Source: Seonamhaeicola sp. S2-3 | GTDB taxonomy: Bacteria; Bacteroidota; Bacteroidia; Flavobacteriales; Flavobacteriaceae | Assembly (NCBI RefSeq): GCF_001971785.1 | Contig: NZ_CP019389.1 | Location: 2,863,001-2,927,000 of the forward strand | Length of the DNA stretch: 64,000 nt | Direction of reading: 5' to 3' | In this document: in pieces, positions 1 through 64,000 of the stretch | How positions within the stretch are numbered: the first letter of the stretch is position 1 | Layout: every line of letters starts with the position of its first letter | Position numbers and translations under genes: made by a program | The notes under the pieces: generated by a model | Told to the model about the DNA's origin: nothing | The model's input: only the letters and a program-made list of their open reading frames with translations | Database searches by the model: none

Positions 1-919
1 CTTGTTCTGAGTTGGTTTGGTAGAAAGACTTAGCATTTATTTTAAAACGAAGTCCTTCCATTTCTTCAAAAATATGGTCGGTGCCTTTGTAGCAAACAAT
101 TTCCTGATCGTAAATAGTGTCATTAGCCTTTTGGTTGATAACGTATAACAAAGATGTTATTTCAGGAAAGGTTTCCGATAGGAAATCTAACAACAATTCG
201 CGTTTAACTTTATCATTTTTAAAAAACTGAATAAGCACCATAATATCACCAGTTGTAGATGTTCTAATCATCATGGTACGCAACAAACCTGTTTGATTTC
301 TGGTATTAAAAAACTCTAAACTATTATCTATTGCAAATTGTTTTACAGCATTACGAATGGCGTTAGATGGGTCTGCTTGCAAATGGCATTTTTTTACATC
401 TAATATTTTATCCCACATGCCAGGTATATGAAAGCCTAGTGCGTTTTTATCGCCTAAATCTTCATCACTTTTTATTTCCTCTAGTGTTAACCAACGGCTA
501 TCACTAAAAGAAAATTCCATTTTATTACGGTAAAAGTATTGTTTTTCAGACCCTAAAATAGGCGTAACTTCTGGTAGTTCAATATGGCCTATTCTAGTTA
601 AATTATTTGTAACCTCGTTTTGTTTATACTCTAATTGGTACTTGTAATCCATGTGTTGCCATTTACAACCTCCACAGGTACCAAAATGTTCGCAAACTGG
701 TTGTGTTCTTTTATTTGATAGTTTATGAAATACGGTTGCTTTACCTTCGTAGTAAGCTTTTCTCTTTTTAAAAGTTTGAATATCTACTACATCGCCAGGA
801 ACGGCATTAGATAAAAAAATAACTTTGCCATCGGGTGTTTTGGCAACTGTTTTACCTTTAGCTCCAGCATCTATAACTTCAATGTTTGTAAAAACTTGTT
901 TTCTTTTTTTTCTAGACAT
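1..919 (-). CDS. rlmD: 23S rRNA (uracil-C5)-methyltransferase RlmD, 3' part missing
   Basis: Translation of the minus strand from ATG at 919 gives a TRAM-like N-terminus (MSRKKRKQVFTNIEVIDAG) followed by a Cys cluster, CEHFGTCGGCKW, around residue 77, and a further Cys in KKCHL. This is the [4Fe-4S] ligand pattern of the RlmD/RumA family, which methylates C5 of a uridine in 23S rRNA using S-adenosylmethionine. The reading frame is open to the window edge at residue ~306, so the SAM-binding and catalytic Cys motifs of the C-terminal Rossmann domain lie outside. The start is supported because no upstream in-frame start is visible in the short divergent region facing rocD. The related family member RlmCD-like TrmA-type enzymes cannot be fully excluded without the C-terminus, but the Fe-S cluster favours RlmD. 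Confidence 0.88.
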   Translation of the reverse strand, partial: MSRKKRKQVFTNIEVIDAGAKGKTVAKTPDGKVIFLSNAVPGDVVDIQTFKKRKAYYEGKATVFHKLSNKRTQPVCEHFGTCGGCKWQHMDYKYQLEYKQNEVTNNLTRIGHIELPEVTPILGSEKQYFYRNKMEFSFSDSRWLTLEEIKSDEDLGDKNALGFHIPGMWDKILDVKKCHLQADPSNAIRNAVKQFAIDNSLEFFNTRNQTGLLRTMMIRTSTTGDIMVLIQFFKNDKVKRELLLDFLSETFPEITSLLYVINQKANDTIYDQEIVCYKGTDHIFEEMEGLRFKINAKSFYQTNSEQ

Positions 920-1059
920 TGTGCAAAAATAATAATAGCCGCAAATAAATGTTGTTTTATTTCTGTTAACTTTAAATGATTTTGGATTTTATGTTGAAAA
1001 ACGCAAATGATTCGTTTTCTAGAAAACTGTGAAAATAGATTTTTATGAAGAATATTTGT

Positions 1060-1067
1060 TACCTTGC
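1060..1067 (+). promoter_or_regulatory. Possible -7 promoter element of rocD
   Basis: TACCTTGC resembles the Bacteroidota -7 box TAnnTTTG with one base missing from the T run. It lies just before the structured leader, so a transcript starting about 7 nt downstream would begin almost exactly at the first paired bases of that leader. No clear TTG is seen about 20 bp upstream, so this is a weak call. Confidence 0.35.
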
Positions 1068-1070
1068 AAA

Positions 1071-1140
1071 CCTATCCAGGGATGATTTCTCTCCCACGCT
1101 GAATTTTCGGAACTTTCTGAAAGGATAAAGGTAGAGCAGG
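1071..1140 (+). ncRNA. Structured 5' leader of rocD, candidate cis-regulatory RNA
   Basis: The leader can fold into a compact three-way junction. P1 pairs CC-TATCC (1071-1077) with GGATA-aa-GG (1123-1131). P2 pairs GGGA (1079-1082) with TCCC (1092-1095). P3 pairs TTTCGG (1105-1110) with CTGAAA (1117-1122), with two G-U pairs and a 6-nt loop. The junction strand ACGCTGAAT could contact the GAGCAGG tail (GCT 1098-1100 with AGC 1135-1137). The base composition is far richer in G and C than the flanks. It does not match the conserved cores I know for SAM-II, TPP, preQ1 or glutamine riboswitches, so the class is unknown. It ends 33 nt before the rocD ATG. Confidence 0.45.
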
Positions 1141-1173
1141 AATGGTTATTTTATTAATTAAAAACTTTTTAAA

Positions 1174-2418
1174 ATGGCTGTTTTAGAAAAATTAACATCA
1201 CAGCAAGCAATTGAATTAGAAACAACGTATGGATCCAACACGTATCATCCGCTACCTGTAGTTTTAAGTAAAGGAGAAGGTGTGTATGTTTGGGATGTAG
1301 ACGGAAAGCGTTATTACGATTTTCTTTCGGCATATTCTGCGGTTAACCAAGGGCATTGTCATCCTAAAATTATTAATGCTATGGTTGAACAAGCCAAAAC
1401 ATTAACGCTAACTTCAAGAGCATTTTTTAATGACAAATTAGGGCTATACGAAAAGTATGCTTGTGAATATTTTGGGTTTGATAAATTATTACCCATGAAT
1501 TCTGGAGCCGAAGCGGTAGAGGCAGCTATTAAAGTGTGCCGTAAATGGTCTTATGAGGTGAAAGGTATTCCAGAAAATCAAGCTAAAATAATAGTATGCA
1601 ATAGTAATTTTCATGGGCGTACTACAACTATAGTATCATTTTCTAGTGATAGTACCTCTAATAAAAACTTTGGACCTTATTCTGATGGTTTTATAAGTAT
1701 TGATTATGATAATTTAGAACAATTAGAGTTGGCTTTAAAAAATAATCCAAATATAGGAGGGTTTTTAGTAGAACCTATTCAAGGAGAAGCAGGTGTGTAT
1801 GTGCCTTCCGAAGGTTATTTAGCAAAAGCAAAAGCACTTTGTGAAGCACATAATGTTTTGTTTATAGCCGATGAAATACAAACAGGTATTGCTAGAACAG
1901 GTAAGTTATTGGCGGTGCATCATGAAAATGTAAGACCAGATATTTTAATTTTAGGAAAGGCTTTAAGTGGAGGAGCTTATCCAATAAGTGCAGTTTTGGC
2001 AGATAACCCAATTATGGATGTTATGACACCTGGAACTCACGGAAGTACATTTGGAGGGAATCCTTTAGCAGCTACTATTGCTATAGCTGCTTTAGAGGTT
2101 GTTAAAGAAGAAAATTTAGCCGAAAACGCTGCTGCTTTAGGCGAAATATTTAGAGCAGAGTTAAACAAGTATATTGAAACTAGTAATATTGCTACTTTAG
2201 TAAGAGGAAAAGGTTTGCTTAATGCAGTAGTAATTAATGATACTGAAGATAGTGATACCGCTTGGAATATTTGTTTAGCCTTACGTGACAATGGCTTAAT
2301 AGCAAAACCAACACATGGTAATATTATTAGGTTTGCGCCACCTTTAGTGATGAATAAAGAACAACTATTAGATTGTGTTAGTATAATAACTAAAACCTTT
2401 AAACAGTTTGAAGCATAA
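1174..2418 (+). CDS. rocD: Ornithine--oxo-acid transaminase
   Basis: A 414-residue class III PLP-dependent aminotransferase. It transfers the delta-amino group of ornithine to 2-oxoglutarate, giving glutamate-5-semialdehyde, in arginine and ornithine catabolism and proline synthesis. The sequence shows the cofactor pocket SGAEAVEAA (residues 110-118), the FHGRT segment (146-150), the DEIQTG motif (233-238) whose Asp contacts the pyridine nitrogen, and the Schiff-base Lys262 in [13 protein letters not shown]. Length is normal for the family. It is a single-gene unit: a structured leader precedes it and a terminator follows its stop codon at once. The close relatives acetylornithine and GABA aminotransferase are possible, but the N-terminal [13 protein letters not shown] is characteristic of ornithine aminotransferase. 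Confidence 0.93.
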
Positions 2419-2448
2419 AAAAAGCGACCATTTAGGTCGCTTTTTTTA
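2419..2448. terminator. Bidirectional terminator after rocD
   Basis: A-tract, stem GCGACC / GGTCGC with loop atttа-type 5 nt, then a run of seven T. The A and T tracts flank the stem symmetrically, so it can serve rocD on the plus strand and the CCC-motif gene on the minus strand. Confidence 0.85.
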
Positions 2449-2463
2449 TGCTTAATAGCATGA

Positions 2464-2790
2464 TTATTGTTGTCCCATTTGTTTTAAGGCTTCTTGGTAT
2501 TGTTCCATTATTCCAGAGTAACCAACTGTAACAAACATAAATATTACATAGGCTATATAAATAGCACTAAGTATTACACCTATTATAGCTAGTATTTTTC
2601 CAGTTTTCACGTTAGAATATCCTGTATAGGCTTCAGGGTTTTCAGCGTATACCTTTGTAGCTTTATTAGCTAATACTATTGCAATAATACCTAGAATTAA
2701 ACCGATAATACCATAGCAGCAGCAAGTTGCTATTGATAAGATTCCGAAAACTAGAATAAGCGTTGAATTTGGTAATTTTTGTTGTTCCAT
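2464..2790 (-). CDS. CCC-motif membrane protein (DUF4190-like)
   Basis: A 108-residue inner-membrane protein. Two hydrophobic segments are visible, at residues ~10-42 (with three consecutive Cys at about 23-25, ATCCCYG) and ~66-90 (ILAIIGVILSAIYIAYVIF). They are joined by a polar loop with the YTGYSNVKTGKIL segment. This layout is the small Bacteroidota family annotated as CCC motif membrane protein, related to DUF4190. No biochemical function is known for it. It is followed (upstream in sequence coordinates 2801-3076) by a DUF2752 gene on the same strand only 10 bp away, so the two are probably co-transcribed from a promoter upstream of 3076; this pairing is frequent in the phylum, from general knowledge. 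Confidence 0.75.
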   Translation of the reverse strand: MEQQKLPNSTLILVFGILSIATCCCYGIIGLILGIIAIVLANKATKVYAENPEAYTGYSNVKTGKILAIIGVILSAIYIAYVIFMFVTVGYSGIMEQYQEALKQMGQQ

Positions 2791-2800
2791 TTGATTGGTT

Positions 2801-3076
2801 TTAGTGTGTTATTTTTATTAAGTAACTAACCACAACTATTAAAACCGTTAGGAATATTAATCCCATTTTAATTTTATAGTCGTGTTTAAATTTTATAAAC
2901 AGATTAAATATAAGAAAAATCAGTAATATAAAAATATTGTAAATGGCAGGGTACATATAAAATGCCTCTACAAATTCTCCTTTAAAAATTAAAGCAATAG
3001 ACCTTTGTATACCACAACCTAAACATTCAACTCCAAAAAGTTGTTTGTTTAAACATGGTAGCATATATCCTTCCAT
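2801..3076 (-). CDS. DUF2752 membrane protein
   Basis: A 91-residue protein with the DUF2752 signature. Near the N-terminus it has CLNKQLFGVECLGCGIQR (Cys-rich, CLGCGxxR), then FKGEFVEAFYMYP. Two transmembrane helices follow at about 47-64 and 71-87. Family members are small integral membrane proteins of unknown role. The ATG at 3076 gives MEGYMLPCLN; the Met at residue 5 is an alternative start. It is the first gene of a short minus-strand pair with the CCC-motif gene 10 bp downstream. Confidence 0.75.
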   Translation of the reverse strand: MEGYMLPCLNKQLFGVECLGCGIQRSIALIFKGEFVEAFYMYPAIYNIFILLIFLIFNLFIKFKHDYKIKMGLIFLTVLIVVVSYLIKITH

Positions 3077-3127
3077 ACTAATGATAAATATTTAAAATTT
3101 ATGCTAATGTAATAAATTATATCTCTA

Positions 3128-5005
3128 TTACTTTTGGTTGTTAATTACAATTTTTTGAGTTTTAGCAGCATCGTTATCTGTTGTTACTTTAGCAACATAT
3201 ACACCTGTACTTAGGTTTTTTGTTGAAAATGACAGCGTGTTATTACTTGAATTTATGGTTTCAAATAAAACACGTTTTCCACTAACATCAAATAGTATTA
3301 TTTCCTTTAGTTTTAAACTATTGGGGTTGTTAATAACAACTTGTGCTTGTGTGTTATTTTGGTATATTTTAAAGTTACTAAAAGTCTCTTCAGTAGTGTT
3401 TAAGGTGTTTTTAGCAAACGTAATTTCAAACCTGTCATTATAAACACCTTTATTTAAAACGGTGTTAAAACTTCCGTCTTTAATATTGGTATATGTGTTG
3501 GTTTCATTATCAAACATATATACATCCACATCATTAGGTATGTTGTTAAGTTGATTTACGGTAACGCTAAAAAGCGTATTGTCTTGGTTGGTTTTAAAAC
3601 CAAATTTTAATCTGGTGCTTTCAGAATAGTTAATAGATTTAATAGATAAATTTTTATCTTCAGAAATTAAATACGCATCACTACTTAAGGTGTTTACATT
3701 TGAGCCATCAAAACCTTTATTGTAGGTATTGTTATTGGGTGTGCCTTCTCTAAAAGCAATAACATTCTCTTTGTAAAAAGCATTATTAACGTGCGTATGT
3801 ATTCTTATTTCAGGTATTATTGTTGGGTTATCAATAATCTTTTTATAATCTACACCGTTGTGAGACATTGGGTAGTTTTTTGTTTGTGTGTTTTTACCTG
3901 TTTTTTTACTGTTTTTTGCAAAAATAGAACCATTACCACCGGGTGTTGAATCTTCTTTAAAATAAACACGCATAGCGTTGGTAAATTCAGCATCACCACC
4001 AATACCAATAGGATCACTTGCTATTATAAAACCTTGTCCAACGGCAGCAAAACGCCTTTGGTTGTTACCGCTAAAATCAGTTGTGTTTCCAGTAGTAGTA
4101 CCATTTGTTGTACCGTCGCCATTATAGTTTTCAAAAGGCGCAAAGGTGTAGGTGCCATTATCTGTGAAATCAGCTAAATCACCAGGTGTATATACACCAT
4201 AACCACCTTCATAATCAGCTAAAAAATGCGAGTTTTTTGGTTTTTGTTCCCAGAAATAAATTTCATTTAAAAGTATAGCTTGATTGGTTACTGATTGTGC
4301 AAAAAACAATTTTAAATCTAGTGCAGAAGGGTATGGGTTACCTGTTAACGTTTGTGCACTGTTAGGTATTCCTGATGGTTGATCATCAACACCATAAAAT
4401 CTACAACTTACTAAAATGGTTCCATTATTTGGGCGACCTCTAAAATCTAATACATTATCAGTATTTGGGCTTCCTTTTAAGGTAAAACCATAACCTGTTT
4501 TAATATTGCCGGTATCAAACTCTTGTTTCCAACTGTAGTAGCCTTTGCCATCGCGCAAACTGTAAATCCAGTAATTTGAAAGTTCAGTGGCTGTACCTTC
4601 ATAGCTTGTTGTGTACCCGTAAGGAACAGATGTAACATTGCTAACATCAGTGTCATCATCAGGGTCGTGTATATTGGTACCGTTAAAATCTACGTTTTGG
4701 TTTGAAGTATTATCACTAACTCCAACTGGCGAACACCAAAAGTTGTATTCATATACATTAGTGGTTTGATTTTGGTAAACAGATATTTCACCCTCATCAG
4801 AATTTTTTATATTGGCATCTTGCAATAATTGAGCATCGCCTCTTAAGTAAAAGTTTGATGTGGGAGATTCTAACCTAATGTCATTAGTTACAAAAACAGG
4901 CACATCTAGTGCGTATAATTCGGTATTGTTTCCAACGTATAAATCTTGAGAATAGGTATTTAAACAGAAAGTTAATACGCTTAAAACTAAGACGATATGT
5001 TTCAT
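3128..5005 (-). CDS. Secreted protein with type IX secretion type A sorting domain
   Basis: A 625-residue exported protein. It begins with a Sec signal peptide (MKHIVLVLSVLTFCLNTYS) and ends with a type A T9SS C-terminal domain from about residue 545: FSNFKIYQNNTQAQVVINN, then KEIILFDVSGKRV, then STGVYVAKVTT and a final KIVINN. Such domains direct passage through the type IX secretion channel, after which they are removed and the protein is released or attached to the surface. The body is rich in Asn, Thr and Gly, with no recognisable catalytic motif. Sequences such as GNPYPSALDLK recur in uncharacterised Bacteroidota surface proteins. Its adhesive or structural role is an inference. It stands alone, with a short A/T-rich gap to the divergent gene at 5120. 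Confidence 0.85.
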   Translation of the reverse strand: MKHIVLVLSVLTFCLNTYSQDLYVGNNTELYALDVPVFVTNDIRLESPTSNFYLRGDAQLLQDANIKNSDEGEISVYQNQTTNVYEYNFWCSPVGVSDNTSNQNVDFNGTNIHDPDDDTDVSNVTSVPYGYTTSYEGTATELSNYWIYSLRDGKGYYSWKQEFDTGNIKTGYGFTLKGSPNTDNVLDFRGRPNNGTILVSCRFYGVDDQPSGIPNSAQTLTGNPYPSALDLKLFFAQSVTNQAILLNEIYFWEQKPKNSHFLADYEGGYGVYTPGDLADFTDNGTYTFAPFENYNGDGTTNGTTTGNTTDFSGNNQRRFAAVGQGFIIASDPIGIGGDAEFTNAMRVYFKEDSTPGGNGSIFAKNSKKTGKNTQTKNYPMSHNGVDYKKIIDNPTIIPEIRIHTHVNNAFYKENVIAFREGTPNNNTYNKGFDGSNVNTLSSDAYLISEDKNLSIKSINYSESTRLKFGFKTNQDNTLFSVTVNQLNNIPNDVDVYMFDNETNTYTNIKDGSFNTVLNKGVYNDRFEITFAKNTLNTTEETFSNFKIYQNNTQAQVVINNPNSLKLKEIILFDVSGKRVLFETINSSNNTLSFSTKNLSTGVYVAKVTTDNDAAKTQKIVINNQK

Positions 5006-5098
5006 GATTTGGGGCTTAATGAACGTTGCTAAAATACAATATTTTTTATGGTATTTAAAATTGCTAGAAAATATTAACAGTTTTACACTTATTCATTA

Positions 5099-5106
5099 TA
5101 ATTTTG
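5099..5106 (+). promoter_or_regulatory. Probable -7 element TAATTTTG
   Basis: A full match to the Bacteroidota -7 consensus TAnnTTTG, 13 bp before the ATG at 5120. It would give a transcript with a leader of only a few nucleotides. No TTG at the usual distance was found. Confidence 0.5.
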
Positions 5107-5119
5107 TTTAAAATTTAAA

Positions 5120-5308
5120 ATGAAATATTTAAACTATATACTCATTCTTTTGGGAGCCATTGTTGCTTTATATGCAAACAGTAGTAAAGCTCAAAATGTA
5201 TTAGTACTTATATTGGGTATTGTTTTGCTTATGGTAGGTATTTACAGAATATCTAAAACAATACCAAGTAAAAAGGATAAAGACGAATTTAATAATACAG
5301 AAGATTAA
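5120..5308 (+). CDS. Small two-helix membrane protein
   Basis: A 62-residue protein with two hydrophobic helices (residues ~4-19, YILILLGAIVALYA, and ~26-42, VLVLILGIVLLMVGIYRI), and a charged C-terminal tail (SKKDKDEFNNTED). Family and function are not recognised. It ends with TAA at 5306-5308, and the Smr gene starts with GTG at 5310, so the two are almost certainly translated from one mRNA. The gene is plausible because of its ATG, its promoter-like TAATTTTG just upstream, and the tight spacing. It may be a membrane anchor or accessory protein, but nothing in the sequence shows this. Confidence 0.6.
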   Translation: MKYLNYILILLGAIVALYANSSKAQNVLVLILGIVLLMVGIYRISKTIPSKKDKDEFNNTED

Positions 5309-5309
5309 A

Positions 5310-5870
5310 GTGAATTTTAAAAAAGGAGATACTGTTTTTGTTTTAGATGAAGATTTATCTGGAATTGTAAAAAATCTTAGCGGTGATACAGTTTCTATAG
5401 AAACTGAAGATGGGTTTTTACTAGATTTTAAAGCAGAAGCTTTGGTAAAAGCCAAAACAGGTTCTTTTAAAAATGATATTTTCTCGCATTCAAATTTAAA
5501 TACGGTTGTTTATGAAAAGGAGCAAAGCAAAAAACGAAAGCAACCAAAGGTAAAAGCAAAAGAGCGTTTTCAACCTACTTTAGAGGTAGATTTACATATA
5601 AATCAGTTAGTGAAATCTACTAGAGGCATGACTAGCCATGACATGTTAACATTACAGCTAGACACTGCTAAACGGCAATTAGAATTTGCAATAAAAAAAC
5701 GTATTCAAAAAGTAGTGTTTATTCACGGTGTAGGCGAAGGCGTTTTAAAATTAGAACTAGAATATTTATTTGGGCGTTATAACAATATAAAGTACTACGA
5801 TGCCAATTACCAAAAATATGGTTTAGGTGCTACAGAGGTTTATATCTATCAAAATGTAAAGCCTAATTAA
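5310..5870 (+). CDS. Smr-domain protein (MutS2 C-terminal-like)
   Basis: A 186-residue protein read from a GTG start one base after the preceding stop codon. The N-terminal ~60 residues look like a small beta-rich domain (KKGDTVFVLDEDLSGIVK), as in the KOW/Tudor-like region of MutS2. A basic linker (KKRKQPKVKAKER, about 74-86) follows. The C-terminal 95 residues form an Smr domain: LEVDLHINQL, the long helix with AKRQLEFAIKKRIQKVVFIHG, and the HGVGEGVLKLELEYLF loop. Smr domains are nucleases or nucleic-acid binders linked to ribosome rescue or recombination control; which applies here is unknown. The last 8 bp overlap the 3' end of the convergent lipoprotein gene. Confidence 0.82.
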   Translation: MNFKKGDTVFVLDEDLSGIVKNLSGDTVSIETEDGFLLDFKAEALVKAKTGSFKNDIFSHSNLNTVVYEKEQSKKRKQPKVKAKERFQPTLEVDLHINQLVKSTRGMTSHDMLTLQLDTAKRQLEFAIKKRIQKVVFIHGVGEGVLKLELEYLFGRYNNIKYYDANYQKYGLGATEVYIYQNVKPN

Positions 5871-6768
5871 AAACAGGAGATAGGGTTTCAGTTTCACTGG
5901 TATTACTATCGCTTAAAGTACCAAAATATAAACTTTCTATTACTGCTTCGTTAATAGAAATATTCTTTACAGTTACAGTTACTAAATAAGATTTAGATAC
6001 AGTATGTGTTCTATATTCGGTAGCAGGAATATTATTTGAAACATCAGGGTTTAGGTAATCTGGTCCAACATCTTCATTAGTAACATCATTAGTAGGATTT
6101 TTATCTTGGCTAGAAGTTTCCTCATCACGGGTGTTAACCCCATCGCCATCATCATCAGCATCTAAATAATCTGGGATACCATCATTGTCAGTATCTTGAG
6201 CATCACTTAAATCGCCATCACCGTCTGGGTCTGGGTTTTCATCTTTAGTTAGCACATTATCACCATCGTCATCAGCATCTTTATAGTTTGGTATGCCGTC
6301 ATTATCAGTATCATCATCTGTTAAATCACCATTTCCGTTAATGTCTTCTAATGCACTATCAATGCCATCACCGTCATCTTCTGTTAATACAGTAAGTATA
6401 TCTATTGTACTATCATAACTCACTTCATTGCGGGTTATGTTAACTACATCTGGAATATCTTCGCAAAATAAATTAGAGATATTTTCATCACTATAAGTTC
6501 TGTAATAAAAAGTAACCGATTTATCTGTAATCTCAAGGGTATCGTTATCTCCAACATTAATGAGGTCTTCTAAGGTGAAGTTAGGAATAAGGATTGATAA
6601 TGATTCTGAAGGATCATTTTTAGTTTTATAAATTACCAAATCTGATACACCTTCGCAAGCATAAAATTCATCATCAAAATCAAGATTAAATTCAATAATA
6701 TCGCCATCATCACATGAATAGATGCAGATTAAGAAAATAGAAAATAAAACAAAAATTAACTTGCGCAT
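5863..6768 (-). CDS. Lipoprotein with thrombospondin type 3-like calcium-binding repeats
   Basis: A 301-residue protein. The N-terminus has a hydrophobic segment ending in Cys19 (FLICIYSCDDG), a probable lipoprotein signal; the residues before Cys are not an ideal lipobox. Residues ~130-235 are very rich in Asp, with repeated DxDxDGI patterns (DTDNDGIPNYKDADDDGD, DTDNDGIPDYLDADDDGDG) typical of TSP type 3 / cartilage-matrix calcium-binding repeats of Bacteroidota surface proteins. The C-terminal ~60 residues have no repeat. The product is probably anchored to the outer membrane and stabilised by Ca2+. Its gene overlaps the end of the convergent Smr gene by 8 bp, with no terminator between them. 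Confidence 0.78.
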   Translation of the reverse strand: MRKLIFVLFSIFLICIYSCDDGDIIEFNLDFDDEFYACEGVSDLVIYKTKNDPSESLSILIPNFTLEDLINVGDNDTLEITDKSVTFYYRTYSDENISNLFCEDIPDVVNITRNEVSYDSTIDILTVLTEDDGDGIDSALEDINGNGDLTDDDTDNDGIPNYKDADDDGDNVLTKDENPDPDGDGDLSDAQDTDNDGIPDYLDADDDGDGVNTRDEETSSQDKNPTNDVTNEDVGPDYLNPDVSNNIPATEYRTHTVSKSYLVTVTVKNISINEAVIESLYFGTLSDSNTSETETLSPVFN

Positions 6769-6888
6769 TGAGTATATATTTTAAAGCAAAAATAATAGAA
6801 TTGTTATTTATAACGTATCATATTGAAAATAATTTTATTTCAAGTATTTTTGAGCTCTAAAAGGATCAAATCCTTAAATTTACTTATA

Positions 6889-8034
6889 ATGAAGCCTGTT
6901 TATTTTGATAATGCTGCTACCACACAAATACGAGAAGAAGTAATTACTTCTATGCGTAGTGTTATGGAAAATAATTACGGAAACCCTTCGTCTTCGCACA
7001 GTTTTGGAAGAGCTTCAAAGGCTTTGGTGGAACAATCTAGAAAAACTATAGCCAGTTTTTTTAATGTATTGGCTAGTGAAATTATTTTTACTTCGGGAGG
7101 TACAGAAGCCGATAATTTGGTATTAAGAAGTGCTGTTAGAGATTTGGGGGTGGAAGAAATAATTACTTCAAAAATTGAACATCATGCCGTTTTGCACACT
7201 ATTGATGCTCTTGTTGAAGAATATAATGTTACCGTTAAATACGTGAAATTAGATTTAAATGGAAGTATAGATTTACTTCATTTAGAAAGTTTACTGCAGA
7301 ATACAACCAAGAAACAATTGGTTAGCTTAATGCAAATTAATAACGAAATAGGTAATATTTTAGATGTGAAAACAGTGGCAGAAATGTGTAAAGCACATGA
7401 TGCTTTGTTTCATACCGATGCGGTACAATCTGTAGGGCATTATCATTTAGATTTACAAGAAGTTAAAATAGATTTTTTAGCGGCATCGGCACATAAATTT
7501 CATGGTCCTAAAGGGGTAGGGTTTGCTGTTGTTAGAAAAAATACAGGTTTAAAACCGCTTATTTTTGGAGGTGAGCAAGAACGCGGTCTTAGAGCAGGAA
7601 CCGAAAGTGTGCATAACATTGTGGGTATGGAAACGGCTTTAAAATATGCTTATGGTAATTTAGAAAAAGAAGCTCTGTATATTAAAAACTTAAAGCAGTA
7701 TTTTGTAAATAAAATAACTAAAACCATACCAGAAGTAGTTTTTAATGGACTTTCTAATGATATGGATAAAAGCGCTTATACTTTAGTGAATATTTGCTTA
7801 CCTACAACCTTGGGTAGCGCAAGTATGTTGCAATTTCAGTTAGATTTAAAAGGAATAGCATGCTCTAGAGGTAGTGCTTGCCAAAGCGGAAGTGCACAAG
7901 TATCTCATGTGTTAACAGAAATTTTATCTGATGATGCTATTAAAAAACCATCATTACGTTTTTCTTTTAGTATTTATAATACTACAGAAGAAATTGATTA
8001 TGTAGTTGAAACTCTAAAAAGCTTTTGCTATTAA
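6889..8034 (+). CDS. Cysteine desulfurase (NifS/IscS family)
   Basis: A PLP enzyme that removes sulfur from cysteine as an enzyme-bound persulfide for Fe-S cluster or thio-modification pathways. I start it at 6889 (MKPVYFDNAATT, 381 residues) because YFDNAATT is the usual N-terminus of class V aminotransferases; the 22 residues upstream in frame are not family-like. Visible features: TSGGTEADN (69-76), H99 and H100 in KIEHHAVLH, DAVQSVGH (177-184), PLP Lys203 in SAHKFHGPKG, and mobile-loop Cys331 in SRGSACQSGS. It is not beside SUF or ISC genes, so whether it serves tRNA thiolation or cluster assembly cannot be told from context. Confidence 0.9.
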   Translation: MKPVYFDNAATTQIREEVITSMRSVMENNYGNPSSSHSFGRASKALVEQSRKTIASFFNVLASEIIFTSGGTEADNLVLRSAVRDLGVEEIITSKIEHHAVLHTIDALVEEYNVTVKYVKLDLNGSIDLLHLESLLQNTTKKQLVSLMQINNEIGNILDVKTVAEMCKAHDALFHTDAVQSVGHYHLDLQEVKIDFLAASAHKFHGPKGVGFAVVRKNTGLKPLIFGGEQERGLRAGTESVHNIVGMETALKYAYGNLEKEALYIKNLKQYFVNKITKTIPEVVFNGLSNDMDKSAYTLVNICLPTTLGSASMLQFQLDLKGIACSRGSACQSGSAQVSHVLTEILSDDAIKKPSLRFSFSIYNTTEEIDYVVETLKSFCY

Positions 8035-8131
8035 ATAATATATTGTTTATTTGTTTTTATCTCTAGTTTATTTTCGTAAATTTATTCCATTAGTCTCTCA
8101 CATTAGTTTACCCAAATTTAAAATTATTATC

Positions 8132-9562
8132 ATGAGAGCCTACAAAATTTACTTTTCTTTATTAGTTCTAGTATTTCAGTTAAATTTATTTGCTCAAGTT
8201 GGTATTGGTACAGCTACGCCAAAACCCTCTTCAATTCTAGATGTTGAATCTACCACACAAGGGATGTTAACACCACGAATGACAACTGCACAAAAAAACG
8301 CTATAGCTACGCCTGCAGAAGGGCTTTTAGTGTTTGATACTGATGAAAACTTGTTTTATTACTACAGCGGATCTGTATGGTTGCCGCTTTCAACCCAACA
8401 GAGAGATAATTATAAATTAGTAAAAAGCGCCGCAGATTTAGCTGATGAGCTTACTGTTGGTGGTGGTACCGAGTATTTGTTAACAGCTAATACACTTTAT
8501 GAAATAAATGGTACTATAACTTTGGCTGTACCAATTAATTTGAATGATGCTTACTTAACAGGTAGAGATACCAATGAAGATGTGCTTGTAGGTACAGGTA
8601 CTTTGTTTCAGGGAAATACAGGTGGTTCAATACGAAGTTTAACGCTTACTGCACCCGGTGGCACTGTTTTTAGCTTAACAGGTACAGGAGTAGAAAATTT
8701 AATATTAAGAGATGGCTTTATTGTAAATTCAGGTAGTGTTGGTATTATTTCAGGTTTTAATCTTGTATTTAATAGCATTTTGCAGTTTGTGAATAATGCT
8801 GCAGGTATAACCTATACAAATATTCATCAGTTATTATTGAATTCTGAAGGATGGGATGGTACAAACGCAGGCACATACCAAACTATGATTGGTGATTTTG
8901 AAGTTATTGCTAAACAAGGTGGTTTTACTAAGGTTACTGGAACTAATGTAGGTTTTGATGTTACAGGTGTTACCTCTATTACCGGAGGAGCTACCTTTGC
9001 AGATGTAGCTTTTTACGGTGGAGGAAATTACATTAACGGAACATCGCCATATAGTGGTTATAATTTTACCAGAGACTGGGATGTGAATTGTCCAGGATTA
9101 CCTGTTGAAACCGATGGTGCTGCAGCAGGAAATTTCTATTACAACGGTGATGTAACTTCAGGTTTTTCTCAAACCATAAGTAACGGAATTGCCGATGAAG
9201 TTCAAGGAAGTGGAACTTTTGTTACTAATAATTTGTTTAGGTTTACTAGCGCAGGAGGTAATAATAGGCTTGTTTATGATGGTGTAAAAGAACGACAATT
9301 TCAAGTAAACGCATCGTTATCTGTTAGAGTAAATGGAGCAGCAACTAATTTTTACGCGTTCTACATAGCAAAAAATGGATCTGTAATTACTGAATCTAAT
9401 GCTGTAGTTTACATAGATAATGATAATCAAATCCAAAATGTAGCTATAAATACCAATACCAACTTAGCTAATGGAGACTATATTGAAGTCTATGCACAGC
9501 GTTTAACCGGTGGAGGTAATGATAATTTAATCGTATTTTCAGAAAACGTAAGTATAAAATAA
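8132..9562 (+). CDS. Secreted beta-rich protein, unknown function
   Basis: A 476-residue exported protein starting at 8132 (MRAYKIYFSLLVLVFQLNLFAQ, a signal peptide with cleavage after FAQ); the in-frame sequence upstream of this Met is not signal-like. It begins with VGIGTATPKPSSILDVEST, an opening found in many Bacteroidota surface and fibre proteins. Residues ~110-330 form a Gly/Thr/Asn/Val-rich region, probably a beta-helix or pectate-lyase-like fold (GSIRSLTLTAPGGTVFSLTG). The C-terminal ~110 residues look like a compact beta-sandwich. There is no T9SS sorting domain of type A. It converges with the TonB receptor gene with no gap between the two stop codons. Confidence 0.65.
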   Translation: MRAYKIYFSLLVLVFQLNLFAQVGIGTATPKPSSILDVESTTQGMLTPRMTTAQKNAIATPAEGLLVFDTDENLFYYYSGSVWLPLSTQQRDNYKLVKSAADLADELTVGGGTEYLLTANTLYEINGTITLAVPINLNDAYLTGRDTNEDVLVGTGTLFQGNTGGSIRSLTLTAPGGTVFSLTGTGVENLILRDGFIVNSGSVGIISGFNLVFNSILQFVNNAAGITYTNIHQLLLNSEGWDGTNAGTYQTMIGDFEVIAKQGGFTKVTGTNVGFDVTGVTSITGGATFADVAFYGGGNYINGTSPYSGYNFTRDWDVNCPGLPVETDGAAAGNFYYNGDVTSGFSQTISNGIADEVQGSGTFVTNNLFRFTSAGGNNRLVYDGVKERQFQVNASLSVRVNGAATNFYAFYIAKNGSVITESNAVVYIDNDNQIQNVAINTNTNLANGDYIEVYAQRLTGGGNDNLIVFSENVSIK

Positions 9563-12115
9563 TTAGAATTTCATAGTAGTTCTCACGTTAAAAACACGAG
9601 GTGTTAAATAATTAGGAATAGCGTATTGTTGCTTGCTATACACATCTCTTACCCAAGTGTTTGTGATAGAGTTTTGTACATCAAACATGTTAAAAATTTC
9701 AAAGCCAAATGAAAGTTCTTTAAAAGGCTTTTTCCATCCGTGGTTAAATTGCTTTTTATCATCAACCAAAACCCATTGTAAACCAAAATCGGCTCTTTTA
9801 TAATCGGGTAAACGGTTTTGGTACACATAAGGATTTGCATAACTTGGAGAACCACCAGGCACTCCAGTATTATAAACCAAATTTAAGTACATTTTTAGAT
9901 TGGGTACGTTGGGTACATAATCTTGAAATAAAGCAGCAAATTTTAAACGTTGGTCTGTTGGTCTTGCTATGTAGCCTTGATTATCAATATTCTCTTCTGT
10001 TTTTAAATAACCAAAACTAAACCAAGATTCGGTACCAGGAACAAACTCTCCATTTAAACGCATATCTAATCCGTAAGCATAAGCTTTGGCATTGTTGTTA
10101 GCACTGTAGCGGATACGAACATTTTCAATAGTATACGGATTTACATCGGTTAAATTTTTGTAATAAATTTCAGAGGTTAGTTTAAAAGGTCTGTCCCACA
10201 TTTTAAAACTATAATCATTTCCTAAAACCAAATGAAACGATTTTTGTGCTTTTACGTTGGGTTGCACGGTTCCGGTTGCATCACGTAATTCTCTGTAAAA
10301 TGGAGGTTGATAGTATAAACCAGTAGCAATTCTAAAAAGCATATCTTTTTCCCAATTTGGTTTAATTGCAAATTGAGCTCTTGGGCTAAAAACTGTTTGG
10401 TTAGATGATGAAATATCATTGCCTTTAACAGACCAATTATGCACTCTAACACCTGCATTGTACCAAACATCATTATTTCCTAATGTAGAACGTTTACTCC
10501 ACTGGGCATAAGCTTGTATTCTGTTAATTTGTGTGTTATTTGTTGCTCTTATATTTTGATAAGGCTCTAACGGACCACTATAAGGTGCGTAAGGTTGTTG
10601 GTTAGTTGGTTCCGTTTTTGGAGGCCTTATAGAAAAACCTGCAGAGTCAATAACTTCCCATTCAACCAAGCGGTCTCTAATATCTTCATGGGTGTATTTT
10701 ACAGACCATTCAATGCGGTTGTCATCAATTTTAAAATCACCTTTATGTTCAATATTAGTAATAAGTGCGTCTAAATCATTTCTACCATGATTTAGTTGGC
10801 TTCCTATACCTTCGCTAAACTCTACTTCACCAATATCTTCATCACCAATATCAGTATTTACTTCACCTAAACTGTATTGTGCTAAAATATCAAAATATTC
10901 TTCCTCTGTAGTGTGATAGGTTGAGGTTATAAGCTTTAGGGTTAGGTTGTCATTAGCAAAATAAGTGCCTTTAAATGCTCCAAAATAGGTTTGGTACTGG
11001 TCTTTTTCTTGTCCTTCGTAAAACACTAAAAGCGCAATAGGATCTGTTAGTGTACCAAAATTAGTTTGTCGCGTTTGTGGTTCGTAATTATATTTGTTTA
11101 TGGAAGCATTTCCTAAAAAGCTTAAATGAAATTTATTTGTGAATTTATAGGTTAGGTAAGCCTGAATATCTGCAAATGTGGGGTTAAAATTGGTTTCGGT
11201 TTCTTTTGCATTTACAAGTAGACTGTTATCACGATAACGAGCACCTATAATGCTTGTAAATTTTGAGTCTTTACTAATGTTTTCTAAAGAAACACTACCA
11301 CCTAAGAGACTTAAATCTGCATTTACTTCAAATTGATAAGGTGTTTTGTAAGTTATATCTAAAACAGATGATAATTTATCGCCATATTTAGCTTGAAAGC
11401 CTCCTGCCGAAAAATCGACATTTTGAACCAAATCGGTATTAACAAAACTCAATCCTTCTTGTTGCCCAGAGCGAATTAGAAATGGTCTGTAAACTTCAAT
11501 ATCATTTACATATACTAGGTTTTCGTCATAATTACCGCCTCTAACAGAGTATTGCGTACTTAATTCATTATTGTTACTAACACCAGGAAGTGTTAAAAGT
11601 AAATTTTCAACACCCGCATTGGCTCCAGGTATTTTTCTAATAACTTCTGGTTGAAGCGTTACAATACCTTCTACTTCTTTTCTTCTGGTAGAATTGATGA
11701 TTACCGTTGAAATTTGCTCTAACGATGTTTTCATAACCGGATTAAACTCAAACGCTTCACCATTTTTTAAATTAAAAGTGCTTACAATTTTTTTATAAGA
11801 AAGATGAGTGAATTCTATTGAAACATCTAGGTTAGAAGGGATTTCTAATATATAAAAGCCATTAGCGTTGGTTTTAGTACCCATGCCATTGGCATTAATA
11901 TTTACATCTTCTATAGGTAAATTATTTTCATTTAAAATAACACCTCTAATAGTAGCAGTTTGCGAAAAACCTGTTAATGTGATTATAAAAAATAAAGCAA
12001 ACCAAAAACTTTTGTGGGAATTGTAAAGAAGGGACTCACAAGAAATAGTTTTTAATTTTAATAAAAACTTAGAGGTGATTAAATCTCGATTACCGAGTGA
12101 AAATTTTGTTCTCAA
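9563..12115 (-). CDS. TonB-dependent outer-membrane receptor with carboxypeptidase-like N-domain
   Basis: An 850-residue receptor. After an unusually long N-terminal stretch, a hydrophobic export signal (FWFALFFIITLTGFSQ, about 37-52) precedes a carboxypeptidase-regulatory-like domain (ATIRGVILNENNLPIEDVNI). A plug domain follows, with NLLLTLPGVSNNNELSTQYS then VRGGNYDENLVYVNDIEVY, and then a long beta-barrel ending in ...RVFNVRTTMKF with terminal Phe. Such proteins import large ligands with energy from TonB-ExbBD. No SusD partner is adjacent, so the substrate is not a SusCD-type glycan by context. The gene follows the M23 peptidase gene by 13 bp, suggesting co-transcription. The ATG at 12115 is the only good start, although about 30 residues precede the signal. 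Confidence 0.87.
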   Translation of the reverse strand: MRTKFSLGNRDLITSKFLLKLKTISCESLLYNSHKSFWFALFFIITLTGFSQTATIRGVILNENNLPIEDVNINANGMGTKTNANGFYILEIPSNLDVSIEFTHLSYKKIVSTFNLKNGEAFEFNPVMKTSLEQISTVIINSTRRKEVEGIVTLQPEVIRKIPGANAGVENLLLTLPGVSNNNELSTQYSVRGGNYDENLVYVNDIEVYRPFLIRSGQQEGLSFVNTDLVQNVDFSAGGFQAKYGDKLSSVLDITYKTPYQFEVNADLSLLGGSVSLENISKDSKFTSIIGARYRDNSLLVNAKETETNFNPTFADIQAYLTYKFTNKFHLSFLGNASINKYNYEPQTRQTNFGTLTDPIALLVFYEGQEKDQYQTYFGAFKGTYFANDNLTLKLITSTYHTTEEEYFDILAQYSLGEVNTDIGDEDIGEVEFSEGIGSQLNHGRNDLDALITNIEHKGDFKIDDNRIEWSVKYTHEDIRDRLVEWEVIDSAGFSIRPPKTEPTNQQPYAPYSGPLEPYQNIRATNNTQINRIQAYAQWSKRSTLGNNDVWYNAGVRVHNWSVKGNDISSSNQTVFSPRAQFAIKPNWEKDMLFRIATGLYYQPPFYRELRDATGTVQPNVKAQKSFHLVLGNDYSFKMWDRPFKLTSEIYYKNLTDVNPYTIENVRIRYSANNNAKAYAYGLDMRLNGEFVPGTESWFSFGYLKTEENIDNQGYIARPTDQRLKFAALFQDYVPNVPNLKMYLNLVYNTGVPGGSPSYANPYVYQNRLPDYKRADFGLQWVLVDDKKQFNHGWKKPFKELSFGFEIFNMFDVQNSITNTWVRDVYSKQQYAIPNYLTPRVFNVRTTMKF

Positions 12116-12128
12116 AGGTGGTTAAAGT

Positions 12129-13814
12129 TTATTTTCTGTAAAACAACGCTTCAAAAGTAGAATTATTTCCAACATTATCAGTAACAATTACTTTTAAATT
12201 ATTCTTTGTATCGGTAACAACACCATCGTTAAAATCATGTGTTAAGGTTTTTGTTTTATAATCATACTCCATTAAAATCCATTTTCCATTTACTGTAGCT
12301 CTGTAATTAGACACACCAGAGAGTTTATCGTTAATTTTAACTTTTAAATATCTGTATTTACTTAGCCATTGTCCGTTTTTAAAATTTAAAGGAGAAATGG
12401 TAGGTTTTATGGTATCTGTTGCTAGGGCATAAGTGCCAAGGTATTTTGTAGTTGCTATTAATAAATCACCTTTTCTTTTTGTTGATGTATATGCCGGATA
12501 TTTGTTGTAACCTAATAATCTAGCAATGTATAGTTTATTTTTATCTTGGTCTTTATAGTTACTAATATCATAGGTTATTTTAAAACTCTTTTTGGTTGGT
12601 ATGACGTTTTTATGAAGTTTTAGGGTATCGTTATTAACTTCAAAGTCTATATAAAAGTCTTCGTAAAATGTGTCTTTATAAAAATCAACAGTTACTTTGT
12701 CTTGCTTTAAATTAATAGCTTGGTCTGCTTTTATGAAATAAGGCGTTGTTTTTGGTTTTAAAGGAGTTACCGTTTTGTTTTTAGTACCTTTTATATTTAA
12801 AGTTACCCAAGTTTCATTGTTTTTATAATCTGCAACTCTAATTTTGTAGACAGAATGAGTACTGTCTTCAATATTTAAAATGCCATTATTTAAAACTTCT
12901 TTATAAATACTAAGCGGGTTGTTTATTTTGAATAATTTTTGAATGCGCTGCTTTTTAGTAACATAGTGTTCATAATCAATTAACTGATTAATATGTTTGG
13001 TTTCAGCAAAAGAAAAACGTTTAAAGTCTAGCTCAAAATTATTGTTGCCATTAAAAAACGTTCTAATATTATAAACACCATTAGAATTAGCAGCAAGATT
13101 TTGCCTATCATTAGTTTCAATTCCAAAACCAATATTTCCAAAGGCTTCAATATTCTCAACTACATAATCTCCATTTTTTAACGGAATTAAACGTAGTTTT
13201 TGTTTTTCATTAGAGTTGTTAACAAAGGAGTTTTCATCTAAAGGATACGCATAAATAGATTTTACGTATGGTTCTTTAGAATCAGCAATATCAATTCCAA
13301 AAAGCATAGGGTTTATTGGGCGTTCTGCATTATCTCTAATTTCAAAATGTAAATGAGGACCACCAGAACCACCAGAATTGCCACTGTAAGCTATTAAACT
13401 ACCTTTTTTTACTGGTAAGGTTTCAGCACTGGGAAACATTTGAACTTCATAAGATTCTTTCTTATACTGCTGTTTTTTTACATAAGCTTCAATAGCTGGA
13501 GCAAATTTTTGTAAATGCGCATAAACCGTAGTGTAACCATTTGGGTGGGTTATGTAAAGTGCTTTTCCGTATCCGTAATGAGACACTTTAATTCTACTAA
13601 CATAACCATCAGCTGCGGCTTTTACTTTTAATCCAACACGTTGTTGTGTTTTAATATCTAAGCCAGCATGAAAGTGATTTGAACGTAACTCTGCAAAGGT
13701 GCCAGATAAGATTAAAGGAATGTCTAAAGGATTGCTAAAATAATCTTGTGGATATTTATTTTGAGCACCAATTAAAAAAGGGAAAACAAAAGTAAGTAAT
13801 AAGATTAATCTCAT
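12129..13814 (-). CDS. M23 family metallopeptidase (LytM-like), exported
   Basis: A 561-residue protein with a signal peptide (MRLILLLTFVFPFLIGAQ). The M23 zinc peptidase domain spans residues ~45-180: HFHAGLDI (first His and Asp ligands), YVSRIKVSHYGYGKALYITH, and GGPHLHFEIRD carrying the HxH pair. Family members cleave peptidoglycan cross-bridges or, when inactive, activate amidases; the ligands here are intact, so an active enzyme is expected in the periplasm. The remaining ~380 residues are beta-rich and lack known catalytic motifs. This two-part design is typical of Bacteroidota M23 proteins. It is the first gene of a pair with the TonB receptor. Confidence 0.87.
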   Translation of the reverse strand: MRLILLLTFVFPFLIGAQNKYPQDYFSNPLDIPLILSGTFAELRSNHFHAGLDIKTQQRVGLKVKAAADGYVSRIKVSHYGYGKALYITHPNGYTTVYAHLQKFAPAIEAYVKKQQYKKESYEVQMFPSAETLPVKKGSLIAYSGNSGGSGGPHLHFEIRDNAERPINPMLFGIDIADSKEPYVKSIYAYPLDENSFVNNSNEKQKLRLIPLKNGDYVVENIEAFGNIGFGIETNDRQNLAANSNGVYNIRTFFNGNNNFELDFKRFSFAETKHINQLIDYEHYVTKKQRIQKLFKINNPLSIYKEVLNNGILNIEDSTHSVYKIRVADYKNNETWVTLNIKGTKNKTVTPLKPKTTPYFIKADQAINLKQDKVTVDFYKDTFYEDFYIDFEVNNDTLKLHKNVIPTKKSFKITYDISNYKDQDKNKLYIARLLGYNKYPAYTSTKRKGDLLIATTKYLGTYALATDTIKPTISPLNFKNGQWLSKYRYLKVKINDKLSGVSNYRATVNGKWILMEYDYKTKTLTHDFNDGVVTDTKNNLKVIVTDNVGNNSTFEALFYRK

Positions 13815-13934
13815 AGAAAAGTTTAATGGCTAAAATATTAATTTGACATGAATAAGCAAAGAGAAAACAAAAATCAAGCCATTGTTTTTTGTGAAAGCCC
13901 ATTTACTATACTTTTAAAAATTTTATAAAAACAA

Positions 13935-13965
13935 TTGTTATTTAAGTTTAGGTATGTTAACTTTG
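13935..13965 (+). promoter_or_regulatory. Bacteroidota promoter for the zapA operon
   Basis: TTG at 13935-13937 and TAACTTTG at 13958-13965, separated by exactly 20 bp, match the -33/-7 architecture of the flavobacterial primary sigma factor. The start codon of the coiled-coil gene is 25 bp downstream. Confidence 0.65.
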
Positions 13966-13989
13966 TGAGATAAGTATTGAATTTTGTAA

Positions 13990-14280
13990 ATGAGTAATAT
14001 TGAAGATATTGTAGATTCTTTAGAAAACAAAATTAGCAAGGTATTACACAAACTAGAGCTTTTAAAGCTAGCTAATTCAAAATTATCTAAAGAATTGGAA
14101 GCTTCAAAACAAGAAATTCAGAACCAAAAGAAGCTTAATGCTCAGTGGGAAGAAAAGTATGAAGCTCTCAAAGTAGCAAATACAATACTTGGTAGTGACG
14201 ATAATAAAAGAGAAACTAAGCTTAAAATAAACGCGTTAATCAGAGAAATTGATTATTGTATTGCGCAACTCTCAGATTAA
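13990..14280 (+). CDS. Short coiled-coil protein upstream of zapA
   Basis: A 96-residue protein that is nearly all heptad-patterned helix (IVDSLENKISKVLHKLELLK, then SKLSKELEASKQEIQNQKKL), with a short C-terminal segment containing KINALIREIDYCIAQL. There is no signal or membrane segment. It lies 15 bp before zapA, from which it is probably translated together. ZapA in gammaproteobacteria works with the coiled-coil protein ZapB, so a ZapB-like partner bridging Z-ring bundles is a reasonable inference. No direct similarity to ZapB can be claimed from sequence alone. A strong promoter lies just upstream, so this gene begins the operon with zapA and probably 6S RNA downstream. Confidence 0.75.
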   Translation: MSNIEDIVDSLENKISKVLHKLELLKLANSKLSKELEASKQEIQNQKKLNAQWEEKYEALKVANTILGSDDNKRETKLKINALIREIDYCIAQLSD

Positions 14281-14295
14281 TGTAACATAAATTCA

Positions 14296-14589
14296 ATGTC
14301 AGAAAAGCTTAAAATAAAGCTATCAATAGCTAATAGAGTATATCCTTTAACCATTGAAGCAAGTCAGGAAGAAGGATTACGTAAAGCTGCTAAAAACATT
14401 GATTATATGATTAAACAGTTTGAGCAAAGTTATTCTGTTAGAGATAAACAAGATGTATTAGCAATGTGTGCTTTACAATTTGCATCTCAAGTAGAACAGA
14501 AATCTATTGATAAAGAGAATGTGAATAACCATGTAGAGGTAAAGCTTAAAGAGCTTAACCAATTATTAAATTCACATTTAAACTCTTAA
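14296..14589 (+). CDS. zapA: Cell division protein ZapA
   Basis: A 97-residue cytoplasmic protein with the ZapA pattern: a beta-strand N-domain (KLKIKLSIANRVYPLTIEAS), then EEGLRKAAKNIDYMIKQFE, the conserved DVLAMCALQFASQVE helix (about 56-70), and a C-terminal coiled coil. ZapA tetramers cross-link FtsZ filaments at the division site. Length is normal. Genomic context supports the call: in many bacteria zapA is followed by 6S RNA, and here a 6S-like RNA lies immediately downstream and rny follows it. Confidence 0.9.
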   Translation: MSEKLKIKLSIANRVYPLTIEASQEEGLRKAAKNIDYMIKQFEQSYSVRDKQDVLAMCALQFASQVEQKSIDKENVNNHVEVKLKELNQLLNSHLNS

Positions 14590-14615
14590 ACGTTCTTTAA
14601 AATAAACTAAAGTTA

Positions 14616-14785
14616 CTGCCTGCATTAGTTATTTTTTTTGATAAACTCAACGTTAATTCTTTAAAAAGGGTGAGTTTAAGTTGTAAAAGCAAGCCACCTT
14701 GTAGTGGATCCTTGATCAGCTTGTTAGCCCTAAACTTGTTTTTAAGGAGTTTATACAAAACTTTATACTAGTGTAGGCTTTTTTT
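14616..14785 (+). ncRNA. ssrS: 6S RNA (SsrS)
   Basis: Between zapA and rny, the positions 14618-14629 (GCCTGCATTAGT) pair with 14767-14778 (ACTAGTGTAGGC) as a 12-bp closing stem with two G-U pairs. The 3' strand is followed directly by seven T, so the stem also fits termination. The enclosed ~135 nt contain further helices, for example AAACTCAA / TGAGTTT around 14642-14676 (GATAAACTCAAC with GGTGAGTTTAAG). Length (~165 nt), long end-pairing rod structure and location after zapA are those expected of 6S RNA, which mimics an open promoter and binds housekeeping RNA polymerase in stationary phase. Exact 5' end is not determined. Confidence 0.8.
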
Positions 14786-14812
14786 ATATATATAATACAA
14801 CTAAATTTAAGA

Positions 14813-16387
14813 ATGGATAACCCAATCATAATAGCCGTAGGAGGCGCAATTTTAGGCTTAATAATAGGATTTGTAATAGCCAAAGTGTTAGAGAAAAGTA
14901 AAGCTTCTAAATTAATTAAAGAAGCTAAAAAAAATGCCACTTTAATATTAAAAGAGGCAAGGAGTGAAGGAGAAAATATTAAAAAAGATAAGATTCTTCA
15001 AGCTAAGGAGAAGTTTATAGAACTCAAGGCAGAACATGAAAAAGTGATTTTGTCTAGAGATAAAAAAATGGCTGAAGCCGAAAAAAGAACAAGAGATAAG
15101 GAATCTCAAATTTCTAGTGAACTTTCTAAAGGAAAAAAATTAAATCAGAGCCTTGAAAGTAAAATAAAAGATTACAATTACAGGCTTGATGTATTAGAAA
15201 AGAAACAAGAAGAGCTTGATAAACTGCATAAAAGCCAAGTACAACAACTAGAAGTTATTTCTAGTTTATCGGCCGAAGAAGCTAAAGAACAACTTGTAGA
15301 GTCTTTAAAGGGAGAGGCTAAAAATGATGCCATGGCATTTATTCAAAGCACTTTAGAAGAAGCTAAATTAACAGCAGAACAAGAAGCTAAAAAAGTTATA
15401 ATTAATACCATCCAACGCATAGGAACAGAAGAAGCAGTTGATAATTGCGTATCTGTTTTTAATATAGAATCTGATGATGTTAAAGGTAGAATTATTGGGC
15501 GTGAAGGACGTAATATTCGTGCTATAGAAGCGGCTACAGGTGTTGAAATAATTGTTGATGATACGCCAGAAGCAATCATATTATCTTGTTTTGATTCTGT
15601 AAGAAGAGAAATAGCCCGTTTATCTTTACATAAGTTGGTAACCGATGGTAGAATTCACCCTGCACGTATAGAAGAAGTTGTTAAGAAAACAAAAAAACAA
15701 ATAGAACAAGAAATTATTGAAGTAGGTAAACGCACCGTTATAGATTTAGGTATTCACAACCTAAACCCAGAGCTAATTAAAATGGTAGGGCGTATGAAAT
15801 ACCGTTCTTCTTATGGTCAAAACTTGTTACAGCACTCACGTGAAGTAGCTAAGCTTTGTGGTGTTATGGCAGCAGAATTAGGATTGAATCCTAAATTAGC
15901 TAAACGTGCTGGTTTACTGCATGATATAGGAAAAGTGCCAGATGCTGAAGCAGATATGGAAACACCACATGCTATTTTGGGGATGCAATGGGCAGAAAAA
16001 TTTGGAGAAAAAGTAGATGTTTGTAATGCTATTGGTGCGCACCACGATGAAATTGAAATGAAATCTTTATTAGCACCAATTATACAGGTGTGTGATGCTA
16101 TTTCTGGAGCACGTCCGGGAGCGCGCCGCCAGGTATTAGATAGTTATATTCAACGTTTAAAAGACCTTGAAGATATTGCTTTTGGGTTTAATGGCGTTAA
16201 AAAAGCCTATGCCATTCAAGCAGGTAGAGAACTTCGTGTTATTGTTGAAAGTGAAAAAGTAAATGATGATAAAGCAGCAGATTTATCATTTAATATTTCG
16301 CAAAAAATTCAAACAGACATGACCTATCCAGGTCAGGTTAAAGTAACGGTTATTAGAGAAACCAGAGCTGTTAATATAGCTAAGTAA
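14813..16387 (+). CDS. rny: Ribonuclease Y
   Basis: A 524-residue membrane-anchored endoribonuclease that starts bulk mRNA decay. Layout: N-terminal transmembrane helix ([20 protein letters not shown], about 4-23), long coiled coil (~28-190, ending in [15 protein letters not shown]), KH domain with [19 protein letters not shown] (about 225-243), and HD domain with [20 protein letters not shown] and later GAHHDE supplying metal ligands. The C-terminus ([20 protein letters not shown]) is the conserved family end. Length matches the family. It follows 6S RNA by about 30 bp, with a 6S terminator between, so rny may depend partly on read-through or on its own promoter in the A/T-rich gap. Confidence 0.95.
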
Positions 16388-16425
16388 GTAGTATAAATAG
16401 TAGAAGTTTTGAATATACAAGATAT

Positions 16426-16452
16426 AAAAATCCAGATTTAATCTGGATTTTT
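16426..16452. terminator. Bidirectional terminator overlapping the kinase stop codon
   Basis: AAAAATCCAGAT / ATCTGGATTTTT form a perfect 12-bp stem with loop TTA. The loop is the complement of the TAA stop of the minus-strand histidine kinase gene, so half of this hairpin encodes its last residues. It serves rny on the plus strand and the kinase on the minus strand. Confidence 0.85.
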
Positions 16453-17598
16453 TTTGATATTCATAGTAATAGTAAAAGTAGTACCTACATTAACTTGACT
16501 ACTAATTTCAATAGTTCCTCCAAGGGTTTCTACTTGACTTTTTGTTAAATATAAGCCCACGCCTTCAGCATTTTTATTTCCATGAAATGTACGGTATAAC
16601 CCAAAAATATCATTACCATATTTATCTAAGTCAATACCAATACCATTATCGGTAACCGTAATGGTTAAAATGCCGTCTTCAGATAATTCAGAATCAATAT
16701 TTATAATAGGTTTTCTGTCTGGATGTGAGTATTTTAAAGCATTAGAAGTTAAGTTTTGAATAATACTCTCCATATAAGAACGGTTGGCATAAATATAAAT
16801 TTCAGGATTTACATTGTTAATAATGAGTGCTTTTTTATTAGCAATTTCAATATCCATAATTTTGAATGTGTCTTCCATACATTGATAAATGTTTAGCTTT
16901 TCACGTTCAATTTTTTTGGTAGATTGCTTACTAACAATTTCATTTAAATTAACAATGGTTTTACTCAAAGAATTTGATACAGTTTTTAAGTGCTTTATTA
17001 ACTCTTCTTTTTCCTCATCGGTATCGGCGGCATCATAAAACTCAAGTAAACTTTCAAAGTTACCAGTGTATTCTTTTAAATTATGAGTAACAATGTGTGC
17101 AAAATTTTGGAGCCTTTTATTTTGATTGGTTATAATATTTAAGTTCTGTACTGTTTCTACTTCTTTTTCTTTTCTTTCTGAAATATCACATACAGTTCCA
17201 ATAATACGCAAGGGGGTTCCTAATTTGTCTCTTTCTACTACGCGTCCACTGTCTTTTACCCATTTATATTTTCCTTTGCTGCATAAAACTCTGTGTTCAC
17301 TTATATAATTTGGAATTTCTCCATCATAATGTTTTTTTAGAGTAGATATTAGTTTATCTAAATCTTCAGGGTGTATTATTTTTTTCCAGTCAAATGTAGT
17401 TTCATGTTTTTCATCAAGGCATAAAATTCTTTTAGCTTCTTTAGAATAATGAACAGTATTTGTTGTTAAATGGAAGTCCCAAACTCCAATATTAGAGTTT
17501 TCTAGGGCGAATTTTGAGGTGAGTTTATCGTAATTTAAATTTATATTTACGTCTACAATATTTCTAATAGTGTAGTTTGTTTTTAAATTTTCATTCAT
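16438..17598 (-). CDS. PAS-domain sensor histidine kinase
   Basis: A 386-residue kinase started at 17598 (MNENLKTNYTIRNIVD), because the in-frame extension above it reads through xerD sequence. A PAS fold with PAC motif spans ~25-145 (WDFHLTTNTVHYSKEAKRIL ... PLRIIGTVCDISERK). The dimerisation helix carries phospho-acceptor His in FAHIVTHNLKEYTGN, the HNLK form common in Flavobacteriia. The ATPase domain has N box NLTSNALKYS, G1 box VTDNGIGID and G2 GVGLYL. There is no transmembrane segment, so it senses a cytoplasmic signal. No response regulator gene is adjacent, making it an orphan. It lies 70 bp downstream of xerD on the same strand. Confidence 0.88.
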   Translation of the reverse strand: MNENLKTNYTIRNIVDVNINLNYDKLTSKFALENSNIGVWDFHLTTNTVHYSKEAKRILCLDEKHETTFDWKKIIHPEDLDKLISTLKKHYDGEIPNYISEHRVLCSKGKYKWVKDSGRVVERDKLGTPLRIIGTVCDISERKEKEVETVQNLNIITNQNKRLQNFAHIVTHNLKEYTGNFESLLEFYDAADTDEEKEELIKHLKTVSNSLSKTIVNLNEIVSKQSTKKIEREKLNIYQCMEDTFKIMDIEIANKKALIINNVNPEIYIYANRSYMESIIQNLTSNALKYSHPDRKPIINIDSELSEDGILTITVTDNGIGIDLDKYGNDIFGLYRTFHGNKNAEGVGLYLTKSQVETLGGTIEISSQVNVGTTFTITMNIKKNPD

Positions 17599-17668
17599 TA
17601 TAAGTAGGTAATTAAAATCAAATATACTTAAATATCGATTAAAAGACAAAAAACATCGGTTAAATGCA

Positions 17669-18565
17669 TTATTTTCTAGGATGATACTTTTCAACCACTT
17701 TAGTTAAGTGACTTTTGTCTACATGTACATAAATTTCGGTAGTAGTAATGCTTTCATGCCCTAGCATAAGTTGAATGGAGCGTAAATCGGCATCATTTTG
17801 TAATAAATGTGTAGCAAAAGAATGCCTAAACGTATGGGGTGATATGCGCTTTTTTAATCCTATTTCTTCGGCTAGTTGTTTTACAATAGTAAAAACCATG
17901 GCTCTGGTAAGTTGTTTACCTCTTCGGTTTAAAAAAAGAGTATCTTCAAACCCTTGTTGGATGTTTAAATGGGGTCTAATTTGGTTTTTATAAATGTTGA
18001 TATACTTTTGGGTAGACTCTACAATGGGCACAAAACGTTGTTTGTCTCCTTTACCAGTAACTTTAATAAACCCTTCATCAAAAAATAAATCAGATATTTT
18101 TAAATTAACAAGTTCGCTTACACGCAAGCCGCAACCATAAAGGGTTTCAAGCATTGCGCGGTTGCGTTCTCCTTCAGGTTTGCTTAAATTTATGGCAGCA
18201 ATTATTTTATCAATTTCTTCTTCAGATAAGGTATCAGGAAGTTTTCTGCCAATTTTGGGCGACTCAATAAGCTCTAAAGGGTTTTCTTTTCTGTAATCTT
18301 CAAACACTAAATAAGAAAAAAAACTTCGTAAGCCCGAAATAATTCTAGATTGTGAACGTGCATTAACGTTTTTAGCCACCTCATAAATAAATTGTTTAAT
18401 GGTTTCAGATGCAATTGAAATAGGAGAGGCGTTAATCTCATTTGTTTCAAGATATCTAATAAGTTTTATTACATCACGAGCATAATTATCTATAGAATTA
18501 TCAGATAATCCACGTTCTATTTTTAGGTATAATTTATAATCTTTAAGTAATTGCTCCCACTTCAT
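17669..18565 (-). CDS. xerD: Tyrosine recombinase XerD
   Basis: A 298-residue tyrosine recombinase that with XerC resolves chromosome dimers at dif during division. The N-terminal SAM-like core-binding domain (LKDYKLYLKIERGLSDNSID) is followed by the catalytic domain. Catalytic residues visible are Arg in YGCGLRVSELVNL, the Lys beta-hairpin in VTGKGDKQRFVP, HTFRHSFATHLL, LGHESITTTEIY and Tyr279. Length is exactly that of chromosomal Xer enzymes, and there is no arm-binding N-domain as in integrases. The neighbour aroQ across a short divergent region is common in Flavobacteriia. It is a core-genome gene and unrelated to the integrase remnant near 40.4 kb. Confidence 0.92.
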   Translation of the reverse strand: MKWEQLLKDYKLYLKIERGLSDNSIDNYARDVIKLIRYLETNEINASPISIASETIKQFIYEVAKNVNARSQSRIISGLRSFFSYLVFEDYRKENPLELIESPKIGRKLPDTLSEEEIDKIIAAINLSKPEGERNRAMLETLYGCGLRVSELVNLKISDLFFDEGFIKVTGKGDKQRFVPIVESTQKYINIYKNQIRPHLNIQQGFEDTLFLNRRGKQLTRAMVFTIVKQLAEEIGLKKRISPHTFRHSFATHLLQNDADLRSIQLMLGHESITTTEIYVHVDKSHLTKVVEKYHPRK

Positions 18566-18720
18566 GTTGGGTAAAAATAATATAATTTATTATAATAGGT
18601 AACTCTTTGAAATGCAGATAAATCGGATAAAATGCATTTTTTTTAGAGGAATTTATTTGCTTTTACCAAAAATATGTTCGTCTTTTGTTGTCAATTAAAC
18701 AAATTTCAAACTTAAAAATT

Positions 18721-19341
18721 ATGAAAAAATTATTAATGAGTGCTGCAATTGCAGTTTTAGCATTTTCACAAGTAAATGCTCAGGATGAAACTCTTTATTT
18801 TGGTTTTTCTGAAGGAGATGTTATTGTTGAGGGAAATGTAAATTTCAATAGTACTAATGACAAAAATTCTGATACAAAAACCAATGCATTTGGTATTAGC
18901 CCAAAAGTAGGTTATTTTTTGAATGATGATTTGGCTATTGGAGGTATGTTAGATTTTAATTCTTACAAAAGAGAAGTAGCAGGTACTGATACAGATAAGA
19001 CTTCTGGATTTGGATTTGGTGTTTTTGGACGTTACTACTTTTTAGACTTAGGAGAGCGTTTTAAAACTTATACAGAGTTAGGTGTTGGGTACAATATAGA
19101 TGATGACAAAATAGCTGATTTAAAAGAGAACACTATTGGTGCCGGATTAACATTAGGTCTTAACTATTTTGTAAAAGAAAACATTGCTCTTACTTTTGGA
19201 TTAGACAATCTTTTAAGTTTTTCTTCTTCTAAGTATGATACTAGTGGAGCAAAAGCTGAAACTGATTTTAATTTAGGAGCAGGTAGTGTAAACAACCCAT
19301 TTGGTGGTACTGCTAATTTTGGAGTTTTATTTAAATTCTAA
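18721..19341 (+). CDS. Outer-membrane beta-barrel protein (porin family)
   Basis: A 206-residue exported protein. Start chosen at 18721 because MKKLLMSAAIAVLAFSQVNAQ is a clear signal peptide cut after NAQ; the 12 residues in frame upstream are not part of it. The mature part has alternating strands with aromatic girdles (GFGVFGRYYFLDLGERFKTY, AGLTLGLNYFVKENIALTFG) and ends in Phe (ANFGVLFKF), as needed for BAM insertion. It fits an OmpA-like eight-stranded barrel without a periplasmic peptidoglycan-binding domain. Function is unknown. It has its own terminator and is separate from aroQ. Confidence 0.82.
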   Translation: MKKLLMSAAIAVLAFSQVNAQDETLYFGFSEGDVIVEGNVNFNSTNDKNSDTKTNAFGISPKVGYFLNDDLAIGGMLDFNSYKREVAGTDTDKTSGFGFGVFGRYYFLDLGERFKTYTELGVGYNIDDDKIADLKENTIGAGLTLGLNYFVKENIALTFGLDNLLSFSSSKYDTSGAKAETDFNLGAGSVNNPFGGTANFGVLFKF

Positions 19342-19360
19342 ATTTAATTTAAAATAAATT

Positions 19361-19397
19361 TAAACCGAAGTAATAATGTATTGCTTCGGTTTTTTTA
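19361..19397 (+). terminator. Terminator after the beta-barrel gene
   Basis: AACCGAAG / CTTCGGTT stem extended by AATA/TATT-type pairing, followed by seven T. It ends 28 bp before the aroQ start, so aroQ needs its own promoter or read-through. Confidence 0.85.
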
Positions 19398-19424
19398 TGC
19401 TCAAATTTTAAATATATTTACTTT

Positions 19425-19841
19425 ATGAAAAAAATCATTATCATTAACGGACCTAATTTAAATTTATTAGGCAAAAGAGAGCCTAATATTTATGGTAGTT
19501 TAACGTTTACTGAATTTTTTGAAGAACTTAAAAGTAAATACCCCAACGTAAACTTAAGTTATTACCAATCTAACATAGAAGGTGAATTGATTGATAAATT
19601 GCACGAAGTTGGTTTTAGTTATGATGGTGTAATTTTAAATGCAGGAGCTTACACGCACACGTCTATTGGTATTGGTGATGCTATAAAAGGCATAGAAACA
19701 CCTGTTGTTGAAGTACACATATCTAATACTTTTGGTAGAGAAGCGTTTAGGCATCAATCTTATATTTCTCCAAATGCCAAAGGTGTCATTCTTGGCTTTG
19801 GCTTGCAGAGTTATGAATTGGCTTTAGAAAGTTTTCTGTAA
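19425..19841 (+). CDS. aroQ: 3-dehydroquinate dehydratase, type II
   Basis: A 138-residue flavodoxin-fold enzyme that dehydrates 3-dehydroquinate to 3-dehydroshikimate, third step of the shikimate pathway. Hallmarks: IINGPNLNLLGKREPNIYG at the N-terminus (catalytic Tyr23 of the mobile loop follows in this segment), YYQSNIEGELID, NAGAYTHTS (substrate Asn), and VEVHISNTFGREAFRHQS with catalytic His. Length is typical for the dodecameric type II family. It is transcribed alone between two terminators, with no other aromatic-biosynthesis genes nearby. Confidence 0.95.
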   Translation: MKKIIIINGPNLNLLGKREPNIYGSLTFTEFFEELKSKYPNVNLSYYQSNIEGELIDKLHEVGFSYDGVILNAGAYTHTSIGIGDAIKGIETPVVEVHISNTFGREAFRHQSYISPNAKGVILGFGLQSYELALESFL

Positions 19842-19870
19842 GTAATTATTAAATTAAAACTATTATAAAC

Positions 19871-19900
19871 AAAAAAAGTTCCGAGAAATCGGAACTTTTT
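19871..19900. terminator. Bidirectional terminator between aroQ and lpdA
   Basis: Perfect 12-bp stem AAAAAGTTCCGA (19873-19884) / TCGGAACTTTTT (19889-19900) with a GAAA tetraloop; A and T tracts on both sides serve the two convergent genes. Confidence 0.9.
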
Positions 19901-19938
19901 ATATTTAAAAAACTAAGTAGTTTAACTTTCTAATTTGC

Positions 19939-21315
19939 TTAAATATGTATGCATTCATCATATGCATCAGCAACAGCTTCCATCACCGCTTCACTCATAG
20001 TTGGGTGTGGGTGAACCGCTTTTAAAATTTCATGTCCTGTTGTTTCTAATTTTCTAGCTACAACAGCTTCAGCAATCATATCGGTTACAGCAGCTCCAAC
20101 CATGTGGCATCCTAACCATTCGCCATATTTAGCATCAAAAATAACTTTAACAAAGCCTTCTTTATTTCCACCAGCACTAGCTTTACCAGAAGCAGAGAAT
20201 GGAAATTTTCCAACTTTAATATCTAAGCCTTTTTCTTTAGCCGCTTTTTCTGTTAAACCAACACTGGCAATTTCAGGCGTACAATAGGTACATCCAGGAA
20301 TATTACCATAGTCTAGCGGTTCTACATGCATATTTGCTATTTTTTCAACACAAATAATACCTTCTGCAGAAGCTACGTGGGCTAATGCTTGACCAGGAGT
20401 AACATCTCCTATTGCGTAGTAACCGGGTATATTGGTTTGGTAAAAATCGTTAACCAAAATCTTGTCTCTATCTACAACAATTCCAACATCTTCTAAACCT
20501 ATATTTTCAATGTTAGTTTTAATACCAACAGCACTTAAAATAATATCGGCTTCTAGAATTTCTTCTCCTTTTTTAGTTTTTACAGTTGCTTTTACACCTT
20601 TTCCAGAAGTATCAACACTTGTTACTTCGGCAGAGGTCATAATTTTAACACCGTTCTTTTTAAATGAACGCTCTACTTGTTTTGACACATCTTCATCTTC
20701 AACAGGAACAATATTTGGTAAATATTCTACAATAGTAACTTCAGTACCCATAGAATTGTAGAAATAAGCAAACTCAACACCAATAGCACCAGAACCAACA
20801 ACTATCATTTTTTTTGGTTGTTTTGGTAAGCTCATAGCCTCACGGTAGCCAATTACTTTTTTACCGTCTTGTGGTAAACTTGGTAATTCTCTAGAGCGCG
20901 CACCAGTTGCTATTATAATATGGTCTGCAGTATATTCTGTTCCGTCTACATCAATCTTTTTTCCTGGTTTAATTTTACCGTAACCATTAATAACGTCTAT
21001 TTTGTTTTTTTTCATTAAAAACTGAACACCTTTGCTCATACCATCTGCAACCCCACGACTGCGCTTAACAACAGCGTCAAAATTGTGCGAAGCTTCTTTG
21101 ACATTTAAACCGTAATCTTCAGCATGTTTTAGGTATTCAAAAACCTGTGCAGATTTTAATAAAGCTTTAGTAGGGATGCACCCCCAATTTAAGCACACAC
21201 CGCCTAAGCTTTCTTTTTCTACTATAGCTGTTTTAAAACCTAATTGAGAGGCTCTAATGGCTGTTACATATCCGCCTGGGCCACTTCCAAGAACTATTAT
21301 ATCGTATTTACTCAT
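19939..21315 (-). CDS. lpdA: Dihydrolipoyl dehydrogenase
   Basis: A 458-residue FAD flavoprotein disulfide reductase, the E3 component that reoxidises lipoyl groups of 2-oxoacid dehydrogenases or the glycine cleavage system. It has the FAD-binding motif VLGSGPGGYVTAIRA, the redox disulfide Cys41/Cys46 in GGVCLNWGCIPTKA, the NAD-binding motif VVGSGAIGVEFAYF, the second FAD motif YYAIGDV, and the interface His-Glu dyad HPHPTMSEA near the C-terminus. It is not linked to E1 or E2 genes. Mercuric and glutathione reductases share the fold, but the CLNWGC spacing and the HPHPTxSE end identify E3. Confidence 0.93.
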   Translation of the reverse strand: MSKYDIIVLGSGPGGYVTAIRASQLGFKTAIVEKESLGGVCLNWGCIPTKALLKSAQVFEYLKHAEDYGLNVKEASHNFDAVVKRSRGVADGMSKGVQFLMKKNKIDVINGYGKIKPGKKIDVDGTEYTADHIIIATGARSRELPSLPQDGKKVIGYREAMSLPKQPKKMIVVGSGAIGVEFAYFYNSMGTEVTIVEYLPNIVPVEDEDVSKQVERSFKKNGVKIMTSAEVTSVDTSGKGVKATVKTKKGEEILEADIILSAVGIKTNIENIGLEDVGIVVDRDKILVNDFYQTNIPGYYAIGDVTPGQALAHVASAEGIICVEKIANMHVEPLDYGNIPGCTYCTPEIASVGLTEKAAKEKGLDIKVGKFPFSASGKASAGGNKEGFVKVIFDAKYGEWLGCHMVGAAVTDMIAEAVVARKLETTGHEILKAVHPHPTMSEAVMEAVADAYDECIHI

Positions 21316-21394
21316 GTGTTAAAATTTAGGCTACGAATTTACAAAATGCTTTTTGAATAAAGAATTTAGAGTACCATAAATTTATATCTTTTAC

Positions 21395-21402
21395 TACATT
21401 TG
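21395..21402 (+). promoter_or_regulatory. Promoter -7 element TACATTTG of the NDH-2 gene
   Basis: An exact TAnnTTTG box whose last base is only 6 bp before the ATG at 21409. The start of transcription would fall at or next to the start codon, so the mRNA may be leaderless. A TTG about 20 bp upstream is not seen. Confidence 0.55.
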
Positions 21403-21408
21403 CAGTAT

Positions 21409-22692
21409 ATGAATATTCCAAGGACAAGTTACCCCAGAGTTATTATTATTGGCGGCGGTTTTGCAGGTGTAGCTTTAGCTAAAAAATTATCTAAGCAAGA
21501 AGTTCAGGTTGTTTTATTAGATAAGCATAATTATCATACCTTTCAACCTTTACTATATCAAGTTTCTACAGGTGGTTTAGAACCAGATTCTATTGCTTAC
21601 CCAATTAGAAAAATATTAAAAGATTTTCCTAATTTTTATTTTAGGTTAGCCAATGTTGAAGAAATAAATGCTGAAAAGAATAAAGTAAAGACTAGCATAG
21701 GCAATTTAAAATTTGATTATTTGGTTATTGCTTCGGGGTCTACCACAAATTATTTTGGAAATACACAAATAGAAAAGCATAGTATGGCTATGAAAACCAT
21801 ACCGCAATCGCTTAATCTCCGTAGTTTAATTCTTGAAAATTTTGAAGATGCATTATTGACTTCAGACTTAAATGAACGCAACGCCCTAATGAATTTTGTT
21901 ATAGTTGGTGGCGGACCGACAGGTGTAGAACTAGCAGGGGCTTTAGCCGAAATTAAAAAGGGTATTTTACCAAAGGATTACCCAGATTTAGATACGCGTT
22001 TGGCACAAATACATATTGTACAATCTGGTGATTGTATTTTAAAAGGAATGAGTGATAAGGCGTCTCAAAAAGCCGAAGATTTTCTTGAAAAGTTAGGAGT
22101 AAATATCTGGAAAAATGTACGTGTTACCAATTATGATGGTAAAACGGCAACAACAAACACAGATTTAACTTTTGAGACAGCTACACTAATTTGGGCGGCA
22201 GGAGTAAAAGGAGCAACTATTAACGGTTTAGATGGTGAAAACTTTGTAACTAAAGGAAATAGGATTCTTGTAAATGAATTTAACCAAGTAAAAGGGTTTA
22301 ACCATATTTTTGCTATTGGTGATGTGGCTTGTATGGAAACAGAAACTTTCCCGTATGGTTTACCTATGATGGCACAACCTGCTATTCAACAAGGTGAACA
22401 ATTAGGTGATAATTTATTGAAATTAATAGAAGATAAGCCTATGAAACCTTTTGAATATAAAGATAAAGGTGCTATGGCTACTATTGGAAGAAATAAAGCC
22501 GTAGTTGATTTAAAAAATTGGAAATTTCAAGGGGTTTTTGCTTGGTATGTTTGGATGTTTGTACATCTATTTTTTCTTATTGGTTTTAGAAACCGTATGG
22601 TGGTTTTTATAAATTGGGTATATAATTATATTAGGTTTGATAGAGAAGCACGATTAATTATTCGTCCTTTTAAACGAAAAAATAATGTGTAA
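21409..22692 (+). CDS. ndh: NAD(P)/FAD-dependent oxidoreductase, type II NADH:quinone dehydrogenase
   Basis: A 427-residue monotopic flavoprotein. ATG at 21409 (MNIPRTSYPRVIIIGGGFAG) is preferred over the TTG three codons upstream because the latter lies within the promoter box. Two Rossmann motifs are present: IIIGGGFAGVALAKKL for FAD and VIVGGGPTGVELAGAL for NADH. The quinone-site segment HNYHTFQPLLYQVSTGGL, the FAIGDVA motif, and C-terminal hydrophobic helices (WMFVHLFFLIGFRNRMVVF) that anchor it to the membrane are typical of NDH-2. It oxidises NADH with quinone without pumping protons. It is divergent from lpdA and converges with the DUF1572 gene, with only one base between stops. Confidence 0.88.
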   Translation: MNIPRTSYPRVIIIGGGFAGVALAKKLSKQEVQVVLLDKHNYHTFQPLLYQVSTGGLEPDSIAYPIRKILKDFPNFYFRLANVEEINAEKNKVKTSIGNLKFDYLVIASGSTTNYFGNTQIEKHSMAMKTIPQSLNLRSLILENFEDALLTSDLNERNALMNFVIVGGGPTGVELAGALAEIKKGILPKDYPDLDTRLAQIHIVQSGDCILKGMSDKASQKAEDFLEKLGVNIWKNVRVTNYDGKTATTNTDLTFETATLIWAAGVKGATINGLDGENFVTKGNRILVNEFNQVKGFNHIFAIGDVACMETETFPYGLPMMAQPAIQQGEQLGDNLLKLIEDKPMKPFEYKDKGAMATIGRNKAVVDLKNWKFQGVFAWYVWMFVHLFFLIGFRNRMVVFINWVYNYIRFDREARLIIRPFKRKNNV

Positions 22693-22693
22693 T

Positions 22694-23245
22694 TTATAAA
22701 TCGTCTGTAAAGTGGCGTTTACTTTTTTCTTTACTAAATTTTTCTTTATTGTATTTGGTAGAATTTCCTTTAGGTATAGATAAAGATTGCCAATCATTAC
22801 CTTTTAAAAGTTTTCCTAAAAACACAATTTGCCCTATATGATAAGAGTAATGAGCCAACTGCCTGTTAATGGCTTCAATTACGGTATGTCCGCCATTTCT
22901 AATATAAACAATATGTTCTAAATTATTTTCATTGAGCGGTTTTATAGCTTTAAAAAGGCATAACCAACCACTTTCCCAAGCTGCTATAAGTTCTTCTTTT
23001 GTGTTAAAAGAACTTACAAATTCATCATCACGGTTTCTCCAAGGTTTTTCCCCATCTTCAGTTAAAAAATTGGTCCATCTACTTAGCATGTTACCAACTA
23101 AGTGTTTTACAATTATGGCTATGCTATTGGCATCTTCATTACTTTGCCAAAGCATTTCATCAAACTCTAGTTGGTTAAAAGTTTTATCTCCTAAACTTTT
23201 GTAGTATTCAAATTGTTTTATAATACTGGGTAAATAACTTTCCAT
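22694..23245 (-). CDS. DUF1572 / DinB-like protein
   Basis: A 183-residue soluble helical protein of the DinB-like four-helix superfamily. Helix 1 (YLPSIIKQFEYYKSLGDKTF), a His in IVKHLVGNMLSRW, and the pair in RQLAHYSYHIGQIV match the three-His divalent-metal site of this superfamily. Members include bacillithiol transferases and damage-induced proteins, but DUF1572 proteins have no proven activity. The basic C-terminal tail (KEKFSKEKSKRHFTDDL) is usual for the Bacteroidota subfamily. It is 14 bp downstream of msrB on the same strand, so the two probably share an mRNA, which may hint at a stress role. Confidence 0.78.
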   Translation of the reverse strand: MESYLPSIIKQFEYYKSLGDKTFNQLEFDEMLWQSNEDANSIAIIVKHLVGNMLSRWTNFLTEDGEKPWRNRDDEFVSSFNTKEELIAAWESGWLCLFKAIKPLNENNLEHIVYIRNGGHTVIEAINRQLAHYSYHIGQIVFLGKLLKGNDWQSLSIPKGNSTKYNKEKFSKEKSKRHFTDDL

Positions 23246-23259
23246 AGAGTAAATATAAA

Positions 23260-23739
23260 TTATTTATTTGGGATAAATTTTAAAGCTACTCCATTAATAC
23301 AATGTCTTTTGCCGGTGGTTTCTTTGGGGCCATCGTTAAAAACATGTCCTAAATGCCCGCCACATGTTGCGCAGTGTTCTTCGGTTCTAGCATAGCCCAA
23401 ATTATAATCTGTAGAGAAGGCAACATTACCCTTTATTTCTCTATCAAAACTTGGCCACCCACTACCAGAATCATACTTATGTTCACTTTTAAATAAAGGT
23501 GTTTCGCATGCTTTACAAAGATAAATACCATCTTTATAGTTTTTGTTTAACGGACTAGAAAAACGTTGTTCAGTTCCAGATTTTCTAAGTACATAATATT
23601 CTAAATCTGTTAATTGCGCTTTCCATTGCGCTTCCGTTTTTGATACCTCAAAAGATTGTTTGGTATCATTGTTTTTTTGAGCAGCAGTGTTGCAACTAAA
23701 AGCAAACAAACACAAAAGTGGCACTATTAATTTTTTCAT
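23260..23739 (-). CDS. msrB: Peptide-methionine (R)-S-oxide reductase, lipoprotein form
   Basis: A 159-residue enzyme that reduces methionine-R-sulfoxide in oxidised proteins. The N-terminus MKKLIVPLLCLFAFSCNTAAQ has a lipoprotein signal with Cys16, so it acts in the cell envelope. The MsrB fold shows zinc ligands CKACETPLF and CATCGGHLGHVF, the GSGWPSFD motif, and the catalytic Cys147 in RHCINGVALKF. It follows the standard Cys form rather than selenocysteine. It begins a two-gene unit with the DUF1572 gene. Confidence 0.92.
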   Translation of the reverse strand: MKKLIVPLLCLFAFSCNTAAQKNNDTKQSFEVSKTEAQWKAQLTDLEYYVLRKSGTEQRFSSPLNKNYKDGIYLCKACETPLFKSEHKYDSGSGWPSFDREIKGNVAFSTDYNLGYARTEEHCATCGGHLGHVFNDGPKETTGKRHCINGVALKFIPNK

Positions 23740-23891
23740 AATATATATTTTTTATTAATAAGTAGGTCGGTATTACTTATAAAACTTACCTAAGAATTTT
23801 AAAATTAAAGTGACTAATAAAAAAACTGAGTGTCATAAACACATGAAGGTACAATTTTTGTATTTTTATAAATAAAAAATAAATACTTAAG

Positions 23892-24725
23892 ATGAAACTG
23901 AAAAACGCATTTATATTAATAGCTTTTGTGGTATTTTGTTTAGCATGTGCAACAAATCCTTTTACAGGAAAAAAAACAATGGCATTTGTTTCCAATAATC
24001 AGTTGTTTCCAACAGCTTTTGCTCAATATAACGAGGTACTAACTGAAAATAAAGTGATAAAAGGTACAGCAGATGCAGAAATGATTAAAAGAGTAGGACA
24101 GCGTATTGCAGTTGCTGCAGAACGCTATCTTAATGCTAATGGTTTTGAAGGCTATTTGAAAGATTACAAATGGGAATATTCTCTTATAGAATCTGAACAA
24201 ATAAATGCATGGTGTATGCCAGGAGGAAAAATTGCTTTTTATACAGGTATATTACCAATTGCAGATAATGAAACTGGTATTGCAGCTATAATGGGGCATG
24301 AAGTAGCTCATGCTTTGGCAAACCACGGACAACAACGTATGAGTGCTGCTTATTTACAACAAGGATTAGCTGTAGCTGGTAATGTGGCATTATCTAAGGA
24401 CCAGCAAGCATTGGGTATTTTTAACCAATCTTTTGGTGTGGTTTCTAATGTTGCAGGAATGTTACCTTTTAGTAGAAGTCATGAAACCGAAGCAGATAAA
24501 ATAGGTGTTTATTTAATGGCTATTGCTGGTTATAACCCAGATGAGGCTGCAAACTTATGGGAGCGTATGAAAGCCAATAGCGGCGGTCAATCTACTCCTG
24601 AGTTTTTAAGTACTCACCCATCAAACGATTCTCGTATAGAAAACCTTAAAGCATTAGCGCCTAAAGCAAAAGAAGAAGCTAAAAAATATGGGGTTACAAG
24701 TTTTAGACCACTAGGAGATTTCTAG
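23892..24725 (+). CDS. M48 family zinc metalloprotease, lipoprotein
   Basis: A 277-residue protease with a lipoprotein signal (hydrophobic 6-18, Cys19 in LACATNPFTGKK). The zinc-binding HEVAH motif is at residues 136-140 (IMGHEVAHALANHG), and the third ligand lies in SHETEADKIG about 60 residues on. The CATNPFTGKK segment after the lipid Cys and the length are those of LoiP/YcaL-type M48C peptidases, which degrade misfolded outer-membrane proteins from the periplasmic side. It stands alone between msrB (divergent) and an MFS gene 56 bp downstream, with a hairpin in the gap. Confidence 0.88.
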   Translation: MKLKNAFILIAFVVFCLACATNPFTGKKTMAFVSNNQLFPTAFAQYNEVLTENKVIKGTADAEMIKRVGQRIAVAAERYLNANGFEGYLKDYKWEYSLIESEQINAWCMPGGKIAFYTGILPIADNETGIAAIMGHEVAHALANHGQQRMSAAYLQQGLAVAGNVALSKDQQALGIFNQSFGVVSNVAGMLPFSRSHETEADKIGVYLMAIAGYNPDEAANLWERMKANSGGQSTPEFLSTHPSNDSRIENLKALAPKAKEEAKKYGVTSFRPLGDF

Positions 24726-24752
24726 TGATAAAAATATTTTGTTTACTTTAGA

Positions 24753-24778
24753 AGCTGCTCATAAAAGAGCAGTTTTTA
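24753..24778 (+). terminator. Hairpin with T-run directly before the MFS start codon
   Basis: CTGCTC / GAGCAG stem with an ATAAAA loop followed by TTTTTATTT; the ATG of the next gene is 3-4 bp after the T-run. It can terminate the M48 mRNA or act as an attenuator in the MFS leader. Confidence 0.6.
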
Positions 24779-24781
24779 TTT

Positions 24782-26071
24782 ATGGCAGTATTAGAAAAGG
24801 GTAGTAAAAAATTACTTCACGCTTGGGCGTTTTATGATTGGGCAAACTCAGTTTACACACTTACAATTGCTTCATCACTATTTCCAATATTTTATTCTAG
24901 TTTGTTTGAAACCAAAGACCAATTGGTATCTGCTTTTGGTTTTGAAATGAAACAAACTGTTTTAATATCTATAGTTACAGCATTTACGTTTTTAGTAGTA
25001 GCCTTTCTTTCTCCTATATTATCTGGCATTGCAGATTATGTTGGTAATAAAAAGAATTTTATGAAATTTTTCTGTTACATGGGAGGGTTAGGATGCATTG
25101 GCTTATATTTTTTCAACCTAAATTGTATACATACAAGTGTGCTTTTTTATTTCATGGGATTATTAGGTTATTGGGGAAGCTTAGTTTTTTATAACTCGTA
25201 TTTACCAGATATAGCTTTTCCTGAGCAGCAAGACAGTATCAGTGCCAAAGGTTTTTCTTGGGGTTATGTAGGTAGCGTTATTTTACTTATAGTGAATTTA
25301 GCTATGGTTATGAGCCAAACAGATGGTGCTGGAAAAATGCAAATGATGAAATACTCATTCGTAACTGTGGGTGTTTGGTGGATTTTATTTAGTCAATACA
25401 CTTTTTATTTTTTACCTAAAGGAAGCTCAAAAGGGCATAAGGTAACTAAAGATGTGGTTTTTAACGGTTTTAAAGAGCTACAATTAGTTTGGCAACAATT
25501 AAAAACAAATAAAAGATTAAAACGTTACTTAAATGCTTTTTTTGTGTTTAGTATGGCTGTACAAACCATAATGCTAATGGCTGTTTATTTTGGAGAAAAA
25601 GAAATAGCTTGGACTAATAACGATGAAAAAACACAGGGTTTAATAGTTAGTATTTTGGTTATACAATTGGTGGCTGTAGGCGGTGCTATTATTACATCTA
25701 GAATGTCTGAAAAGTACGGAAACATAAAAACACTTATTGTTATAAATGTAATTTGGATGGCGCTTTGTTTTTATGCCTTTTTTATGAAAACACCTATGCA
25801 ATTTTACATAGCCGCAGTAATAGTTGGTTTTGTAATGGGAGGTGTGCAGTCTTTAGCAAGATCTACGTATTCAAAGTTTTTACCAGAAACAGATGATACT
25901 ACGTCGTATTTTAGCTTTTATGATGTTGCCGAAAAAATAGGTATTGTAATTGGTATGACAATTTTTGCTATTGTAGATCAAATAGAAAGTATGCGTTCAG
26001 CTATATTATTCTTATTTGTGTTTTTTTTAGTGGGTATTGTGTTATTATTTAAAGTACCCGAAGAAGCTTGA
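24782..26071 (+). CDS. MFS transporter, UMF1/Atg22-like family
   Basis: A 429-residue inner-membrane carrier with twelve hydrophobic segments. The opening KLLHAWAFYDWANSVYTLTI is the mark of the UMF1 family (vacuole effluxer Atg22-like), as are LSPILSGIADYVGNKKNFM in the loop after TM2 and VQSLARSTYSKFLPE near TM9-10. Substrates of bacterial members are not established; amino acid export is suggested by the yeast relative. Residues 212-228 form a long basic cytoplasmic loop (SKGHKVTKDVVFNGFKE). A hairpin lies just ahead of the start codon and a strong terminator after the stop. Confidence 0.82.
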   Translation: MAVLEKGSKKLLHAWAFYDWANSVYTLTIASSLFPIFYSSLFETKDQLVSAFGFEMKQTVLISIVTAFTFLVVAFLSPILSGIADYVGNKKNFMKFFCYMGGLGCIGLYFFNLNCIHTSVLFYFMGLLGYWGSLVFYNSYLPDIAFPEQQDSISAKGFSWGYVGSVILLIVNLAMVMSQTDGAGKMQMMKYSFVTVGVWWILFSQYTFYFLPKGSSKGHKVTKDVVFNGFKELQLVWQQLKTNKRLKRYLNAFFVFSMAVQTIMLMAVYFGEKEIAWTNNDEKTQGLIVSILVIQLVAVGGAIITSRMSEKYGNIKTLIVINVIWMALCFYAFFMKTPMQFYIAAVIVGFVMGGVQSLARSTYSKFLPETDDTTSYFSFYDVAEKIGIVIGMTIFAIVDQIESMRSAILFLFVFFLVGIVLLFKVPEEA

Positions 26072-26080
26072 TGGTAATAA

Positions 26081-26116
26081 AAAAAGCATTTATGTAGAAA
26101 AATATAAATGCTTTTT
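26081..26116. terminator. Bidirectional terminator between MFS gene and metE
   Basis: AAAAAGCATTTAT (26081-26093) pairs perfectly with ATAAATGCTTTTT (26104-26116); A and T tracts allow termination in both directions for the convergent genes. Confidence 0.88.
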
Positions 26117-26135
26117 GTTAAGGTTACAAAGGTGT

Positions 26136-28439
26136 TTATACTGGTTGCAGTGCTTCTTCTCTAAGTTTTTTAGCAACAAAAACTAAGTTTTTTAAAGCGC
26201 TTTTGGTTTCTGGCCAATGACGAGTTTTTAATCCGCAGTCTGGGTTTACCCAAATATGTTCTTTTGGTAAAACATCTTTAGCTTTATTTAATAGTTTTTC
26301 AATTTCTTTTACAGTAGGTACTCTAGGTGAATGTATGTCATACACGCCAGGACCAATTTCATTAGGGTATTTAAAATTAACAAAAGCGTCAAGCAATTCC
26401 ATTTCAGAGCGCGAGGTTTCAATGGTTATCACATCGGCATCCATTTTAGCAATGTCTTCAATAATATCATTAAATTCAGAGTAGCACATGTGGGTATGTA
26501 TTTGGGTTTCGTCTTTTGCTACGCTTGCCGAAATTTTAAAAGCATTTATAGCCCAATTAAGATAATGTTTCCATTCATGTTTTCTTAACGGTAAGCCTTC
26601 TCTAATTGCGGGTTCGTCAATTTGAATTATTTTAATACCGTTCGTTTCTAAATCGGCTACTTCATCTCTAATTGCTAAAGCTATTTGATTACATGTTGTT
26701 GCACGTGGTTGATCATTTCTAACAAAAGACCATTGTAAAATAGTTACAGGACCTGTTAGCATGCCTTTTACGGGTAATGAGGTTAAAGATTGTGCGTAAG
26801 TAGACCAGGCAACGGTTAGTGGTTCTTTTCTAGAGACATCGCCAAACAAAATAGGAGGCTTAACACATCTAGAGCCATAACTTTGTACCCAACCAAAATC
26901 ACTAAATACAAAACCGTTTAGGCGTTCACCAAAATATTCAACCATATCATTACGTTCAAACTCACCGTGAACTAATACATCTAAACCAATATTTTCTTGA
27001 AAGCGAATGGAATCTTCAATTTCTTTAGCAATTTTTTTATTATAACTTTCTGTTGAAAGTTGCCCATTTTTATGTTGCAAACGCCAACTTCTAACTTCTT
27101 TTGTTTGCGGAAAAGACCCAATAGTTGTTGTTGGGAAAAGCGGTAAGTTTAAGCTGCTTTTTTGTTTTGCTTGTCTAATTTTAAAGGGGCTGTTTCTTTC
27201 ACTGTCAGAATCAGATAGGTCACTTACACGGTTTTTTACACTTGGGTTGTGTATAATTTTAGATTTTGATTTGTTAATATTTGCCAGTTTATTTTCTTCA
27301 AATAAATAAGCAAAATCATTATTCTCAGCAGATGTTAAATGTTTTATAGCAACAACTTCTTCAAGTTTTTGTTGTGCAAAGGCAAGCCATTGTTTAATAT
27401 CAGGTTGCATGTTTTTTTCTGAGTTTAAATCATACGGCACGTGTAAAAGAGAGCAAGATGTAGCAATCCATAATTTATCAGCAGGTATTTTAGTTTTTAT
27501 TTTATCAATAATTTTTAGTGAATCTTCAAAACTGTTAATCCAAATATTTCTACCATCAACTAAGCCTAATGATAAATGTGTTTTTGGATTGTAATTTTCA
27601 GATTGTAAAATATCATCAATTTGAAGAGGGCATCTCACCAAATCTAAATGTAAAGTATGTACAGGTAAACTTAGTGCTAGGTTTAAATTACTGCTGTAAC
27701 AATCAAAATAATTGGCTAAAAACAGTTTTAAATTTGGAAATTTTTCGCTGATAGCTTTGTAGGTAAATGTAATGGCTTCTTGTGCTTTTGTGCTTAAATC
27801 TAAAGCTAAACAAGGTTCATCAAACTGTATGTATTCAACACCAAGTTTTGATAACTCATCTAAAATTTCAAAATATACAGGGAGTAAATTTTCAAGCAAA
27901 TCTAGTTTATCAAAACCAGTTTCTTTTTCTTTTCCTAACAGTAAAAAGGTTACGGGGGCAATAATTACAGGTTTTGTTTTTACGCCATGGCTAAGAGCTT
28001 CTTTATATTCATTAATTATTTTTTTTGAGAAAAAGCTAAAACTCTGGTTTTTTTCAAATTCAGGAACTATGTAATGGTAGTTAGTGTCAAACCATTTTGT
28101 CATTTCCATGGCAGTAACATCAATATGCTCATTTTGTAGACCGCGTGCCATGGCAAAATATAGGTTTAATAAATTTTTTTTGTCTATTTTTTTAAATCTA
28201 TCAGGTATGCAACCTAATGTTAAACAGGTGTCTAAAACTTGGTCATAAAACGAGAAATCGTTTGAAGGTATGCTGTCTATACCAATTTTTTGTTGGTTTA
28301 ACCAGTTTTCTTTTTTAATTTTTGAAGCTGTGTTTGTTAAGTCTGTTTCAGTAGTTTTTCCAGCCCAATATTGCTCACAAGCTTTTTTAAGTTCTCTGTT
28401 TTTACCAATTCTTGGGTGCCCTAAAATAGTAGTTTTCAT
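26136..28439 (-). CDS. metE: Cobalamin-independent methionine synthase
   Basis: A 767-residue enzyme that methylates homocysteine with 5-methyltetrahydropteroyl-triglutamate. Two (beta/alpha)8 barrels are joined: the N-terminal one opens MKTTILGHPRIGKNRELKK and the catalytic one begins at LPLFPTTTIGSFPQTKEVR (about 430). The zinc and substrate residues are visible in THMCYSEF, in the acidic IQIDEPAIREGLP, and in the final WVNPDCGLKTRHW. Full family length. It lies alone on its strand and is divergent from an Lrp-family regulator gene across 146 bp. No SAM riboswitch was seen upstream. Confidence 0.95.
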   Translation of the reverse strand: MKTTILGHPRIGKNRELKKACEQYWAGKTTETDLTNTASKIKKENWLNQQKIGIDSIPSNDFSFYDQVLDTCLTLGCIPDRFKKIDKKNLLNLYFAMARGLQNEHIDVTAMEMTKWFDTNYHYIVPEFEKNQSFSFFSKKIINEYKEALSHGVKTKPVIIAPVTFLLLGKEKETGFDKLDLLENLLPVYFEILDELSKLGVEYIQFDEPCLALDLSTKAQEAITFTYKAISEKFPNLKLFLANYFDCYSSNLNLALSLPVHTLHLDLVRCPLQIDDILQSENYNPKTHLSLGLVDGRNIWINSFEDSLKIIDKIKTKIPADKLWIATSCSLLHVPYDLNSEKNMQPDIKQWLAFAQQKLEEVVAIKHLTSAENNDFAYLFEENKLANINKSKSKIIHNPSVKNRVSDLSDSDSERNSPFKIRQAKQKSSLNLPLFPTTTIGSFPQTKEVRSWRLQHKNGQLSTESYNKKIAKEIEDSIRFQENIGLDVLVHGEFERNDMVEYFGERLNGFVFSDFGWVQSYGSRCVKPPILFGDVSRKEPLTVAWSTYAQSLTSLPVKGMLTGPVTILQWSFVRNDQPRATTCNQIALAIRDEVADLETNGIKIIQIDEPAIREGLPLRKHEWKHYLNWAINAFKISASVAKDETQIHTHMCYSEFNDIIEDIAKMDADVITIETSRSEMELLDAFVNFKYPNEIGPGVYDIHSPRVPTVKEIEKLLNKAKDVLPKEHIWVNPDCGLKTRHWPETKSALKNLVFVAKKLREEALQPV

Positions 28440-28544
28440 GATTTTTATAAATGGTTTTTATTGCTGCTCAAAATTATATTTTCAGAATAAAAATTAACAA
28501 TAAATATGTAATATTGGTTTAAATAACTTTTTAAGGTTTTAATT

Positions 28545-28561
28545 AAAGAATAAAATTCTTT
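28545..28561. promoter_or_regulatory. Inverted repeat in the metE-lrp intergenic region
   Basis: AAAGAAT-AAA-ATTCTTT is a perfect 7-bp inverted repeat in the divergent region, 24 bp before the start of the Lrp-family gene. It is a candidate operator for that regulator, but A/T-rich palindromes arise easily by chance. Confidence 0.35.
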
Positions 28562-28585
28562 TATTTGCTATTTAAAAGTATTTTT

Positions 28586-29062
28586 ATGGAAAATAATTCT
28601 ACACCACGTCTTGATGATATTGATTTAAGACTTTTGAAGTTGTTGCAACACAACTCAAATTTAACAGTTAAAGAGCTTGGAGCTAGAGTAAACTTATCGG
28701 CAACGCCTGTTTTTGAGCGTATTAAAAAATTAGAAAAAAATGGATTTATTAAAAAGTATGCTGCAATTTTAAATGCTGAAAAATTAAATAAAGGTTTAGT
28801 TGTATTTTGTAATGTTACTTTAAAAGAGCACACCCGCAGTATAGGAAGACAGTTTGTTAAAGATATAATAGCTCTAAAAGAAGTTGTAGAATGTTATAAT
28901 ATTTCAGGTGATTATGATTTTTTACTGAAAATTATGGTGCGTGATATGAAGGAATATCAAAATTTTGTTTTAGATCACTTAGGAAGTATAAAAAACATAG
29001 GTAGCGCACATAGTACGTTTGTAATGGGAGAGATAAAGCACGATTATGCTGTACCAATTTAA
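28586..29062 (+). CDS. Lrp/AsnC family transcriptional regulator
   Basis: A 158-residue regulator read from ATG 28586 (MENNSTPRLDDIDLRLLKLL). The winged helix occupies the first ~60 residues, with recognition helix LSATPVFERIKKLEKNGFIK, typical of the family. The C-terminal RAM ligand domain (VVFCNVTLKEHTRSIG ... NISGDYDFLLKIMVRDMKEY) binds amino acids and forms octamers. Its location divergent from metE suggests it controls metE in response to methionine or another amino acid and perhaps itself; this is inference. It ends at a strong terminator shared with clpC. Confidence 0.9.
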   Translation: MENNSTPRLDDIDLRLLKLLQHNSNLTVKELGARVNLSATPVFERIKKLEKNGFIKKYAAILNAEKLNKGLVVFCNVTLKEHTRSIGRQFVKDIIALKEVVECYNISGDYDFLLKIMVRDMKEYQNFVLDHLGSIKNIGSAHSTFVMGEIKHDYAVPI

Positions 29063-29069
29063 TAAAACC

Positions 29070-29102
29070 AAAAAGAGCTAACTTTAAAGGTTAGCTCTTT
29101 TT
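29070..29102. terminator. Bidirectional terminator between lrp-type gene and clpC
   Basis: AAAAAGAGCTAAC / GTTAGCTCTTTTT, a perfect 13-bp stem with a 7-nt loop (TTTAAAG), between convergent genes. Confidence 0.9.
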
Positions 29103-29123
29103 AGTGGTTTATTAGATTTAGAA

Positions 29124-31670
29124 TTATGATTCTGCAGGTTTTTCTGCTTTTTCAATTGAAATTTTAAGTTCATCAGCCTTTTTATCTAAATCTATTTTAA
29201 TTTTATCACCGTCTTGAATGTTAGAAGCAACAATTTCTTCAGCCAAAGCATCTTCAATATATTTTTGAATAGCTCTTTTTAAAGGTCTAGCTCCGTATTG
29301 TTTATCAAAACCTTTTTCGGCAATATAATCTTTAGCGCTATTGGTTAATTTTAAAACATAACCTAAGCCTTTAATACGTGCTAATAGTTTTTCTAATTCA
29401 ATATCAATAATTTTATTAATGTCTTCTTTTTCTAGCGGATTGAAAACAATAACATCATCAATTCTATTTAAAAATTCTGGAGCAAAAGATTTCTTCAAAG
29501 CATTTTCTATTACGCTTCTAGCATTGGCATCTTCTTGTGCTTTTTGGGCAGCTGTACCAAAACCAACCCCAGTGCCAAAATCTTTAAGCCTTCTGGCTCC
29601 AATATTAGATGTCATGATAATAATGGTATTTCTGAAATCTATTTTTCTACCTAAACTATCAGTTAAATACCCATCATCTAGTACTTGAAGAAGCATATTG
29701 AATACATCAGGATGCGCTTTTTCAATTTCATCTAATAATATAACAGCATAAGGCTTGCGTCTTACTTTCTCTGTTAACTGTCCGCCTTCTTCATAACCAA
29801 CATATCCTGGAGGTGCACCAATTAATCTAGAAATTGCGAATTTCTCCATGTATTCACTCATATCAATTCTAACAAGCGCATCTTCGCTATCAAATAACTC
29901 TCTTGATAAAACTTTGGCTAACTGTGTTTTACCAACCCCTGTTTGACCTAAAAATATAAATGAGCCAATGGGTTTGTTAGGGTCTTTTAATCCAGCACGA
30001 TTACGCTGAATGGCTTTAACTACTTTGCTAACCGCTTCATCTTGACCAATTACTTTACCTTTTATTAAGTTTGGTAATTCTGCCAATTTATTTATTTCGG
30101 TTTGTGCAATACGATTTACAGGAACACCAGTCATCATAGAAATAACATCGGCAACATTGTCTTCTGTTACAATTTCACGATGCTGTTTGGTGTCTTCTTC
30201 CCATTTTTCTTGGGCTATAGCTAATTCTTTTTCAAGGCGCTTTTCATCATCTCTTAATTTTGCGGCCTCTTCGTATTTTTGTTTACGTACTACGGCATTT
30301 TTAGTTTCCTTAATATCTTCAAGCTGTTTTTCAAGCTCAATTATTTGCTTAGGAACATCAATATTTGTGATGTGAACACGAGAGCCTGCTTCGTCTAAAG
30401 CATCAATAGCTTTATCTGGAAGGAAACGCTCTGTCATATATCTATTGGTTAATTTTACACAAGCTTCAATAGCTTCAGGTGTGTAATCTACATTATGATG
30501 TTCTTCGTATTTACCTTTAATATTATTTAAAATTTCAATGGTTTCTTCTACACTAGTTGGTTCTACAATTACTTTTTGAAAACGACGTTCTAAAGCACCG
30601 TCTTTTTCTATATATTGTCTGTATTCATCAAGTGTGGTAGCTCCAATACATTGAATTTCACCTCTTGCTAAAGCGGGCTTAAACATGTTAGAAGCGTCTA
30701 AACTTCCAGTGGCGCCACCAGCACCAACAATGGTGTGAATTTCATCAATAAAAAGAATAACATCATCATTCTTTTCAAGTTCATTCATCACTGCTTTCAT
30801 GCGTTCTTCAAACTGTCCACGGTATTTAGTTCCTGCAACTAAACTTGCTAGATCTAATGTAACTACACGTTTGTTAAAAAGTATTCTAGAGACTTTTCGT
30901 TTTACAATTCTAAGGGCTAATCCTTCAGCAATAGCAGATTTACCAACTCCAGGTTCTCCAATTAAAAGCGGATTGTTTTTCTTTCTTCTGCTTAAAATCT
31001 GTGAGACACGTTGTATTTCTTTTTCTCTACCAACAACAGGGTCTAACTTGCCTTCTTCGGCAAGCGCTGTTAAATCACGACCAAAATTATCTAGAACAGG
31101 TGTTTTAGACTTTTTGTTAGATTTACCAGATGTGGGGTTAAAAATATCTTTTGAAGATGAATCTTCGGGATTTGGATTGTCATCTTGAAAAGATTCTGAT
31201 TTTGGTTCTATATAATCGTTGTCGTTTGTAATCATAAATTTAAATTGTTCTTTAACATTATCGTAGTCTACTTTTAGCTTATTTAAAAGCTTGGTAGTGG
31301 GGTCGTTTTCGTTTCTAAGAATACACAATAGCAAGTGCGCTGTGTTAATTGATGAGCTTTGAAATAATTTAGCTTCTAAAAACGTGGTTTTTAAAGCGCG
31401 TTCTGCCTGCCTTGTTAAGTGTAGGTTCTTTTTTTGGTTAGAAGCTATAGATATATTGGGGTTTGCAGGACTTAATATTTCTACTTTTCGCCTTAAATGA
31501 TTTAAGTCAATATCTAAAGCGTTTAATATATTAATAGCTTTACCATTACCATCGCGCAAAAGCCCAAGCATTAAGTGTTCAGTGCCAATAAAATCATGAC
31601 CTAAACGCAACGCTTCTTCTTTGCTATAAGCAATTACATCTTTTACTCTTGGTGAAAAATTATCATCCAT
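29124..31670 (-). CDS. clpC: ATP-dependent Clp protease ATP-binding subunit ClpC
   Basis: An 848-residue Hsp100 unfoldase. I start it at 31670 (MDDNFSPRVKDVIAYSKEEA), the usual ClpC opening; 17 upstream in-frame residues are not family-like. Layout: double Clp_N repeat (~1-150), first AAA domain with Walker A GEPGVGKSA, a UVR-type middle region (KQKYEEAAKLRDDEKRLEKE, about 420-440), second AAA domain with GQTGVGKTQ and the C-terminal D2-small domain. A middle domain of ClpC length rather than that of ClpB separates it from the disaggregase. It works with ClpP in cytoplasmic protein turnover. It is divergent from gyrA across 260 bp. Confidence 0.93.
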   Translation of the reverse strand: MDDNFSPRVKDVIAYSKEEALRLGHDFIGTEHLMLGLLRDGNGKAINILNALDIDLNHLRRKVEILSPANPNISIASNQKKNLHLTRQAERALKTTFLEAKLFQSSSINTAHLLLCILRNENDPTTKLLNKLKVDYDNVKEQFKFMITNDNDYIEPKSESFQDDNPNPEDSSSKDIFNPTSGKSNKKSKTPVLDNFGRDLTALAEEGKLDPVVGREKEIQRVSQILSRRKKNNPLLIGEPGVGKSAIAEGLALRIVKRKVSRILFNKRVVTLDLASLVAGTKYRGQFEERMKAVMNELEKNDDVILFIDEIHTIVGAGGATGSLDASNMFKPALARGEIQCIGATTLDEYRQYIEKDGALERRFQKVIVEPTSVEETIEILNNIKGKYEEHHNVDYTPEAIEACVKLTNRYMTERFLPDKAIDALDEAGSRVHITNIDVPKQIIELEKQLEDIKETKNAVVRKQKYEEAAKLRDDEKRLEKELAIAQEKWEEDTKQHREIVTEDNVADVISMMTGVPVNRIAQTEINKLAELPNLIKGKVIGQDEAVSKVVKAIQRNRAGLKDPNKPIGSFIFLGQTGVGKTQLAKVLSRELFDSEDALVRIDMSEYMEKFAISRLIGAPPGYVGYEEGGQLTEKVRRKPYAVILLDEIEKAHPDVFNMLLQVLDDGYLTDSLGRKIDFRNTIIIMTSNIGARRLKDFGTGVGFGTAAQKAQEDANARSVIENALKKSFAPEFLNRIDDVIVFNPLEKEDINKIIDIELEKLLARIKGLGYVLKLTNSAKDYIAEKGFDKQYGARPLKRAIQKYIEDALAEEIVASNIQDGDKIKIDLDKKADELKISIEKAEKPAES

Positions 31671-31930
31671 AATTAAGTTCCTTTCTGCTTTAAAAGTAAT
31701 AAAACATTTAACTAAAGGCAAAAACTGTACCTTAAATTAACTGAGAAATGCTAATTGACGAAAAAAACTTTATAAAATCAAAATATTTGGGTACATACTT
31801 ATTAACTAAAAAACACGTTAAAATTGTTAATAAAATACGTTAAAAAACTAACTCAAATCAGTTATTGTCACTAACGAAATGCGTATATTAGCATGTTTTG
31901 AAAAATTCTTAAAAATTTAATAGATAATTT

Positions 31931-34477
31931 ATGGCAGAAGGAGAAAAATTGATACCTATTAACATTGAAGATGAAATGAAATCAGCCTACATTGATTATT
32001 CAATGTCGGTCATTGTGTCACGTGCGTTACCAGATGTAAGAGATGGTTTAAAACCAGTACATAGACGTGTTTTATACGGAATGCATGAACTAGGAGTTAG
32101 AGCAAATTCGGCACACAAAAAATCTGCTAGAATAGTAGGAGAAGTTTTAGGTAAATATCACCCTCACGGAGATACATCTGTTTATGATACTATGGTGCGT
32201 ATGGCTCAAGAATGGAGTCTTCGTTATTTATTAGTTGATGGACAAGGAAACTTTGGATCTATAGATGGCGATAGTCCTGCAGCAATGCGTTATACAGAAG
32301 CGCGTATGCAAAAAATATCTGAAGACATGTTAGCAGATATTGATAAAGAAACTGTAGATCATAAATTAAATTTTGATGATACGCTACAAGAACCAACGGT
32401 GTTACCTACCAGAATTCCAAATCTTTTGGTTAATGGAGCATCAGGTATTGCTGTAGGTATGGCAACCAATATGCCGCCTCATAACTTAAGTGAAGTTGTT
32501 GATGGAACTATAGCTTACATTGAAAACAATGATATTGAAATAGATGAGCTAATTAAACATGTAAAAGCTCCAGATTTTCCAACTGGAGGTACTATTTACG
32601 GATATGATGGTGTAAAAGAAGCGTTCCAAACGGGGCGCGGTAGAATAGTTATTAGAGGAAAAGCCAATGTTGAAGAAGTACAGGGAAGAGAAAGTATTGT
32701 TGTAACTGAAATTCCTTATCAAGTCAATAAAGCTGATATGATTAAAAAGACAGCAGACTTGATTAACGATAAAAAATTAGATGGTATTTCTACTATTAGA
32801 GATGAATCTGATAGAAATGGGATGCGCATAGTGTACGTTTTAAAACGTGATGCCATACCAAATATTATACTAAATAAATTATATAAGTATACCGCATTAC
32901 AATCATCTTTTAGTGTTAATAATATTGCATTGGTAGATGGTCGTCCTCAGCTTTTAAACTTAAAAGATTTAATTCACCATTTTGTAGAACACAGACACGA
33001 AGTTGTTGTTAGAAGAACAAAATACGAATTAAGAAAAGCCGAAGAGCGCGCACATATTTTAGAAGGATTAATAATTGCTTCAGATAATATAGACGAAGTT
33101 ATAGCTTTAATTAGAGCATCATCTAATGCAGATGAAGCTAGAGAAAAGTTAATGGAACGCTTTAAATTAACCGAAATTCAATCTAAAGCAATAGTTGAAA
33201 TGAGGTTGCGTCAATTAACTGGATTAGAGCAAGATAAGTTGCGTGCAGAATATGAAGATTTAATAAAAACTATAGAAGATTTAAAAGATATCCTAGATAA
33301 AAAAGAACGCAGAATGGATATCATTAAAGAAGAACTTGCTGTAGTAAAAGATAAATATGGTGATGAGCGTCGTTCTACTATAGAATATGCTGGTGGAGAT
33401 TTAAGTATTGAAGATATGATTCCTAATGAAAAAGTGGTTATCACCATTTCTCATGCGGGTTATATTAAACGTACTTCTTTAACAGAATACAAAACACAAA
33501 ACAGAGGAGGCGTTGGTCAAAAAGCATCAACCACTAGAAATGAAGATTTCTTAGAACATTTATTTGTGGGTACTAATCACCAATATATGTTATTCTTTAC
33601 TCAAAAAGGAAAATGTTTCTGGATGCGTGTTTATGAAATTCCAGAAGGAAGCAAAACATCCAAAGGAAGAGCTATCCAAAATCTAATAAATATTGAGCAA
33701 GATGATAAGGTAAAAGCATTCATTTGTACTCAAGATTTAAAAGATTCAGATTATATTAATAGCCATTATGTAATTATGGCAACTAAAAATGGACAAGTTA
33801 AAAAAACTGCTTTAGAGCAGTATTCTCGTCCTAGAACTAACGGTATTAATGCCATTACCATTAAAGAGGGTGATGAGCTATTAGAAGCTAAGTTAACCAC
33901 TGGTGATAGCCAAGTAATGCTAGCGCTTAAATCTGGTAAAGCCATTCGTTTTGAAGAGGCCAAAACAAGACCAATGGGTCGTGGTGCTTCTGGTGTACGC
34001 GGTATTACATTAGCAGGACCAGATGATGAAGTAATAGGTATGGTAACCATTAACAAACCGCAAGAAGAAACTGTGTTGGTAGTTTCAGAAAATGGTTATG
34101 GTAAACGTACTTATATTGATGATCCAGAAGATGGAGAACCCGTATATAGAATAACTAATAGAGGTGGTAAAGGTGTTAAAACTATCTCTATTACAGAAAA
34201 AACAGGAAGTCTTGTTGCAATTAAAAGTGTTACCGATAATGACGATTTAATGATTATTAATAAATCAGGAATTGCCATTAGGTTAAGTATTGAGAATTTA
34301 AGAACTATGGGTAGAGCAACTCAAGGTGTTAAATTAATCAATCTTAAAAATTCAGATTCTATAGCAGCGGTTGCAAAAGTTATGAAAGATGAAGATGATG
34401 TTGAAAAAGCTAACGAAGCTGAAAGTGCTGAAAACACTAGCAATTCAGATGATGGCACAACTCTTGATGACAAATAA
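31931..34477 (+). CDS. gyrA: DNA gyrase subunit A
   Basis: An 848-residue type IIA topoisomerase subunit. The N-terminal breakage-reunion domain has [20 protein letters not shown], the quinolone region [19 protein letters not shown], and the catalytic Tyr in [10 protein letters not shown]. The C-terminal beta-pinwheel contains the GyrA box [10 protein letters not shown] and five related repeats (SVKAF-like [27 protein letters not shown]), which marks gyrase rather than ParC. The tail is acidic ([20 protein letters not shown]). In the quinolone region, Thr occupies the position of E. coli Ser83 and Asp is retained at 87; this may be the natural state. A TPR gene follows by 39 bp, probably in the same operon. 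Confidence 0.96.
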
Positions 34478-34516
34478 ACACATACAACACAGATAATTAA
34501 TTTAATAGTATTAAAA

Positions 34517-35773
34517 ATGAAGAAACAAATTATTATAGCTTTATCATTAGCGATATCTAGCTTTTCATTTGCTCAAAAAAAAGAACTAAAAGCTGTTGAA
34601 AAGGCTATTAAAAGTGGTAATTATGCCGAGGCCAAAGCGGCAATTACTCAAGCAGAATCTTTATTATCTTCAATGGATGATAAATTAAAAGACAAGTTTT
34701 ATTTTTTAAAAGGAAAAGCTTTATATGCAAATGGAGCAGGTTCTATGGCAGATTATGATAAGGCTATAGAAAATTTTGATAAAGTAAAATCTGCTTATGC
34801 AGGTGAAATTGGTAATCTAAAGCAAGATATTGCTAATAGTTTAATAAAAAAAGGTAATGCTTCATACGAAGGAAAAGATTATTCGTCTGCATCAAAATAT
34901 TTTGAAAAAGTATATGATTTAAAAAAGCAAGACACAGTTTTTCTTTATTATGCAGCAGCAACAGCAGTAAATGTACAAGAATATGATAGAGCTTTATCTT
35001 TATATGAAAAATTAAAAGATTTAGGATATACAGGTATTACTACGCAGTACCTTGCTATTAACAAAGAAACTCAAAAAGAGGAGTCTTTTCAAAGTAAAGA
35101 AATGCGTGATATTAGTGTAAAAGCAGGTACTCATATTAAACCATTTGAAAAAAAGACAGAATCTAAAAAACCAGAAATTGTTAAAAACATTGCGCTTATT
35201 TACGTAAGTAATGATGATAGCGAAAAGGCTATTGCAGCAATGAAAGAAGCAAGAGCAGAAAGTCCAGATGATGTTAATTTAGTTTTAACAGAAGCTAATT
35301 TGCATTATAAAATGGGTAATACTGAAGAGTTTAAAAATCTTTTAGAACAAGCAACTCAGATGGATCCAACAAACCCAGAATTACAGTATAATTTAGGGGT
35401 AATAGCTGCAGAATCTAATCAACCTGAAGAAGCTAAAGCCCATTATGAAAAAGCTATTGAATTAAACCCTGATTACGTTAATGCTTACATAAACTTATCT
35501 GCATTAATTTTAAGTAAAGAGGAGTCAATTATAGAAGAAATGAATGGGTTAGGAGCTTCAGCGGCTGATGACAGACGTTATGAAGAATTAAGAGTACAAA
35601 GACAAGAACTTTATAAAGAAGCTGTGCCATTTTTAACAAAAGCACTTGAAATTAATCCTGAAAGTCTAAGTGCCGCCAAAACATTAATGAATATTTATAG
35701 TGTTTTAGGAGAAACTGATAAGTATAAGGAAACTAAAGAAATAGTTGAATCTATTGAAGCTGCAGGTAATTAG
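34517..35773 (+). CDS. Exported tetratricopeptide-repeat protein
   Basis: A 418-residue protein with a signal peptide (MKKQIIIALSLAISSFSFAQ) and at least four TPR units, for example ALFLYYAAATAVNVQEYDRA-type repeats around 140-175, LQYNLGVIAAESNQPEEAKA (about 290-309) and ALEINPESLSAAKTLMNIYS. TPRs mediate protein-protein contacts; the periplasmic partner is unknown. Placement 39 bp behind gyrA on the same strand is common in Flavobacteriaceae genomes. A terminator follows it. The gene has no enzymatic motif. Confidence 0.85.
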   Translation: MKKQIIIALSLAISSFSFAQKKELKAVEKAIKSGNYAEAKAAITQAESLLSSMDDKLKDKFYFLKGKALYANGAGSMADYDKAIENFDKVKSAYAGEIGNLKQDIANSLIKKGNASYEGKDYSSASKYFEKVYDLKKQDTVFLYYAAATAVNVQEYDRALSLYEKLKDLGYTGITTQYLAINKETQKEESFQSKEMRDISVKAGTHIKPFEKKTESKKPEIVKNIALIYVSNDDSEKAIAAMKEARAESPDDVNLVLTEANLHYKMGNTEEFKNLLEQATQMDPTNPELQYNLGVIAAESNQPEEAKAHYEKAIELNPDYVNAYINLSALILSKEESIIEEMNGLGASAADDRRYEELRVQRQELYKEAVPFLTKALEINPESLSAAKTLMNIYSVLGETDKYKETKEIVESIEAAGN

Positions 35774-35790
35774 AATTAAAATACTTTAAT

Positions 35791-35825
35791 AAAAAAACCG
35801 CTATAAAAAAATAGCGGTTTTTTTT
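35791..35825. terminator. Bidirectional terminator between TPR gene and NlpC/P60 gene
   Basis: AAAAAAACCGCTAT / ATAGCGGTTTTTTTT stem with a 6-nt A-rich loop between convergent genes; the last bases overlap the NlpC/P60 stop. Confidence 0.88.
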
Positions 35826-36573
35826 ATATAATCTTTTTAATAACTCTTAATTTATGAGTGTGTATTTTTTTATCAACATTATAAATACCAGAATGGTCTA
35901 GCCTATCAATTCTAACTTTTCCGTGGGCATGAATAATGTAGTTATCTTTCATAATAATACCTACATGTGTAATGATGCCTTCGGTATTATCAAAAAAAGC
36001 CAAATCACCAGGTTCACTTTCTTCAATAAAACTTAAGGCTTCTCCCTGTGTTGCTTGTTGCGAGGCATCTCTTAAAAGTTTATAGCCATTCAGTTTATAA
36101 ACCATTTGTGTAAATCCAGAACAATCAATGCCAAAAGGCGTTTTACCTCCCCATAAATAAGGTGCCCCTAAATACAGAAAAGCCGTTTGTACTATATTCT
36201 TTTTATCTGTTTTTTCTTCAACGCTGTTACCATCATGAGAATGGTTTAAAAGACTTAAACCATTTAAAGTAGAACCAATTAAAATTGGGTGTAATTGATT
36301 AGCAGAATCTTGAACAAATTCTACCATATCTACGGCAAGTTTAGGGGGTTCATTATTTAATAATTGGTAGTTTTCTTCAGGAATTTCAATATACTGCTTA
36401 TTGTCTATCCATCCTTCATAGCCATCAAAAGCTAAACGAATTCTACTCCAATTTTTGCGTTGCTCTAGTACTTTAAAAAACTCGCCATATAAAACCTGTG
36501 TAACAAGTTCACTAATATCGGCAGGTTCATTTCTTAAAGGAACTACACTTAAACTACAAATTCCGTACTGCAT
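35824..36573 (-). CDS. NlpC/P60 (C40) cysteine peptidase with SH3 domain
   Basis: A 249-residue protein. An SH3b-like domain occupies residues ~1-62 (VLYGEFFKVLEQRKNWSRIR, GYEGWIDNKQY). The C40 papain-like peptidase domain starts near 123, with catalytic Cys151 in PFGIDCSGFTQMVYK, His203 in GIITHVGIIM, and the third polar residue in IIHAHGKVRID. Family members cut gamma-D-Glu-diaminopimelate bonds of wall peptides. No signal peptide is visible from ATG 36573 (MQYGICSLSVVPLRNEPADI), so it may work on recycled muropeptides in the cytoplasm, like the YkfC group. It follows the thiolase gene by 9 bp. Confidence 0.87.
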   Translation of the reverse strand: MQYGICSLSVVPLRNEPADISELVTQVLYGEFFKVLEQRKNWSRIRLAFDGYEGWIDNKQYIEIPEENYQLLNNEPPKLAVDMVEFVQDSANQLHPILIGSTLNGLSLLNHSHDGNSVEEKTDKKNIVQTAFLYLGAPYLWGGKTPFGIDCSGFTQMVYKLNGYKLLRDASQQATQGEALSFIEESEPGDLAFFDNTEGIITHVGIIMKDNYIIHAHGKVRIDRLDHSGIYNVDKKIHTHKLRVIKKII

Positions 36574-36582
36574 TAAATAGAT

Positions 36583-37761
36583 TTAATTTCGTTCTAAAAC
36601 AATTGCTGATGCGCCACCACCGCCATTACAAATAGCAGCAGCACCAATTTTTCCATTGTTTTGCTCTAAAATATTTAAAAGTGTAACTATAATTCTAGCT
36701 CCAGAACAACCTAAAGGATGTCCTAATGAAACAGCACCACCATGAACATTTACTTTAGAATCATTTAACCCTAAAATTTTCATGTTAGTTAAACCAACTA
36801 CAGAGAAAGCTTCGTTAAATTCAAAGAAATCTACATCTTTAATATCAATACCAGCTTTATTTAAGGCTTTTGGAAGTGCTTTTGCTGGAGCGGTTGTAAA
36901 CCATTCTGGTTCATGAGCAGCATCTGCATAACTTTTAATGGTGGCTAAAGGTTTTAAATCTAACTCATTAGCTTTTTCTTTACTCATTAACACCATTGCT
37001 GCGGCACCATCATTTATGGTTGAAGCATTGGCAGCTGTAACGGTGCCATCTTTTGTAAAAGCAGGGCGTAGATGAGGGAGTTTATCTATTTTTACATTTT
37101 TAAACTCTTCGTCTTGATTCACTATAACAGGTTCTCCTCTTCTTTGAGGAACTTCTACAGGAATAACTTCGTTATCAAATTTACCGGTCTCCCAAGCTTC
37201 AGCAGATCGTTTGTATGATTGAATTGCAAAAGCATCTTGGTCTTCTCTAGAAAAGCCATATTCAACGGCACAAGCATCGGCACACACTCCCATAGCATTT
37301 TGGTCGTAAGCATCTACCAAACCATCTTTTTGCATACCATCAATTAAAGTTGTTGATCCAAATTTAGTAGCTGTTCTAGAATATAAGTAGTGTGGTATTA
37401 AACTCATGTTTTCCATTCCTCCAGCAACTATTATATTAGCATCTCCGCATGTTATAGCTTGAGCTGCTTGCATAACAGTTTTCATACCAGAAGCACAAAC
37501 TTTATTAATGGTTGTGCAAGGAACGGTATTTGGTATTCCAGCATATATGGCAGCTTGTCTTGCAGGTGCCTGACCTGTTCCAGCTTGTACTACGTTGCCC
37601 ATTAAAACTTCTTCTACTAGCTCTGGTTTTAAGTTAATTCTACTTAATGCCGCTTTAATGGCTGTAGCGCCTAATTTAGGAGCAGGAATAGTAGATAGAT
37701 TGCCTAAAAAACTACCAATAGGTGTTCTTACAGCAGAAACAATTACCACTTCTTTACTCAT
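36583..37761 (-). CDS. Acetyl-CoA C-acetyltransferase (thiolase)
   Basis: A 392-residue thiolase that condenses or cleaves acetoacetyl-CoA and related substrates. It shows nucleophilic Cys in NKVCASGMKTVM (about 90), FNEAF, His in GHPLGCSGARI (about 350) and the second Cys in AAICNGGGGASA (about 380). The length and the INKVCASGMK form fit the biosynthetic acetyl-CoA acetyltransferase group. It is the first gene of a pair with the NlpC/P60 gene and is divergent from the 7TM-HD gene. Substrate chain length cannot be deduced. Confidence 0.92.
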   Translation of the reverse strand: MSKEVVIVSAVRTPIGSFLGNLSTIPAPKLGATAIKAALSRINLKPELVEEVLMGNVVQAGTGQAPARQAAIYAGIPNTVPCTTINKVCASGMKTVMQAAQAITCGDANIIVAGGMENMSLIPHYLYSRTATKFGSTTLIDGMQKDGLVDAYDQNAMGVCADACAVEYGFSREDQDAFAIQSYKRSAEAWETGKFDNEVIPVEVPQRRGEPVIVNQDEEFKNVKIDKLPHLRPAFTKDGTVTAANASTINDGAAAMVLMSKEKANELDLKPLATIKSYADAAHEPEWFTTAPAKALPKALNKAGIDIKDVDFFEFNEAFSVVGLTNMKILGLNDSKVNVHGGAVSLGHPLGCSGARIIVTLLNILEQNNGKIGAAAICNGGGGASAIVLERN

Positions 37762-37860
37762 TTTTTAAATCTTTGAAATACTTGCAACGAAAATAATCAA
37801 TTTTTAATACATTTTAGAACGATTCTGTTATTATAAAAAAGTAAAAACCTAAGAATTTAC

Positions 37861-37868
37861 TACATTTG
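37861..37868 (+). promoter_or_regulatory. Promoter -7 element TACATTTG of the 7TM-HD gene
   Basis: An exact TAnnTTTG box 19 bp before ATG 37888, giving a predicted leader of about 12-14 nt. No TTG at the usual upstream distance was found. Confidence 0.5.
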
Positions 37869-37887
37869 AAAACATTAACTTATTTAG

Positions 37888-39936
37888 ATGAAAGACTTTA
37901 TAAATAAATTATATAGAAACCATTCCCTAATTTATAAAGCCCTATTATTTATAACTACCACGTTTTTAATAGTATATCTTTTTCCTAAAAGTGGTAAGTT
38001 TAAATATAATTTTGAAAAAGGGAAACCATGGCAATCTGAAAATTTATTAGCTCCTTTTGATTTTGCAATAAAAAAGACAGAAGAAGAGATTAATATTGCA
38101 AAACAAGAAATAAATGACAATGCGGTTCTTTATTTTAATCTTGATAATACGGTTTACCCAAAAGTTAAATCAAATTATGAACTGCAGTTTAAAAACACAT
38201 TCTCAGACTCTCTACAAAATAAACTACTTAGAAAGTTAAAAACTTCGGGGAGGACAGTTTTAGAAGAATTATATGCCTACGGTATTTTAAATGAAGATTA
38301 TGATTTTTCAGAAAACAAAAAAGTAGCTATTCTTGAAAATAGAACCAAAAAACAAGACGCTTTCTTTTCAAATTTAGTAGAACAAAATCAAGTTTCTTCA
38401 ATTATAGAAAGCGTATTGAGTAAAGAAAGTTTGCTAAGGTATAAAGGAGAGTTTACATCACTTTTTTTCGATTTGGTAGAGCCAAATTTAACTTTTGATA
38501 AATCATTTACAGAAAAGGTTATTCAAGAAGAACTCGATAAGATTTCATATACAAGAGGTAGTGTAGCTAAGGGAACTTTAATAGTTTCTAAAGGTGAAGT
38601 GGTTGAAGGAGATAAATATCAAATTTTAAAATCACTGCAATCAGAATATGAATCTCAAGTTTGGAGTAAGTCTAACTACACATGGGTTTTAATTGCATAC
38701 GCATTATTAGTGGCTTTAGCCATGTTAATGTTACTGTTGTTTTTAAGAAAATATAGAAATGAGGTTTATGAAAATAACACCAAAGTAACTTTTATCTTCT
38801 TCAATATTTTATTAATGGTTTTTATTACAACTATGGTTGTAAACTACAATTCAAAATATATATATATTGTACCTATTTGTATTTTACCATTGGTTTTAAA
38901 AGCTTTTTTTGATGCGCGTTTAGGTTTGTTTACGCATGTTTTAACCGTTTTACTTTTAGGGTTTGTAGTTCCTAATAGTTACGAGTACATGTTTTTACAA
39001 ATAATAGCAGGTATTGTTACTATATTAACAGTTTCTGAGTTGTATAAACGTGCTAATTTATTTATATCAGTAGGGCAAATAACACTTATTTATATTGTTG
39101 CCTATTTTGCGTTTTTTGTAATTCATGAAGGAAGTGTAAAAACCTTAGAGTGGGAAACCTTCATTTGGTTTATTTTATGTGGTTTAGCAACCCTTTTTGT
39201 ACAACCATTAATTTATGCCTATGAAAAACTATTTGGTTTAGTTTCTGATGTATCTCTCTTAGAATTATCAGACACCAATTCAAAATTATTAAAGGAATTA
39301 TCAGATAAAGCTCCAGGTACTTTTCATCATTCTTTAAATGTAGCAAATTTAGCAGAATCATCGGCAAATGAAATAGGAGCTAATGCTATGTTGGTTAGGG
39401 TAGGAGCATTGTATCATGATATAGGTAAAATGAAGAATCCTACTTATTTTACAGAAAATCAATCAACAGGAATCAATCCACATGATGAATTATCTTCAAA
39501 AGAAAGTGCCAGAATAATTGTTAATCATGTAATAGACGGAATTGAAATTGCAAGAAAAAATAATTTACCAGACAGGGTAATAGATTTTATAAGAACGCAT
39601 CACGGAACTAGTGTGGTGTATTATTTTTATATGAAAGAAAAGGAAGATTTTGAAGATGTAGATAAATTAGATTTTAGTTATCCTGGACCTAAACCGTTTA
39701 GTAAAGAAACCGCTATTTTAATGATGTGTGATAGTATAGAAGCGGCTTCAAAAAGTTTAAAAGAACCAACATCAACTAAAATAGAGGCTTTTGTTGAAAA
39801 TATTATTAATAAACAAGTTGAAGAAGGCCAGTTTTTAAATGCAAATATTACTTTTAAAGAAATTCAATCTATAAAAAAAGTGCTAAAACACAAGTTAGCA
39901 AACATTTATCATTTACGTATAGAGTATCCAGAATAA
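37888..39936 (+). CDS. 7TM-HD family phosphohydrolase (PgpH-like)
   Basis: A 682-residue membrane protein. One transmembrane helix near the N-terminus (ALLFITTTFLIVYLFP) precedes an extracytoplasmic 7TMR-HDED domain (~50-260), then seven hydrophobic helices (~265-455) and a cytoplasmic HD domain with GTFHHSLNVANLAES, LYHDIGKMKNPTYF and RTHHGTSVVYYFY. This order is that of PgpH/YqfF proteins, which hydrolyse cyclic di-AMP; the HDIGK motif is intact. Whether this organism uses c-di-AMP is not shown by the window. It is single, with a promoter box just upstream, and tRNA genes follow. Confidence 0.88.
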   Translation: MKDFINKLYRNHSLIYKALLFITTTFLIVYLFPKSGKFKYNFEKGKPWQSENLLAPFDFAIKKTEEEINIAKQEINDNAVLYFNLDNTVYPKVKSNYELQFKNTFSDSLQNKLLRKLKTSGRTVLEELYAYGILNEDYDFSENKKVAILENRTKKQDAFFSNLVEQNQVSSIIESVLSKESLLRYKGEFTSLFFDLVEPNLTFDKSFTEKVIQEELDKISYTRGSVAKGTLIVSKGEVVEGDKYQILKSLQSEYESQVWSKSNYTWVLIAYALLVALAMLMLLLFLRKYRNEVYENNTKVTFIFFNILLMVFITTMVVNYNSKYIYIVPICILPLVLKAFFDARLGLFTHVLTVLLLGFVVPNSYEYMFLQIIAGIVTILTVSELYKRANLFISVGQITLIYIVAYFAFFVIHEGSVKTLEWETFIWFILCGLATLFVQPLIYAYEKLFGLVSDVSLLELSDTNSKLLKELSDKAPGTFHHSLNVANLAESSANEIGANAMLVRVGALYHDIGKMKNPTYFTENQSTGINPHDELSSKESARIIVNHVIDGIEIARKNNLPDRVIDFIRTHHGTSVVYYFYMKEKEDFEDVDKLDFSYPGPKPFSKETAILMMCDSIEAASKSLKEPTSTKIEAFVENIINKQVEEGQFLNANITFKEIQSIKKVLKHKLANIYHLRIEYPE

Positions 39937-39962
39937 ATTTTATAAAAAAATAAATAAAATAG

Positions 39963-39993
39963 TTGCGTTCTTTCAAAGGATGAATTACATTTG
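39963..39993 (+). promoter_or_regulatory. Promoter of the tRNA-Ser/tRNA-Pro unit
   Basis: TTG (39963-39965), 20 bp, TACATTTG (39986-39993): the complete flavobacterial promoter pattern, the same spacing as at 13935. The tRNA-Ser gene begins 43 bp downstream. Confidence 0.75.
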
Positions 39994-40036
39994 CAACCGC
40001 AATTTTTAATTGCAAAGGTTCTTAAAAAAAATAATA

Positions 40037-40120
40037 GGAGAGGTGCCAGAGTGGTAATGGAGCAGATTGCTAATCTGTCAACGCGTAAGTGTTGCCCGGG
40101 TTCGAATCCCGGTCTCTCCG
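40037..40120 (+). tRNA. tRNA-Ser(GCU)
   Basis: An 84-nt cloverleaf. Acceptor GGAGAGG pairs with TCTCTCC (G-U at the last pair), discriminator G at 40120, no encoded CCA. Anticodon stem GCAGA/TCTGT with loop TTGCTAA gives anticodon GCU. A long variable arm (CAACGCGTAAGTGTTG) and T arm CCGGGTTCGAATCCCGG confirm a class II serine tRNA that reads AGC and AGU. Confidence 0.96.
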
Positions 40121-40136
40121 CATTTTTATATTTACT

Positions 40137-40211
40137 CGGGGTGTAGCGTAGCCCGGTTATCGCGCCGCGTTTGGGACGCGGAGGTCGCAGGTTCGAATCC
40201 TGCCACCCCGA
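40137..40211 (+). tRNA. tRNA-Pro(UGG)
   Basis: A 75-nt cloverleaf. Acceptor CGGGGTG/CACCCCG with discriminator A; anticodon stem CCGCG/CGCGG with loop TTTGGGA gives anticodon UGG; T arm GCAGGTTCGAATCCTGC. No encoded CCA. It sits 16 bp after tRNA-Ser, probably on one transcript. Its 3' end borders the integrase remnant and is the likely historical attachment site. Confidence 0.96.
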
Positions 40212-40234
40212 CAAACCTAGTAATAGGAAACATT

Positions 40235-40272
40235 AAAACACTGTTAATTGTATGATTATCAGTGTTTTTTTT
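40235..40272 (+). terminator. Terminator of the tRNA unit
   Basis: AAAACACTG (40235-40243) pairs with CAGTGTTTT (40260-40268), followed by more T. The loop is 16 nt. It lies 24 bp after tRNA-Pro. Confidence 0.75.
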
Positions 40273-40428
40273 GTTTTAATGATGTTGTTTGATATCATTT
40301 AAAATCAATTAAAAGGTGTGCAATTAGGTGTACACTATCTTCACGGAATTGTCGTAATTTTAAAGGGCTTTTAGAAGCGATTGACTTTTGTCTTTACTAA
40401 GATCATTTATTAACTAAAGACATTAAAA

Positions 40429-40830
40429 ATGCAGACAAGCAAGACATTTTCAATCATTTTCTTTACCAGAAAATCAAGGAGTCATGTAGGTAAATTATCT
40501 ATTTATGCCCGTATTACTGTCAACGGAAAACGTTCGGAAATCAGCCTAAAACGTAGTGTACTATCAAAAGACTGGGACAGAGCCAAAAGTAGGGGGCGTG
40601 GTTACTCCAATAGAACAAGGGTTTTAAACCAATATTTACACCAATCTTATAATCAGTTATTAGATTGTCAAAAACAATTATTGCAAGAAGGCAAAATTGT
40701 TACGGCACAGTCCATAAAATCAAGATACCTTGGCGAGGATGATAATCATAAAATCCTTAAGGAACTCGTTTCATACCATAACTCAAACATGACCAGTGTT
40801 TTAAAGTTTGGTACAATGAAGAACTATTAA
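40429..40830 (+). pseudogene. Tyrosine-type integrase, truncated to its N-terminal third
   Basis: A 133-residue fragment that matches the start of Bacteroidota mobile-element integrases: arm-binding domain (TFSIIFFTRKSRSHVGKLSI, then INGKRSEISLKRSVLSKDWD-like text) followed by the beginning of the SAM-like core-binding domain (KELVSYHNSNM...VLKFGTMKNY). A TAA stop interrupts MKNY, and the same frame continues for ten more family-like residues (TIEKYLYKFL) before similarity ends at about 40860. The entire catalytic domain with the Arg-His-Arg-Tyr residues is missing, so the product cannot recombine DNA. It lies 217 bp after tRNA-Pro, the type of site such integrases use. The break coincides with the 3' end of the mobilization gene, suggesting one deletion joined the two. 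Confidence 0.82.
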
Positions 40831-40857
40831 ACTATAGAGAAATATTTGTATAAATTC

Positions 40858-41181
40858 TTAAGCCAGAAATTTTTCCAGAGTTAATGAATTATTGCCTTCC
40901 GTTTCTTCAAACAGGGATTCCAACATTTTCTTTGTTGGTTTTAATTGTTTTTCTTCAACTTGTCTCAAGATCGATACAACAGCATCCATACGTTTGTTTA
41001 AAACGTTTTGTACAGATGTCCAGGTTGTTCCCAAAGTATCATATGGGGAAAGGTCGTTATCCTGAAAAAAGGCTATCATATAATCCAAAGTTTCAGAATA
41101 ACTGGGGCTAATCTTTTTTGAATATTTCTTAAATTTAACAATGGTTTTCTTCTTTAACCGAATCGTATTAAAATCATCCAT
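40858..41181 (-). CDS. BfmA/BtgA-type mobilization protein
   Basis: A 107-residue basic helical protein. MDDFNTIRLKKKTIVKFKKYSKKISPSYSETLDYMIAFF resembles the opening of the BfmA/BtgA family of Bacteroidota mobilizable elements (ribbon-helix-helix-like, opening with TIRLKK then a Ser-rich SETL segment). The middle DLSPYDTLG and the end KPTKKMLESLFEE also fit. These are small oriT-binding partners of a relaxase. No relaxase gene is present here, so the protein is probably a remnant of an element that has lost its other functions, although the reading frame itself is intact. An oriT-like repeat lies about 100 bp upstream of its start. Confidence 0.75.
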   Translation of the reverse strand: MDDFNTIRLKKKTIVKFKKYSKKISPSYSETLDYMIAFFQDNDLSPYDTLGTTWTSVQNVLNKRMDAVVSILRQVEEKQLKPTKKMLESLFEETEGNNSLTLEKFLA

Positions 41182-41618
41182 ATTTTATGAGATTGTTACA
41201 ATGAAACATTGATTTTACTGGCGTGGAATTAAAATTAACGCAAAAAATCAAAATAGCAATGAATTTTTTAATATTAAGTAATTGAAAATTAGTAAATTAA
41301 AAATTAGTAACATCGCGGAGCGTGTTACCCTCTTGCTTTTTCTTCTTAGTTTTACAAACATGCTTTATTTAGGGGTTATTTATATGTTAGTTAGTTGCTG
41401 TAATTGTTAACTTTCTATTGGGGAAAACTCTTAAAAAATAGAAGAAAAAATAAAAGGTATTTCAAAAAAGTGCTTGTGGTTCCTCCAGTAGCTTGTTGTT
41501 TTAAATTCCCATATAACTATTTGTATCTGTGTACGCATTTGTAGGGTGTTTTAATTCTGTAATTGTTTTAGTGTATTGCTGTGTACTAGTGAGTATTCGA
41601 GAGCATATTTAAGACTAA
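41182..41618. other. Non-coding gap of 437 bp at the island boundary
   Basis: No open reading frame of credible length was seen on either strand. The left half holds the direct and inverted repeats annotated separately at 41284-41328. The right half is low-complexity A/T-rich DNA containing a G/T-rich stretch (about 41475-41600) without clear structure; it lies downstream of the whole minus-strand cluster. Confidence 0.6.
41284..41328. repeat. Direct plus inverted repeats, candidate oriT of the lost element
   Basis: Two copies of AAAATTAGTAA (about 41286-41296 and 41300-41310) stand next to an inverted repeat, GTAACA-t-CGC-gga-GCG-TGTTAC (41307-41328), followed by CCTCTTGC. Short direct repeats beside a hairpin, close to a mobilization gene, are the arrangement expected of a transfer origin. 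The assignment is inferred from layout only. Confidence 0.4.
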
Positions 41619-43616
41619 CTACAAATTATAAAAAGACTTATCATTTTCATATTCTGAGCATCCTACCCAAAACTGATTTCCATCGTCATCAAATTTAAAA
41701 ACAAATTCTTCTTTACCTCTTGAATTATTTTTTAGTAAATACAATAGGTTTTTTGGTATTGAATTATAATATAAGACAGTATCATTAGCCTTCTTTTTCC
41801 CTAAAGAAACCCATTTTTTATCCCAATAATGTAACTCATATTCATCTCCTATATTGATATGATTTTGATCATTTCTAGCTTGAATTTCAAAACCAAAAAT
41901 TTCCTTGGGTTGACTAAAAGCATAGGTTATTGATAAAAATTTTCTTTCTACATATGATAACTGATTGTCATCAATGATATTGGAATAATCATCAGGTTCT
42001 TCTTCATTGTTTATGAGTAACTTATTCCAATCTTTTAAAACCTCGCCATTTTTATTATCTAATAATTTAAAACTAGCAATACTAACTTTTCTACCATATT
42101 TCTTGGCTTTAAACCTAAAAAACTTATACTTTTTCGGAGTGTCGAAATAAAACTTAATACTTTGCGTACTCTTGAATTTTGAAATTGTATCTAAATTGAT
42201 ATAATGTTCATCAGAATCAATATTTGCTCCTTGAATTATTGCTCCATTTAAATCCTCAATTCTTCTATATTTTTGTTTTTTTGATTTGATTCTAAAAGGC
42301 GGATATTTCCTCAACAATTTTGCTTTTCCTAGCAAAGTAATGGTATCATTAAAAAAAATAACTTTTCCTTCTTTAGTAAGTTCAAAAGGATAGTTAATAG
42401 GTGTATCTGGGTCATTAACATAAGGGAAGTATATAATATTGTTTCCCATATTTTTAAAAAAGACACTATTATTCTTAATCTTTTCAGCTGTTGCAATCTT
42501 AAAAAGATCTTTATTAGAATCGTAAATTCCTAAAAAGGTATTACTATTAGTTAGTTTATTAACGTTCCAAATAGCAGGAATATCGACGTCAAAAACATCT
42601 CTATATAAATGAGTTACTTCATAGGGAGGTTCTTGTTTTTTATGATAATGCTGCCTGTAAACTTTAGGAATACTACTAAACTTAAACGTTTTTTCTAAAT
42701 CAAAATACACGGGGCCACTATTCAAGGCTCTTTGACTGCCATTATTCAAATAAAAAACCCATGTATGAGCTCCTCCACTTCTATTTGTATTTCCTAACTT
42801 GGTAGTATAATCAACACCTGCTGGAATACCTAAAGCCCTAAGAATATATACAATATAATTAGTTATATCAGTACAATCTCCAATCTTAATATGGTTTATT
42901 TGAGAAAATGAATATGGGTAATTATAAGTAGGATGGCGCTTTGATATCACTCGAAATCTATTGATGTCATATATTTTCGCTACCACATCATCCAAAGAAT
43001 TCGTTTTTAACGAATCATATACCCATGAATATTCTTCATATAATTCTTTTCTTTTATTAACTTCAATAGGTTCTTGACCAACTCTATAAGGTAATATATA
43101 ATATAAAAAATCATCAAAATTTTGGCATAGTTCTAATGGCATCTTTTTATGAGCCATAAACGCTAATTCAATATTATCGATCAAAAATTGTGAATCTATA
43201 TATTTCAAATCATAATGTAAAATTGGCGAAGTATCTATTGTTCTGTTGTTTTTTGTTATTGAATCTAGCAACACCCCAAGCTTAGCATACGTGGAGTCTT
43301 TTGGATTTTTCTCACGGGGGTTTACTCTTATCTGTCTTTCACGTTCTTTACCAGCTAATACAAATGCTTCATCAAAAATTTTATTTCCTTTTTTAAAAGA
43401 ATGATAGGGCATATTTTCTATCAAATAATAAGCAGATTTAAGCTTTAAACTATCATTAGGTTTCTTGTTGTATTTATTTATCACTTTTAAAAGCTCGCTT
43501 TTATTTTCTCCTGCTAATGAAAGTGCTTGTTTTACTTCTTTTGGAAGGTTTCCTTTACTGCAAGAGCAAAAAGTTAAACTAAAAATAAATACTATACCTA
43601 ATCTTTTAAATATCAT
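41619..43616 (-). CDS. Transglutaminase-like lipoprotein
   Basis: A 665-residue exported protein with a lipoprotein-type signal (IVFIFSLTFCSCSKGN; lipid Cys 17 or 19). Residues ~235-310 form a transglutaminase-like core: Cys248 in INHIKIGDCTDITNYIVYIL, His284 in GGAHTWVFYLNNG and an Asp in VYFDLEK about 20 residues later. Proteins with this Cys-His-Asp set act as proteases, amidases or cross-linkers. The C-terminal ~230 residues are beta-rich and look like a discoidin-type ligand-binding domain (IQGANIDSDEHYINLDTI, SQPKEIFGFEIQARND). Its substrate is unknown. It is the last gene of the minus-strand peptide cluster, 15 bp after a signal peptidase gene, so it may act on the cluster's products. 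Confidence 0.72.
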   Translation of the reverse strand: MIFKRLGIVFIFSLTFCSCSKGNLPKEVKQALSLAGENKSELLKVINKYNKKPNDSLKLKSAYYLIENMPYHSFKKGNKIFDEAFVLAGKERERQIRVNPREKNPKDSTYAKLGVLLDSITKNNRTIDTSPILHYDLKYIDSQFLIDNIELAFMAHKKMPLELCQNFDDFLYYILPYRVGQEPIEVNKRKELYEEYSWVYDSLKTNSLDDVVAKIYDINRFRVISKRHPTYNYPYSFSQINHIKIGDCTDITNYIVYILRALGIPAGVDYTTKLGNTNRSGGAHTWVFYLNNGSQRALNSGPVYFDLEKTFKFSSIPKVYRQHYHKKQEPPYEVTHLYRDVFDVDIPAIWNVNKLTNSNTFLGIYDSNKDLFKIATAEKIKNNSVFFKNMGNNIIYFPYVNDPDTPINYPFELTKEGKVIFFNDTITLLGKAKLLRKYPPFRIKSKKQKYRRIEDLNGAIIQGANIDSDEHYINLDTISKFKSTQSIKFYFDTPKKYKFFRFKAKKYGRKVSIASFKLLDNKNGEVLKDWNKLLINNEEEPDDYSNIIDDNQLSYVERKFLSITYAFSQPKEIFGFEIQARNDQNHINIGDEYELHYWDKKWVSLGKKKANDTVLYYNSIPKNLLYLLKNNSRGKEEFVFKFDDDGNQFWVGCSEYENDKSFYNL

Positions 43617-43631
43617 TTTTGGTCGTGTTTT

Positions 43632-44858
43632 TTAGTCTATACTTTTTAATAGACGATTCCATTGAAATTTGTTTTTATAATTCGAGAATAATACACAATG
43701 TACTTTGCCAATAATGTTTTCTTCTGGCAAAAATCCCCATACTCTAGAATCTGAACTTGCTTTTCTATTATCACCCATCATAAAATAATAGTTTTTTTTA
43801 AAGGTATAGGTTGTTGCTATTTTACCGTTAACATAAAATTTACCTTCATCATGTTTTATGTTTACTTTTTCAAATTTGTCAATGGTTTTCTCATACAACA
43901 AATAATTTTCGTAGTTTAAATCAATTTGCATTCCTTTTTTAGGGATTACAAATGGCCCCATAGAATCGAAGGTCCAGTTTTTGTTGGGTAATTTTGCTAA
44001 AAACTTCCTTTTGGGTCTAAAAGGGTCTAAACTTATTTGGAAATTCTCAATGCTTTCTAAGTTTTTAATCTTTTCTACCTCTTCCTCTGACAATATGGCT
44101 TTCAAGTAGTTATTATGACGAATGATACTAAATTTAATATGTCCCAAATTTAAAGAGTCAATTGCGTTATCAAAAGCCGTTTTATGCTTTACCTTAAATT
44201 TATACCTATATTTTACTGCTTCAACTTTAAAAACTTTACTATTGTTATAAACTATTCCGTTTTTTATCTGTAAAGTATCGCCAGCAACAGCAACACATCG
44301 TTTTACTAAAATAAAGTCTTTTCTGAAAAGAGAGTTAAACACGATAACATCGCCTTTTTTAATAGTGTCTGTACCAGAAAATCTTTTATAAGGCCACCAA
44401 TATTCTTTAAACCGTTTTCTTGCATTTTCGTTATAGTAGTAAGCTATGTTTATAAAAAGAATATCAAAAGGTGAACGTGGTAGTCGTGGGCCATATTTTA
44501 GTTTGTTTACTATAATAACGTCTTTAGGAAATAAAGTGTTTTCCATAGATGGACTAGGTATTCTAAATATTCCGAAAACGAATGTTTTGAAACTTGATAG
44601 AACTAACATTAAAAAAAATAAACTTAAAATGATTTTAAGTACTTTTTTTAAATAACTATTTTTAATTAGAGATAACCACTTGCTAGTTATAATGTAAACT
44701 AAACATAATACTACTAAAAACATAAAAAACCAGAGTTTTCCTGTTATCAAAATGAATAGCAAAAAAAACAAAATTAGATAGTGTTTGTTCTTTATGTTAG
44801 AAAAGCTAATTGTCTTCAAACTTGATATATTAATGGATAGTAAGTTGGTTATTGACAT
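43632..44858 (-). CDS. Signal peptidase I paralogue A
   Basis: A 408-residue S26 signal peptidase. Two to three hydrophobic helices occupy residues ~26-97, followed by nucleophile Ser104 in FRIPSPSMENTLFPKD and general base Lys186 in FILVKRCVAVAGD. The family end motif YFMMGDNRKASSDSRVWGFL is near the C-terminus. Between Ser and Lys lies about 80 residues, longer than in E. coli LepB, including KYGPRLPRSPFD and RFKEYWWPYKRFSG. It closely resembles paralogue B at 49935-51101 in all these parts. Two such genes inside one cluster of secreted peptides suggest dedicated processing enzymes rather than the housekeeping LepB, which would lie elsewhere. It is 15 bp before the transglutaminase-like gene. 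Confidence 0.9.
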   Translation of the reverse strand: MSITNLLSINISSLKTISFSNIKNKHYLILFFLLFILITGKLWFFMFLVVLCLVYIITSKWLSLIKNSYLKKVLKIILSLFFLMLVLSSFKTFVFGIFRIPSPSMENTLFPKDVIIVNKLKYGPRLPRSPFDILFINIAYYYNENARKRFKEYWWPYKRFSGTDTIKKGDVIVFNSLFRKDFILVKRCVAVAGDTLQIKNGIVYNNSKVFKVEAVKYRYKFKVKHKTAFDNAIDSLNLGHIKFSIIRHNNYLKAILSEEEVEKIKNLESIENFQISLDPFRPKRKFLAKLPNKNWTFDSMGPFVIPKKGMQIDLNYENYLLYEKTIDKFEKVNIKHDEGKFYVNGKIATTYTFKKNYYFMMGDNRKASSDSRVWGFLPEENIIGKVHCVLFSNYKNKFQWNRLLKSID

Positions 44859-44913
44859 CTTTAAGTCTGAAATTCATGATGTTATTGAATAGAAATTCTA
44901 TAGTTTTTAGCTA

Positions 44914-44968
44914 AAAAAATAGCAGAAAAGAACAAACGTTTTAGTTTAGCCCTTAGCTGCTATTTTTT
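44914..44968 (-). terminator. Hairpin between small membrane gene and signal peptidase A
   Basis: AAAAAAATAGCAG (44914-44925 region) pairs with CTGCTATTTTTT (44957-44968), with a ~31-nt loop. It may end the mRNA of the tailed lipoprotein and small membrane protein, separating them from the signal peptidase gene. Confidence 0.5.
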
Positions 44969-44992
44969 ATACTCTAGTTTTTTAGAAAGTCA

Positions 44993-45190
44993 TTATTTAT
45001 TAATGATTTGTTTAATAGAAAAAATAAAAAGACCTAAAAAGCCAGCAGTTCCTAATAGGGATACATAAAATTTCCAATTATCAAAACCATTCGGAACTCC
45101 TTTTTCTATAAATAGAAATAAACTTCTAAAAAATAGAATTCCTATAATTATAAACATAATCCTTACCCGTCTATTTTCATTTTTTTTCAT
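44993..45190 (-). CDS. Small two-helix membrane protein, possible immunity protein
   Basis: A 65-residue protein from ATG 45190 (MKKNENRRVRIMFIIIGILF), with hydrophobic segments at ~11-25 and ~44-61 (FYVSLLGTAGFLGLFIFSIK). An ATG at 45211 would add seven residues and overlap the end of the lipoprotein gene by 11 bp, allowing translational coupling; either start is possible. It lies immediately behind the gene for a lipoprotein with a bacteriocin-like tail. Small two-helix membrane proteins placed so are often immunity proteins of class II-like bacteriocins. That role is inference from position and topology; no family was recognised. Confidence 0.55.
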   Translation of the reverse strand: MKKNENRRVRIMFIIIGILFFRSLFLFIEKGVPNGFDNWKFYVSLLGTAGFLGLFIFSIKQIINK

Positions 45191-45200
45191 AATTCGTTTT

Positions 45201-46238
45201 TTAACACGCATCAGCAGTACCTAATGCTGTTAATGCCCCAGATATACCACCAACAATTGCTCCAACCGCTCCACAAGCAACTGTTCCTATTCCAGGAATA
45301 ACTACGGTACAAGTTGCAGCAGGAAGAAACCACCCCGCTAATGCACCAGTACCAGCTCCTCCTAGGGTGGCTGCTGTACATTTGCCCCATGAACTCCACC
45401 AACTCTCTTCATCATCCTCAGATGCATAATCAGTATCAGAACCATCTCCGTAGCCATCTCTGTAACCATTTCCATAGGCATCTTGAAGTTGATACCAGTC
45501 TGACCATGAAATCCCATCACCTATATTAGAAGAAGGAACTATTATAACCACTTCGGGAAGCACCTCTACTTCACCATCAGCATGCGCCATTTTTGTTAAA
45601 TCTAAAAGGCTAGTATTATTAAAGGCCATTGTGGTTCCTGTTTTTATTTTTTTTGGTCTATACTCAGCTTTTCCTGGTAAATAACCAGTTCTTACCAGCT
45701 TATTCATTTCTTTAATCCCATAGTAATTAATTGCAATCATTTGATGTAACACCTGTCGTTCTCCTTCTGGAACTAATTCGTCAACTCTTTGGTTAATAGC
45801 GGCAAGCTTGTCCATAAATGCAAGTGCCGATTTACTGTGGGTACGCGCATGTTCAATTGCGTTAAGAGCACGCTGTTGCATGGTAGTTAGTGTCTGCTGA
45901 TTAGCCTTTTTATTATTTTGCTTAAAAGAAACATTCTTTTCTTCCAACATCAGCATCTCTTCTTTTGGAATAGCATACCGCTTACCAATTACCTCTGAAG
46001 TTGCTTCAGAAGAAAGTTTTTGTACAGTCGAGTAGTTTTTTAAATCAATGTTGTCTTTCTTTATCTTCTTTGTTGTTTTGCTCAAACTTTCAGCAAAAAG
46101 GTTACCTAGCTCAATATCAGATTTACTAAAATTTGGTTTAACTCCATTATAATATATGTCTTCAAATTCTTGTTTATCTGAGCAAGAATTAAATACCATA
46201 AGCATTGCAATAAATGCTAAATAAATTATTTTTTTCAT
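45201..46238 (-). CDS. Lipoprotein with internal AxA motif and Gly/Ala-rich bacteriocin-like tail
   Basis: A 345-residue protein with a clear lipoprotein signal (MKKIIYLAFIAMLMVFNSCSD; Cys19). Residues 20-205 are polar and helical. At 211-224, LLDLTKMAHADGEV matches the processing motif of the two peptides in this cluster, with AHA at 218-220 followed by Asp221. A region rich in Asp, Gly and Tyr follows (DAYGNGYRDGYGDGSD, 253-268). Residues 287-345 are Gly/Ala-rich with small-xxx-small patterns (ATLGGAGTGALAGWF, GAVGAIVGGISGALTALG) and Cys287, 310, 322 and 345, the last being the C-terminus. Such tails resemble pore-forming class II bacteriocins. Cleavage at AHA would release 125 residues. 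Family unknown; function inferred only from pattern and context. Confidence 0.72.
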   Translation of the reverse strand: MKKIIYLAFIAMLMVFNSCSDKQEFEDIYYNGVKPNFSKSDIELGNLFAESLSKTTKKIKKDNIDLKNYSTVQKLSSEATSEVIGKRYAIPKEEMLMLEEKNVSFKQNNKKANQQTLTTMQQRALNAIEHARTHSKSALAFMDKLAAINQRVDELVPEGERQVLHQMIAINYYGIKEMNKLVRTGYLPGKAEYRPKKIKTGTTMAFNNTSLLDLTKMAHADGEVEVLPEVVIIVPSSNIGDGISWSDWYQLQDAYGNGYRDGYGDGSDTDYASEDDEESWWSSWGKCTAATLGGAGTGALAGWFLPAATCTVVIPGIGTVACGAVGAIVGGISGALTALGTADAC

Positions 46239-46276
46239 TTTTAAAATTTTTATATTGATTTTTATTTAACATTTTT

Positions 46277-46526
46277 CAAAAGTCTTGAAGGAAATACTAC
46301 TTTTGCAGAATATTAAATCGTTTTATGACTTCATAAACGATTTAGTCAATAAAATTAAAGACTTCCTCTGGGTGTTATTGTTATTTATGTCATTGGCATG
46401 AATTTTTAGTTAAACAATTTGTGATTATATTTTTTAACCTAATATGCTCAGAGGTTTTATAATTTTTGTTGATTTCCCAAAATTAAAACCTCACAGGGAC
46501 AAATTCTGTCACTTTGCTATTTTTTT
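46277..46526 (-). repeat. Conserved upstream element, copy 2 (before the tailed lipoprotein)
   Basis: The region before the lipoprotein gene repeats, part by part, that before the peptide at 53334. Part 1 is a hairpin with arms CAAAAGT (46277-46283) and ACTTTTG (46299-46305). Part 2 is bracketed by CCTCTG (46365-46370) and CAGAGG (46449-46454) and contains a 57-bp block (46382-46438) identical to 53475-53531. Part 3 (about 46485-46526) has acaaattctgtcactttgc, nearly identical to copy 1. The rest of the 375-bp gap (to 46613) holds a palindrome-like AAATCGTTTATGAAGTCATAAAACGATTT (given here in parts: AATCGTTT / AAACGATT, about 46316-46345) and no gene. Confidence 0.8.
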
Positions 46527-46613
46527 TAGAAGATATTTACTACTTTCTTAAAGATGTATTGTGGTTTTTCCGTAATACCCATGTCTTTTTCAAGGTATAC
46601 TAAAATTCATGTT

Positions 46614-46721
46614 CTACTTTAGAGGTTTTAATAGTCTCCACTCTTTTGGCTTTTTATTTTTACTACATGAAAAGAAAACTAAACCTAAAACAAATACTAT
46701 CAGCAACTTTTTATTTATCAT
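46614..46721 (-). CDS. Tiny lipoprotein, 35 residues
   Basis: ATG at 46721 opens MINKKLLIVFVLGLVFFSCS, a good lipoprotein signal with Cys19, followed by only 16 more residues (KNKKPKEWRLLKPLK) and TAG. It is too short for routine gene finding. It may be a genuine small lipoprotein or the remaining front end of a longer one: downstream frames contain several stops, and the sequence runs into the conserved upstream element of the next gene. It lies 46 bp after the RND pump gene on the same strand. Confidence 0.4.
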   Translation of the reverse strand: MINKKLLIVFVLGLVFFSCSKNKKPKEWRLLKPLK

Positions 46722-46766
46722 TATATTTATTTTATAAATTTTAATATTAGGTATAATACTCCCATT

Positions 46767-49700
46767 TCAAACTCTCTTACTTGTCCTTAAGAATAAAGGC
46801 AAATAGAAAAATATCCCCATCAAAGAAAAAATTAAACCTCCAATAGAACCTACAGCGAATGAAAACCAAAAGGCTTCGTTTTGTCCATGCCATACAAAAG
46901 GTATTAATCCTACAATCGTAGATACTATAGTTAACACTACAGGAATTATTTTATAATTAAATGCCTTGAAGTATAGGGAGCTATTGTTTCTATTTGGGTA
47001 ATCCTTTTTTAAATTATTAAAATCATTAATAATGTATAATGCTGAATTTACACTTATACCACAAAGCAAAATAAAGGACGCATAACCTCCCTGATCAAAA
47101 TTAAAATCGAATAGATAGAACGTTAAAAACACGCCAATGAATGAAATAGGAATCATACTAATTATTGCAAAGGGCTGTTTTAATGATTCTAAAAGAATGG
47201 CACAAATAAAAAATATAATAGCGATGACTATAAATAAATAATAATATTGTGTTTTTTCTTTTTTATTCCAACGTCTATACTTTTGTTCAAAAACTTTATA
47301 ACCAAGTGGTAGCTTAGGTTCAAAGTTTTCAATGGCGCTTTCTCTGACTCTTTGAGCTAGCTGTGTTGTTCCTAAAAAATCGTAAGCAACAGTCAAACTG
47401 TATTGCTGATTGTTCTTTTTAATAGTATTTCCGGTTTTCTTTTTTTCTATGGACGCTAATTGGTTTAACTTATATTGCTTATTCTGAATAGTTATTGGTG
47501 TATTTTTTAAGTCCCAAACATTAAACTTTTTGTATTTATCTGAAACTAACTTTACATGTTGTAATTCATTATTATTGGTTATCGGTGCGAGACGTCCAGA
47601 ATGGACTTGACTTTTTAAGTAGCCATATAATTGATTTTGAGACACATTAGCAAGTGCCAGTTTATTGGTATCAAAGTCTAAATAATACTCATACAAAGCA
47701 TTATCTCGCCAACTCCCGCTAGTTATTTCTACATCTTTAACACGTGAATTTGAACCATCAATTAATTGCTGTTGCAATTGTTCTGCATACCCATACAATT
47801 TATCATAATTATAACCTTCTAAAATAATCCTATTTTGTTTGGAGCCCGTCCCTAAGGCATTTGAAAATCCTCTACCAACACCAGTAACTGCCCAATCTAA
47901 TCCGCCAAGACTAATGGCTTTAGATTCCAGTAAACTTTTTAAAGTGTATGGGAAGCCACTAAACTCATGATCCTCTTTAAAGTAAATGGAAATATTAGAA
48001 TTTCTATAACTCGATATACGTGTTTCAAACAATTCAATTTCATCAAATCGACTTAAATAAGATTCCATTTTATTGATGGCTTCATTAAGTTGTTGAATAG
48101 TACATCCATCAGGCATTTTACCCGTAACTCGTAATGTGGTTCTTTCAGGTTCAGAATAATGAGAATTTTCAAAAACATCTTCAGTAAACAACCTTAAAGC
48201 ACCTCCAATTATTTTTTCTAAAGTGGGTCTTACATCATTAGCAAACCATTCTGTTCCTATACTTTTATTATAAATATTTATGTAAAAATCATCACCATCT
48301 AGTTCTTTTGGTAATAAATGAAAAGGAATACCGAAACCTAATATAAAAATTAAGATAAACGCCCATTTATAGCGTGGTCTTTTCATCCAAAAAATAATTC
48401 GTGAATAAAAATTTGTAAACCTTATAATTCTTCTTTTGCGTTTCCTTGAAAATTTAACACGTTTATTAGACACCTTCATTTTCTCTAAAAGCGCTGGCAC
48501 ATAATACAGCGATACTAATAAAGACACACCAATATTTATAGCAATAACCAAAGCGAAATCCAACAAATCGGCTTGTTGACTTTCTTCTAATAAAAAGATA
48601 ATCATTAGTGCGCCTATAGTCGTTAATGTTGCCGCTAAAATAGCTAAAAACGCTTTTTTATTACCTTTGTGTCTTATATGATCTATCATGATGATACTAT
48701 TATCTATAATAATCCCGAAAGAAATGGTAATACCTGCAAAAGAATATAGTTGGAGTTCTACATGGAATAGATAATAAAAAATAATGGCAATAAGAAGGTT
48801 TGTTATAATGCTTAGAAATAAAACAGCTAAATATTTAAAGCTTCTATTAATAATAAGAATTAAGATTAATAAAATAAGAAACGAAAACAAAGTGCGTTTT
48901 TGAATTTTCTGCAATTCCTCAACCACATATTCTGTTGTGTCATGAGTTAGCTTAATGGTATAACCTGTATCTAATTCTTTAATTAAATCAGTAACTTTAG
49001 TTTTTACAACATTTGCTAAATCAATAGTGTTAACATCTTGTTCTGCATAAATGGTCATATTAATAGTATTTAAACCATTTATTCTATAATAACTATTTAC
49101 ATCAGCTTCCTTGTAAGTCACTTTTGCAATATTCTCTAAGTAAATAACTCTATTTGATATCTTTTTTATAGGAATGGTATTCCAGTTTATTTCAGTTTCT
49201 GGTTTGTAAGCTAGGTTTAATGATAGTTCATTGTCAACGGAATTATTCGGTCTTTTAAAAACAGCATTCCCTAATTCTTTTGTGTTAAGATAGGTATTGA
49301 TGGCACTTTGGATATCATTTACAGAAAGTTTTAGTTGATAAAGCACTTTGGTGTCATATACAATAACCCATTCAAAAGGGGCTGCACCATTAACATTTAC
49401 TTTATTTACACCCTTAATTGTGGATAGCTTAGGGAGTATATGCTGCTCCGCATATTTTTTAATATAATATGGACTTTCGTTAGCATTGATGCTATAAGAT
49501 AAAATAGGCGATTTATTTTCATTTGGTGCACTTAAAGAAAGGTTTGGATAACTTACTCCATCTGGGAGTTCAGAATGCGATTGCCTAATTAGGTTAGCTA
49601 GTTCAAACCTAACAGCATCTAAATTGGTGTTTTTTTTAAATGTAATTGATATGTTTGCGCGACCTTTATCAGAGGTAGAACTTATACTTTTTACACCCTT

Positions 49701-49910
49701 AATAGTATTAAAAACACCTTCTAGTTTAGAAGTAACTTCTTGCTCTATAGCTTTTGCAGAAGCATCTTGCCACCTATAATTTACATTGATAGTAGTTTTG
49801 GTTTTTGATGGTGTTAATTGAATGCTTAATAGTGGTATTAAACTTGCACCAATTATTGACAGACATATAAAGACAGTAAGTATAGTAAAGGAAGAAAACT
49901 TGAGTTTCAT
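46767..49910 (-). CDS. RND-family efflux permease A
   Basis: A 1,047-residue inner-membrane pump. I start at ATG 49910 (MKLKFSSFTILTVFICLSII); a TTG four codons upstream is the alternative. Two halves, each with a large periplasmic loop and six helices, are evident (TM2-4 FSFLILLILILIINRSFKYL; second half FIVIAIIFFICAILLESLKQ-like). In TM4 the relay segment is GIIIDNSIIMIDHI, with one Asp rather than the Asp-Asp pair of AcrB. TM10 has GISVNSALYIINDF with no Lys. It has no fusion protein or channel beside it and may share those at 53816-59520. Substrate unknown; context suggests a peptide or its processing product. Confidence 0.87.
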   Translation of the reverse strand: MKLKFSSFTILTVFICLSIIGASLIPLLSIQLTPSKTKTTINVNYRWQDASAKAIEQEVTSKLEGVFNTIKGVKSISSTSDKGRANISITFKKNTNLDAVRFELANLIRQSHSELPDGVSYPNLSLSAPNENKSPILSYSINANESPYYIKKYAEQHILPKLSTIKGVNKVNVNGAAPFEWVIVYDTKVLYQLKLSVNDIQSAINTYLNTKELGNAVFKRPNNSVDNELSLNLAYKPETEINWNTIPIKKISNRVIYLENIAKVTYKEADVNSYYRINGLNTINMTIYAEQDVNTIDLANVVKTKVTDLIKELDTGYTIKLTHDTTEYVVEELQKIQKRTLFSFLILLILILIINRSFKYLAVLFLSIITNLLIAIIFYYLFHVELQLYSFAGITISFGIIIDNSIIMIDHIRHKGNKKAFLAILAATLTTIGALMIIFLLEESQQADLLDFALVIAINIGVSLLVSLYYVPALLEKMKVSNKRVKFSRKRKRRIIRFTNFYSRIIFWMKRPRYKWAFILIFILGFGIPFHLLPKELDGDDFYINIYNKSIGTEWFANDVRPTLEKIIGGALRLFTEDVFENSHYSEPERTTLRVTGKMPDGCTIQQLNEAINKMESYLSRFDEIELFETRISSYRNSNISIYFKEDHEFSGFPYTLKSLLESKAISLGGLDWAVTGVGRGFSNALGTGSKQNRIILEGYNYDKLYGYAEQLQQQLIDGSNSRVKDVEITSGSWRDNALYEYYLDFDTNKLALANVSQNQLYGYLKSQVHSGRLAPITNNNELQHVKLVSDKYKKFNVWDLKNTPITIQNKQYKLNQLASIEKKKTGNTIKKNNQQYSLTVAYDFLGTTQLAQRVRESAIENFEPKLPLGYKVFEQKYRRWNKKEKTQYYYLFIVIAIIFFICAILLESLKQPFAIISMIPISFIGVFLTFYLFDFNFDQGGYASFILLCGISVNSALYIINDFNNLKKDYPNRNNSSLYFKAFNYKIIPVVLTIVSTIVGLIPFVWHGQNEAFWFSFAVGSIGGLIFSLMGIFFYLPLFLRTSKRV

Positions 49911-49934
49911 ATTACGTACCAATATTATTTAATA

Positions 49935-51101
49935 CTAATCTACACTTTTTAATAAACGATTCCATTGAAATTTATTTTTAAAATTCGAAAATAACACGCA
50001 TTGTACCTTACCAATAATGTTTTCCTCAGGTAAAAAACCCCATGCTCTAGAATCTGCAGTTGCTTTTCTATTATCACCCATCATAAAATAATAGTTCTTC
50101 TTAAAAGTATAAGTTGAAGCTATTTTGCCGTCAACATAAACCTTACCGTCAACATATTTTAAATTCGCGTTTTCAAATTTGTTAATGGTTTGGTTATACA
50201 ATAAAAAATTATCTTGGTTTAAATCAATTTGTAACCCTATTTTTGGTATTATAAATGGCCCCATGTTATCATAAGTCCAGTTTTTGTTGGGTAATTTTGC
50301 TAGCAACTTTCTGTCAAGATTAAAAGTATCTAATATCAACTGAAAATTCTTAACACTTTCTGTGTTTTTAATGATATCTACTTCATTCTGAGATAATTTA
50401 GATTTTAAAACATGCTCACTACTACTTTTCATAAAGTTAACATGACTCAAACCTTGTCCATTTAATGTTTTACGAAAGGCCTTTTTCTCGGTTATTATTT
50501 CAAACTTATATTTATGTTTTTCAGTGTTAACTTTAAAAACTTTACCGTTAGTATAAACTATGCCATTTTCTATATGCAACGTGTCACCAGAGATGGCCAC
50601 ACAGCGTTTTACTAAAATAAAGTCTTTTTCCCAAGGGGAGTTAAAAACGATAACATCTCCTTGTTCTATTGAGGCCGTTCCTGAAAATCTTCGATAAGGC
50701 CACCAATACTCTTTAAAACGTTTTTTTGCATTTTCATTGAAATAGTATCCTATGTTTACCAAGGGAATATCAAAAGGAGAGCGTGGTAACCGTGGGCCGT
50801 ATTTTAGTTTGTTAATTATAATGACATCATTAGGAAACAAAGCATTTTTCATGGAGGAACTGGGAATTCTAAAAATGTTAAAAGCAAACAGTTTTATGCT
50901 TATTACCACAATTAGTACCCCGGTAAAAATTAAAATACTTTTTATTGCTTTCTTTACTATGGATTGTCTAATTTGGGAAAGCAACAAAAATGAGATAAAA
51001 CACAGTATAGAGAATACCAAAATACCTAATACTAACCAAAACAGACCTGTTATTGTCAAAACCAAAACAGTAATTAGCAAAAAAATCACCCGTTTTTTCA
51101 T
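49935..51101 (-). CDS. Signal peptidase I paralogue B
   Basis: A 388-residue S26 signal peptidase with two hydrophobic helices (~5-42 and ~52-75), nucleophile Ser83 in FRIPSSSMKNALFPND, and Lys165 in FILVKRCVAISGD. The family end YFMMGDNRKATADSRAWGFL is present. It is a close paralogue of the enzyme at 43632-44858, sharing long identical stretches such as NKLKYGPRLPRSPFD and the final KNKFQWNRLLKS. It lies 12 bp behind the membrane CxxC protein gene and 24 bp before RND permease A, within the peptide-1 module. Position suggests it cleaves the AxA motif of the neighbouring peptide, which lies unusually far from its hydrophobic core. Confidence 0.9.
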   Translation of the reverse strand: MKKRVIFLLITVLVLTITGLFWLVLGILVFSILCFISFLLLSQIRQSIVKKAIKSILIFTGVLIVVISIKLFAFNIFRIPSSSMKNALFPNDVIIINKLKYGPRLPRSPFDIPLVNIGYYFNENAKKRFKEYWWPYRRFSGTASIEQGDVIVFNSPWEKDFILVKRCVAISGDTLHIENGIVYTNGKVFKVNTEKHKYKFEIITEKKAFRKTLNGQGLSHVNFMKSSSEHVLKSKLSQNEVDIIKNTESVKNFQLILDTFNLDRKLLAKLPNKNWTYDNMGPFIIPKIGLQIDLNQDNFLLYNQTINKFENANLKYVDGKVYVDGKIASTYTFKKNYYFMMGDNRKATADSRAWGFLPEENIIGKVQCVLFSNFKNKFQWNRLLKSVD

Positions 51102-51113
51102 GAAATTGGCGAG

Positions 51114-51740
51114 TTATCGAACTGTATTATTGCTAAGAAAATTTTTAGAGACGTTAATCAAATAACTTTCTGATAATTGTGACTTATCTTTATGAGGTAT
51201 AAAAAAATTGGATGTTCTTAAAGTTGAATCAATACAGAAATAATAGGGCATATTAAGTTTATCAGCGGGAGTATTTAAACCTTTATCAGGAAGCAAATAC
51301 ATTTTAAAATTTTTAAGACCTCTATTCTGTAAAACTTTTGAAAAAACATGTAAATCTCTTGGATTTCTATAATGTACTATTAAACAAATATCATTTGCAA
51401 TTAGTGCATTATTTTTCAATATTGCAATAAATTCTGCTTTTATACAATCTGTGCAGTTAGATTCCGAATAACGAAAAACAAGAGTGTTTTTTTTAAATAT
51501 ATCTTTGGTTAAAATAATATTTCCGTTTGCATCTATTAACTTAATGTTTTCATTCAATTTAATATTTTCACTTTTACCTACTTCAATAATATTTTGTTCT
51601 AATTCTAGAAGTTCTTTTTTCTTATTTTTTAAAACAGTGCTAATATCCTTAATAACTTTGGAATAATTGTTAAGTTTAATTATTAAGAAACCATTTAAAA
51701 CAATAAGCGAAATTATAATAACGTATTTTCTATTTGTCAT
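51114..51740 (-). CDS. Membrane-anchored thioredoxin-like CxxC protein 1
   Basis: A 208-residue protein with one N-terminal transmembrane anchor (YVIIISLIVLNGFLIIKL), a short coiled coil (ISTVLKNKKKELLELEQNII), and a thioredoxin-like periplasmic domain. Its CxxC is in SESNCTDCIKAEF (about 96-99), at the start of a helix after a beta-strand (TLVFRYSES), as in TlpA and AhpC-like folds. The later conserved cis-Pro region may be in NMPYYFCID. It has the position and shape of the protein at 59562-60143. It probably forms, reduces or shuffles disulfides of the Cys-rich peptide encoded two genes upstream, but no substrate is proven. Length is within the usual range. Confidence 0.68.
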   Translation of the reverse strand: MTNRKYVIIISLIVLNGFLIIKLNNYSKVIKDISTVLKNKKKELLELEQNIIEVGKSENIKLNENIKLIDANGNIILTKDIFKKNTLVFRYSESNCTDCIKAEFIAILKNNALIANDICLIVHYRNPRDLHVFSKVLQNRGLKNFKMYLLPDKGLNTPADKLNMPYYFCIDSTLRTSNFFIPHKDKSQLSESYLINVSKNFLSNNTVR

Positions 51741-51762
51741 ATTAGATTAATAAAAAAGCGAC

Positions 51763-52917
51763 TTATTTTTTAAATGAATAAATAATTAACAATGGGTTAT
51801 CGTTACTTGATACTTTTTTATCTATATCCTTAATATATTTAGGTAATTTTTCCCAAGGCTTTATCTCCTCTTTATAGATATTTAATTGTTTTTTGAAATA
51901 TTCAGCTTCATATATTGATAATATTTTATTATTGTCACCATCATGGGCGAAATAATTTTGAAATGGAAGTTTATCTTTTGGCCCTCGGAATAAGTCGAAG
52001 GTTTTCGCTTTTTTCGAAATTTTAGAGTAAATAACTATCATGTTACCCCAAAAATTAAAAGTAATATAGTTGTCATTTTCTCTAAAATTTGAGATTCCAA
52101 AACCTAATTTATTCTTTGTAGTGTATTGATAAAGTCCTTTGAAGTCATCATCTATTTGATTGATGATATTTTTTGGTGTGTTATGCTCTCCAAAATCTAC
52201 AATATATTTTGGTGAAAAAATATTGTTATGGTATTCATATATAATTTTAGAATATCCTAAACTTAAATTAATATTTTTACTTTTTGTAATATTGGGAGTA
52301 CGCCACCCAAGTGAGTAAAAAAAATGATCATACTTATCCATGTTAATTTCATTTTTTGTCTTGAGTGTTGTTAAATCATATTCCTGAAACAATTTATTTT
52401 TTTCAAGGTTTTTGTACAGAAACAAGAGTTTATTATCATGATATCCGATATTAAAATAGTAATCCGTCATTTTTTCTTCTTCTATAAATTGACCTTCGAA
52501 ATTAAACGTTGTCAACTTGTTAGGAGCCTTAGAATATAAAATAAGTTGTTTTTTTTCATAATCAATCGTAAAATCTTGTAGGAAACTATATTCACCTGGC
52601 CCTTTTCCAATTTTCTGTATCTTATTTAAAAACTTACCAGTGTTATCAAAAATAAAAACACCTCTTAGCTTTCTGTCTAAAATAAAAATTTTATCATCTT
52701 GCATACTTATTCTGTCAATGCCACTTAAAATAGAAACCTCATTTGTTTCTAAGGGAACAATAGAAGATGAAGAAAAATATTCTTCAAAACTGCCTTCACC
52801 ATAATTATCTTCAACATTTACCTGTATTGTTGTAGAATTTTCTAACTTCTCACTTTTACTACAAGCATTAAAAAGTAATAGTAGTATTATGTTTAAAGTA
52901 AAATATATTTTATTCAT
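51763..52917 (-). CDS. 6-bladed beta-propeller lipoprotein 1
   Basis: A 384-residue protein with a lipoprotein signal (IILLLLFNACSKSEK; Cys19). It belongs to the Bacteroidota 6-bladed beta-propeller group (Pfam DUF5128-like): IVPLETNEVSILSGIDRISM, then KIFILDRKLRGVFIFDNTG, then the hallmark IGKGPGEYSFLQDFTID (about 100-117). These lipoproteins are frequent next to NVEALA-type peptide genes, and their role is unknown. Here it follows six-Cys peptide 1 by 79 bp and precedes the CxxC protein by 23 bp. The same trio recurs at 59562-61799. It may bind the peptide at the membrane surface. Confidence 0.82.
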   Translation of the reverse strand: MNKIYFTLNIILLLLFNACSKSEKLENSTTIQVNVEDNYGEGSFEEYFSSSSIVPLETNEVSILSGIDRISMQDDKIFILDRKLRGVFIFDNTGKFLNKIQKIGKGPGEYSFLQDFTIDYEKKQLILYSKAPNKLTTFNFEGQFIEEEKMTDYYFNIGYHDNKLLFLYKNLEKNKLFQEYDLTTLKTKNEINMDKYDHFFYSLGWRTPNITKSKNINLSLGYSKIIYEYHNNIFSPKYIVDFGEHNTPKNIINQIDDDFKGLYQYTTKNKLGFGISNFRENDNYITFNFWGNMIVIYSKISKKAKTFDLFRGPKDKLPFQNYFAHDGDNNKILSIYEAEYFKKQLNIYKEEIKPWEKLPKYIKDIDKKVSSNDNPLLIIYSFKK

Positions 52918-52995
52918 TTAATTAAAAGTTTTATGAAAAAACATTTAAGCCTTTGTAAATTAAATTTATTAATCACAAAAGCATAAACTAATTTG

Positions 52996-53334
52996 TTAAC
53001 AAATTTCGATACAAGTAACTATTGGTGATGTTGGGGAACAAGCTGATGAACCTCCTGGCCAACAAGCTGTGGAAGCTGAATAATGACAAGTTTTAACACA
53101 CGAATATGCCTCAGGCGTGCCAGTATTATAATAAACTATTCTTTCTGTAGTATAGGCCGGAAAGCCCACTTTAATTTTGTTTCCTGGACCGTATACCCCT
53201 TCTGCATTAGCACTTTGAATTATATTTAACGAAGCTAAATTAATATCTCTATCAGTTTGAAGAATGGACGATACATTTAAAAAAGCAACTGCCACAATCA
53301 TTATGACACCTAATATTCCTGTTATTTTTTTCAT
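52996..53334 (-). CDS. Six-Cys secreted peptide 1, NVEALA-like precursor
   Basis: A 112-residue precursor. An N-terminal hydrophobic helix (ITGILGVIMIVAVAFLNVSS, residues 4-23) is followed by a linker and the motif LASLNIIQSANAEG, whose AxA (42-44) precedes Glu45. This matches the L..L....AxA-[DE] pattern of NVEALA-family peptides (leader ending in NVEALA-D/E). The AxA is about 20 residues from the hydrophobic core, unusual for an ordinary signal peptide. The mature part (45-112, 68 residues) has six Cys at 79, 83, 91, 99, 108 and 112, the last being the C-terminus. It is preceded by conserved element copy 1. No homologue family beyond the NVEALA-like leader was recognised. Confidence 0.72.
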   Translation of the reverse strand: MKKITGILGVIMIVAVAFLNVSSILQTDRDINLASLNIIQSANAEGVYGPGNKIKVGFPAYTTERIVYYNTGTPEAYSCVKTCHYSASTACWPGGSSACSPTSPIVTCIEIC

Positions 53335-53372
53335 TTTGTGAAATTTTAATTTTAAATAAAAATTTAATTTTT

Positions 53373-53612
53373 CAAAAGTTTTAAAGGAAACACTACTTTT
53401 GTAGAATGTTAAACAACCTATTATCCAAATAACTTGTTTGGTTTTATATAAAAACCTCCTCTGGGTATTATTTATATTTATGTCATTGGCATGAATTTTT
53501 AGTTAAACAATTTGTGATTATATTTTTTAACTCAATGCTCAGAGGTTTTTTTATTAGATTATTACAAATTTAAAGCCCCATAGGTACAAATTCTGACACT
53601 TTGCTATTTTTC
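53373..53612 (-). repeat. Conserved upstream element, copy 1 (before peptide 1)
   Basis: Part 1 is a hairpin with arms CAAAAGT (53373-53379) and ACTTTTG (53395-53401), 39 bp before the peptide ATG. Part 2 is bracketed by CCTCTG (53458-53463) and CAGAGG (53540-53545) and includes the 57-bp block 53475-53531, identical base for base to 46382-46438. Part 3 (about 53570-53612) has acaaattctgacactttgc and reaches the stop codon of the HTH gene. The element may be a leader RNA, an operator or a relic of duplication. Confidence 0.82.
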
Positions 53613-53804
53613 TAAAAAATATGTATTACTTTTTCTGCAATACACTATGGATTTGCCTTCGTTTCTTAGGTTTTCTAGCATTCTTTTTATCGTTCTGATA
53701 CTACAGCCGTAGTTATTCGCTACCTTTTCCAATGAATTTAATCGTTTCTGTTCAATTAAATACAATAAGTGTTTTTCTTTTTCTTTTCGTTCTAGGTAAG
53801 TCAT
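53604..53804 (-). CDS. Small DeoR-like HTH protein
   Basis: A 66-residue protein that is essentially one winged helix-turn-helix: helix 1 RKEKEKHLLYLIEQKR, the pair LEKVANNYGCSIRTIKRMLENLRNEG with recognition helix SIRTIKRML, and a short wing (SIVYCRKSNTYFLEK). DeoR and WYL regulators begin like this, but no effector domain follows. It lies 11 bp after the TolC-like gene and directly ahead of conserved element copy 1, whose outer part starts at its stop codon. A role as regulator of the peptide genes through that element is a reasonable guess. Confidence 0.72.
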   Translation of the reverse strand: MTYLERKEKEKHLLYLIEQKRLNSLEKVANNYGCSIRTIKRMLENLRNEGKSIVYCRKSNTYFLEK

Positions 53805-53815
53805 AATATCTAATA

Positions 53816-55333
53816 TTAATTTTCCAGTATGTTTTCAAAATCTTGTATCAATGGTTTATCATCAATAAAGTTATATAGTGTTAGCTGTTGTACTTTATAG
53901 TAAATAGCCCAATAGTTTTGTAAAGTTCTAATGTAATTCTCGTTAGCTTGTTGCCATGCTTTTCGCGATGCCGTTAAGTTTAAAAAATCGACACTTCCAG
54001 ATAAAAACCGTTTTTCTGTTAGGTTATAAGATTCCTTGGCTATATCTCTAGTTCTTAATGCACCATCTACCAATTCTTTTTGCAGATTAAAATCTAATAC
54101 ATTTAGGGTAACATCTTGCTTGTAGTTTTCCTCGTTTTGTTGTAGTTCAATATCCACAACATCTTTATTCATTTTTGCTGTTTTTATTTTCCCTTTACGT
54201 TCTCCCCAATCTAATATAGGTACAGTTAATTGTACAGAAACCATTTGCTGGTCTAAAAATCTGCCATAAGCATCTACAAACGTGTTAGCTTGTTGGTTTA
54301 AACCATAGCTAGCGTTTAATGATAAATCAAAACGATTATCTTTTATGGCTTTATCTAAATCCCTTAAGGCCTCAATTTTTCTAAGTTTTAAGTCGAGTAT
54401 GTCTGGGTTGTTTTGATAAGCCAAATCAATAGCCTTATTTAAGTCTATACTTAAATCTGTTATTAATTCAGGGAGCTCTGGAAGGGCATCTTGGGGTAAC
54501 TGGTCTCTTAAAAACAGTTGTAATTCTGCTTCTGTCTTTTGTAAGTTTTGCAAGTTTTCGGTTAAATTAGTATTAGCGTTATAAACATCTAATTCTAACT
54601 TTAAAAGTTCATCGCGTTCTATTGCTATTAAATCGTAGCGTTGTTTGCCAATTTTAAAAAGTTTTTCTGCTGTCGTTTTATTCTCTTTGGCCATTTCAAC
54701 TTTTTTACTGGCTAATGCCCATTTAAAAAATAAGTCAACCGATTTTAAATTAATGGTTTGTAACTCGTATAAAAAATCTTGTTTCGCTTTTTGAAATTCT
54801 AAAGGCGCTGTTTTTTGTTGCCATTTAAAGGGGTTAAAAGCCATTATGGGTTGCGACAAACCAATTCGTACAGGGGTTGCATTATAACTTTCGGTTTGTA
54901 AATCGCCAAAATTCTCAAGCCTATTAAAACTAGAATTTATAAATAAACGTGTACCTGTTGCTGCTATGTTTTGACTCAGCGACAAATTAGCGAAACTATT
55001 TATAGTTTGTTGCTGCCTAAATACATCTATATTTTGTTCGGAATCATAACGTTCAATCAACGCCCTATTAAATGTAAAGGGTCTCGTTTCAAAATCAATT
55101 TTAGGGAGTAAACTCGATTTAAAAGATCGAAACTGCCAATAATTAACGCCATATTTTCGTTTCGCCTTAAATACATCTAAGGAGTTTTTACTGGCCAGTT
55201 TTAAAATATCATTAAGCGTTACACCTTTTTGATAATCCTTTAGCACTCCTTGCTGTTGTGCTATGATAGAAGCACAATTTAAAAAGATGCTTATTCCTAG
55301 TCCTATTTGTAATATATGCTTATTTACCTTCAT
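53816..55333 (-). CDS. TolC-family outer-membrane channel
   Basis: A 505-residue exported protein (signal MKVNKHILQIGLGISIFLNC...IAQ). It has two OEP repeats of long coiled helices, such as EFQKAKQDFLYELQTINLKS and NVLDFNLQKELVDGALRTRD, and the AYQNNPDILDLKLRK segment common to TolC-like proteins. It forms the outer-membrane duct of tripartite pumps. Its start codon overlaps the stop of RND permease B by 4 bp (ATGA), so the two are translationally coupled. With the fusion lipoprotein at 58420 it completes one tripartite exporter. Confidence 0.88.
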   Translation of the reverse strand: MKVNKHILQIGLGISIFLNCASIIAQQQGVLKDYQKGVTLNDILKLASKNSLDVFKAKRKYGVNYWQFRSFKSSLLPKIDFETRPFTFNRALIERYDSEQNIDVFRQQQTINSFANLSLSQNIAATGTRLFINSSFNRLENFGDLQTESYNATPVRIGLSQPIMAFNPFKWQQKTAPLEFQKAKQDFLYELQTINLKSVDLFFKWALASKKVEMAKENKTTAEKLFKIGKQRYDLIAIERDELLKLELDVYNANTNLTENLQNLQKTEAELQLFLRDQLPQDALPELPELITDLSIDLNKAIDLAYQNNPDILDLKLRKIEALRDLDKAIKDNRFDLSLNASYGLNQQANTFVDAYGRFLDQQMVSVQLTVPILDWGERKGKIKTAKMNKDVVDIELQQNEENYKQDVTLNVLDFNLQKELVDGALRTRDIAKESYNLTEKRFLSGSVDFLNLTASRKAWQQANENYIRTLQNYWAIYYKVQQLTLYNFIDDKPLIQDFENILEN

Positions 55334-58300
55334 ATTTTCTTAGTAAAATGATAATAACAAAGTGGAATAAAGTACAGACTTACTAAAGTCCCAAGTAGCA
55401 TCCCACCAATTAAAGCCACCGCTAAAGGCGCTTGTAACTCTGCGCCTAATCCACTAGAAAACAATAAAGGCACTAGGGCTAGAATGGTTGTTAAACTTGT
55501 CATTAATATTGGTTTTAAACGTCTTTGTCCTGCTACGAACAAGGCTTTGACCAAGGAAAAGCCTTGGTGTTGTAATTGAATTATAGTATCTATTTTTAAA
55601 ATAGAATCGTTTATAATAATACCGGCCATAACCACGAGGCCTATCATAGACATAAGGTTAATACTCATGCCAAACAATTTTAAGAACAAAAATGCGCCTG
55701 CTAAATCTATAGGCACTTCTAGTAATATGATGAGCGGCAAAACAAAAGACTCAAATTGCGAGGCTAGAATAAAGTAAAGCAGTACTAAAGAAATTAATAA
55801 AACAATTTTAAGCTCTCCCATGAGTTCTTTGTTTGAAAAAAAGCTCCCTGAAAAACTAACATCAAACCACGAATTATGACTTACTACCTCCTTTACCTTA
55901 TTTATAGTAGATTCAACCTGATTATCATTAACATTAAATTGAACAGGAAAATATTCTCCCTCTGTACCTCCTGTTATGGTTTTTAAATCTTTAGCCTTTA
56001 CTGTTTTTATAAAGTTTTTTATTTGAAAAACAGCACTATCTTTCGCCTTTACCGTAGTTTCATTTAAAATAGCGTTAAGATGCTTAGTTTGATTTCCTAG
56101 TATAACAGGAACAAAATTTTGATTATCAGTTATAGACAAAATTTCACGTTCGTTAAAAGCGCTTTTTAAGGTGTTAAATAATGTGCTAGAAGCCACATTA
56201 TAGGTTATTAACTTTTCTTGGTCGGCTATAAGTGTAATATGATCTTCCCATGCTATAGGTTTTAATGTGATATCATTTAGGTGGCTTTGTATTTGATACC
56301 AAAGAGTTTTTAACTGTTCGTTTTGTTGACTTCCTAAATTTTCTACATGCCTTAAACGAGCAACTAAAGGCGCGTCTTTATTAGAAAATATTAAACTAAA
56401 AATATTATCTACATCTTGAAAATTATAATTCGCATTAGGGTAAGCTAACTTAAGAGCATCGCTCAAAGTATCAATTATTTTAAATAATGCTGTTTGCGAT
56501 TTGGTTTTAATGTAAATAGTAGTTTCAGAAGTTTTAGCGTCCGCATTTTTATCTAATAGAAATTGTTGCGTACCTACGAGTGCCGTTTGATTAATTAAAT
56601 CTTTGGTTACAGGTTTTAATAACTCTAGAACTCTGCGTTTGTTTTCGTCAACATTAATAGGCGCGTTCCAATCTATTTTCAGTATGGTTTCTGAGCTAGA
56701 AAATTGAGGCATTTGAGATTTTGGTAATACAGTAAATAATGCCATTGCGGCAACCAAAAGCAAAAGACTTATACCCCAAGATATTTGCTGTTTTCGCATT
56801 ACCCAACGGAATCCTTTTTCATAAACATCAGCGTAGTTTACTGTGTTTATTTCAGTTAGAAAACGATTTATTTTATGTGATGTTTTCGTTTTTCTTAAAT
56901 GAAACAAACGGTACAATACAGGTAATAATGTAATAGAAACAAAAAAGGAAATAAATAAACCTATGCTTATAGCCATGGCTTGATCGTAAAACAAAGCCCC
57001 ACTAACACCACTTAAAAACACTAAAGGAATAAACACCGCACAGGTGGTTAAGGCTGAACTTAACAAAGGTTTTATAACCTCTGTAGTTCCCGTAACACAA
57101 GCCTTAGATAAATTATAACCACGCTCTCTATATTGGGTTATATTATCTATAACAATAATAGAATTATCTATCATAAGCCCAATACCCAACACCAAACCAG
57201 AAAGCGATATAATATTTATTGAAATATTTAACAAATGAAAAAACAATAAACAAATAATAATAGAGGTTGGTATAGTAATCCCTATTAATAAAGGAGATGT
57301 TATATTTTTTAAGAAAAAAAACATGACTATAAAAGCCAATAACATACCCCATAATAAACTTTGAAATAAATTGTTTATAGCATAATCTAATAGTTTAGTT
57401 TGATCTCTAGTTATTGAAAAATTAATATGCGGATAGTCCTTTTTTAACGCTTTTATTAGTTTATTTAGTGATGCTTTTAAATCGTTCATTTTAGCATCAC
57501 TTTGTTTTATAATAGCCATGGTTAAGGCTTCATCACCCTGAGACAAAACCAATCCTGTCCTCTTTTGCGGATGTTCAATAACTTCGGCTAGTTCTTTTAA
57601 CTGAAATACGCGATTTTGGTGATTGATATAAACGGACTCAATATCTTTTATGGTATTTAATGAAGTGCCTAAGCGCACATCGTATTGGTACTGATTGTCT
57701 TTTATTAATAAACTCCCTATATCTAAGTCATTTTTCTTTATACTAGATTCTAAATTTTCTAAGCTAATCCCCAGAGCATCTAATTTATTTTGATTTGGTA
57801 TAATAATAATTTCAGAAGACACCAATCCACTAATATCTACCATAGCAACCTCGTTAACCTGCTCTATGCGCTTTCGAATAACTTGATTGGTAAAACGATT
57901 AAAATCTACAAATTTCTGAGATACAGGGTATAAACTGCTCGTTTCATTTTTCCCATTTTTAATATTACCCTTAGCCTCATTAATTGACATGCTTAAATAA
58001 AAAACAGGAATATCTGTAGCACTAGCCTTTATAACTTTAGGTCGTTTTACAGTTTTTGGCAACCCACCCATAATACGGTCTATCTTTTCATTGACTTCTA
58101 TAAACGCGTAGTCTATATTGGTGCCGTGCGTAAAACTTAATCGTATAACTCCAGATGCTTTACTCGTTTCACTTTTTATATCCTTTAAATGACTCACTTG
58201 CATTAAACGGTATCGTAAAGGTTTTACAATAGCATCTTCTAATTGTCTTGCCGACATGTTATCTGCTTGTACCTGAACAGTAATCTCTGGCACATCTATA

Positions 58301-58410
58301 TCAGGCATTAAGGAAACAGGGATAAACCCAAAAGCATATACGCCTAAAATAAGAATACCTAAAGCCGTCATTAAAACAGCGATGGGTTTATGTATTAAAA
58401 ATTTTACCAT
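55330..58410 (-). CDS. RND-family efflux permease B
   Basis: A 1,026-residue inner-membrane pump with the usual two-fold layout. The N-terminus FLIHKPIAVLMTALGILILG, the DIDVPEITVQVQADNMSARQ segment and the helix repeats fit the HAE1/AcrB group. TM4 is GLMIDNSIIVIDNI with Asp-Asn where AcrB has Asp-Asp, and TM10 GIIINDSILKIDTI differs from the AcrB Lys site. The same Asp-Asn substitution occurs in permease A. It is coupled to the TolC-like gene (4-bp overlap) and follows the fusion protein gene by 9 bp, so it forms a full exporter. The export substrate may be a product of this cluster rather than a drug; this is inference. Confidence 0.9.
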   Translation of the reverse strand: MVKFLIHKPIAVLMTALGILILGVYAFGFIPVSLMPDIDVPEITVQVQADNMSARQLEDAIVKPLRYRLMQVSHLKDIKSETSKASGVIRLSFTHGTNIDYAFIEVNEKIDRIMGGLPKTVKRPKVIKASATDIPVFYLSMSINEAKGNIKNGKNETSSLYPVSQKFVDFNRFTNQVIRKRIEQVNEVAMVDISGLVSSEIIIIPNQNKLDALGISLENLESSIKKNDLDIGSLLIKDNQYQYDVRLGTSLNTIKDIESVYINHQNRVFQLKELAEVIEHPQKRTGLVLSQGDEALTMAIIKQSDAKMNDLKASLNKLIKALKKDYPHINFSITRDQTKLLDYAINNLFQSLLWGMLLAFIVMFFFLKNITSPLLIGITIPTSIIICLLFFHLLNISINIISLSGLVLGIGLMIDNSIIVIDNITQYRERGYNLSKACVTGTTEVIKPLLSSALTTCAVFIPLVFLSGVSGALFYDQAMAISIGLFISFFVSITLLPVLYRLFHLRKTKTSHKINRFLTEINTVNYADVYEKGFRWVMRKQQISWGISLLLLVAAMALFTVLPKSQMPQFSSSETILKIDWNAPINVDENKRRVLELLKPVTKDLINQTALVGTQQFLLDKNADAKTSETTIYIKTKSQTALFKIIDTLSDALKLAYPNANYNFQDVDNIFSLIFSNKDAPLVARLRHVENLGSQQNEQLKTLWYQIQSHLNDITLKPIAWEDHITLIADQEKLITYNVASSTLFNTLKSAFNEREILSITDNQNFVPVILGNQTKHLNAILNETTVKAKDSAVFQIKNFIKTVKAKDLKTITGGTEGEYFPVQFNVNDNQVESTINKVKEVVSHNSWFDVSFSGSFFSNKELMGELKIVLLISLVLLYFILASQFESFVLPLIILLEVPIDLAGAFLFLKLFGMSINLMSMIGLVVMAGIIINDSILKIDTIIQLQHQGFSLVKALFVAGQRRLKPILMTSLTTILALVPLLFSSGLGAELQAPLAVALIGGMLLGTLVSLYFIPLCYYHFTKKI

Positions 58411-58419
58411 AAATATTTA

Positions 58420-59520
58420 TTAATGACTATTTTTAACACTTACCTCACTATCATGAGCTAAATTTAAGTTGTTGGAGATAATAATAGTATCTCCTACAGT
58501 TAAAGATGCACTACTTTTATCTGGATGGGGTATCACAGCATAGGCTTTACTGTTTTCAAGTGTTTTCAGGATATAAGTCCAATAGGCTTTACCGTTTTTA
58601 ACCGTAAATAACACCTCTTGATTATCTCTTAAAACGACTGCCGATTTAGGCACGACAAATTGATCTGGAATGTCCTTTTTAATAAAGACCTTAACATTCA
58701 TGCCTTCTAATAAATGACCATCATTTTTCACTTGGGCTTTTATTAAAATAGTGCCATCTTTTTCAACCTGTGGATTTATGGTGGTTATGGCGCCTTCGTA
58801 AGATTTACTTGTTGCAAAAGGTTCAATTGATATTTTATCTTTTGATTTAATATCTTTAAGTTCAGATTCTATCACATAAAATTCCACCTCAAAGACAGCA
58901 TCATTTATTAACGTAATAAATGCTTTGCCCGAATTGATCTGATCGTGTTTTTTACTATCTATATTGGCTATTTTACCACTAAAAGGCGCTATAAGTTTGG
59001 TGGATTTTAAATCGAATTGCGCATTTTCTAATTGATGAAGGGCATTTTTATAACCAGACTTAATAGCCATCATCTCATATTCTTCTTTGGGAATGGCATC
59101 TTTATTATCGGCATTAAAACCGCGTCGAATTTGTAAATCGTTAAACTCTAAAGTGGCTTGTTTTAAATCTATTTCTGCTTTATTTACTTTTTGATGGTAA
59201 GTAAAAGCATCTAAACTAGCCAATAGCTGCCCTTTTGTAACATAATCTCCATTTTTAACGTAAATGTTATTGAGTTTTTCGCTTACATTGAATTTTAATT
59301 CGCTTTTTTCTAAAGCTACAAGCCTACCGTTACTGACGAGTTCTTTCTTGAATGCCCCTTTATCTAAAACCAAAATATCTACCTCGTTTTTTTCGGGGAG
59401 ATATTGTTTTTTGTTAATGGATTTTTCTTTATTTTCTTTGGGTTTGTTGCAGTTCAATAAAATGCTAAAACAAATCATTAAAAAAATACAGCGTGTTAAA
59501 TTTTGACGTTTTTTACTCAT
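58420..59520 (-). CDS. RND membrane fusion lipoprotein
   Basis: A 366-residue periplasmic adaptor with a lipoprotein signal (IFLMICFSILLNCNKPK; Cys24). The lipoyl halves are NVSEKLNNIYVKNGDYVTKGQLLASLD and KLIAPFSGKIANIDSKKH; between them lies a helical hairpin (KAEIDLKQATLEFNDLQI). A beta-barrel domain (FEVEFYVIESELKDI) and a membrane-proximal domain complete the HlyD/AcrA fold. It links permease B to the TolC-like channel, and the three genes are contiguous. Upstream, 41 bp away, is CxxC protein 2, so the exporter is attached to the second peptide module. Confidence 0.9.
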   Translation of the reverse strand: MSKKRQNLTRCIFLMICFSILLNCNKPKENKEKSINKKQYLPEKNEVDILVLDKGAFKKELVSNGRLVALEKSELKFNVSEKLNNIYVKNGDYVTKGQLLASLDAFTYHQKVNKAEIDLKQATLEFNDLQIRRGFNADNKDAIPKEEYEMMAIKSGYKNALHQLENAQFDLKSTKLIAPFSGKIANIDSKKHDQINSGKAFITLINDAVFEVEFYVIESELKDIKSKDKISIEPFATSKSYEGAITTINPQVEKDGTILIKAQVKNDGHLLEGMNVKVFIKKDIPDQFVVPKSAVVLRDNQEVLFTVKNGKAYWTYILKTLENSKAYAVIPHPDKSSASLTVGDTIIISNNLNLAHDSEVSVKNSH

Positions 59521-59561
59521 TCTCTATATTAATACTTGTTAATATTTGTGTTTTTGACACT

Positions 59562-60143
59562 TCAATCAATATTGTTTATTTGCTTAAAATATCTATCCTC
59601 TAAATTTGTTGAAGATTTTATAGGGAAAAAGACATTTGAAACCTCTAAATCCTCGTCTATTGTAAAATAATATGGATAAGATGCGTTTTCCATATTTCTG
59701 TAAAAAGAAATATTGTTGTTCATTATTGAATACATAGGGGCGCTTATTTCCTTTTCTTTTTTTATTAACTTCAATTCCCTTAAAGAAAAACCATTAGAAA
59801 CAATTATATATTTCTTACCACTATTTTTTATTTTTGCAAGAGAGTCTTCAATACATGAATCACAAAAACGAGAACTTATATATAATACAATAGTTAAATC
59901 ATAAAAAACATCTTCAACAAGTTTTGAATTGCCTTCAATAGATTGTAACACATAATTATCTGGAAATTTAAAAAACCCTGAATACTTTGATTGTAATAAA
60001 ACCCTAGATTTTAACTCTACTATTTCATCATTTTGTTTTTGCGATACATTTTTATATTCTTCTAATGAGTAAATATAAAATGAACCTAAAAAAAAGAACA
60101 TAAATAATAATACACCAATATATAGCCAGTTTTTATTCATCAA
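59562..60143 (-). CDS. Membrane-anchored thioredoxin-like CxxC protein 2
   Basis: A 193-residue protein with an N-terminal anchor (WLYIGVLLFMFFFLGSFYIY) and a periplasmic domain containing TIVLYISSRFCDSCIEDSLAK (CxxC about 95-98; given in two parts: TIVLYISSRF then CDSCIEDSL). This is a thioredoxin-like active site after a beta-strand. It is the counterpart of the protein at 51114-51740: same order, size and anchor. Its ATG overlaps the stop codon of propeller 2 by 4 bp, so the two are made together. A role in disulfide formation of the six-Cys peptide 2 is inferred. Confidence 0.66.
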   Translation of the reverse strand: MMNKNWLYIGVLLFMFFFLGSFYIYSLEEYKNVSQKQNDEIVELKSRVLLQSKYSGFFKFPDNYVLQSIEGNSKLVEDVFYDLTIVLYISSRFCDSCIEDSLAKIKNSGKKYIIVSNGFSLRELKLIKKEKEISAPMYSIMNNNISFYRNMENASYPYYFTIDEDLEVSNVFFPIKSSTNLEDRYFKQINNID

Positions 60144-61417
60144 AAGTCCTTTAATTTGTAAGTTATTATAACTGGGTTATCCATTTGTTTTATTTTACTT
60201 ATTTTTTCCCAATCACTCTCTTTTACATACTTTTTAATTTTTTCATTCGCCCAAATATGATTCTTTAATCCGTATATATCATTAGATTCTCGTATACCAA
60301 TAAAAGTGCCATCATTTTTACATGCAAGAGGGGGGGTTACCAGTATAGTTAGAGGTTTTTCTTTATTAAACTTAAAGCCATTACCGTACATCAAAGATTT
60401 AGATTCCTTATTATAAAACAAAAATGCTCCCCTTTCATTTCCAAAAACTTCAAAAAAACAAAATTTACCTGCTATTAAATAATCACCTGAAAAGTATAAG
60501 TGATTAGAAAGTAGCTGTCTAAATTCATCACTATTCAGATTTCTTTCCCAAGCATCACTTGGCAAACCTTTTTCATCATACTCAAATTTGATTTCAGGTA
60601 CCAATCCACTATCATCAACTCTCCAAATACCGTCAGAATATGGGTGATGATAATATATCTTATCACCAAACTTTCGCAGAGGCTTTCTAGAGACTAATGA
60701 ATTAGGATTGTCTGGGTTTTTAAAACCTAGTCCCAATGGAACTGAATTACTATCTGCTAAAATAAGACTATACGAGGCTATTGAAGGAGTTCGAAGGTTT
60801 TTTTGCACTTTGCTGGCAGTAAAAATTGAGTTGTGTTCTCCATACTCATGCTGCCAAATCATATAATACAACGGCCTTGAGTCTATAATTTCTCCTGAAA
60901 ACTTATACCTAAATATTTTTCTAAGTTTAGTATCTAGAATTGAAATAAACTTCTTTTTATCATTAATGGCAATATCACTAATGCTAAGTAACTCTCCGGG
61001 ACCTTTCCCTATTGTTCCTATATTGTTTAAAAATTCACCATTATGATTAAAGCGCAATAATTTATTATTTCTTTTATCATGAATAAAATAATAGTTTGAA
61101 CAGAATAAGATGTTATGGACTTTTCCTATAATGCTATTTGGTGAGGTCTCTAAAGGTATAATTTCTATACTAGAAATCAGATCTGCCAAATTAATCTTTA
61201 AAGAACCTAGTACATTTTTTGGAATCACTACTTTTTCGGCCCCATTATTATATATATCAAATAATTTGATATCATCCTTGTTAATTTCAATTTGCTCTTT
61301 ATGCCCCTTTGCACCAATACTATTTAAAATTGTTTCGTTATTAGATGTATGTCTACAACTGTAAAACAAAGAAATTAATAAAATTATTGATACTTTTAAA
61401 CTTATAATACTCTTCAT
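60140..61417 (-). CDS. 6-bladed beta-propeller lipoprotein 2
   Basis: A 425-residue protein read from ATG 61417 (MKSIISLKVSIILLISLFYS, lipid Cys21). The 36 in-frame residues above this Met run into the spacer after the peptide gene and are not part of it. Propeller signatures include IEIIPLETSPNSIIGKVHNI, YYFIHDKRNNKLLRFNHNG and the hallmark IGKGPGELLSISDIAIND. Paralogous to the propeller at 51763-52917 but diverged and longer. It follows peptide 2 by 52 bp and is translationally coupled (ATGA) to CxxC protein 2. The role is unknown; see propeller 1. Confidence 0.82.
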   Translation of the reverse strand: MKSIISLKVSIILLISLFYSCRHTSNNETILNSIGAKGHKEQIEINKDDIKLFDIYNNGAEKVVIPKNVLGSLKINLADLISSIEIIPLETSPNSIIGKVHNILFCSNYYFIHDKRNNKLLRFNHNGEFLNNIGTIGKGPGELLSISDIAINDKKKFISILDTKLRKIFRYKFSGEIIDSRPLYYMIWQHEYGEHNSIFTASKVQKNLRTPSIASYSLILADSNSVPLGLGFKNPDNPNSLVSRKPLRKFGDKIYYHHPYSDGIWRVDDSGLVPEIKFEYDEKGLPSDAWERNLNSDEFRQLLSNHLYFSGDYLIAGKFCFFEVFGNERGAFLFYNKESKSLMYGNGFKFNKEKPLTILVTPPLACKNDGTFIGIRESNDIYGLKNHIWANEKIKKYVKESDWEKISKIKQMDNPVIITYKLKDF

Positions 61418-61469
61418 TTTTATATTTATTTTTTTTAAAGGGTAGATTTTTAACCCACCCGTTGTTAAA

Positions 61470-61799
61470 TTAGCAAGAAGGATCGAAAGGAGTACAATTC
61501 GCCCAAGGACCAAATTCTGGCACACAATCTATCCCACCAGGTACCCAATAATAGCTTTCTTCAACTCTACCGTCATCGTGATAAATCCATGAGGTACACT
61601 TTCTCTGATAACTCACTGGTTCATCAGCATAAGGCTCTTCATCACAATCAGAATTCCACCACGGACATTCTGCATTGGCAGTATTCATAGATATAGCATC
61701 AGCTAAATTAAATTTTCTACTTTCCACTGCATTTGTGTTTAAAAACATAGCCAGCACAAATGCCGCTAGAAATCCAATTGCTTTTATCGTTTTTTTCAT
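61470..61799 (-). CDS. Six-Cys secreted peptide 2, NVEALA-like precursor
   Basis: A 109-residue precursor. Its hydrophobic segment (KAIGFLAAFVLAMFLNTNA, 6-24) is followed by LADAISMNTANAECPWW; the AxA is at 41-43 with Glu44 next, the same pattern as in peptide 1 and NVEALA-family leaders. The mature part (44-109, 66 residues) has six Cys at 45, 52, 68, 92, 102 and 109, again with a C-terminal Cys, and many Trp and Tyr (CPWWNSDCDEEP, SWIYHDDGRVEESYYW). The mature sequences of the two peptides do not align beyond Cys number, so they may be fast-evolving. Upstream is element copy 3. Confidence 0.72.
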   Translation of the reverse strand: MKKTIKAIGFLAAFVLAMFLNTNAVESRKFNLADAISMNTANAECPWWNSDCDEEPYADEPVSYQRKCTSWIYHDDGRVEESYYWVPGGIDCVPEFGPWANCTPFDPSC

Positions 61800-61835
61800 T
61801 TTATTAAATTTTAAATTTATACTTATTAATATTTT

Positions 61836-61990
61836 AAGTTTTATAAGGCATACTACTTTTAGAATATGTAATAGACTAATACATTAGACTACTAAAATCT
61901 TTTTTAAAGATTCCCTTATTGTAAAAAAACACTTTATATCATTGGCATTGGTTTTTAGTTAAACAATTTGTTTTTGTGATTATATGTTTC
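61836..61990 (-). repeat. Conserved upstream element, copy 3 (before peptide 2)
   Basis: A diverged copy. The inner hairpin is reduced to AAGT (about 61836-61839) and ACTT (61855-61858), in a matching context (TAAAAGTAGTAT). The block 61939-61985 (tcattggcat...ttttagttaaacaatttg...gtgattatat) matches the 57-bp block of copies 1 and 2 with a few substitutions and a 5-nt insertion. Unlike those copies, this block is inside a gene: it encodes the last residues and stop of the O-antigen-ligase-like protein. Confidence 0.7.
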
Positions 61991-63867
61991 ATTTCTTGCC
62001 GTATTTCTTTTATAGCGGTTGATGGTATTTTAACATCTTTACTTAATATAGTTTTCGCCATAGCTAATGCTTTTCCATTCTGTCCGCTCTCATCATACAA
62101 TTTCGCTAATAAATAAGGTGGGTAAAACCGTGACGGAATCATATTAGCAGCATGTTTATAAGCAGCTTCTGCTTGTTTGTACTGTTTCATGTTTTTATAA
62201 GTATCCCCTAAAGCGGTTTCAATAATAGTGGTGTTTAAATGTGTTTTTGAGCGTTCTAAAATTTGTATGGCTTTTTTATCCTGTTTGTAAATAGAAAGTG
62301 CTTTACCGTAATTCATTAAAAATTCACCATTATTCTTTAATTTGGGGTAAGCTGCTTGGTATTCTGCTATAGCACTTTCATAATCACCATATTGATAACT
62401 GCTTTGAGCCAGTTTCCAATTTTTAAAGCTGGCATCTAATCTATTTACATAATTAAAACTAAAGACACTTATTAATAGAAGACTTACTAGTATTGAAGTT
62501 TTTAAAGCAAGTTTAATAGAAGAATTAATTTTTAAACTTTGAAATCGCTTTGTTTTGCTTTGGTCTAACAAGGCTAAACCAGCCAACAAAACAAGCATAA
62601 TAAGTTTAATAGGAAGGATTTCCATGGGATATGAAAAAAACGCAAAGACCCCAATGGACACTAAACTTATTTTTAAAATGATACTTAACTCCTTGTTTTC
62701 TTTTCTGGCAGATGTTTTTATAATGAAATATAAAATTAGTATCAATATGATAAAACCAAAGACTCCCTGTTCGGTTATAAATTGAATAAACTCATTAAAG
62801 GCATAATACGAATTGTCCGCCACCAAAGCTTCTGGAGTTTCTCCATGCTCTGAAAAGTAATGAGCTTGATAGTTCATATAGTAAGCCTTAAAGCGATCAA
62901 AACCTACACCAAAAAATGGGTTATCCTTGATAATTTCGGTAGCGGTTTTCCAAATAAATAAACGCCCGTCTGAAGAGCCCTTTTTAAGATGATAAATACC
63001 AAATAGACTTATCCCTATAATCAATACAGAACCAGCGATTAAAATAGCTTTTTTTAAATTAGTTAGTTGCTTAAAAAGTGTCTTTAAAATTTGATAACGC
63101 AGCTCAAACAAAAGCAGACTAATTATTAAAACAGCTAACCATGCGGCTCTAGATTGTGTAGCGGGAATGATTAGAACAATACTTATTATACCGAGTAAGG
63201 GAACATACTCAAATGAAAGTTTTGTTATAGTATTGAGAATTAAATCCCTTTTCGTGCTTGCATTAAACAAAACTAGGCTGCTAATCACTTTTTCTCTAAA
63301 TAGATACAAACCTAAAGCAATTGGAAAAACAGAGGCTAGAAACCCCGCATAAGGCCCAGGATTGAAATAACTTCCTGTTAATTTAAACCCTGAATGATTA
63401 GATGGATAATATCCTAATAATTGGAGGTTGCCATAAATGGCTTGAATAATGCCAGAGATTACAATAGCCAATAACAACCAGTAAAACGTCTTAATATCTA
63501 GGATCCTAAAAATCAGATAAAGGAATCCAATCCCTAATAATTCAATAAATCTAATAGAAAAACTATAATTTGTTTGAAATAAATATCTATTTGTTACTAT
63601 ATAAATAAGCAGAGCTACTAAAACAATATCCAAACGAGATAATGAGAGGTTAGTTACTTTCGATTTTAAAATCCAGAAAGAGCTTATTCCTAACAAAACT
63701 GCACAGAAATAGACAAATACGATAAACTTACTAGTAATTGTTGATTGAGGATAGCTTGTTATATTTATTTGAGGAATACATACTAATAAAACTATAACAA
63801 AGAGAATATTTAAAAACTTTTTTGATTCAAAGTCAAGAAAATTTGATACAATTTTACCTCTAGACAT
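61939..63867 (-). CDS. O-antigen-ligase-like membrane protein with TPR tail
   Basis: A 642-residue polytopic protein with ten or more hydrophobic helices in residues ~15-460 and a Wzy_C-type core: GSYFNPGPYAGFLASVFPIA (about 165-184) and SSDGRLFIWKTATEIIKDNP then FFGVGFDRFKAYY in the large periplasmic loop. A TPR region follows (GDYESAIAEYQAAYPKLKNN, QYKQAEAAYKHAANM), ending in IITKTNCLTKNQCQ. Enzymes of this fold join lipid-linked glycans to lipid A or, as PglL-type oligosaccharyltransferases, to proteins. No lipopolysaccharide gene is nearby, while Cys-rich secreted peptides follow at once, so protein O-glycosylation is worth considering. It begins the visible part of the cluster. Confidence 0.78.
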   Translation of the reverse strand: MSRGKIVSNFLDFESKKFLNILFVIVLLVCIPQINITSYPQSTITSKFIVFVYFCAVLLGISSFWILKSKVTNLSLSRLDIVLVALLIYIVTNRYLFQTNYSFSIRFIELLGIGFLYLIFRILDIKTFYWLLLAIVISGIIQAIYGNLQLLGYYPSNHSGFKLTGSYFNPGPYAGFLASVFPIALGLYLFREKVISSLVLFNASTKRDLILNTITKLSFEYVPLLGIISIVLIIPATQSRAAWLAVLIISLLLFELRYQILKTLFKQLTNLKKAILIAGSVLIIGISLFGIYHLKKGSSDGRLFIWKTATEIIKDNPFFGVGFDRFKAYYMNYQAHYFSEHGETPEALVADNSYYAFNEFIQFITEQGVFGFIILILILYFIIKTSARKENKELSIILKISLVSIGVFAFFSYPMEILPIKLIMLVLLAGLALLDQSKTKRFQSLKINSSIKLALKTSILVSLLLISVFSFNYVNRLDASFKNWKLAQSSYQYGDYESAIAEYQAAYPKLKNNGEFLMNYGKALSIYKQDKKAIQILERSKTHLNTTIIETALGDTYKNMKQYKQAEAAYKHAANMIPSRFYPPYLLAKLYDESGQNGKALAMAKTILSKDVKIPSTAIKEIRQEMKHIITKTNCLTKNQCQ

Positions 63868-64000
63868 AAGTGTTTAATATATTATTTTCCTTAATTGTCG
63901 AGAGATGCCTTTTGTGGTAAAGGCTTTACCCAAAAAAAAGATTTTTACTTACAAATCACATCCTGCACTATCCTGTTTTTGCAAATAATTAGTGTTAAAA

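Follow-up and report, generated by a model that had tools for sequence, protein, structure and literature searches.

A candidate maturation and export system for disulfide-rich peptides in Seonamhaeicola sp. S2-3 and other Bacteroidota

A block of seventeen genes, all located on the minus strand between positions 41619 and 63867 of the analysed stretch of Seonamhaeicola sp. S2-3 DNA (64,000 nucleotides, termed the window), probably constitutes one self-contained system for the maturation and export of small disulfide-rich peptides, in which interchangeable cargo cassettes are served by one export chassis. The direct basis of this proposal is the gene content, its recurrence, the leader/core architecture of the peptides, the conserved catalytic residues and the co-occurrence of two RND proteins, RND1 and RND2, and it is from these sequence features that we infer oxidation, cutting and export, as well as each further biochemical step and the eventual role of the products. 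A wider and distinctly more tentative reading holds that the cluster represents an undescribed peptide secretion system of the Bacteroidota, which would pair an RND exporter of two subunits with a dedicated signal peptidase and thiol oxidoreductase, handle disulfide-rich peptides released from a distal AxA leader, and include a ToxR-like peptide signalling circuit in gut Bacteroidales; no description of such a system was found in the open-access literature among the matches listed. If true, peptide export in Gram-negative bacteria could proceed through paired RND proteins with a dedicated signal peptidase, not an ABC exporter with a C39 peptidase, and a pathway would be at hand for the so far uncharacterised NVEALA peptides that gut Bacteroidales carry. 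Moreover, the Cys-rich peptides of gut and marine bacteria, with conserved leaders and variable cores, would become candidate signals or toxins, and the peptide system would come with a directly testable gene set.

The preliminary description of a 22-kb one-strand gene block was borne out, with 17 of 17 genes found in place on the minus strand, and its families were recovered by profile search (Peptidase_S26, DUF5128 propeller and ACR_tran twice each, HlyD/RND_mfp, OEP, and Wzy_C with TPR). From the first gene of the cluster to its left-edge neighbour, the features are as follows.

61939..63867, minus strand: membrane protein of the O-antigen ligase superfamily (Pfam Wzy_C, E 8.9e-22), 642 aa, TPRs at the C-terminus; the cluster begins with this gene
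61470..61799, minus strand: precursor peptide 1 (109 aa), with an AxA site after A43 and 6 Cys in the predicted mature part (61473-61670)
60140..61417, minus strand: propeller lipoprotein 1 (DUF5128, E 3.4e-41; lipobox in the translation)
59562..60143, minus strand: membrane-anchored CxxC protein 1, thioredoxin-like, 27% identical to CxxC protein 2
58420..59520, minus strand: periplasmic adaptor (MFP), a lipoprotein (TIGR01730, 144.2 bits, cut-off 94.9)
55330..58410, minus strand: RND1, putative first RND permease subunit (ACR_tran, E 3.8e-176)
53816..55333, minus strand: TolC-like outer membrane channel (OEP, E 3.7e-29)
53604..53804, minus strand: DeoR-like HTH protein, 66 aa (HTH_DeoR, E 5.3e-4, 20.1 bits, just under the Pfam cut-off of 21)
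52996..53334, minus strand: precursor peptide 2 (112 aa), with an AxA site after A44 and 6 Cys in the predicted mature part (52999-53202)
51763..52917, minus strand: propeller lipoprotein 2 (DUF5128, E 3.1e-39)
51114..51740, minus strand: membrane-anchored CxxC protein 2, thioredoxin-like (AlphaFold2 model, mean pLDDT 60.3)
49935..51101, minus strand: signal peptidase I homologue 1 (SPase1), 388 aa (TIGR02227, 125.7 bits, cut-off 47)
46767..49910, minus strand: RND2, putative second RND permease subunit, divergent, with its ATG at 49910 (ACR_tran, E 5.2e-97)
45201..46238, minus strand: tailed lipoprotein whose C-terminal tail is Gly-rich and zipper-like and contains Cys (from the translation)
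44993..45211, minus strand: two-helix membrane ORF, 72 aa, with a relative in Algibacter pacificus (L018)
43632..44858, minus strand: signal peptidase I homologue 2 (SPase2), 408 aa (TIGR02227, 115.2 bits, cut-off 47)
41619..43616, minus strand: transglutaminase-like lipoprotein (Transglut_core, E 2.5e-6, 28.1 bits, cut-off 23)
40858..41181, minus strand: BfmA/BtgA-type mobilisation protein (NF041200, 89.5 bits, cut-off 24), a left-edge neighbour and not a part of the cluster

Past 63867, the upstream genes show no relation to the cluster and most are encoded on the plus strand, which marks its end on that side. The spacing, formerly given as short gaps or 4-bp overlaps, is partly so: 4-bp overlaps join propeller 1 to CxxC protein 1 and RND1 to TolC, and the gaps within blocks measure 9-78 bp, but the tailed lipoprotein and the 72-aa ORF overlap by 11 bp and four wider gaps precede peptide 1 (139 bp), peptide 2 (269 bp), the tailed lipoprotein (528 bp) and SPase2 (134 bp), which allows several transcripts. 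For propeller 1, the ATG at 61417 is a better start than the GTG at 61525, since it places the lipobox at the N-terminus and removes the overlap with peptide 1. A scan with the promoter pattern used in Bacteroidetes gave 10 matches in the window against 7.7 expected by chance, none of them in cluster gaps, and a sigma-70 scan likewise stayed at chance level (98 matches against 95).

The two RND proteins had been counted as two pumps, a count that comparison did not support. RND1 and RND2 share 22% identity, and RND1 orthologues occur in exactly the five of 149 sampled Flavobacteriaceae genera that carry RND2, in the same copy numbers (chance 1.7e-9), on which grounds the reading as two duplicated pumps was rejected; this low identity and identical distribution suggest that RND1 and RND2 would form one pump of two unlike subunits. 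They co-occur with one MFP and one TolC, a gene set of the MdtBC-like kind. With shared phylogeny uncorrected, the RND1-RND2 distance correlation was the best among ten pairs (Spearman 0.947, 57 loci), compared with 0.861 for MFP-RND1 and 0.164 for propeller-RND2. Among 94 fetched loci, both RND genes were present in 57 and RND2 only in 37, many of these being truncated.

Recurrence was surveyed at 47 of the 80 fetched loci with RND2 relatives, compared with 20 random windows, after the 33 loci under 16 kb had been left out; one duplicate (L013, of L024) was dropped. This neighbourhood check, proposed earlier as the result that could refute the association, instead revealed that the families recur together across Bacteroidota: RND1 was found at 39/47 RND2 loci against 1/20 random windows, TolC at 36/47, the propeller lipoprotein at 32/47, a leader-model peptide at 15/47 and HTH profile matches at 10/47 (each against 0/20), and the adaptor recurs as well. 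Enrichment was not significant in this comparison for the transglutaminase (9/47 against 1/20), nor for the second propeller type, NVEALA or the ToxR-like regulator. In each of the five RND2-bearing Flavobacteriaceae genomes, the cluster includes a propeller, an SPase, a CxxC protein and Cys peptides; for one of them (G128) this means a split SPase and a CxxC ORF identified by eye alone. Across related clusters, the cargo cassettes are variable and the export chassis is conserved. Apart from the two cluster propellers, nothing in the window's own genome matches DUF5128 at E <= 1e-5.

Sequence comparison supports placing the peptides in one family, in which the leaders are conserved and the cores rich in Cys. 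Peptide 1 has a relative in Aestuariibaculum sp. M13 and peptide 2 in Hyunsoonleella ulvae, and between genera the leaders are conserved at 34/44 and 38/44 residues while the cores diverge. A location screen of the stretches upstream of propellers gave 48 small ORFs that bear a signal, one of them mis-trimmed (L100). At least two Cys were present in 48/48 of them versus 17/52 ORFs of comparison windows (p 2e-14), and an AxA at residues 34-53 in 37/48 versus 5/52 (p 2e-12), the 52 comparison ORFs being unmatched for position upstream of a gene. Upstream of other cluster genes, 3/7 ORFs have at least two Cys, two of these being NVEALA peptides. The even number of Cys in 43/48 screened ORFs was dropped as decisive evidence of disulfides, because the comparison windows show it too (14/17). 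The spacer from the hydrophobic core to the site has a median of 25 in the NVEALA class and the ANA class alike, in a set of 59 peptides chosen in part by their AxA or NVEALA site. Several peptides of phylum-sample regions outside the family resemble ordinary signal-peptide proteins. The idea that the cluster is a multidrug efflux operon of the ordinary kind, the genes beside it being unrelated and the peptides chance ORFs or unrelated secreted proteins, would account for the matches of RND1 and RND2 to general multidrug RND models, which lie well below the cut-offs, and for a PDB sequence search in which the nearest solved relatives of RND2 are ordinary drug pumps such as CmeB; the partner enrichment at RND2 loci, the Cys and AxA enrichment upstream of propellers, the leader conservation between genera and the exact RND1-RND2 co-occurrence make it very improbable.

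Both SPases carry the S26 domain above the cut-off and keep the invariant Ser and Lys, with S81, S83 and K165 as the invariant residues of SPase1, and a further SPase I copy outside the cluster, in a 529-aa open frame, is taken as the housekeeping enzyme. Duplication, first proposed for the whole system, applies to the SPases (63% identity) and, weakly, to the peptides, propellers and CxxC proteins (27-35%, over partial lengths), but does not extend to the RND proteins. An SPase was found at 23/47 RND2 loci and lacking at 24/47, with flanks limited to 10 kb, against 0/20 random windows. Its presence followed the distal leader class in 22/24 cases and the classical class in 4/7 (p 0.06); regrouped post hoc by the AxA flag with hand counts, the figures became 19/21 versus 3/7 (p 0.02), and the association is a trend only. 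Regarding the CxxC proteins, the two Cys and a Pro are invariant in an alignment of five, and no Pfam thioredoxin match was obtained; a Foldseek search with the CxxC protein 2 model gave ResA as top match (E 3.8e-7), which with modest confidence points to a predicted thioredoxin-like fold of the ResA/TlpA type.

In gut Bacteroidales, clusters contain NVEALA peptides alongside the same partner genes as the window cluster. To our knowledge, no function has been assigned to the NVEALA family, and the term gave no match in the open-access literature. The window peptides have no Pfam match at E <= 1, the literal N[VI]EALA motif is absent from them, with ANA at that place, and a PF14055 search of their own genome returned two weak matches, both below the cut-off and outside the window. 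In gut Bacteroidales, 7/9 distinct genes for ToxR-like membrane regulators are located at 30-230 bp from an NVEALA peptide with a conserved G(S/T)(V/I)xC, five of these seven having seeded the profile on account of that position; among independently found regulators, 2/4 adjoin a peptide, and those of L102 and L119 (the latter near an edge of its own region) do not. Since five of the seven regulators are profile seeds, the reading with a ToxR-like signalling circuit was given a somewhat lower probability. In human gut Bacteroides, a likely sensor gene is often adjacent to a peptide gene. In addition, the tables of PMC10434189 list for B. thetaiotaomicron VPI-5482 an O-antigen ligase (BT0662), a 6-bladed propeller (BT0664), lepB (BT0667) and an RND adaptor (BT0669), with neighbouring locus numbers and all without significant change there; these genes are a lead to a possible counterpart of this cluster.

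In the proposed pathway, Sec would insert the precursor with its leader anchored in the membrane. The cutting site of this leader is separated from the hydrophobic core by about 25 residues, an unusually long distance; a canonical signal peptidase I site lies a few residues beyond that core. The membrane-anchored thioredoxin-like CxxC protein may form or shuffle the disulfides of the periplasmic core, and the dedicated signal peptidase would cut at the AxA, which takes the form ANA in the window and NVEALA in gut Bacteroidales, and release a peptide of roughly 30-80 residues, which may be handed, perhaps via the propeller lipoprotein, to a tripartite pump of MFP, the unlike subunits RND1 and RND2, and TolC, and so to the outside. 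A several-kDa folded peptide would be an unusual cargo, which counts against export, as the known cargo of RND pumps consists mainly of small molecules. Pump and peptides might instead share a regulon and not a pathway, the pump moving a small molecule or lipid while the peptides serve as anchored or periplasmic sensors of envelope state; besides the usual RND cargo, one RND2 region without any labelled partner (G201) and the absence of an SPase from all but one of 11 phylum-sample RND2 regions outside the family are consistent with this. It is nevertheless unlikely, given that a peptide-propeller-CxxC unit immediately precedes two of the three RND2 genes at one locus (L036), that a labelled propeller occurs in 9/11 phylum-sample regions, and that conserved leaders with diverging cores are the expectation for released cargo.

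Within the export pathway, the Wzy-type and transglutaminase-like proteins may perform further maturation or attachment steps. The latter was missing from the preliminary list and has relatives in some other clusters; a PDB sequence search with it gave no match at E <= 1. Should the two proteins link the peptides to an outer-membrane glycan or protein, the products would be surface decorations, not free peptides. In line with this, both families occur in six extended Bacteroidales regions including B. fragilis (Transglut_core there being below the Pfam cut-off), the core Cys and His of the transglutaminase are kept in 19/19 aligned rows, two of which represent one gene, and the Wzy-RND2 distance correlation reached 0.924 (13 loci, phylogeny uncorrected). 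Attachment needs no TolC exit, however, and within 10-kb flanks the Wzy protein, with relatives in G044, G018 and Bacteroidales clusters, occurs at only 11/47 RND2 loci and the transglutaminase at only 9/47, which leaves surface decoration rather improbable. The tailed lipoprotein has an internal AHA-DGE weakly resembling the AxA site of the peptides (leader-model match of 3.4 bits, residues 208-224), too weak for a link to be claimed. Anti-phage defence was also rejected, as a PADLOC scan of 10/17 cluster proteins gave three marginal matches (E 0.0026-0.0075) on two proteins.

Compared with known systems, the cluster resembles class II microcin and colicin V export (PMC10352776) in its small peptide, MFP and TolC, and differs in having an RND pair in place of the PCAT ABC exporter and an SPase in place of C39; colicin V-type export itself was rejected, the cluster having neither a double-glycine leader nor a peptidase-containing ABC transporter. 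Its SPases agree with signal peptidase I (S26, TIGR02227) in score above the family cut-off and invariant Ser and Lys, but are extra, cluster-dedicated copies with a proposed distal site. The CxxC proteins share a membrane anchor, a CxxC and a predicted thioredoxin-like fold with the ResA/TlpA thiol-disulfide oxidoreductases, which they do not join by Pfam match. Heteromultimeric MdtBC-like pumps are mentioned in PMC8300642; like MdtABC-TolC of E. coli, the cluster has one adaptor, one TolC and two unlike co-occurring RND genes, yet these are only 22% identical, and RND2 stands without RND1 in some fetched flanks. Finally, although the window peptides lack a PF14055 match and carry ANA instead of NVEALA, they share the NVEALA leader architecture, namely a basic start, a hydrophobic core, a Leu-rich spacer of about 25 residues, an AxA-type end and a Cys core, together with the partner genes that accompany NVEALA peptides and 6-bladed propeller lipoproteins in gut Bacteroidales.

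The window (G000:C1:2863001-2927000) lies in a 3.75-Mb genome consisting of one contig, and the one-strand arrangement described for the cluster in the preliminary description was borne out by all 17 of its genes. With moderate confidence, the cluster can be regarded as a predicted maturation-and-export system for Cys peptides, no description of which was found in the open-access literature searched. The genes of the cluster and of its left edge are as follows.

41619-63867, minus strand, first half in gene order: Wzy-TPR protein, precursor peptide 1, propeller lipoprotein 1, membrane-anchored CxxC1, periplasmic adaptor (MFP), RND1 permease, TolC channel, HTH protein
41619-63867, minus strand, rest in gene order: precursor peptide 2, propeller lipoprotein 2, membrane-anchored CxxC2, signal peptidase SPase1, RND2 permease, tailed lipoprotein, 72-aa membrane ORF, signal peptidase SPase2, transglutaminase-like lipoprotein
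40037-41181, left edge: tRNA-Ser, tRNA-Pro, 133-aa ORF with an integrase-type (arm-binding) arm domain, BfmA/BtgA mobilisation protein

The tRNA, integrase-type and mobilisation genes suggest that the left edge is an island edge or junction, and the upstream neighbours are genes unrelated to the cluster. The closest named relative among the matches listed is Algibacter pacificus (Flavobacteriaceae), whose RND2 is 96% identical; its tailed lipoprotein is broken into two frames and is without the Gly-rich tail (L018:3906-4710).

Four RND2 sequences were scanned against genome contigs and the best 80 loci were kept, so that at least 80 exist, in marine Flavobacteriaceae and as far afield as Bacteroides, Phocaeicola, Odoribacter and Prolixibacter; gene orders were drawn up for loci of at least 8 kb. 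The 47 loci of at least 16 kb were compared with 20 random windows from 10 genomes, using non-curated profiles of our own, built on proteins of the window and, where types were added, on fetched loci. The recurrent neighbourhood of propeller, CxxC, SPase and RND genes expected in other Bacteroidota was seen: propellers were labelled in 32 of the 47 loci, SPases in 23 and CxxC proteins in 10, versus none of the 20 windows. The pump genes were likewise enriched (RND1 39 vs 1, MFP 34 vs 2, TolC 36 vs 0), as were leader-model peptides (15 vs 0), Wzy and DUF1573 (each 11 vs 0), HTH (10 vs 0) and a second CxxC type (8 vs 0, p 0.048), while enrichment was non-significant for a second propeller type (7 vs 0), NVEALA peptides (4 vs 0), transglutaminases (9 vs 1) and a ToxR-like regulator (2 vs 1). 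In a phylum sample, with two candidates scored per genome, RND2 was found in 13 of 395 genomes; the 11 regions outside Flavobacteriaceae, one of which (G480) ends early at a contig end, held a labelled propeller in nine, RND1 in eight and SPase in only one, and SPase is therefore a trait of a subset, not of the RND2 family as a whole. Apart from the nine labelled propellers, an unlabelled 400-aa ORF adjoins the CxxC gene of G354, and no labelled partner at all was found in the G201 region. Several RND2 matches (L035, L038, L042, L045, L047, L049, L051, L062, L080 and others) span about 4 kb, not 3.1 kb, suggesting a ~300-residue insertion or a match bridging a gap. Four loci (L021:6427-8739, with relatives in L023, L025 and L064) share a further protein of ~770-860 aa, close to SPase or RND2 in some of them.

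Within Flavobacteriaceae, RND2 (E <= 1e-200) occurred in 5 of 149 genera; these five, and no others, also had RND1 orthologues (E <= 1e-150), a coincidence with a chance of 1.7e-9; G131 has two copies of each, copy numbers being lower bounds with at most five candidates scored per genome. In all five genomes the cluster region contains an SPase, a propeller, a CxxC protein (recognised by eye only in G128) and Cys peptides; the SPase of G128 is divided between two reading frames (L127:15782-16338). With SPase1 as query, 137 of 149 genomes matched, most through open frames of >500 aa taken as housekeeping; cluster-type copies of 354-429 aa were found in G000 (two), G044, G131 (two), G018 and G002, and the five loci outside G000 were read gene by gene. 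G044 retains MFP (80%), RND1 (91%), TolC (87%) and RND2 (78%) along with Wzy, an SPase (43-47%), a transglutaminase-like gene (37%) and a Cys peptide; its propeller is of another type, and its CxxC protein is a lipoprotein. No RND gene is present in the G018 locus, which combines Wzy with a propeller, a CxxC gene and an SPase and whose peptide was found by the leader model. In G002 a transglutaminase-like gene adjoins the SPase. The export chassis is thus conserved, and the cargo cassette of peptide, propeller type, CxxC protein and SPase varies. Of the two G131 clusters, L015 has a labelled propeller and a labelled CxxC protein, and L014 has neither but carries DUF1573; near L015, C39/ABC-like ORFs were noticed by eye together with a GG-leader-like peptide of 73 aa (L015:11944-17951).

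The invariant Ser and Lys are kept in all seven aligned SPases, and Cys and His in 19/19 aligned transglutaminase-like rows, two of which are one gene. The CxxC2 model is thioredoxin-like (mean pLDDT 60.3), with ResA and TlpA as top Foldseek matches (E 3.8e-7). Among sequences >35% identical to those of the window, the TM4 Asp is kept in 100% of 58 RND1 and 97% of 92 RND2 proteins, and the TM10 stretch of RND1 retains both Asp and Lys (98%), its RND2 counterpart having neither, an asymmetry that fits a two-subunit pump. Distance correlations, all still containing shared phylogeny, reached 0.947 for RND1-RND2 over 57 loci, and were lower for MFP-RND1 (0.861), MFP-RND2 (0.837), TolC-RND1 (0.835), TolC-RND2 (0.773), SPase-RND2 (0.773) and SPase-RND1 (0.69); others were Wzy-RND2 0.924 (13 loci), transglutaminase-RND2 0.491 (12) and propeller-RND2 0.164 (41), the best-scoring propeller being used where a locus has several.

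The leader model, built on 20 leaders, retrieved 33 ORFs at E <= 2e-4, counting seeds and one duplicate. In 59 peptides, chosen partly on AxA or NVEALA and with a few sites wrongly assigned by script, the median spacer from hydrophobic core to AxA was 25 in both the NVEALA and ANA classes, and 55 had an even Cys count. A cleaner test took small ORFs by position and signal-like N-terminus only: upstream of propellers, 48/48 had at least two Cys, 37/48 an AxA at residues 34-53 and 43/48 an even Cys count, versus 17/52, 5/52 and 14/17 for signal-like ORFs at any position in 27 windows, made up of the 20 random windows plus seven stretches upstream of phylum-sample loci. Even parity is therefore not distinctive. 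The 11 ORFs without a distal AxA resemble, by eye, ordinary signal-peptide proteins, bar one mis-trimmed NVEALA peptide; upstream of other cluster genes, three of seven ORFs had at least two Cys and two had AxA, and two are NVEALA peptides. Between genera the leader is conserved and the core diverges, identities being 34/44 and 26/68, respectively, for peptide 2 against its Hyunsoonleella relative, and 38/44 and 21/61 for peptide 1 against that of Aestuariibaculum. By eye only, alike cores were seen in distant genomes (L015:1563-1769, L102:8271-8510, L139:15996-16277, L140:1136-1372), with the pattern G-x-L-x-G-N...G-T-x-x-C-C and then more Cys plainest in the first three.

PF14055, the NVEALA family, matched in 9 of 18 searched RND2-carrying genomes (eight above cut-off), with none in those of Flavobacteriaceae, Draconibacterium, Prolixibacter, Odoribacter and two Bacteroidaceae. 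Upstream of RND2, five Bacteroidales regions (B. fragilis S82, B. congonensis, P. massiliensis, B. cutis and Massilibacteroides vaginae) combine NVEALA peptides with propellers, Wzy, a ~295-aa SPase, transglutaminase-like lipoproteins and either DUF1573 proteins or CxxC proteins, those of CxxC type being recognised by eye; B. oleiciplenus (L103) has the same parts, but its RND2 locus (L089) is on another contig. A Pfam check of ten Bacteroidales proteins, nine from B. fragilis S82, gave matches above cut-off to Wzy_C, Peptidase_S26, DUF4221 and, in two proteins, DUF1573, with Transglut_core and Trans_reg_C slightly under it; one CxxC ORF had no match, and the profile-labelled propeller L099:11233-12372 had no propeller match.

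The ToxR-like membrane regulator of Bacteroidales (Trans_reg_C E 2.3e-5 and 5.4e-5, under cut-off) lies 30-230 bp from a conserved G(S/T)(V/I)xC NVEALA-type peptide in seven of nine distinct genes (loci L098, L099, L100, L101, L103 and L140), five of these seven being profile seeds picked for that very position. Four were found independently, two peptide-adjacent (B. fragilis L099; G507 L140) and two not (L102; L119, a random window). In the window only a 66-aa HTH is present. The adjacency in Bacteroidales is a lead toward signalling, not proof, and the variable peptide cores are equally compatible with toxins.
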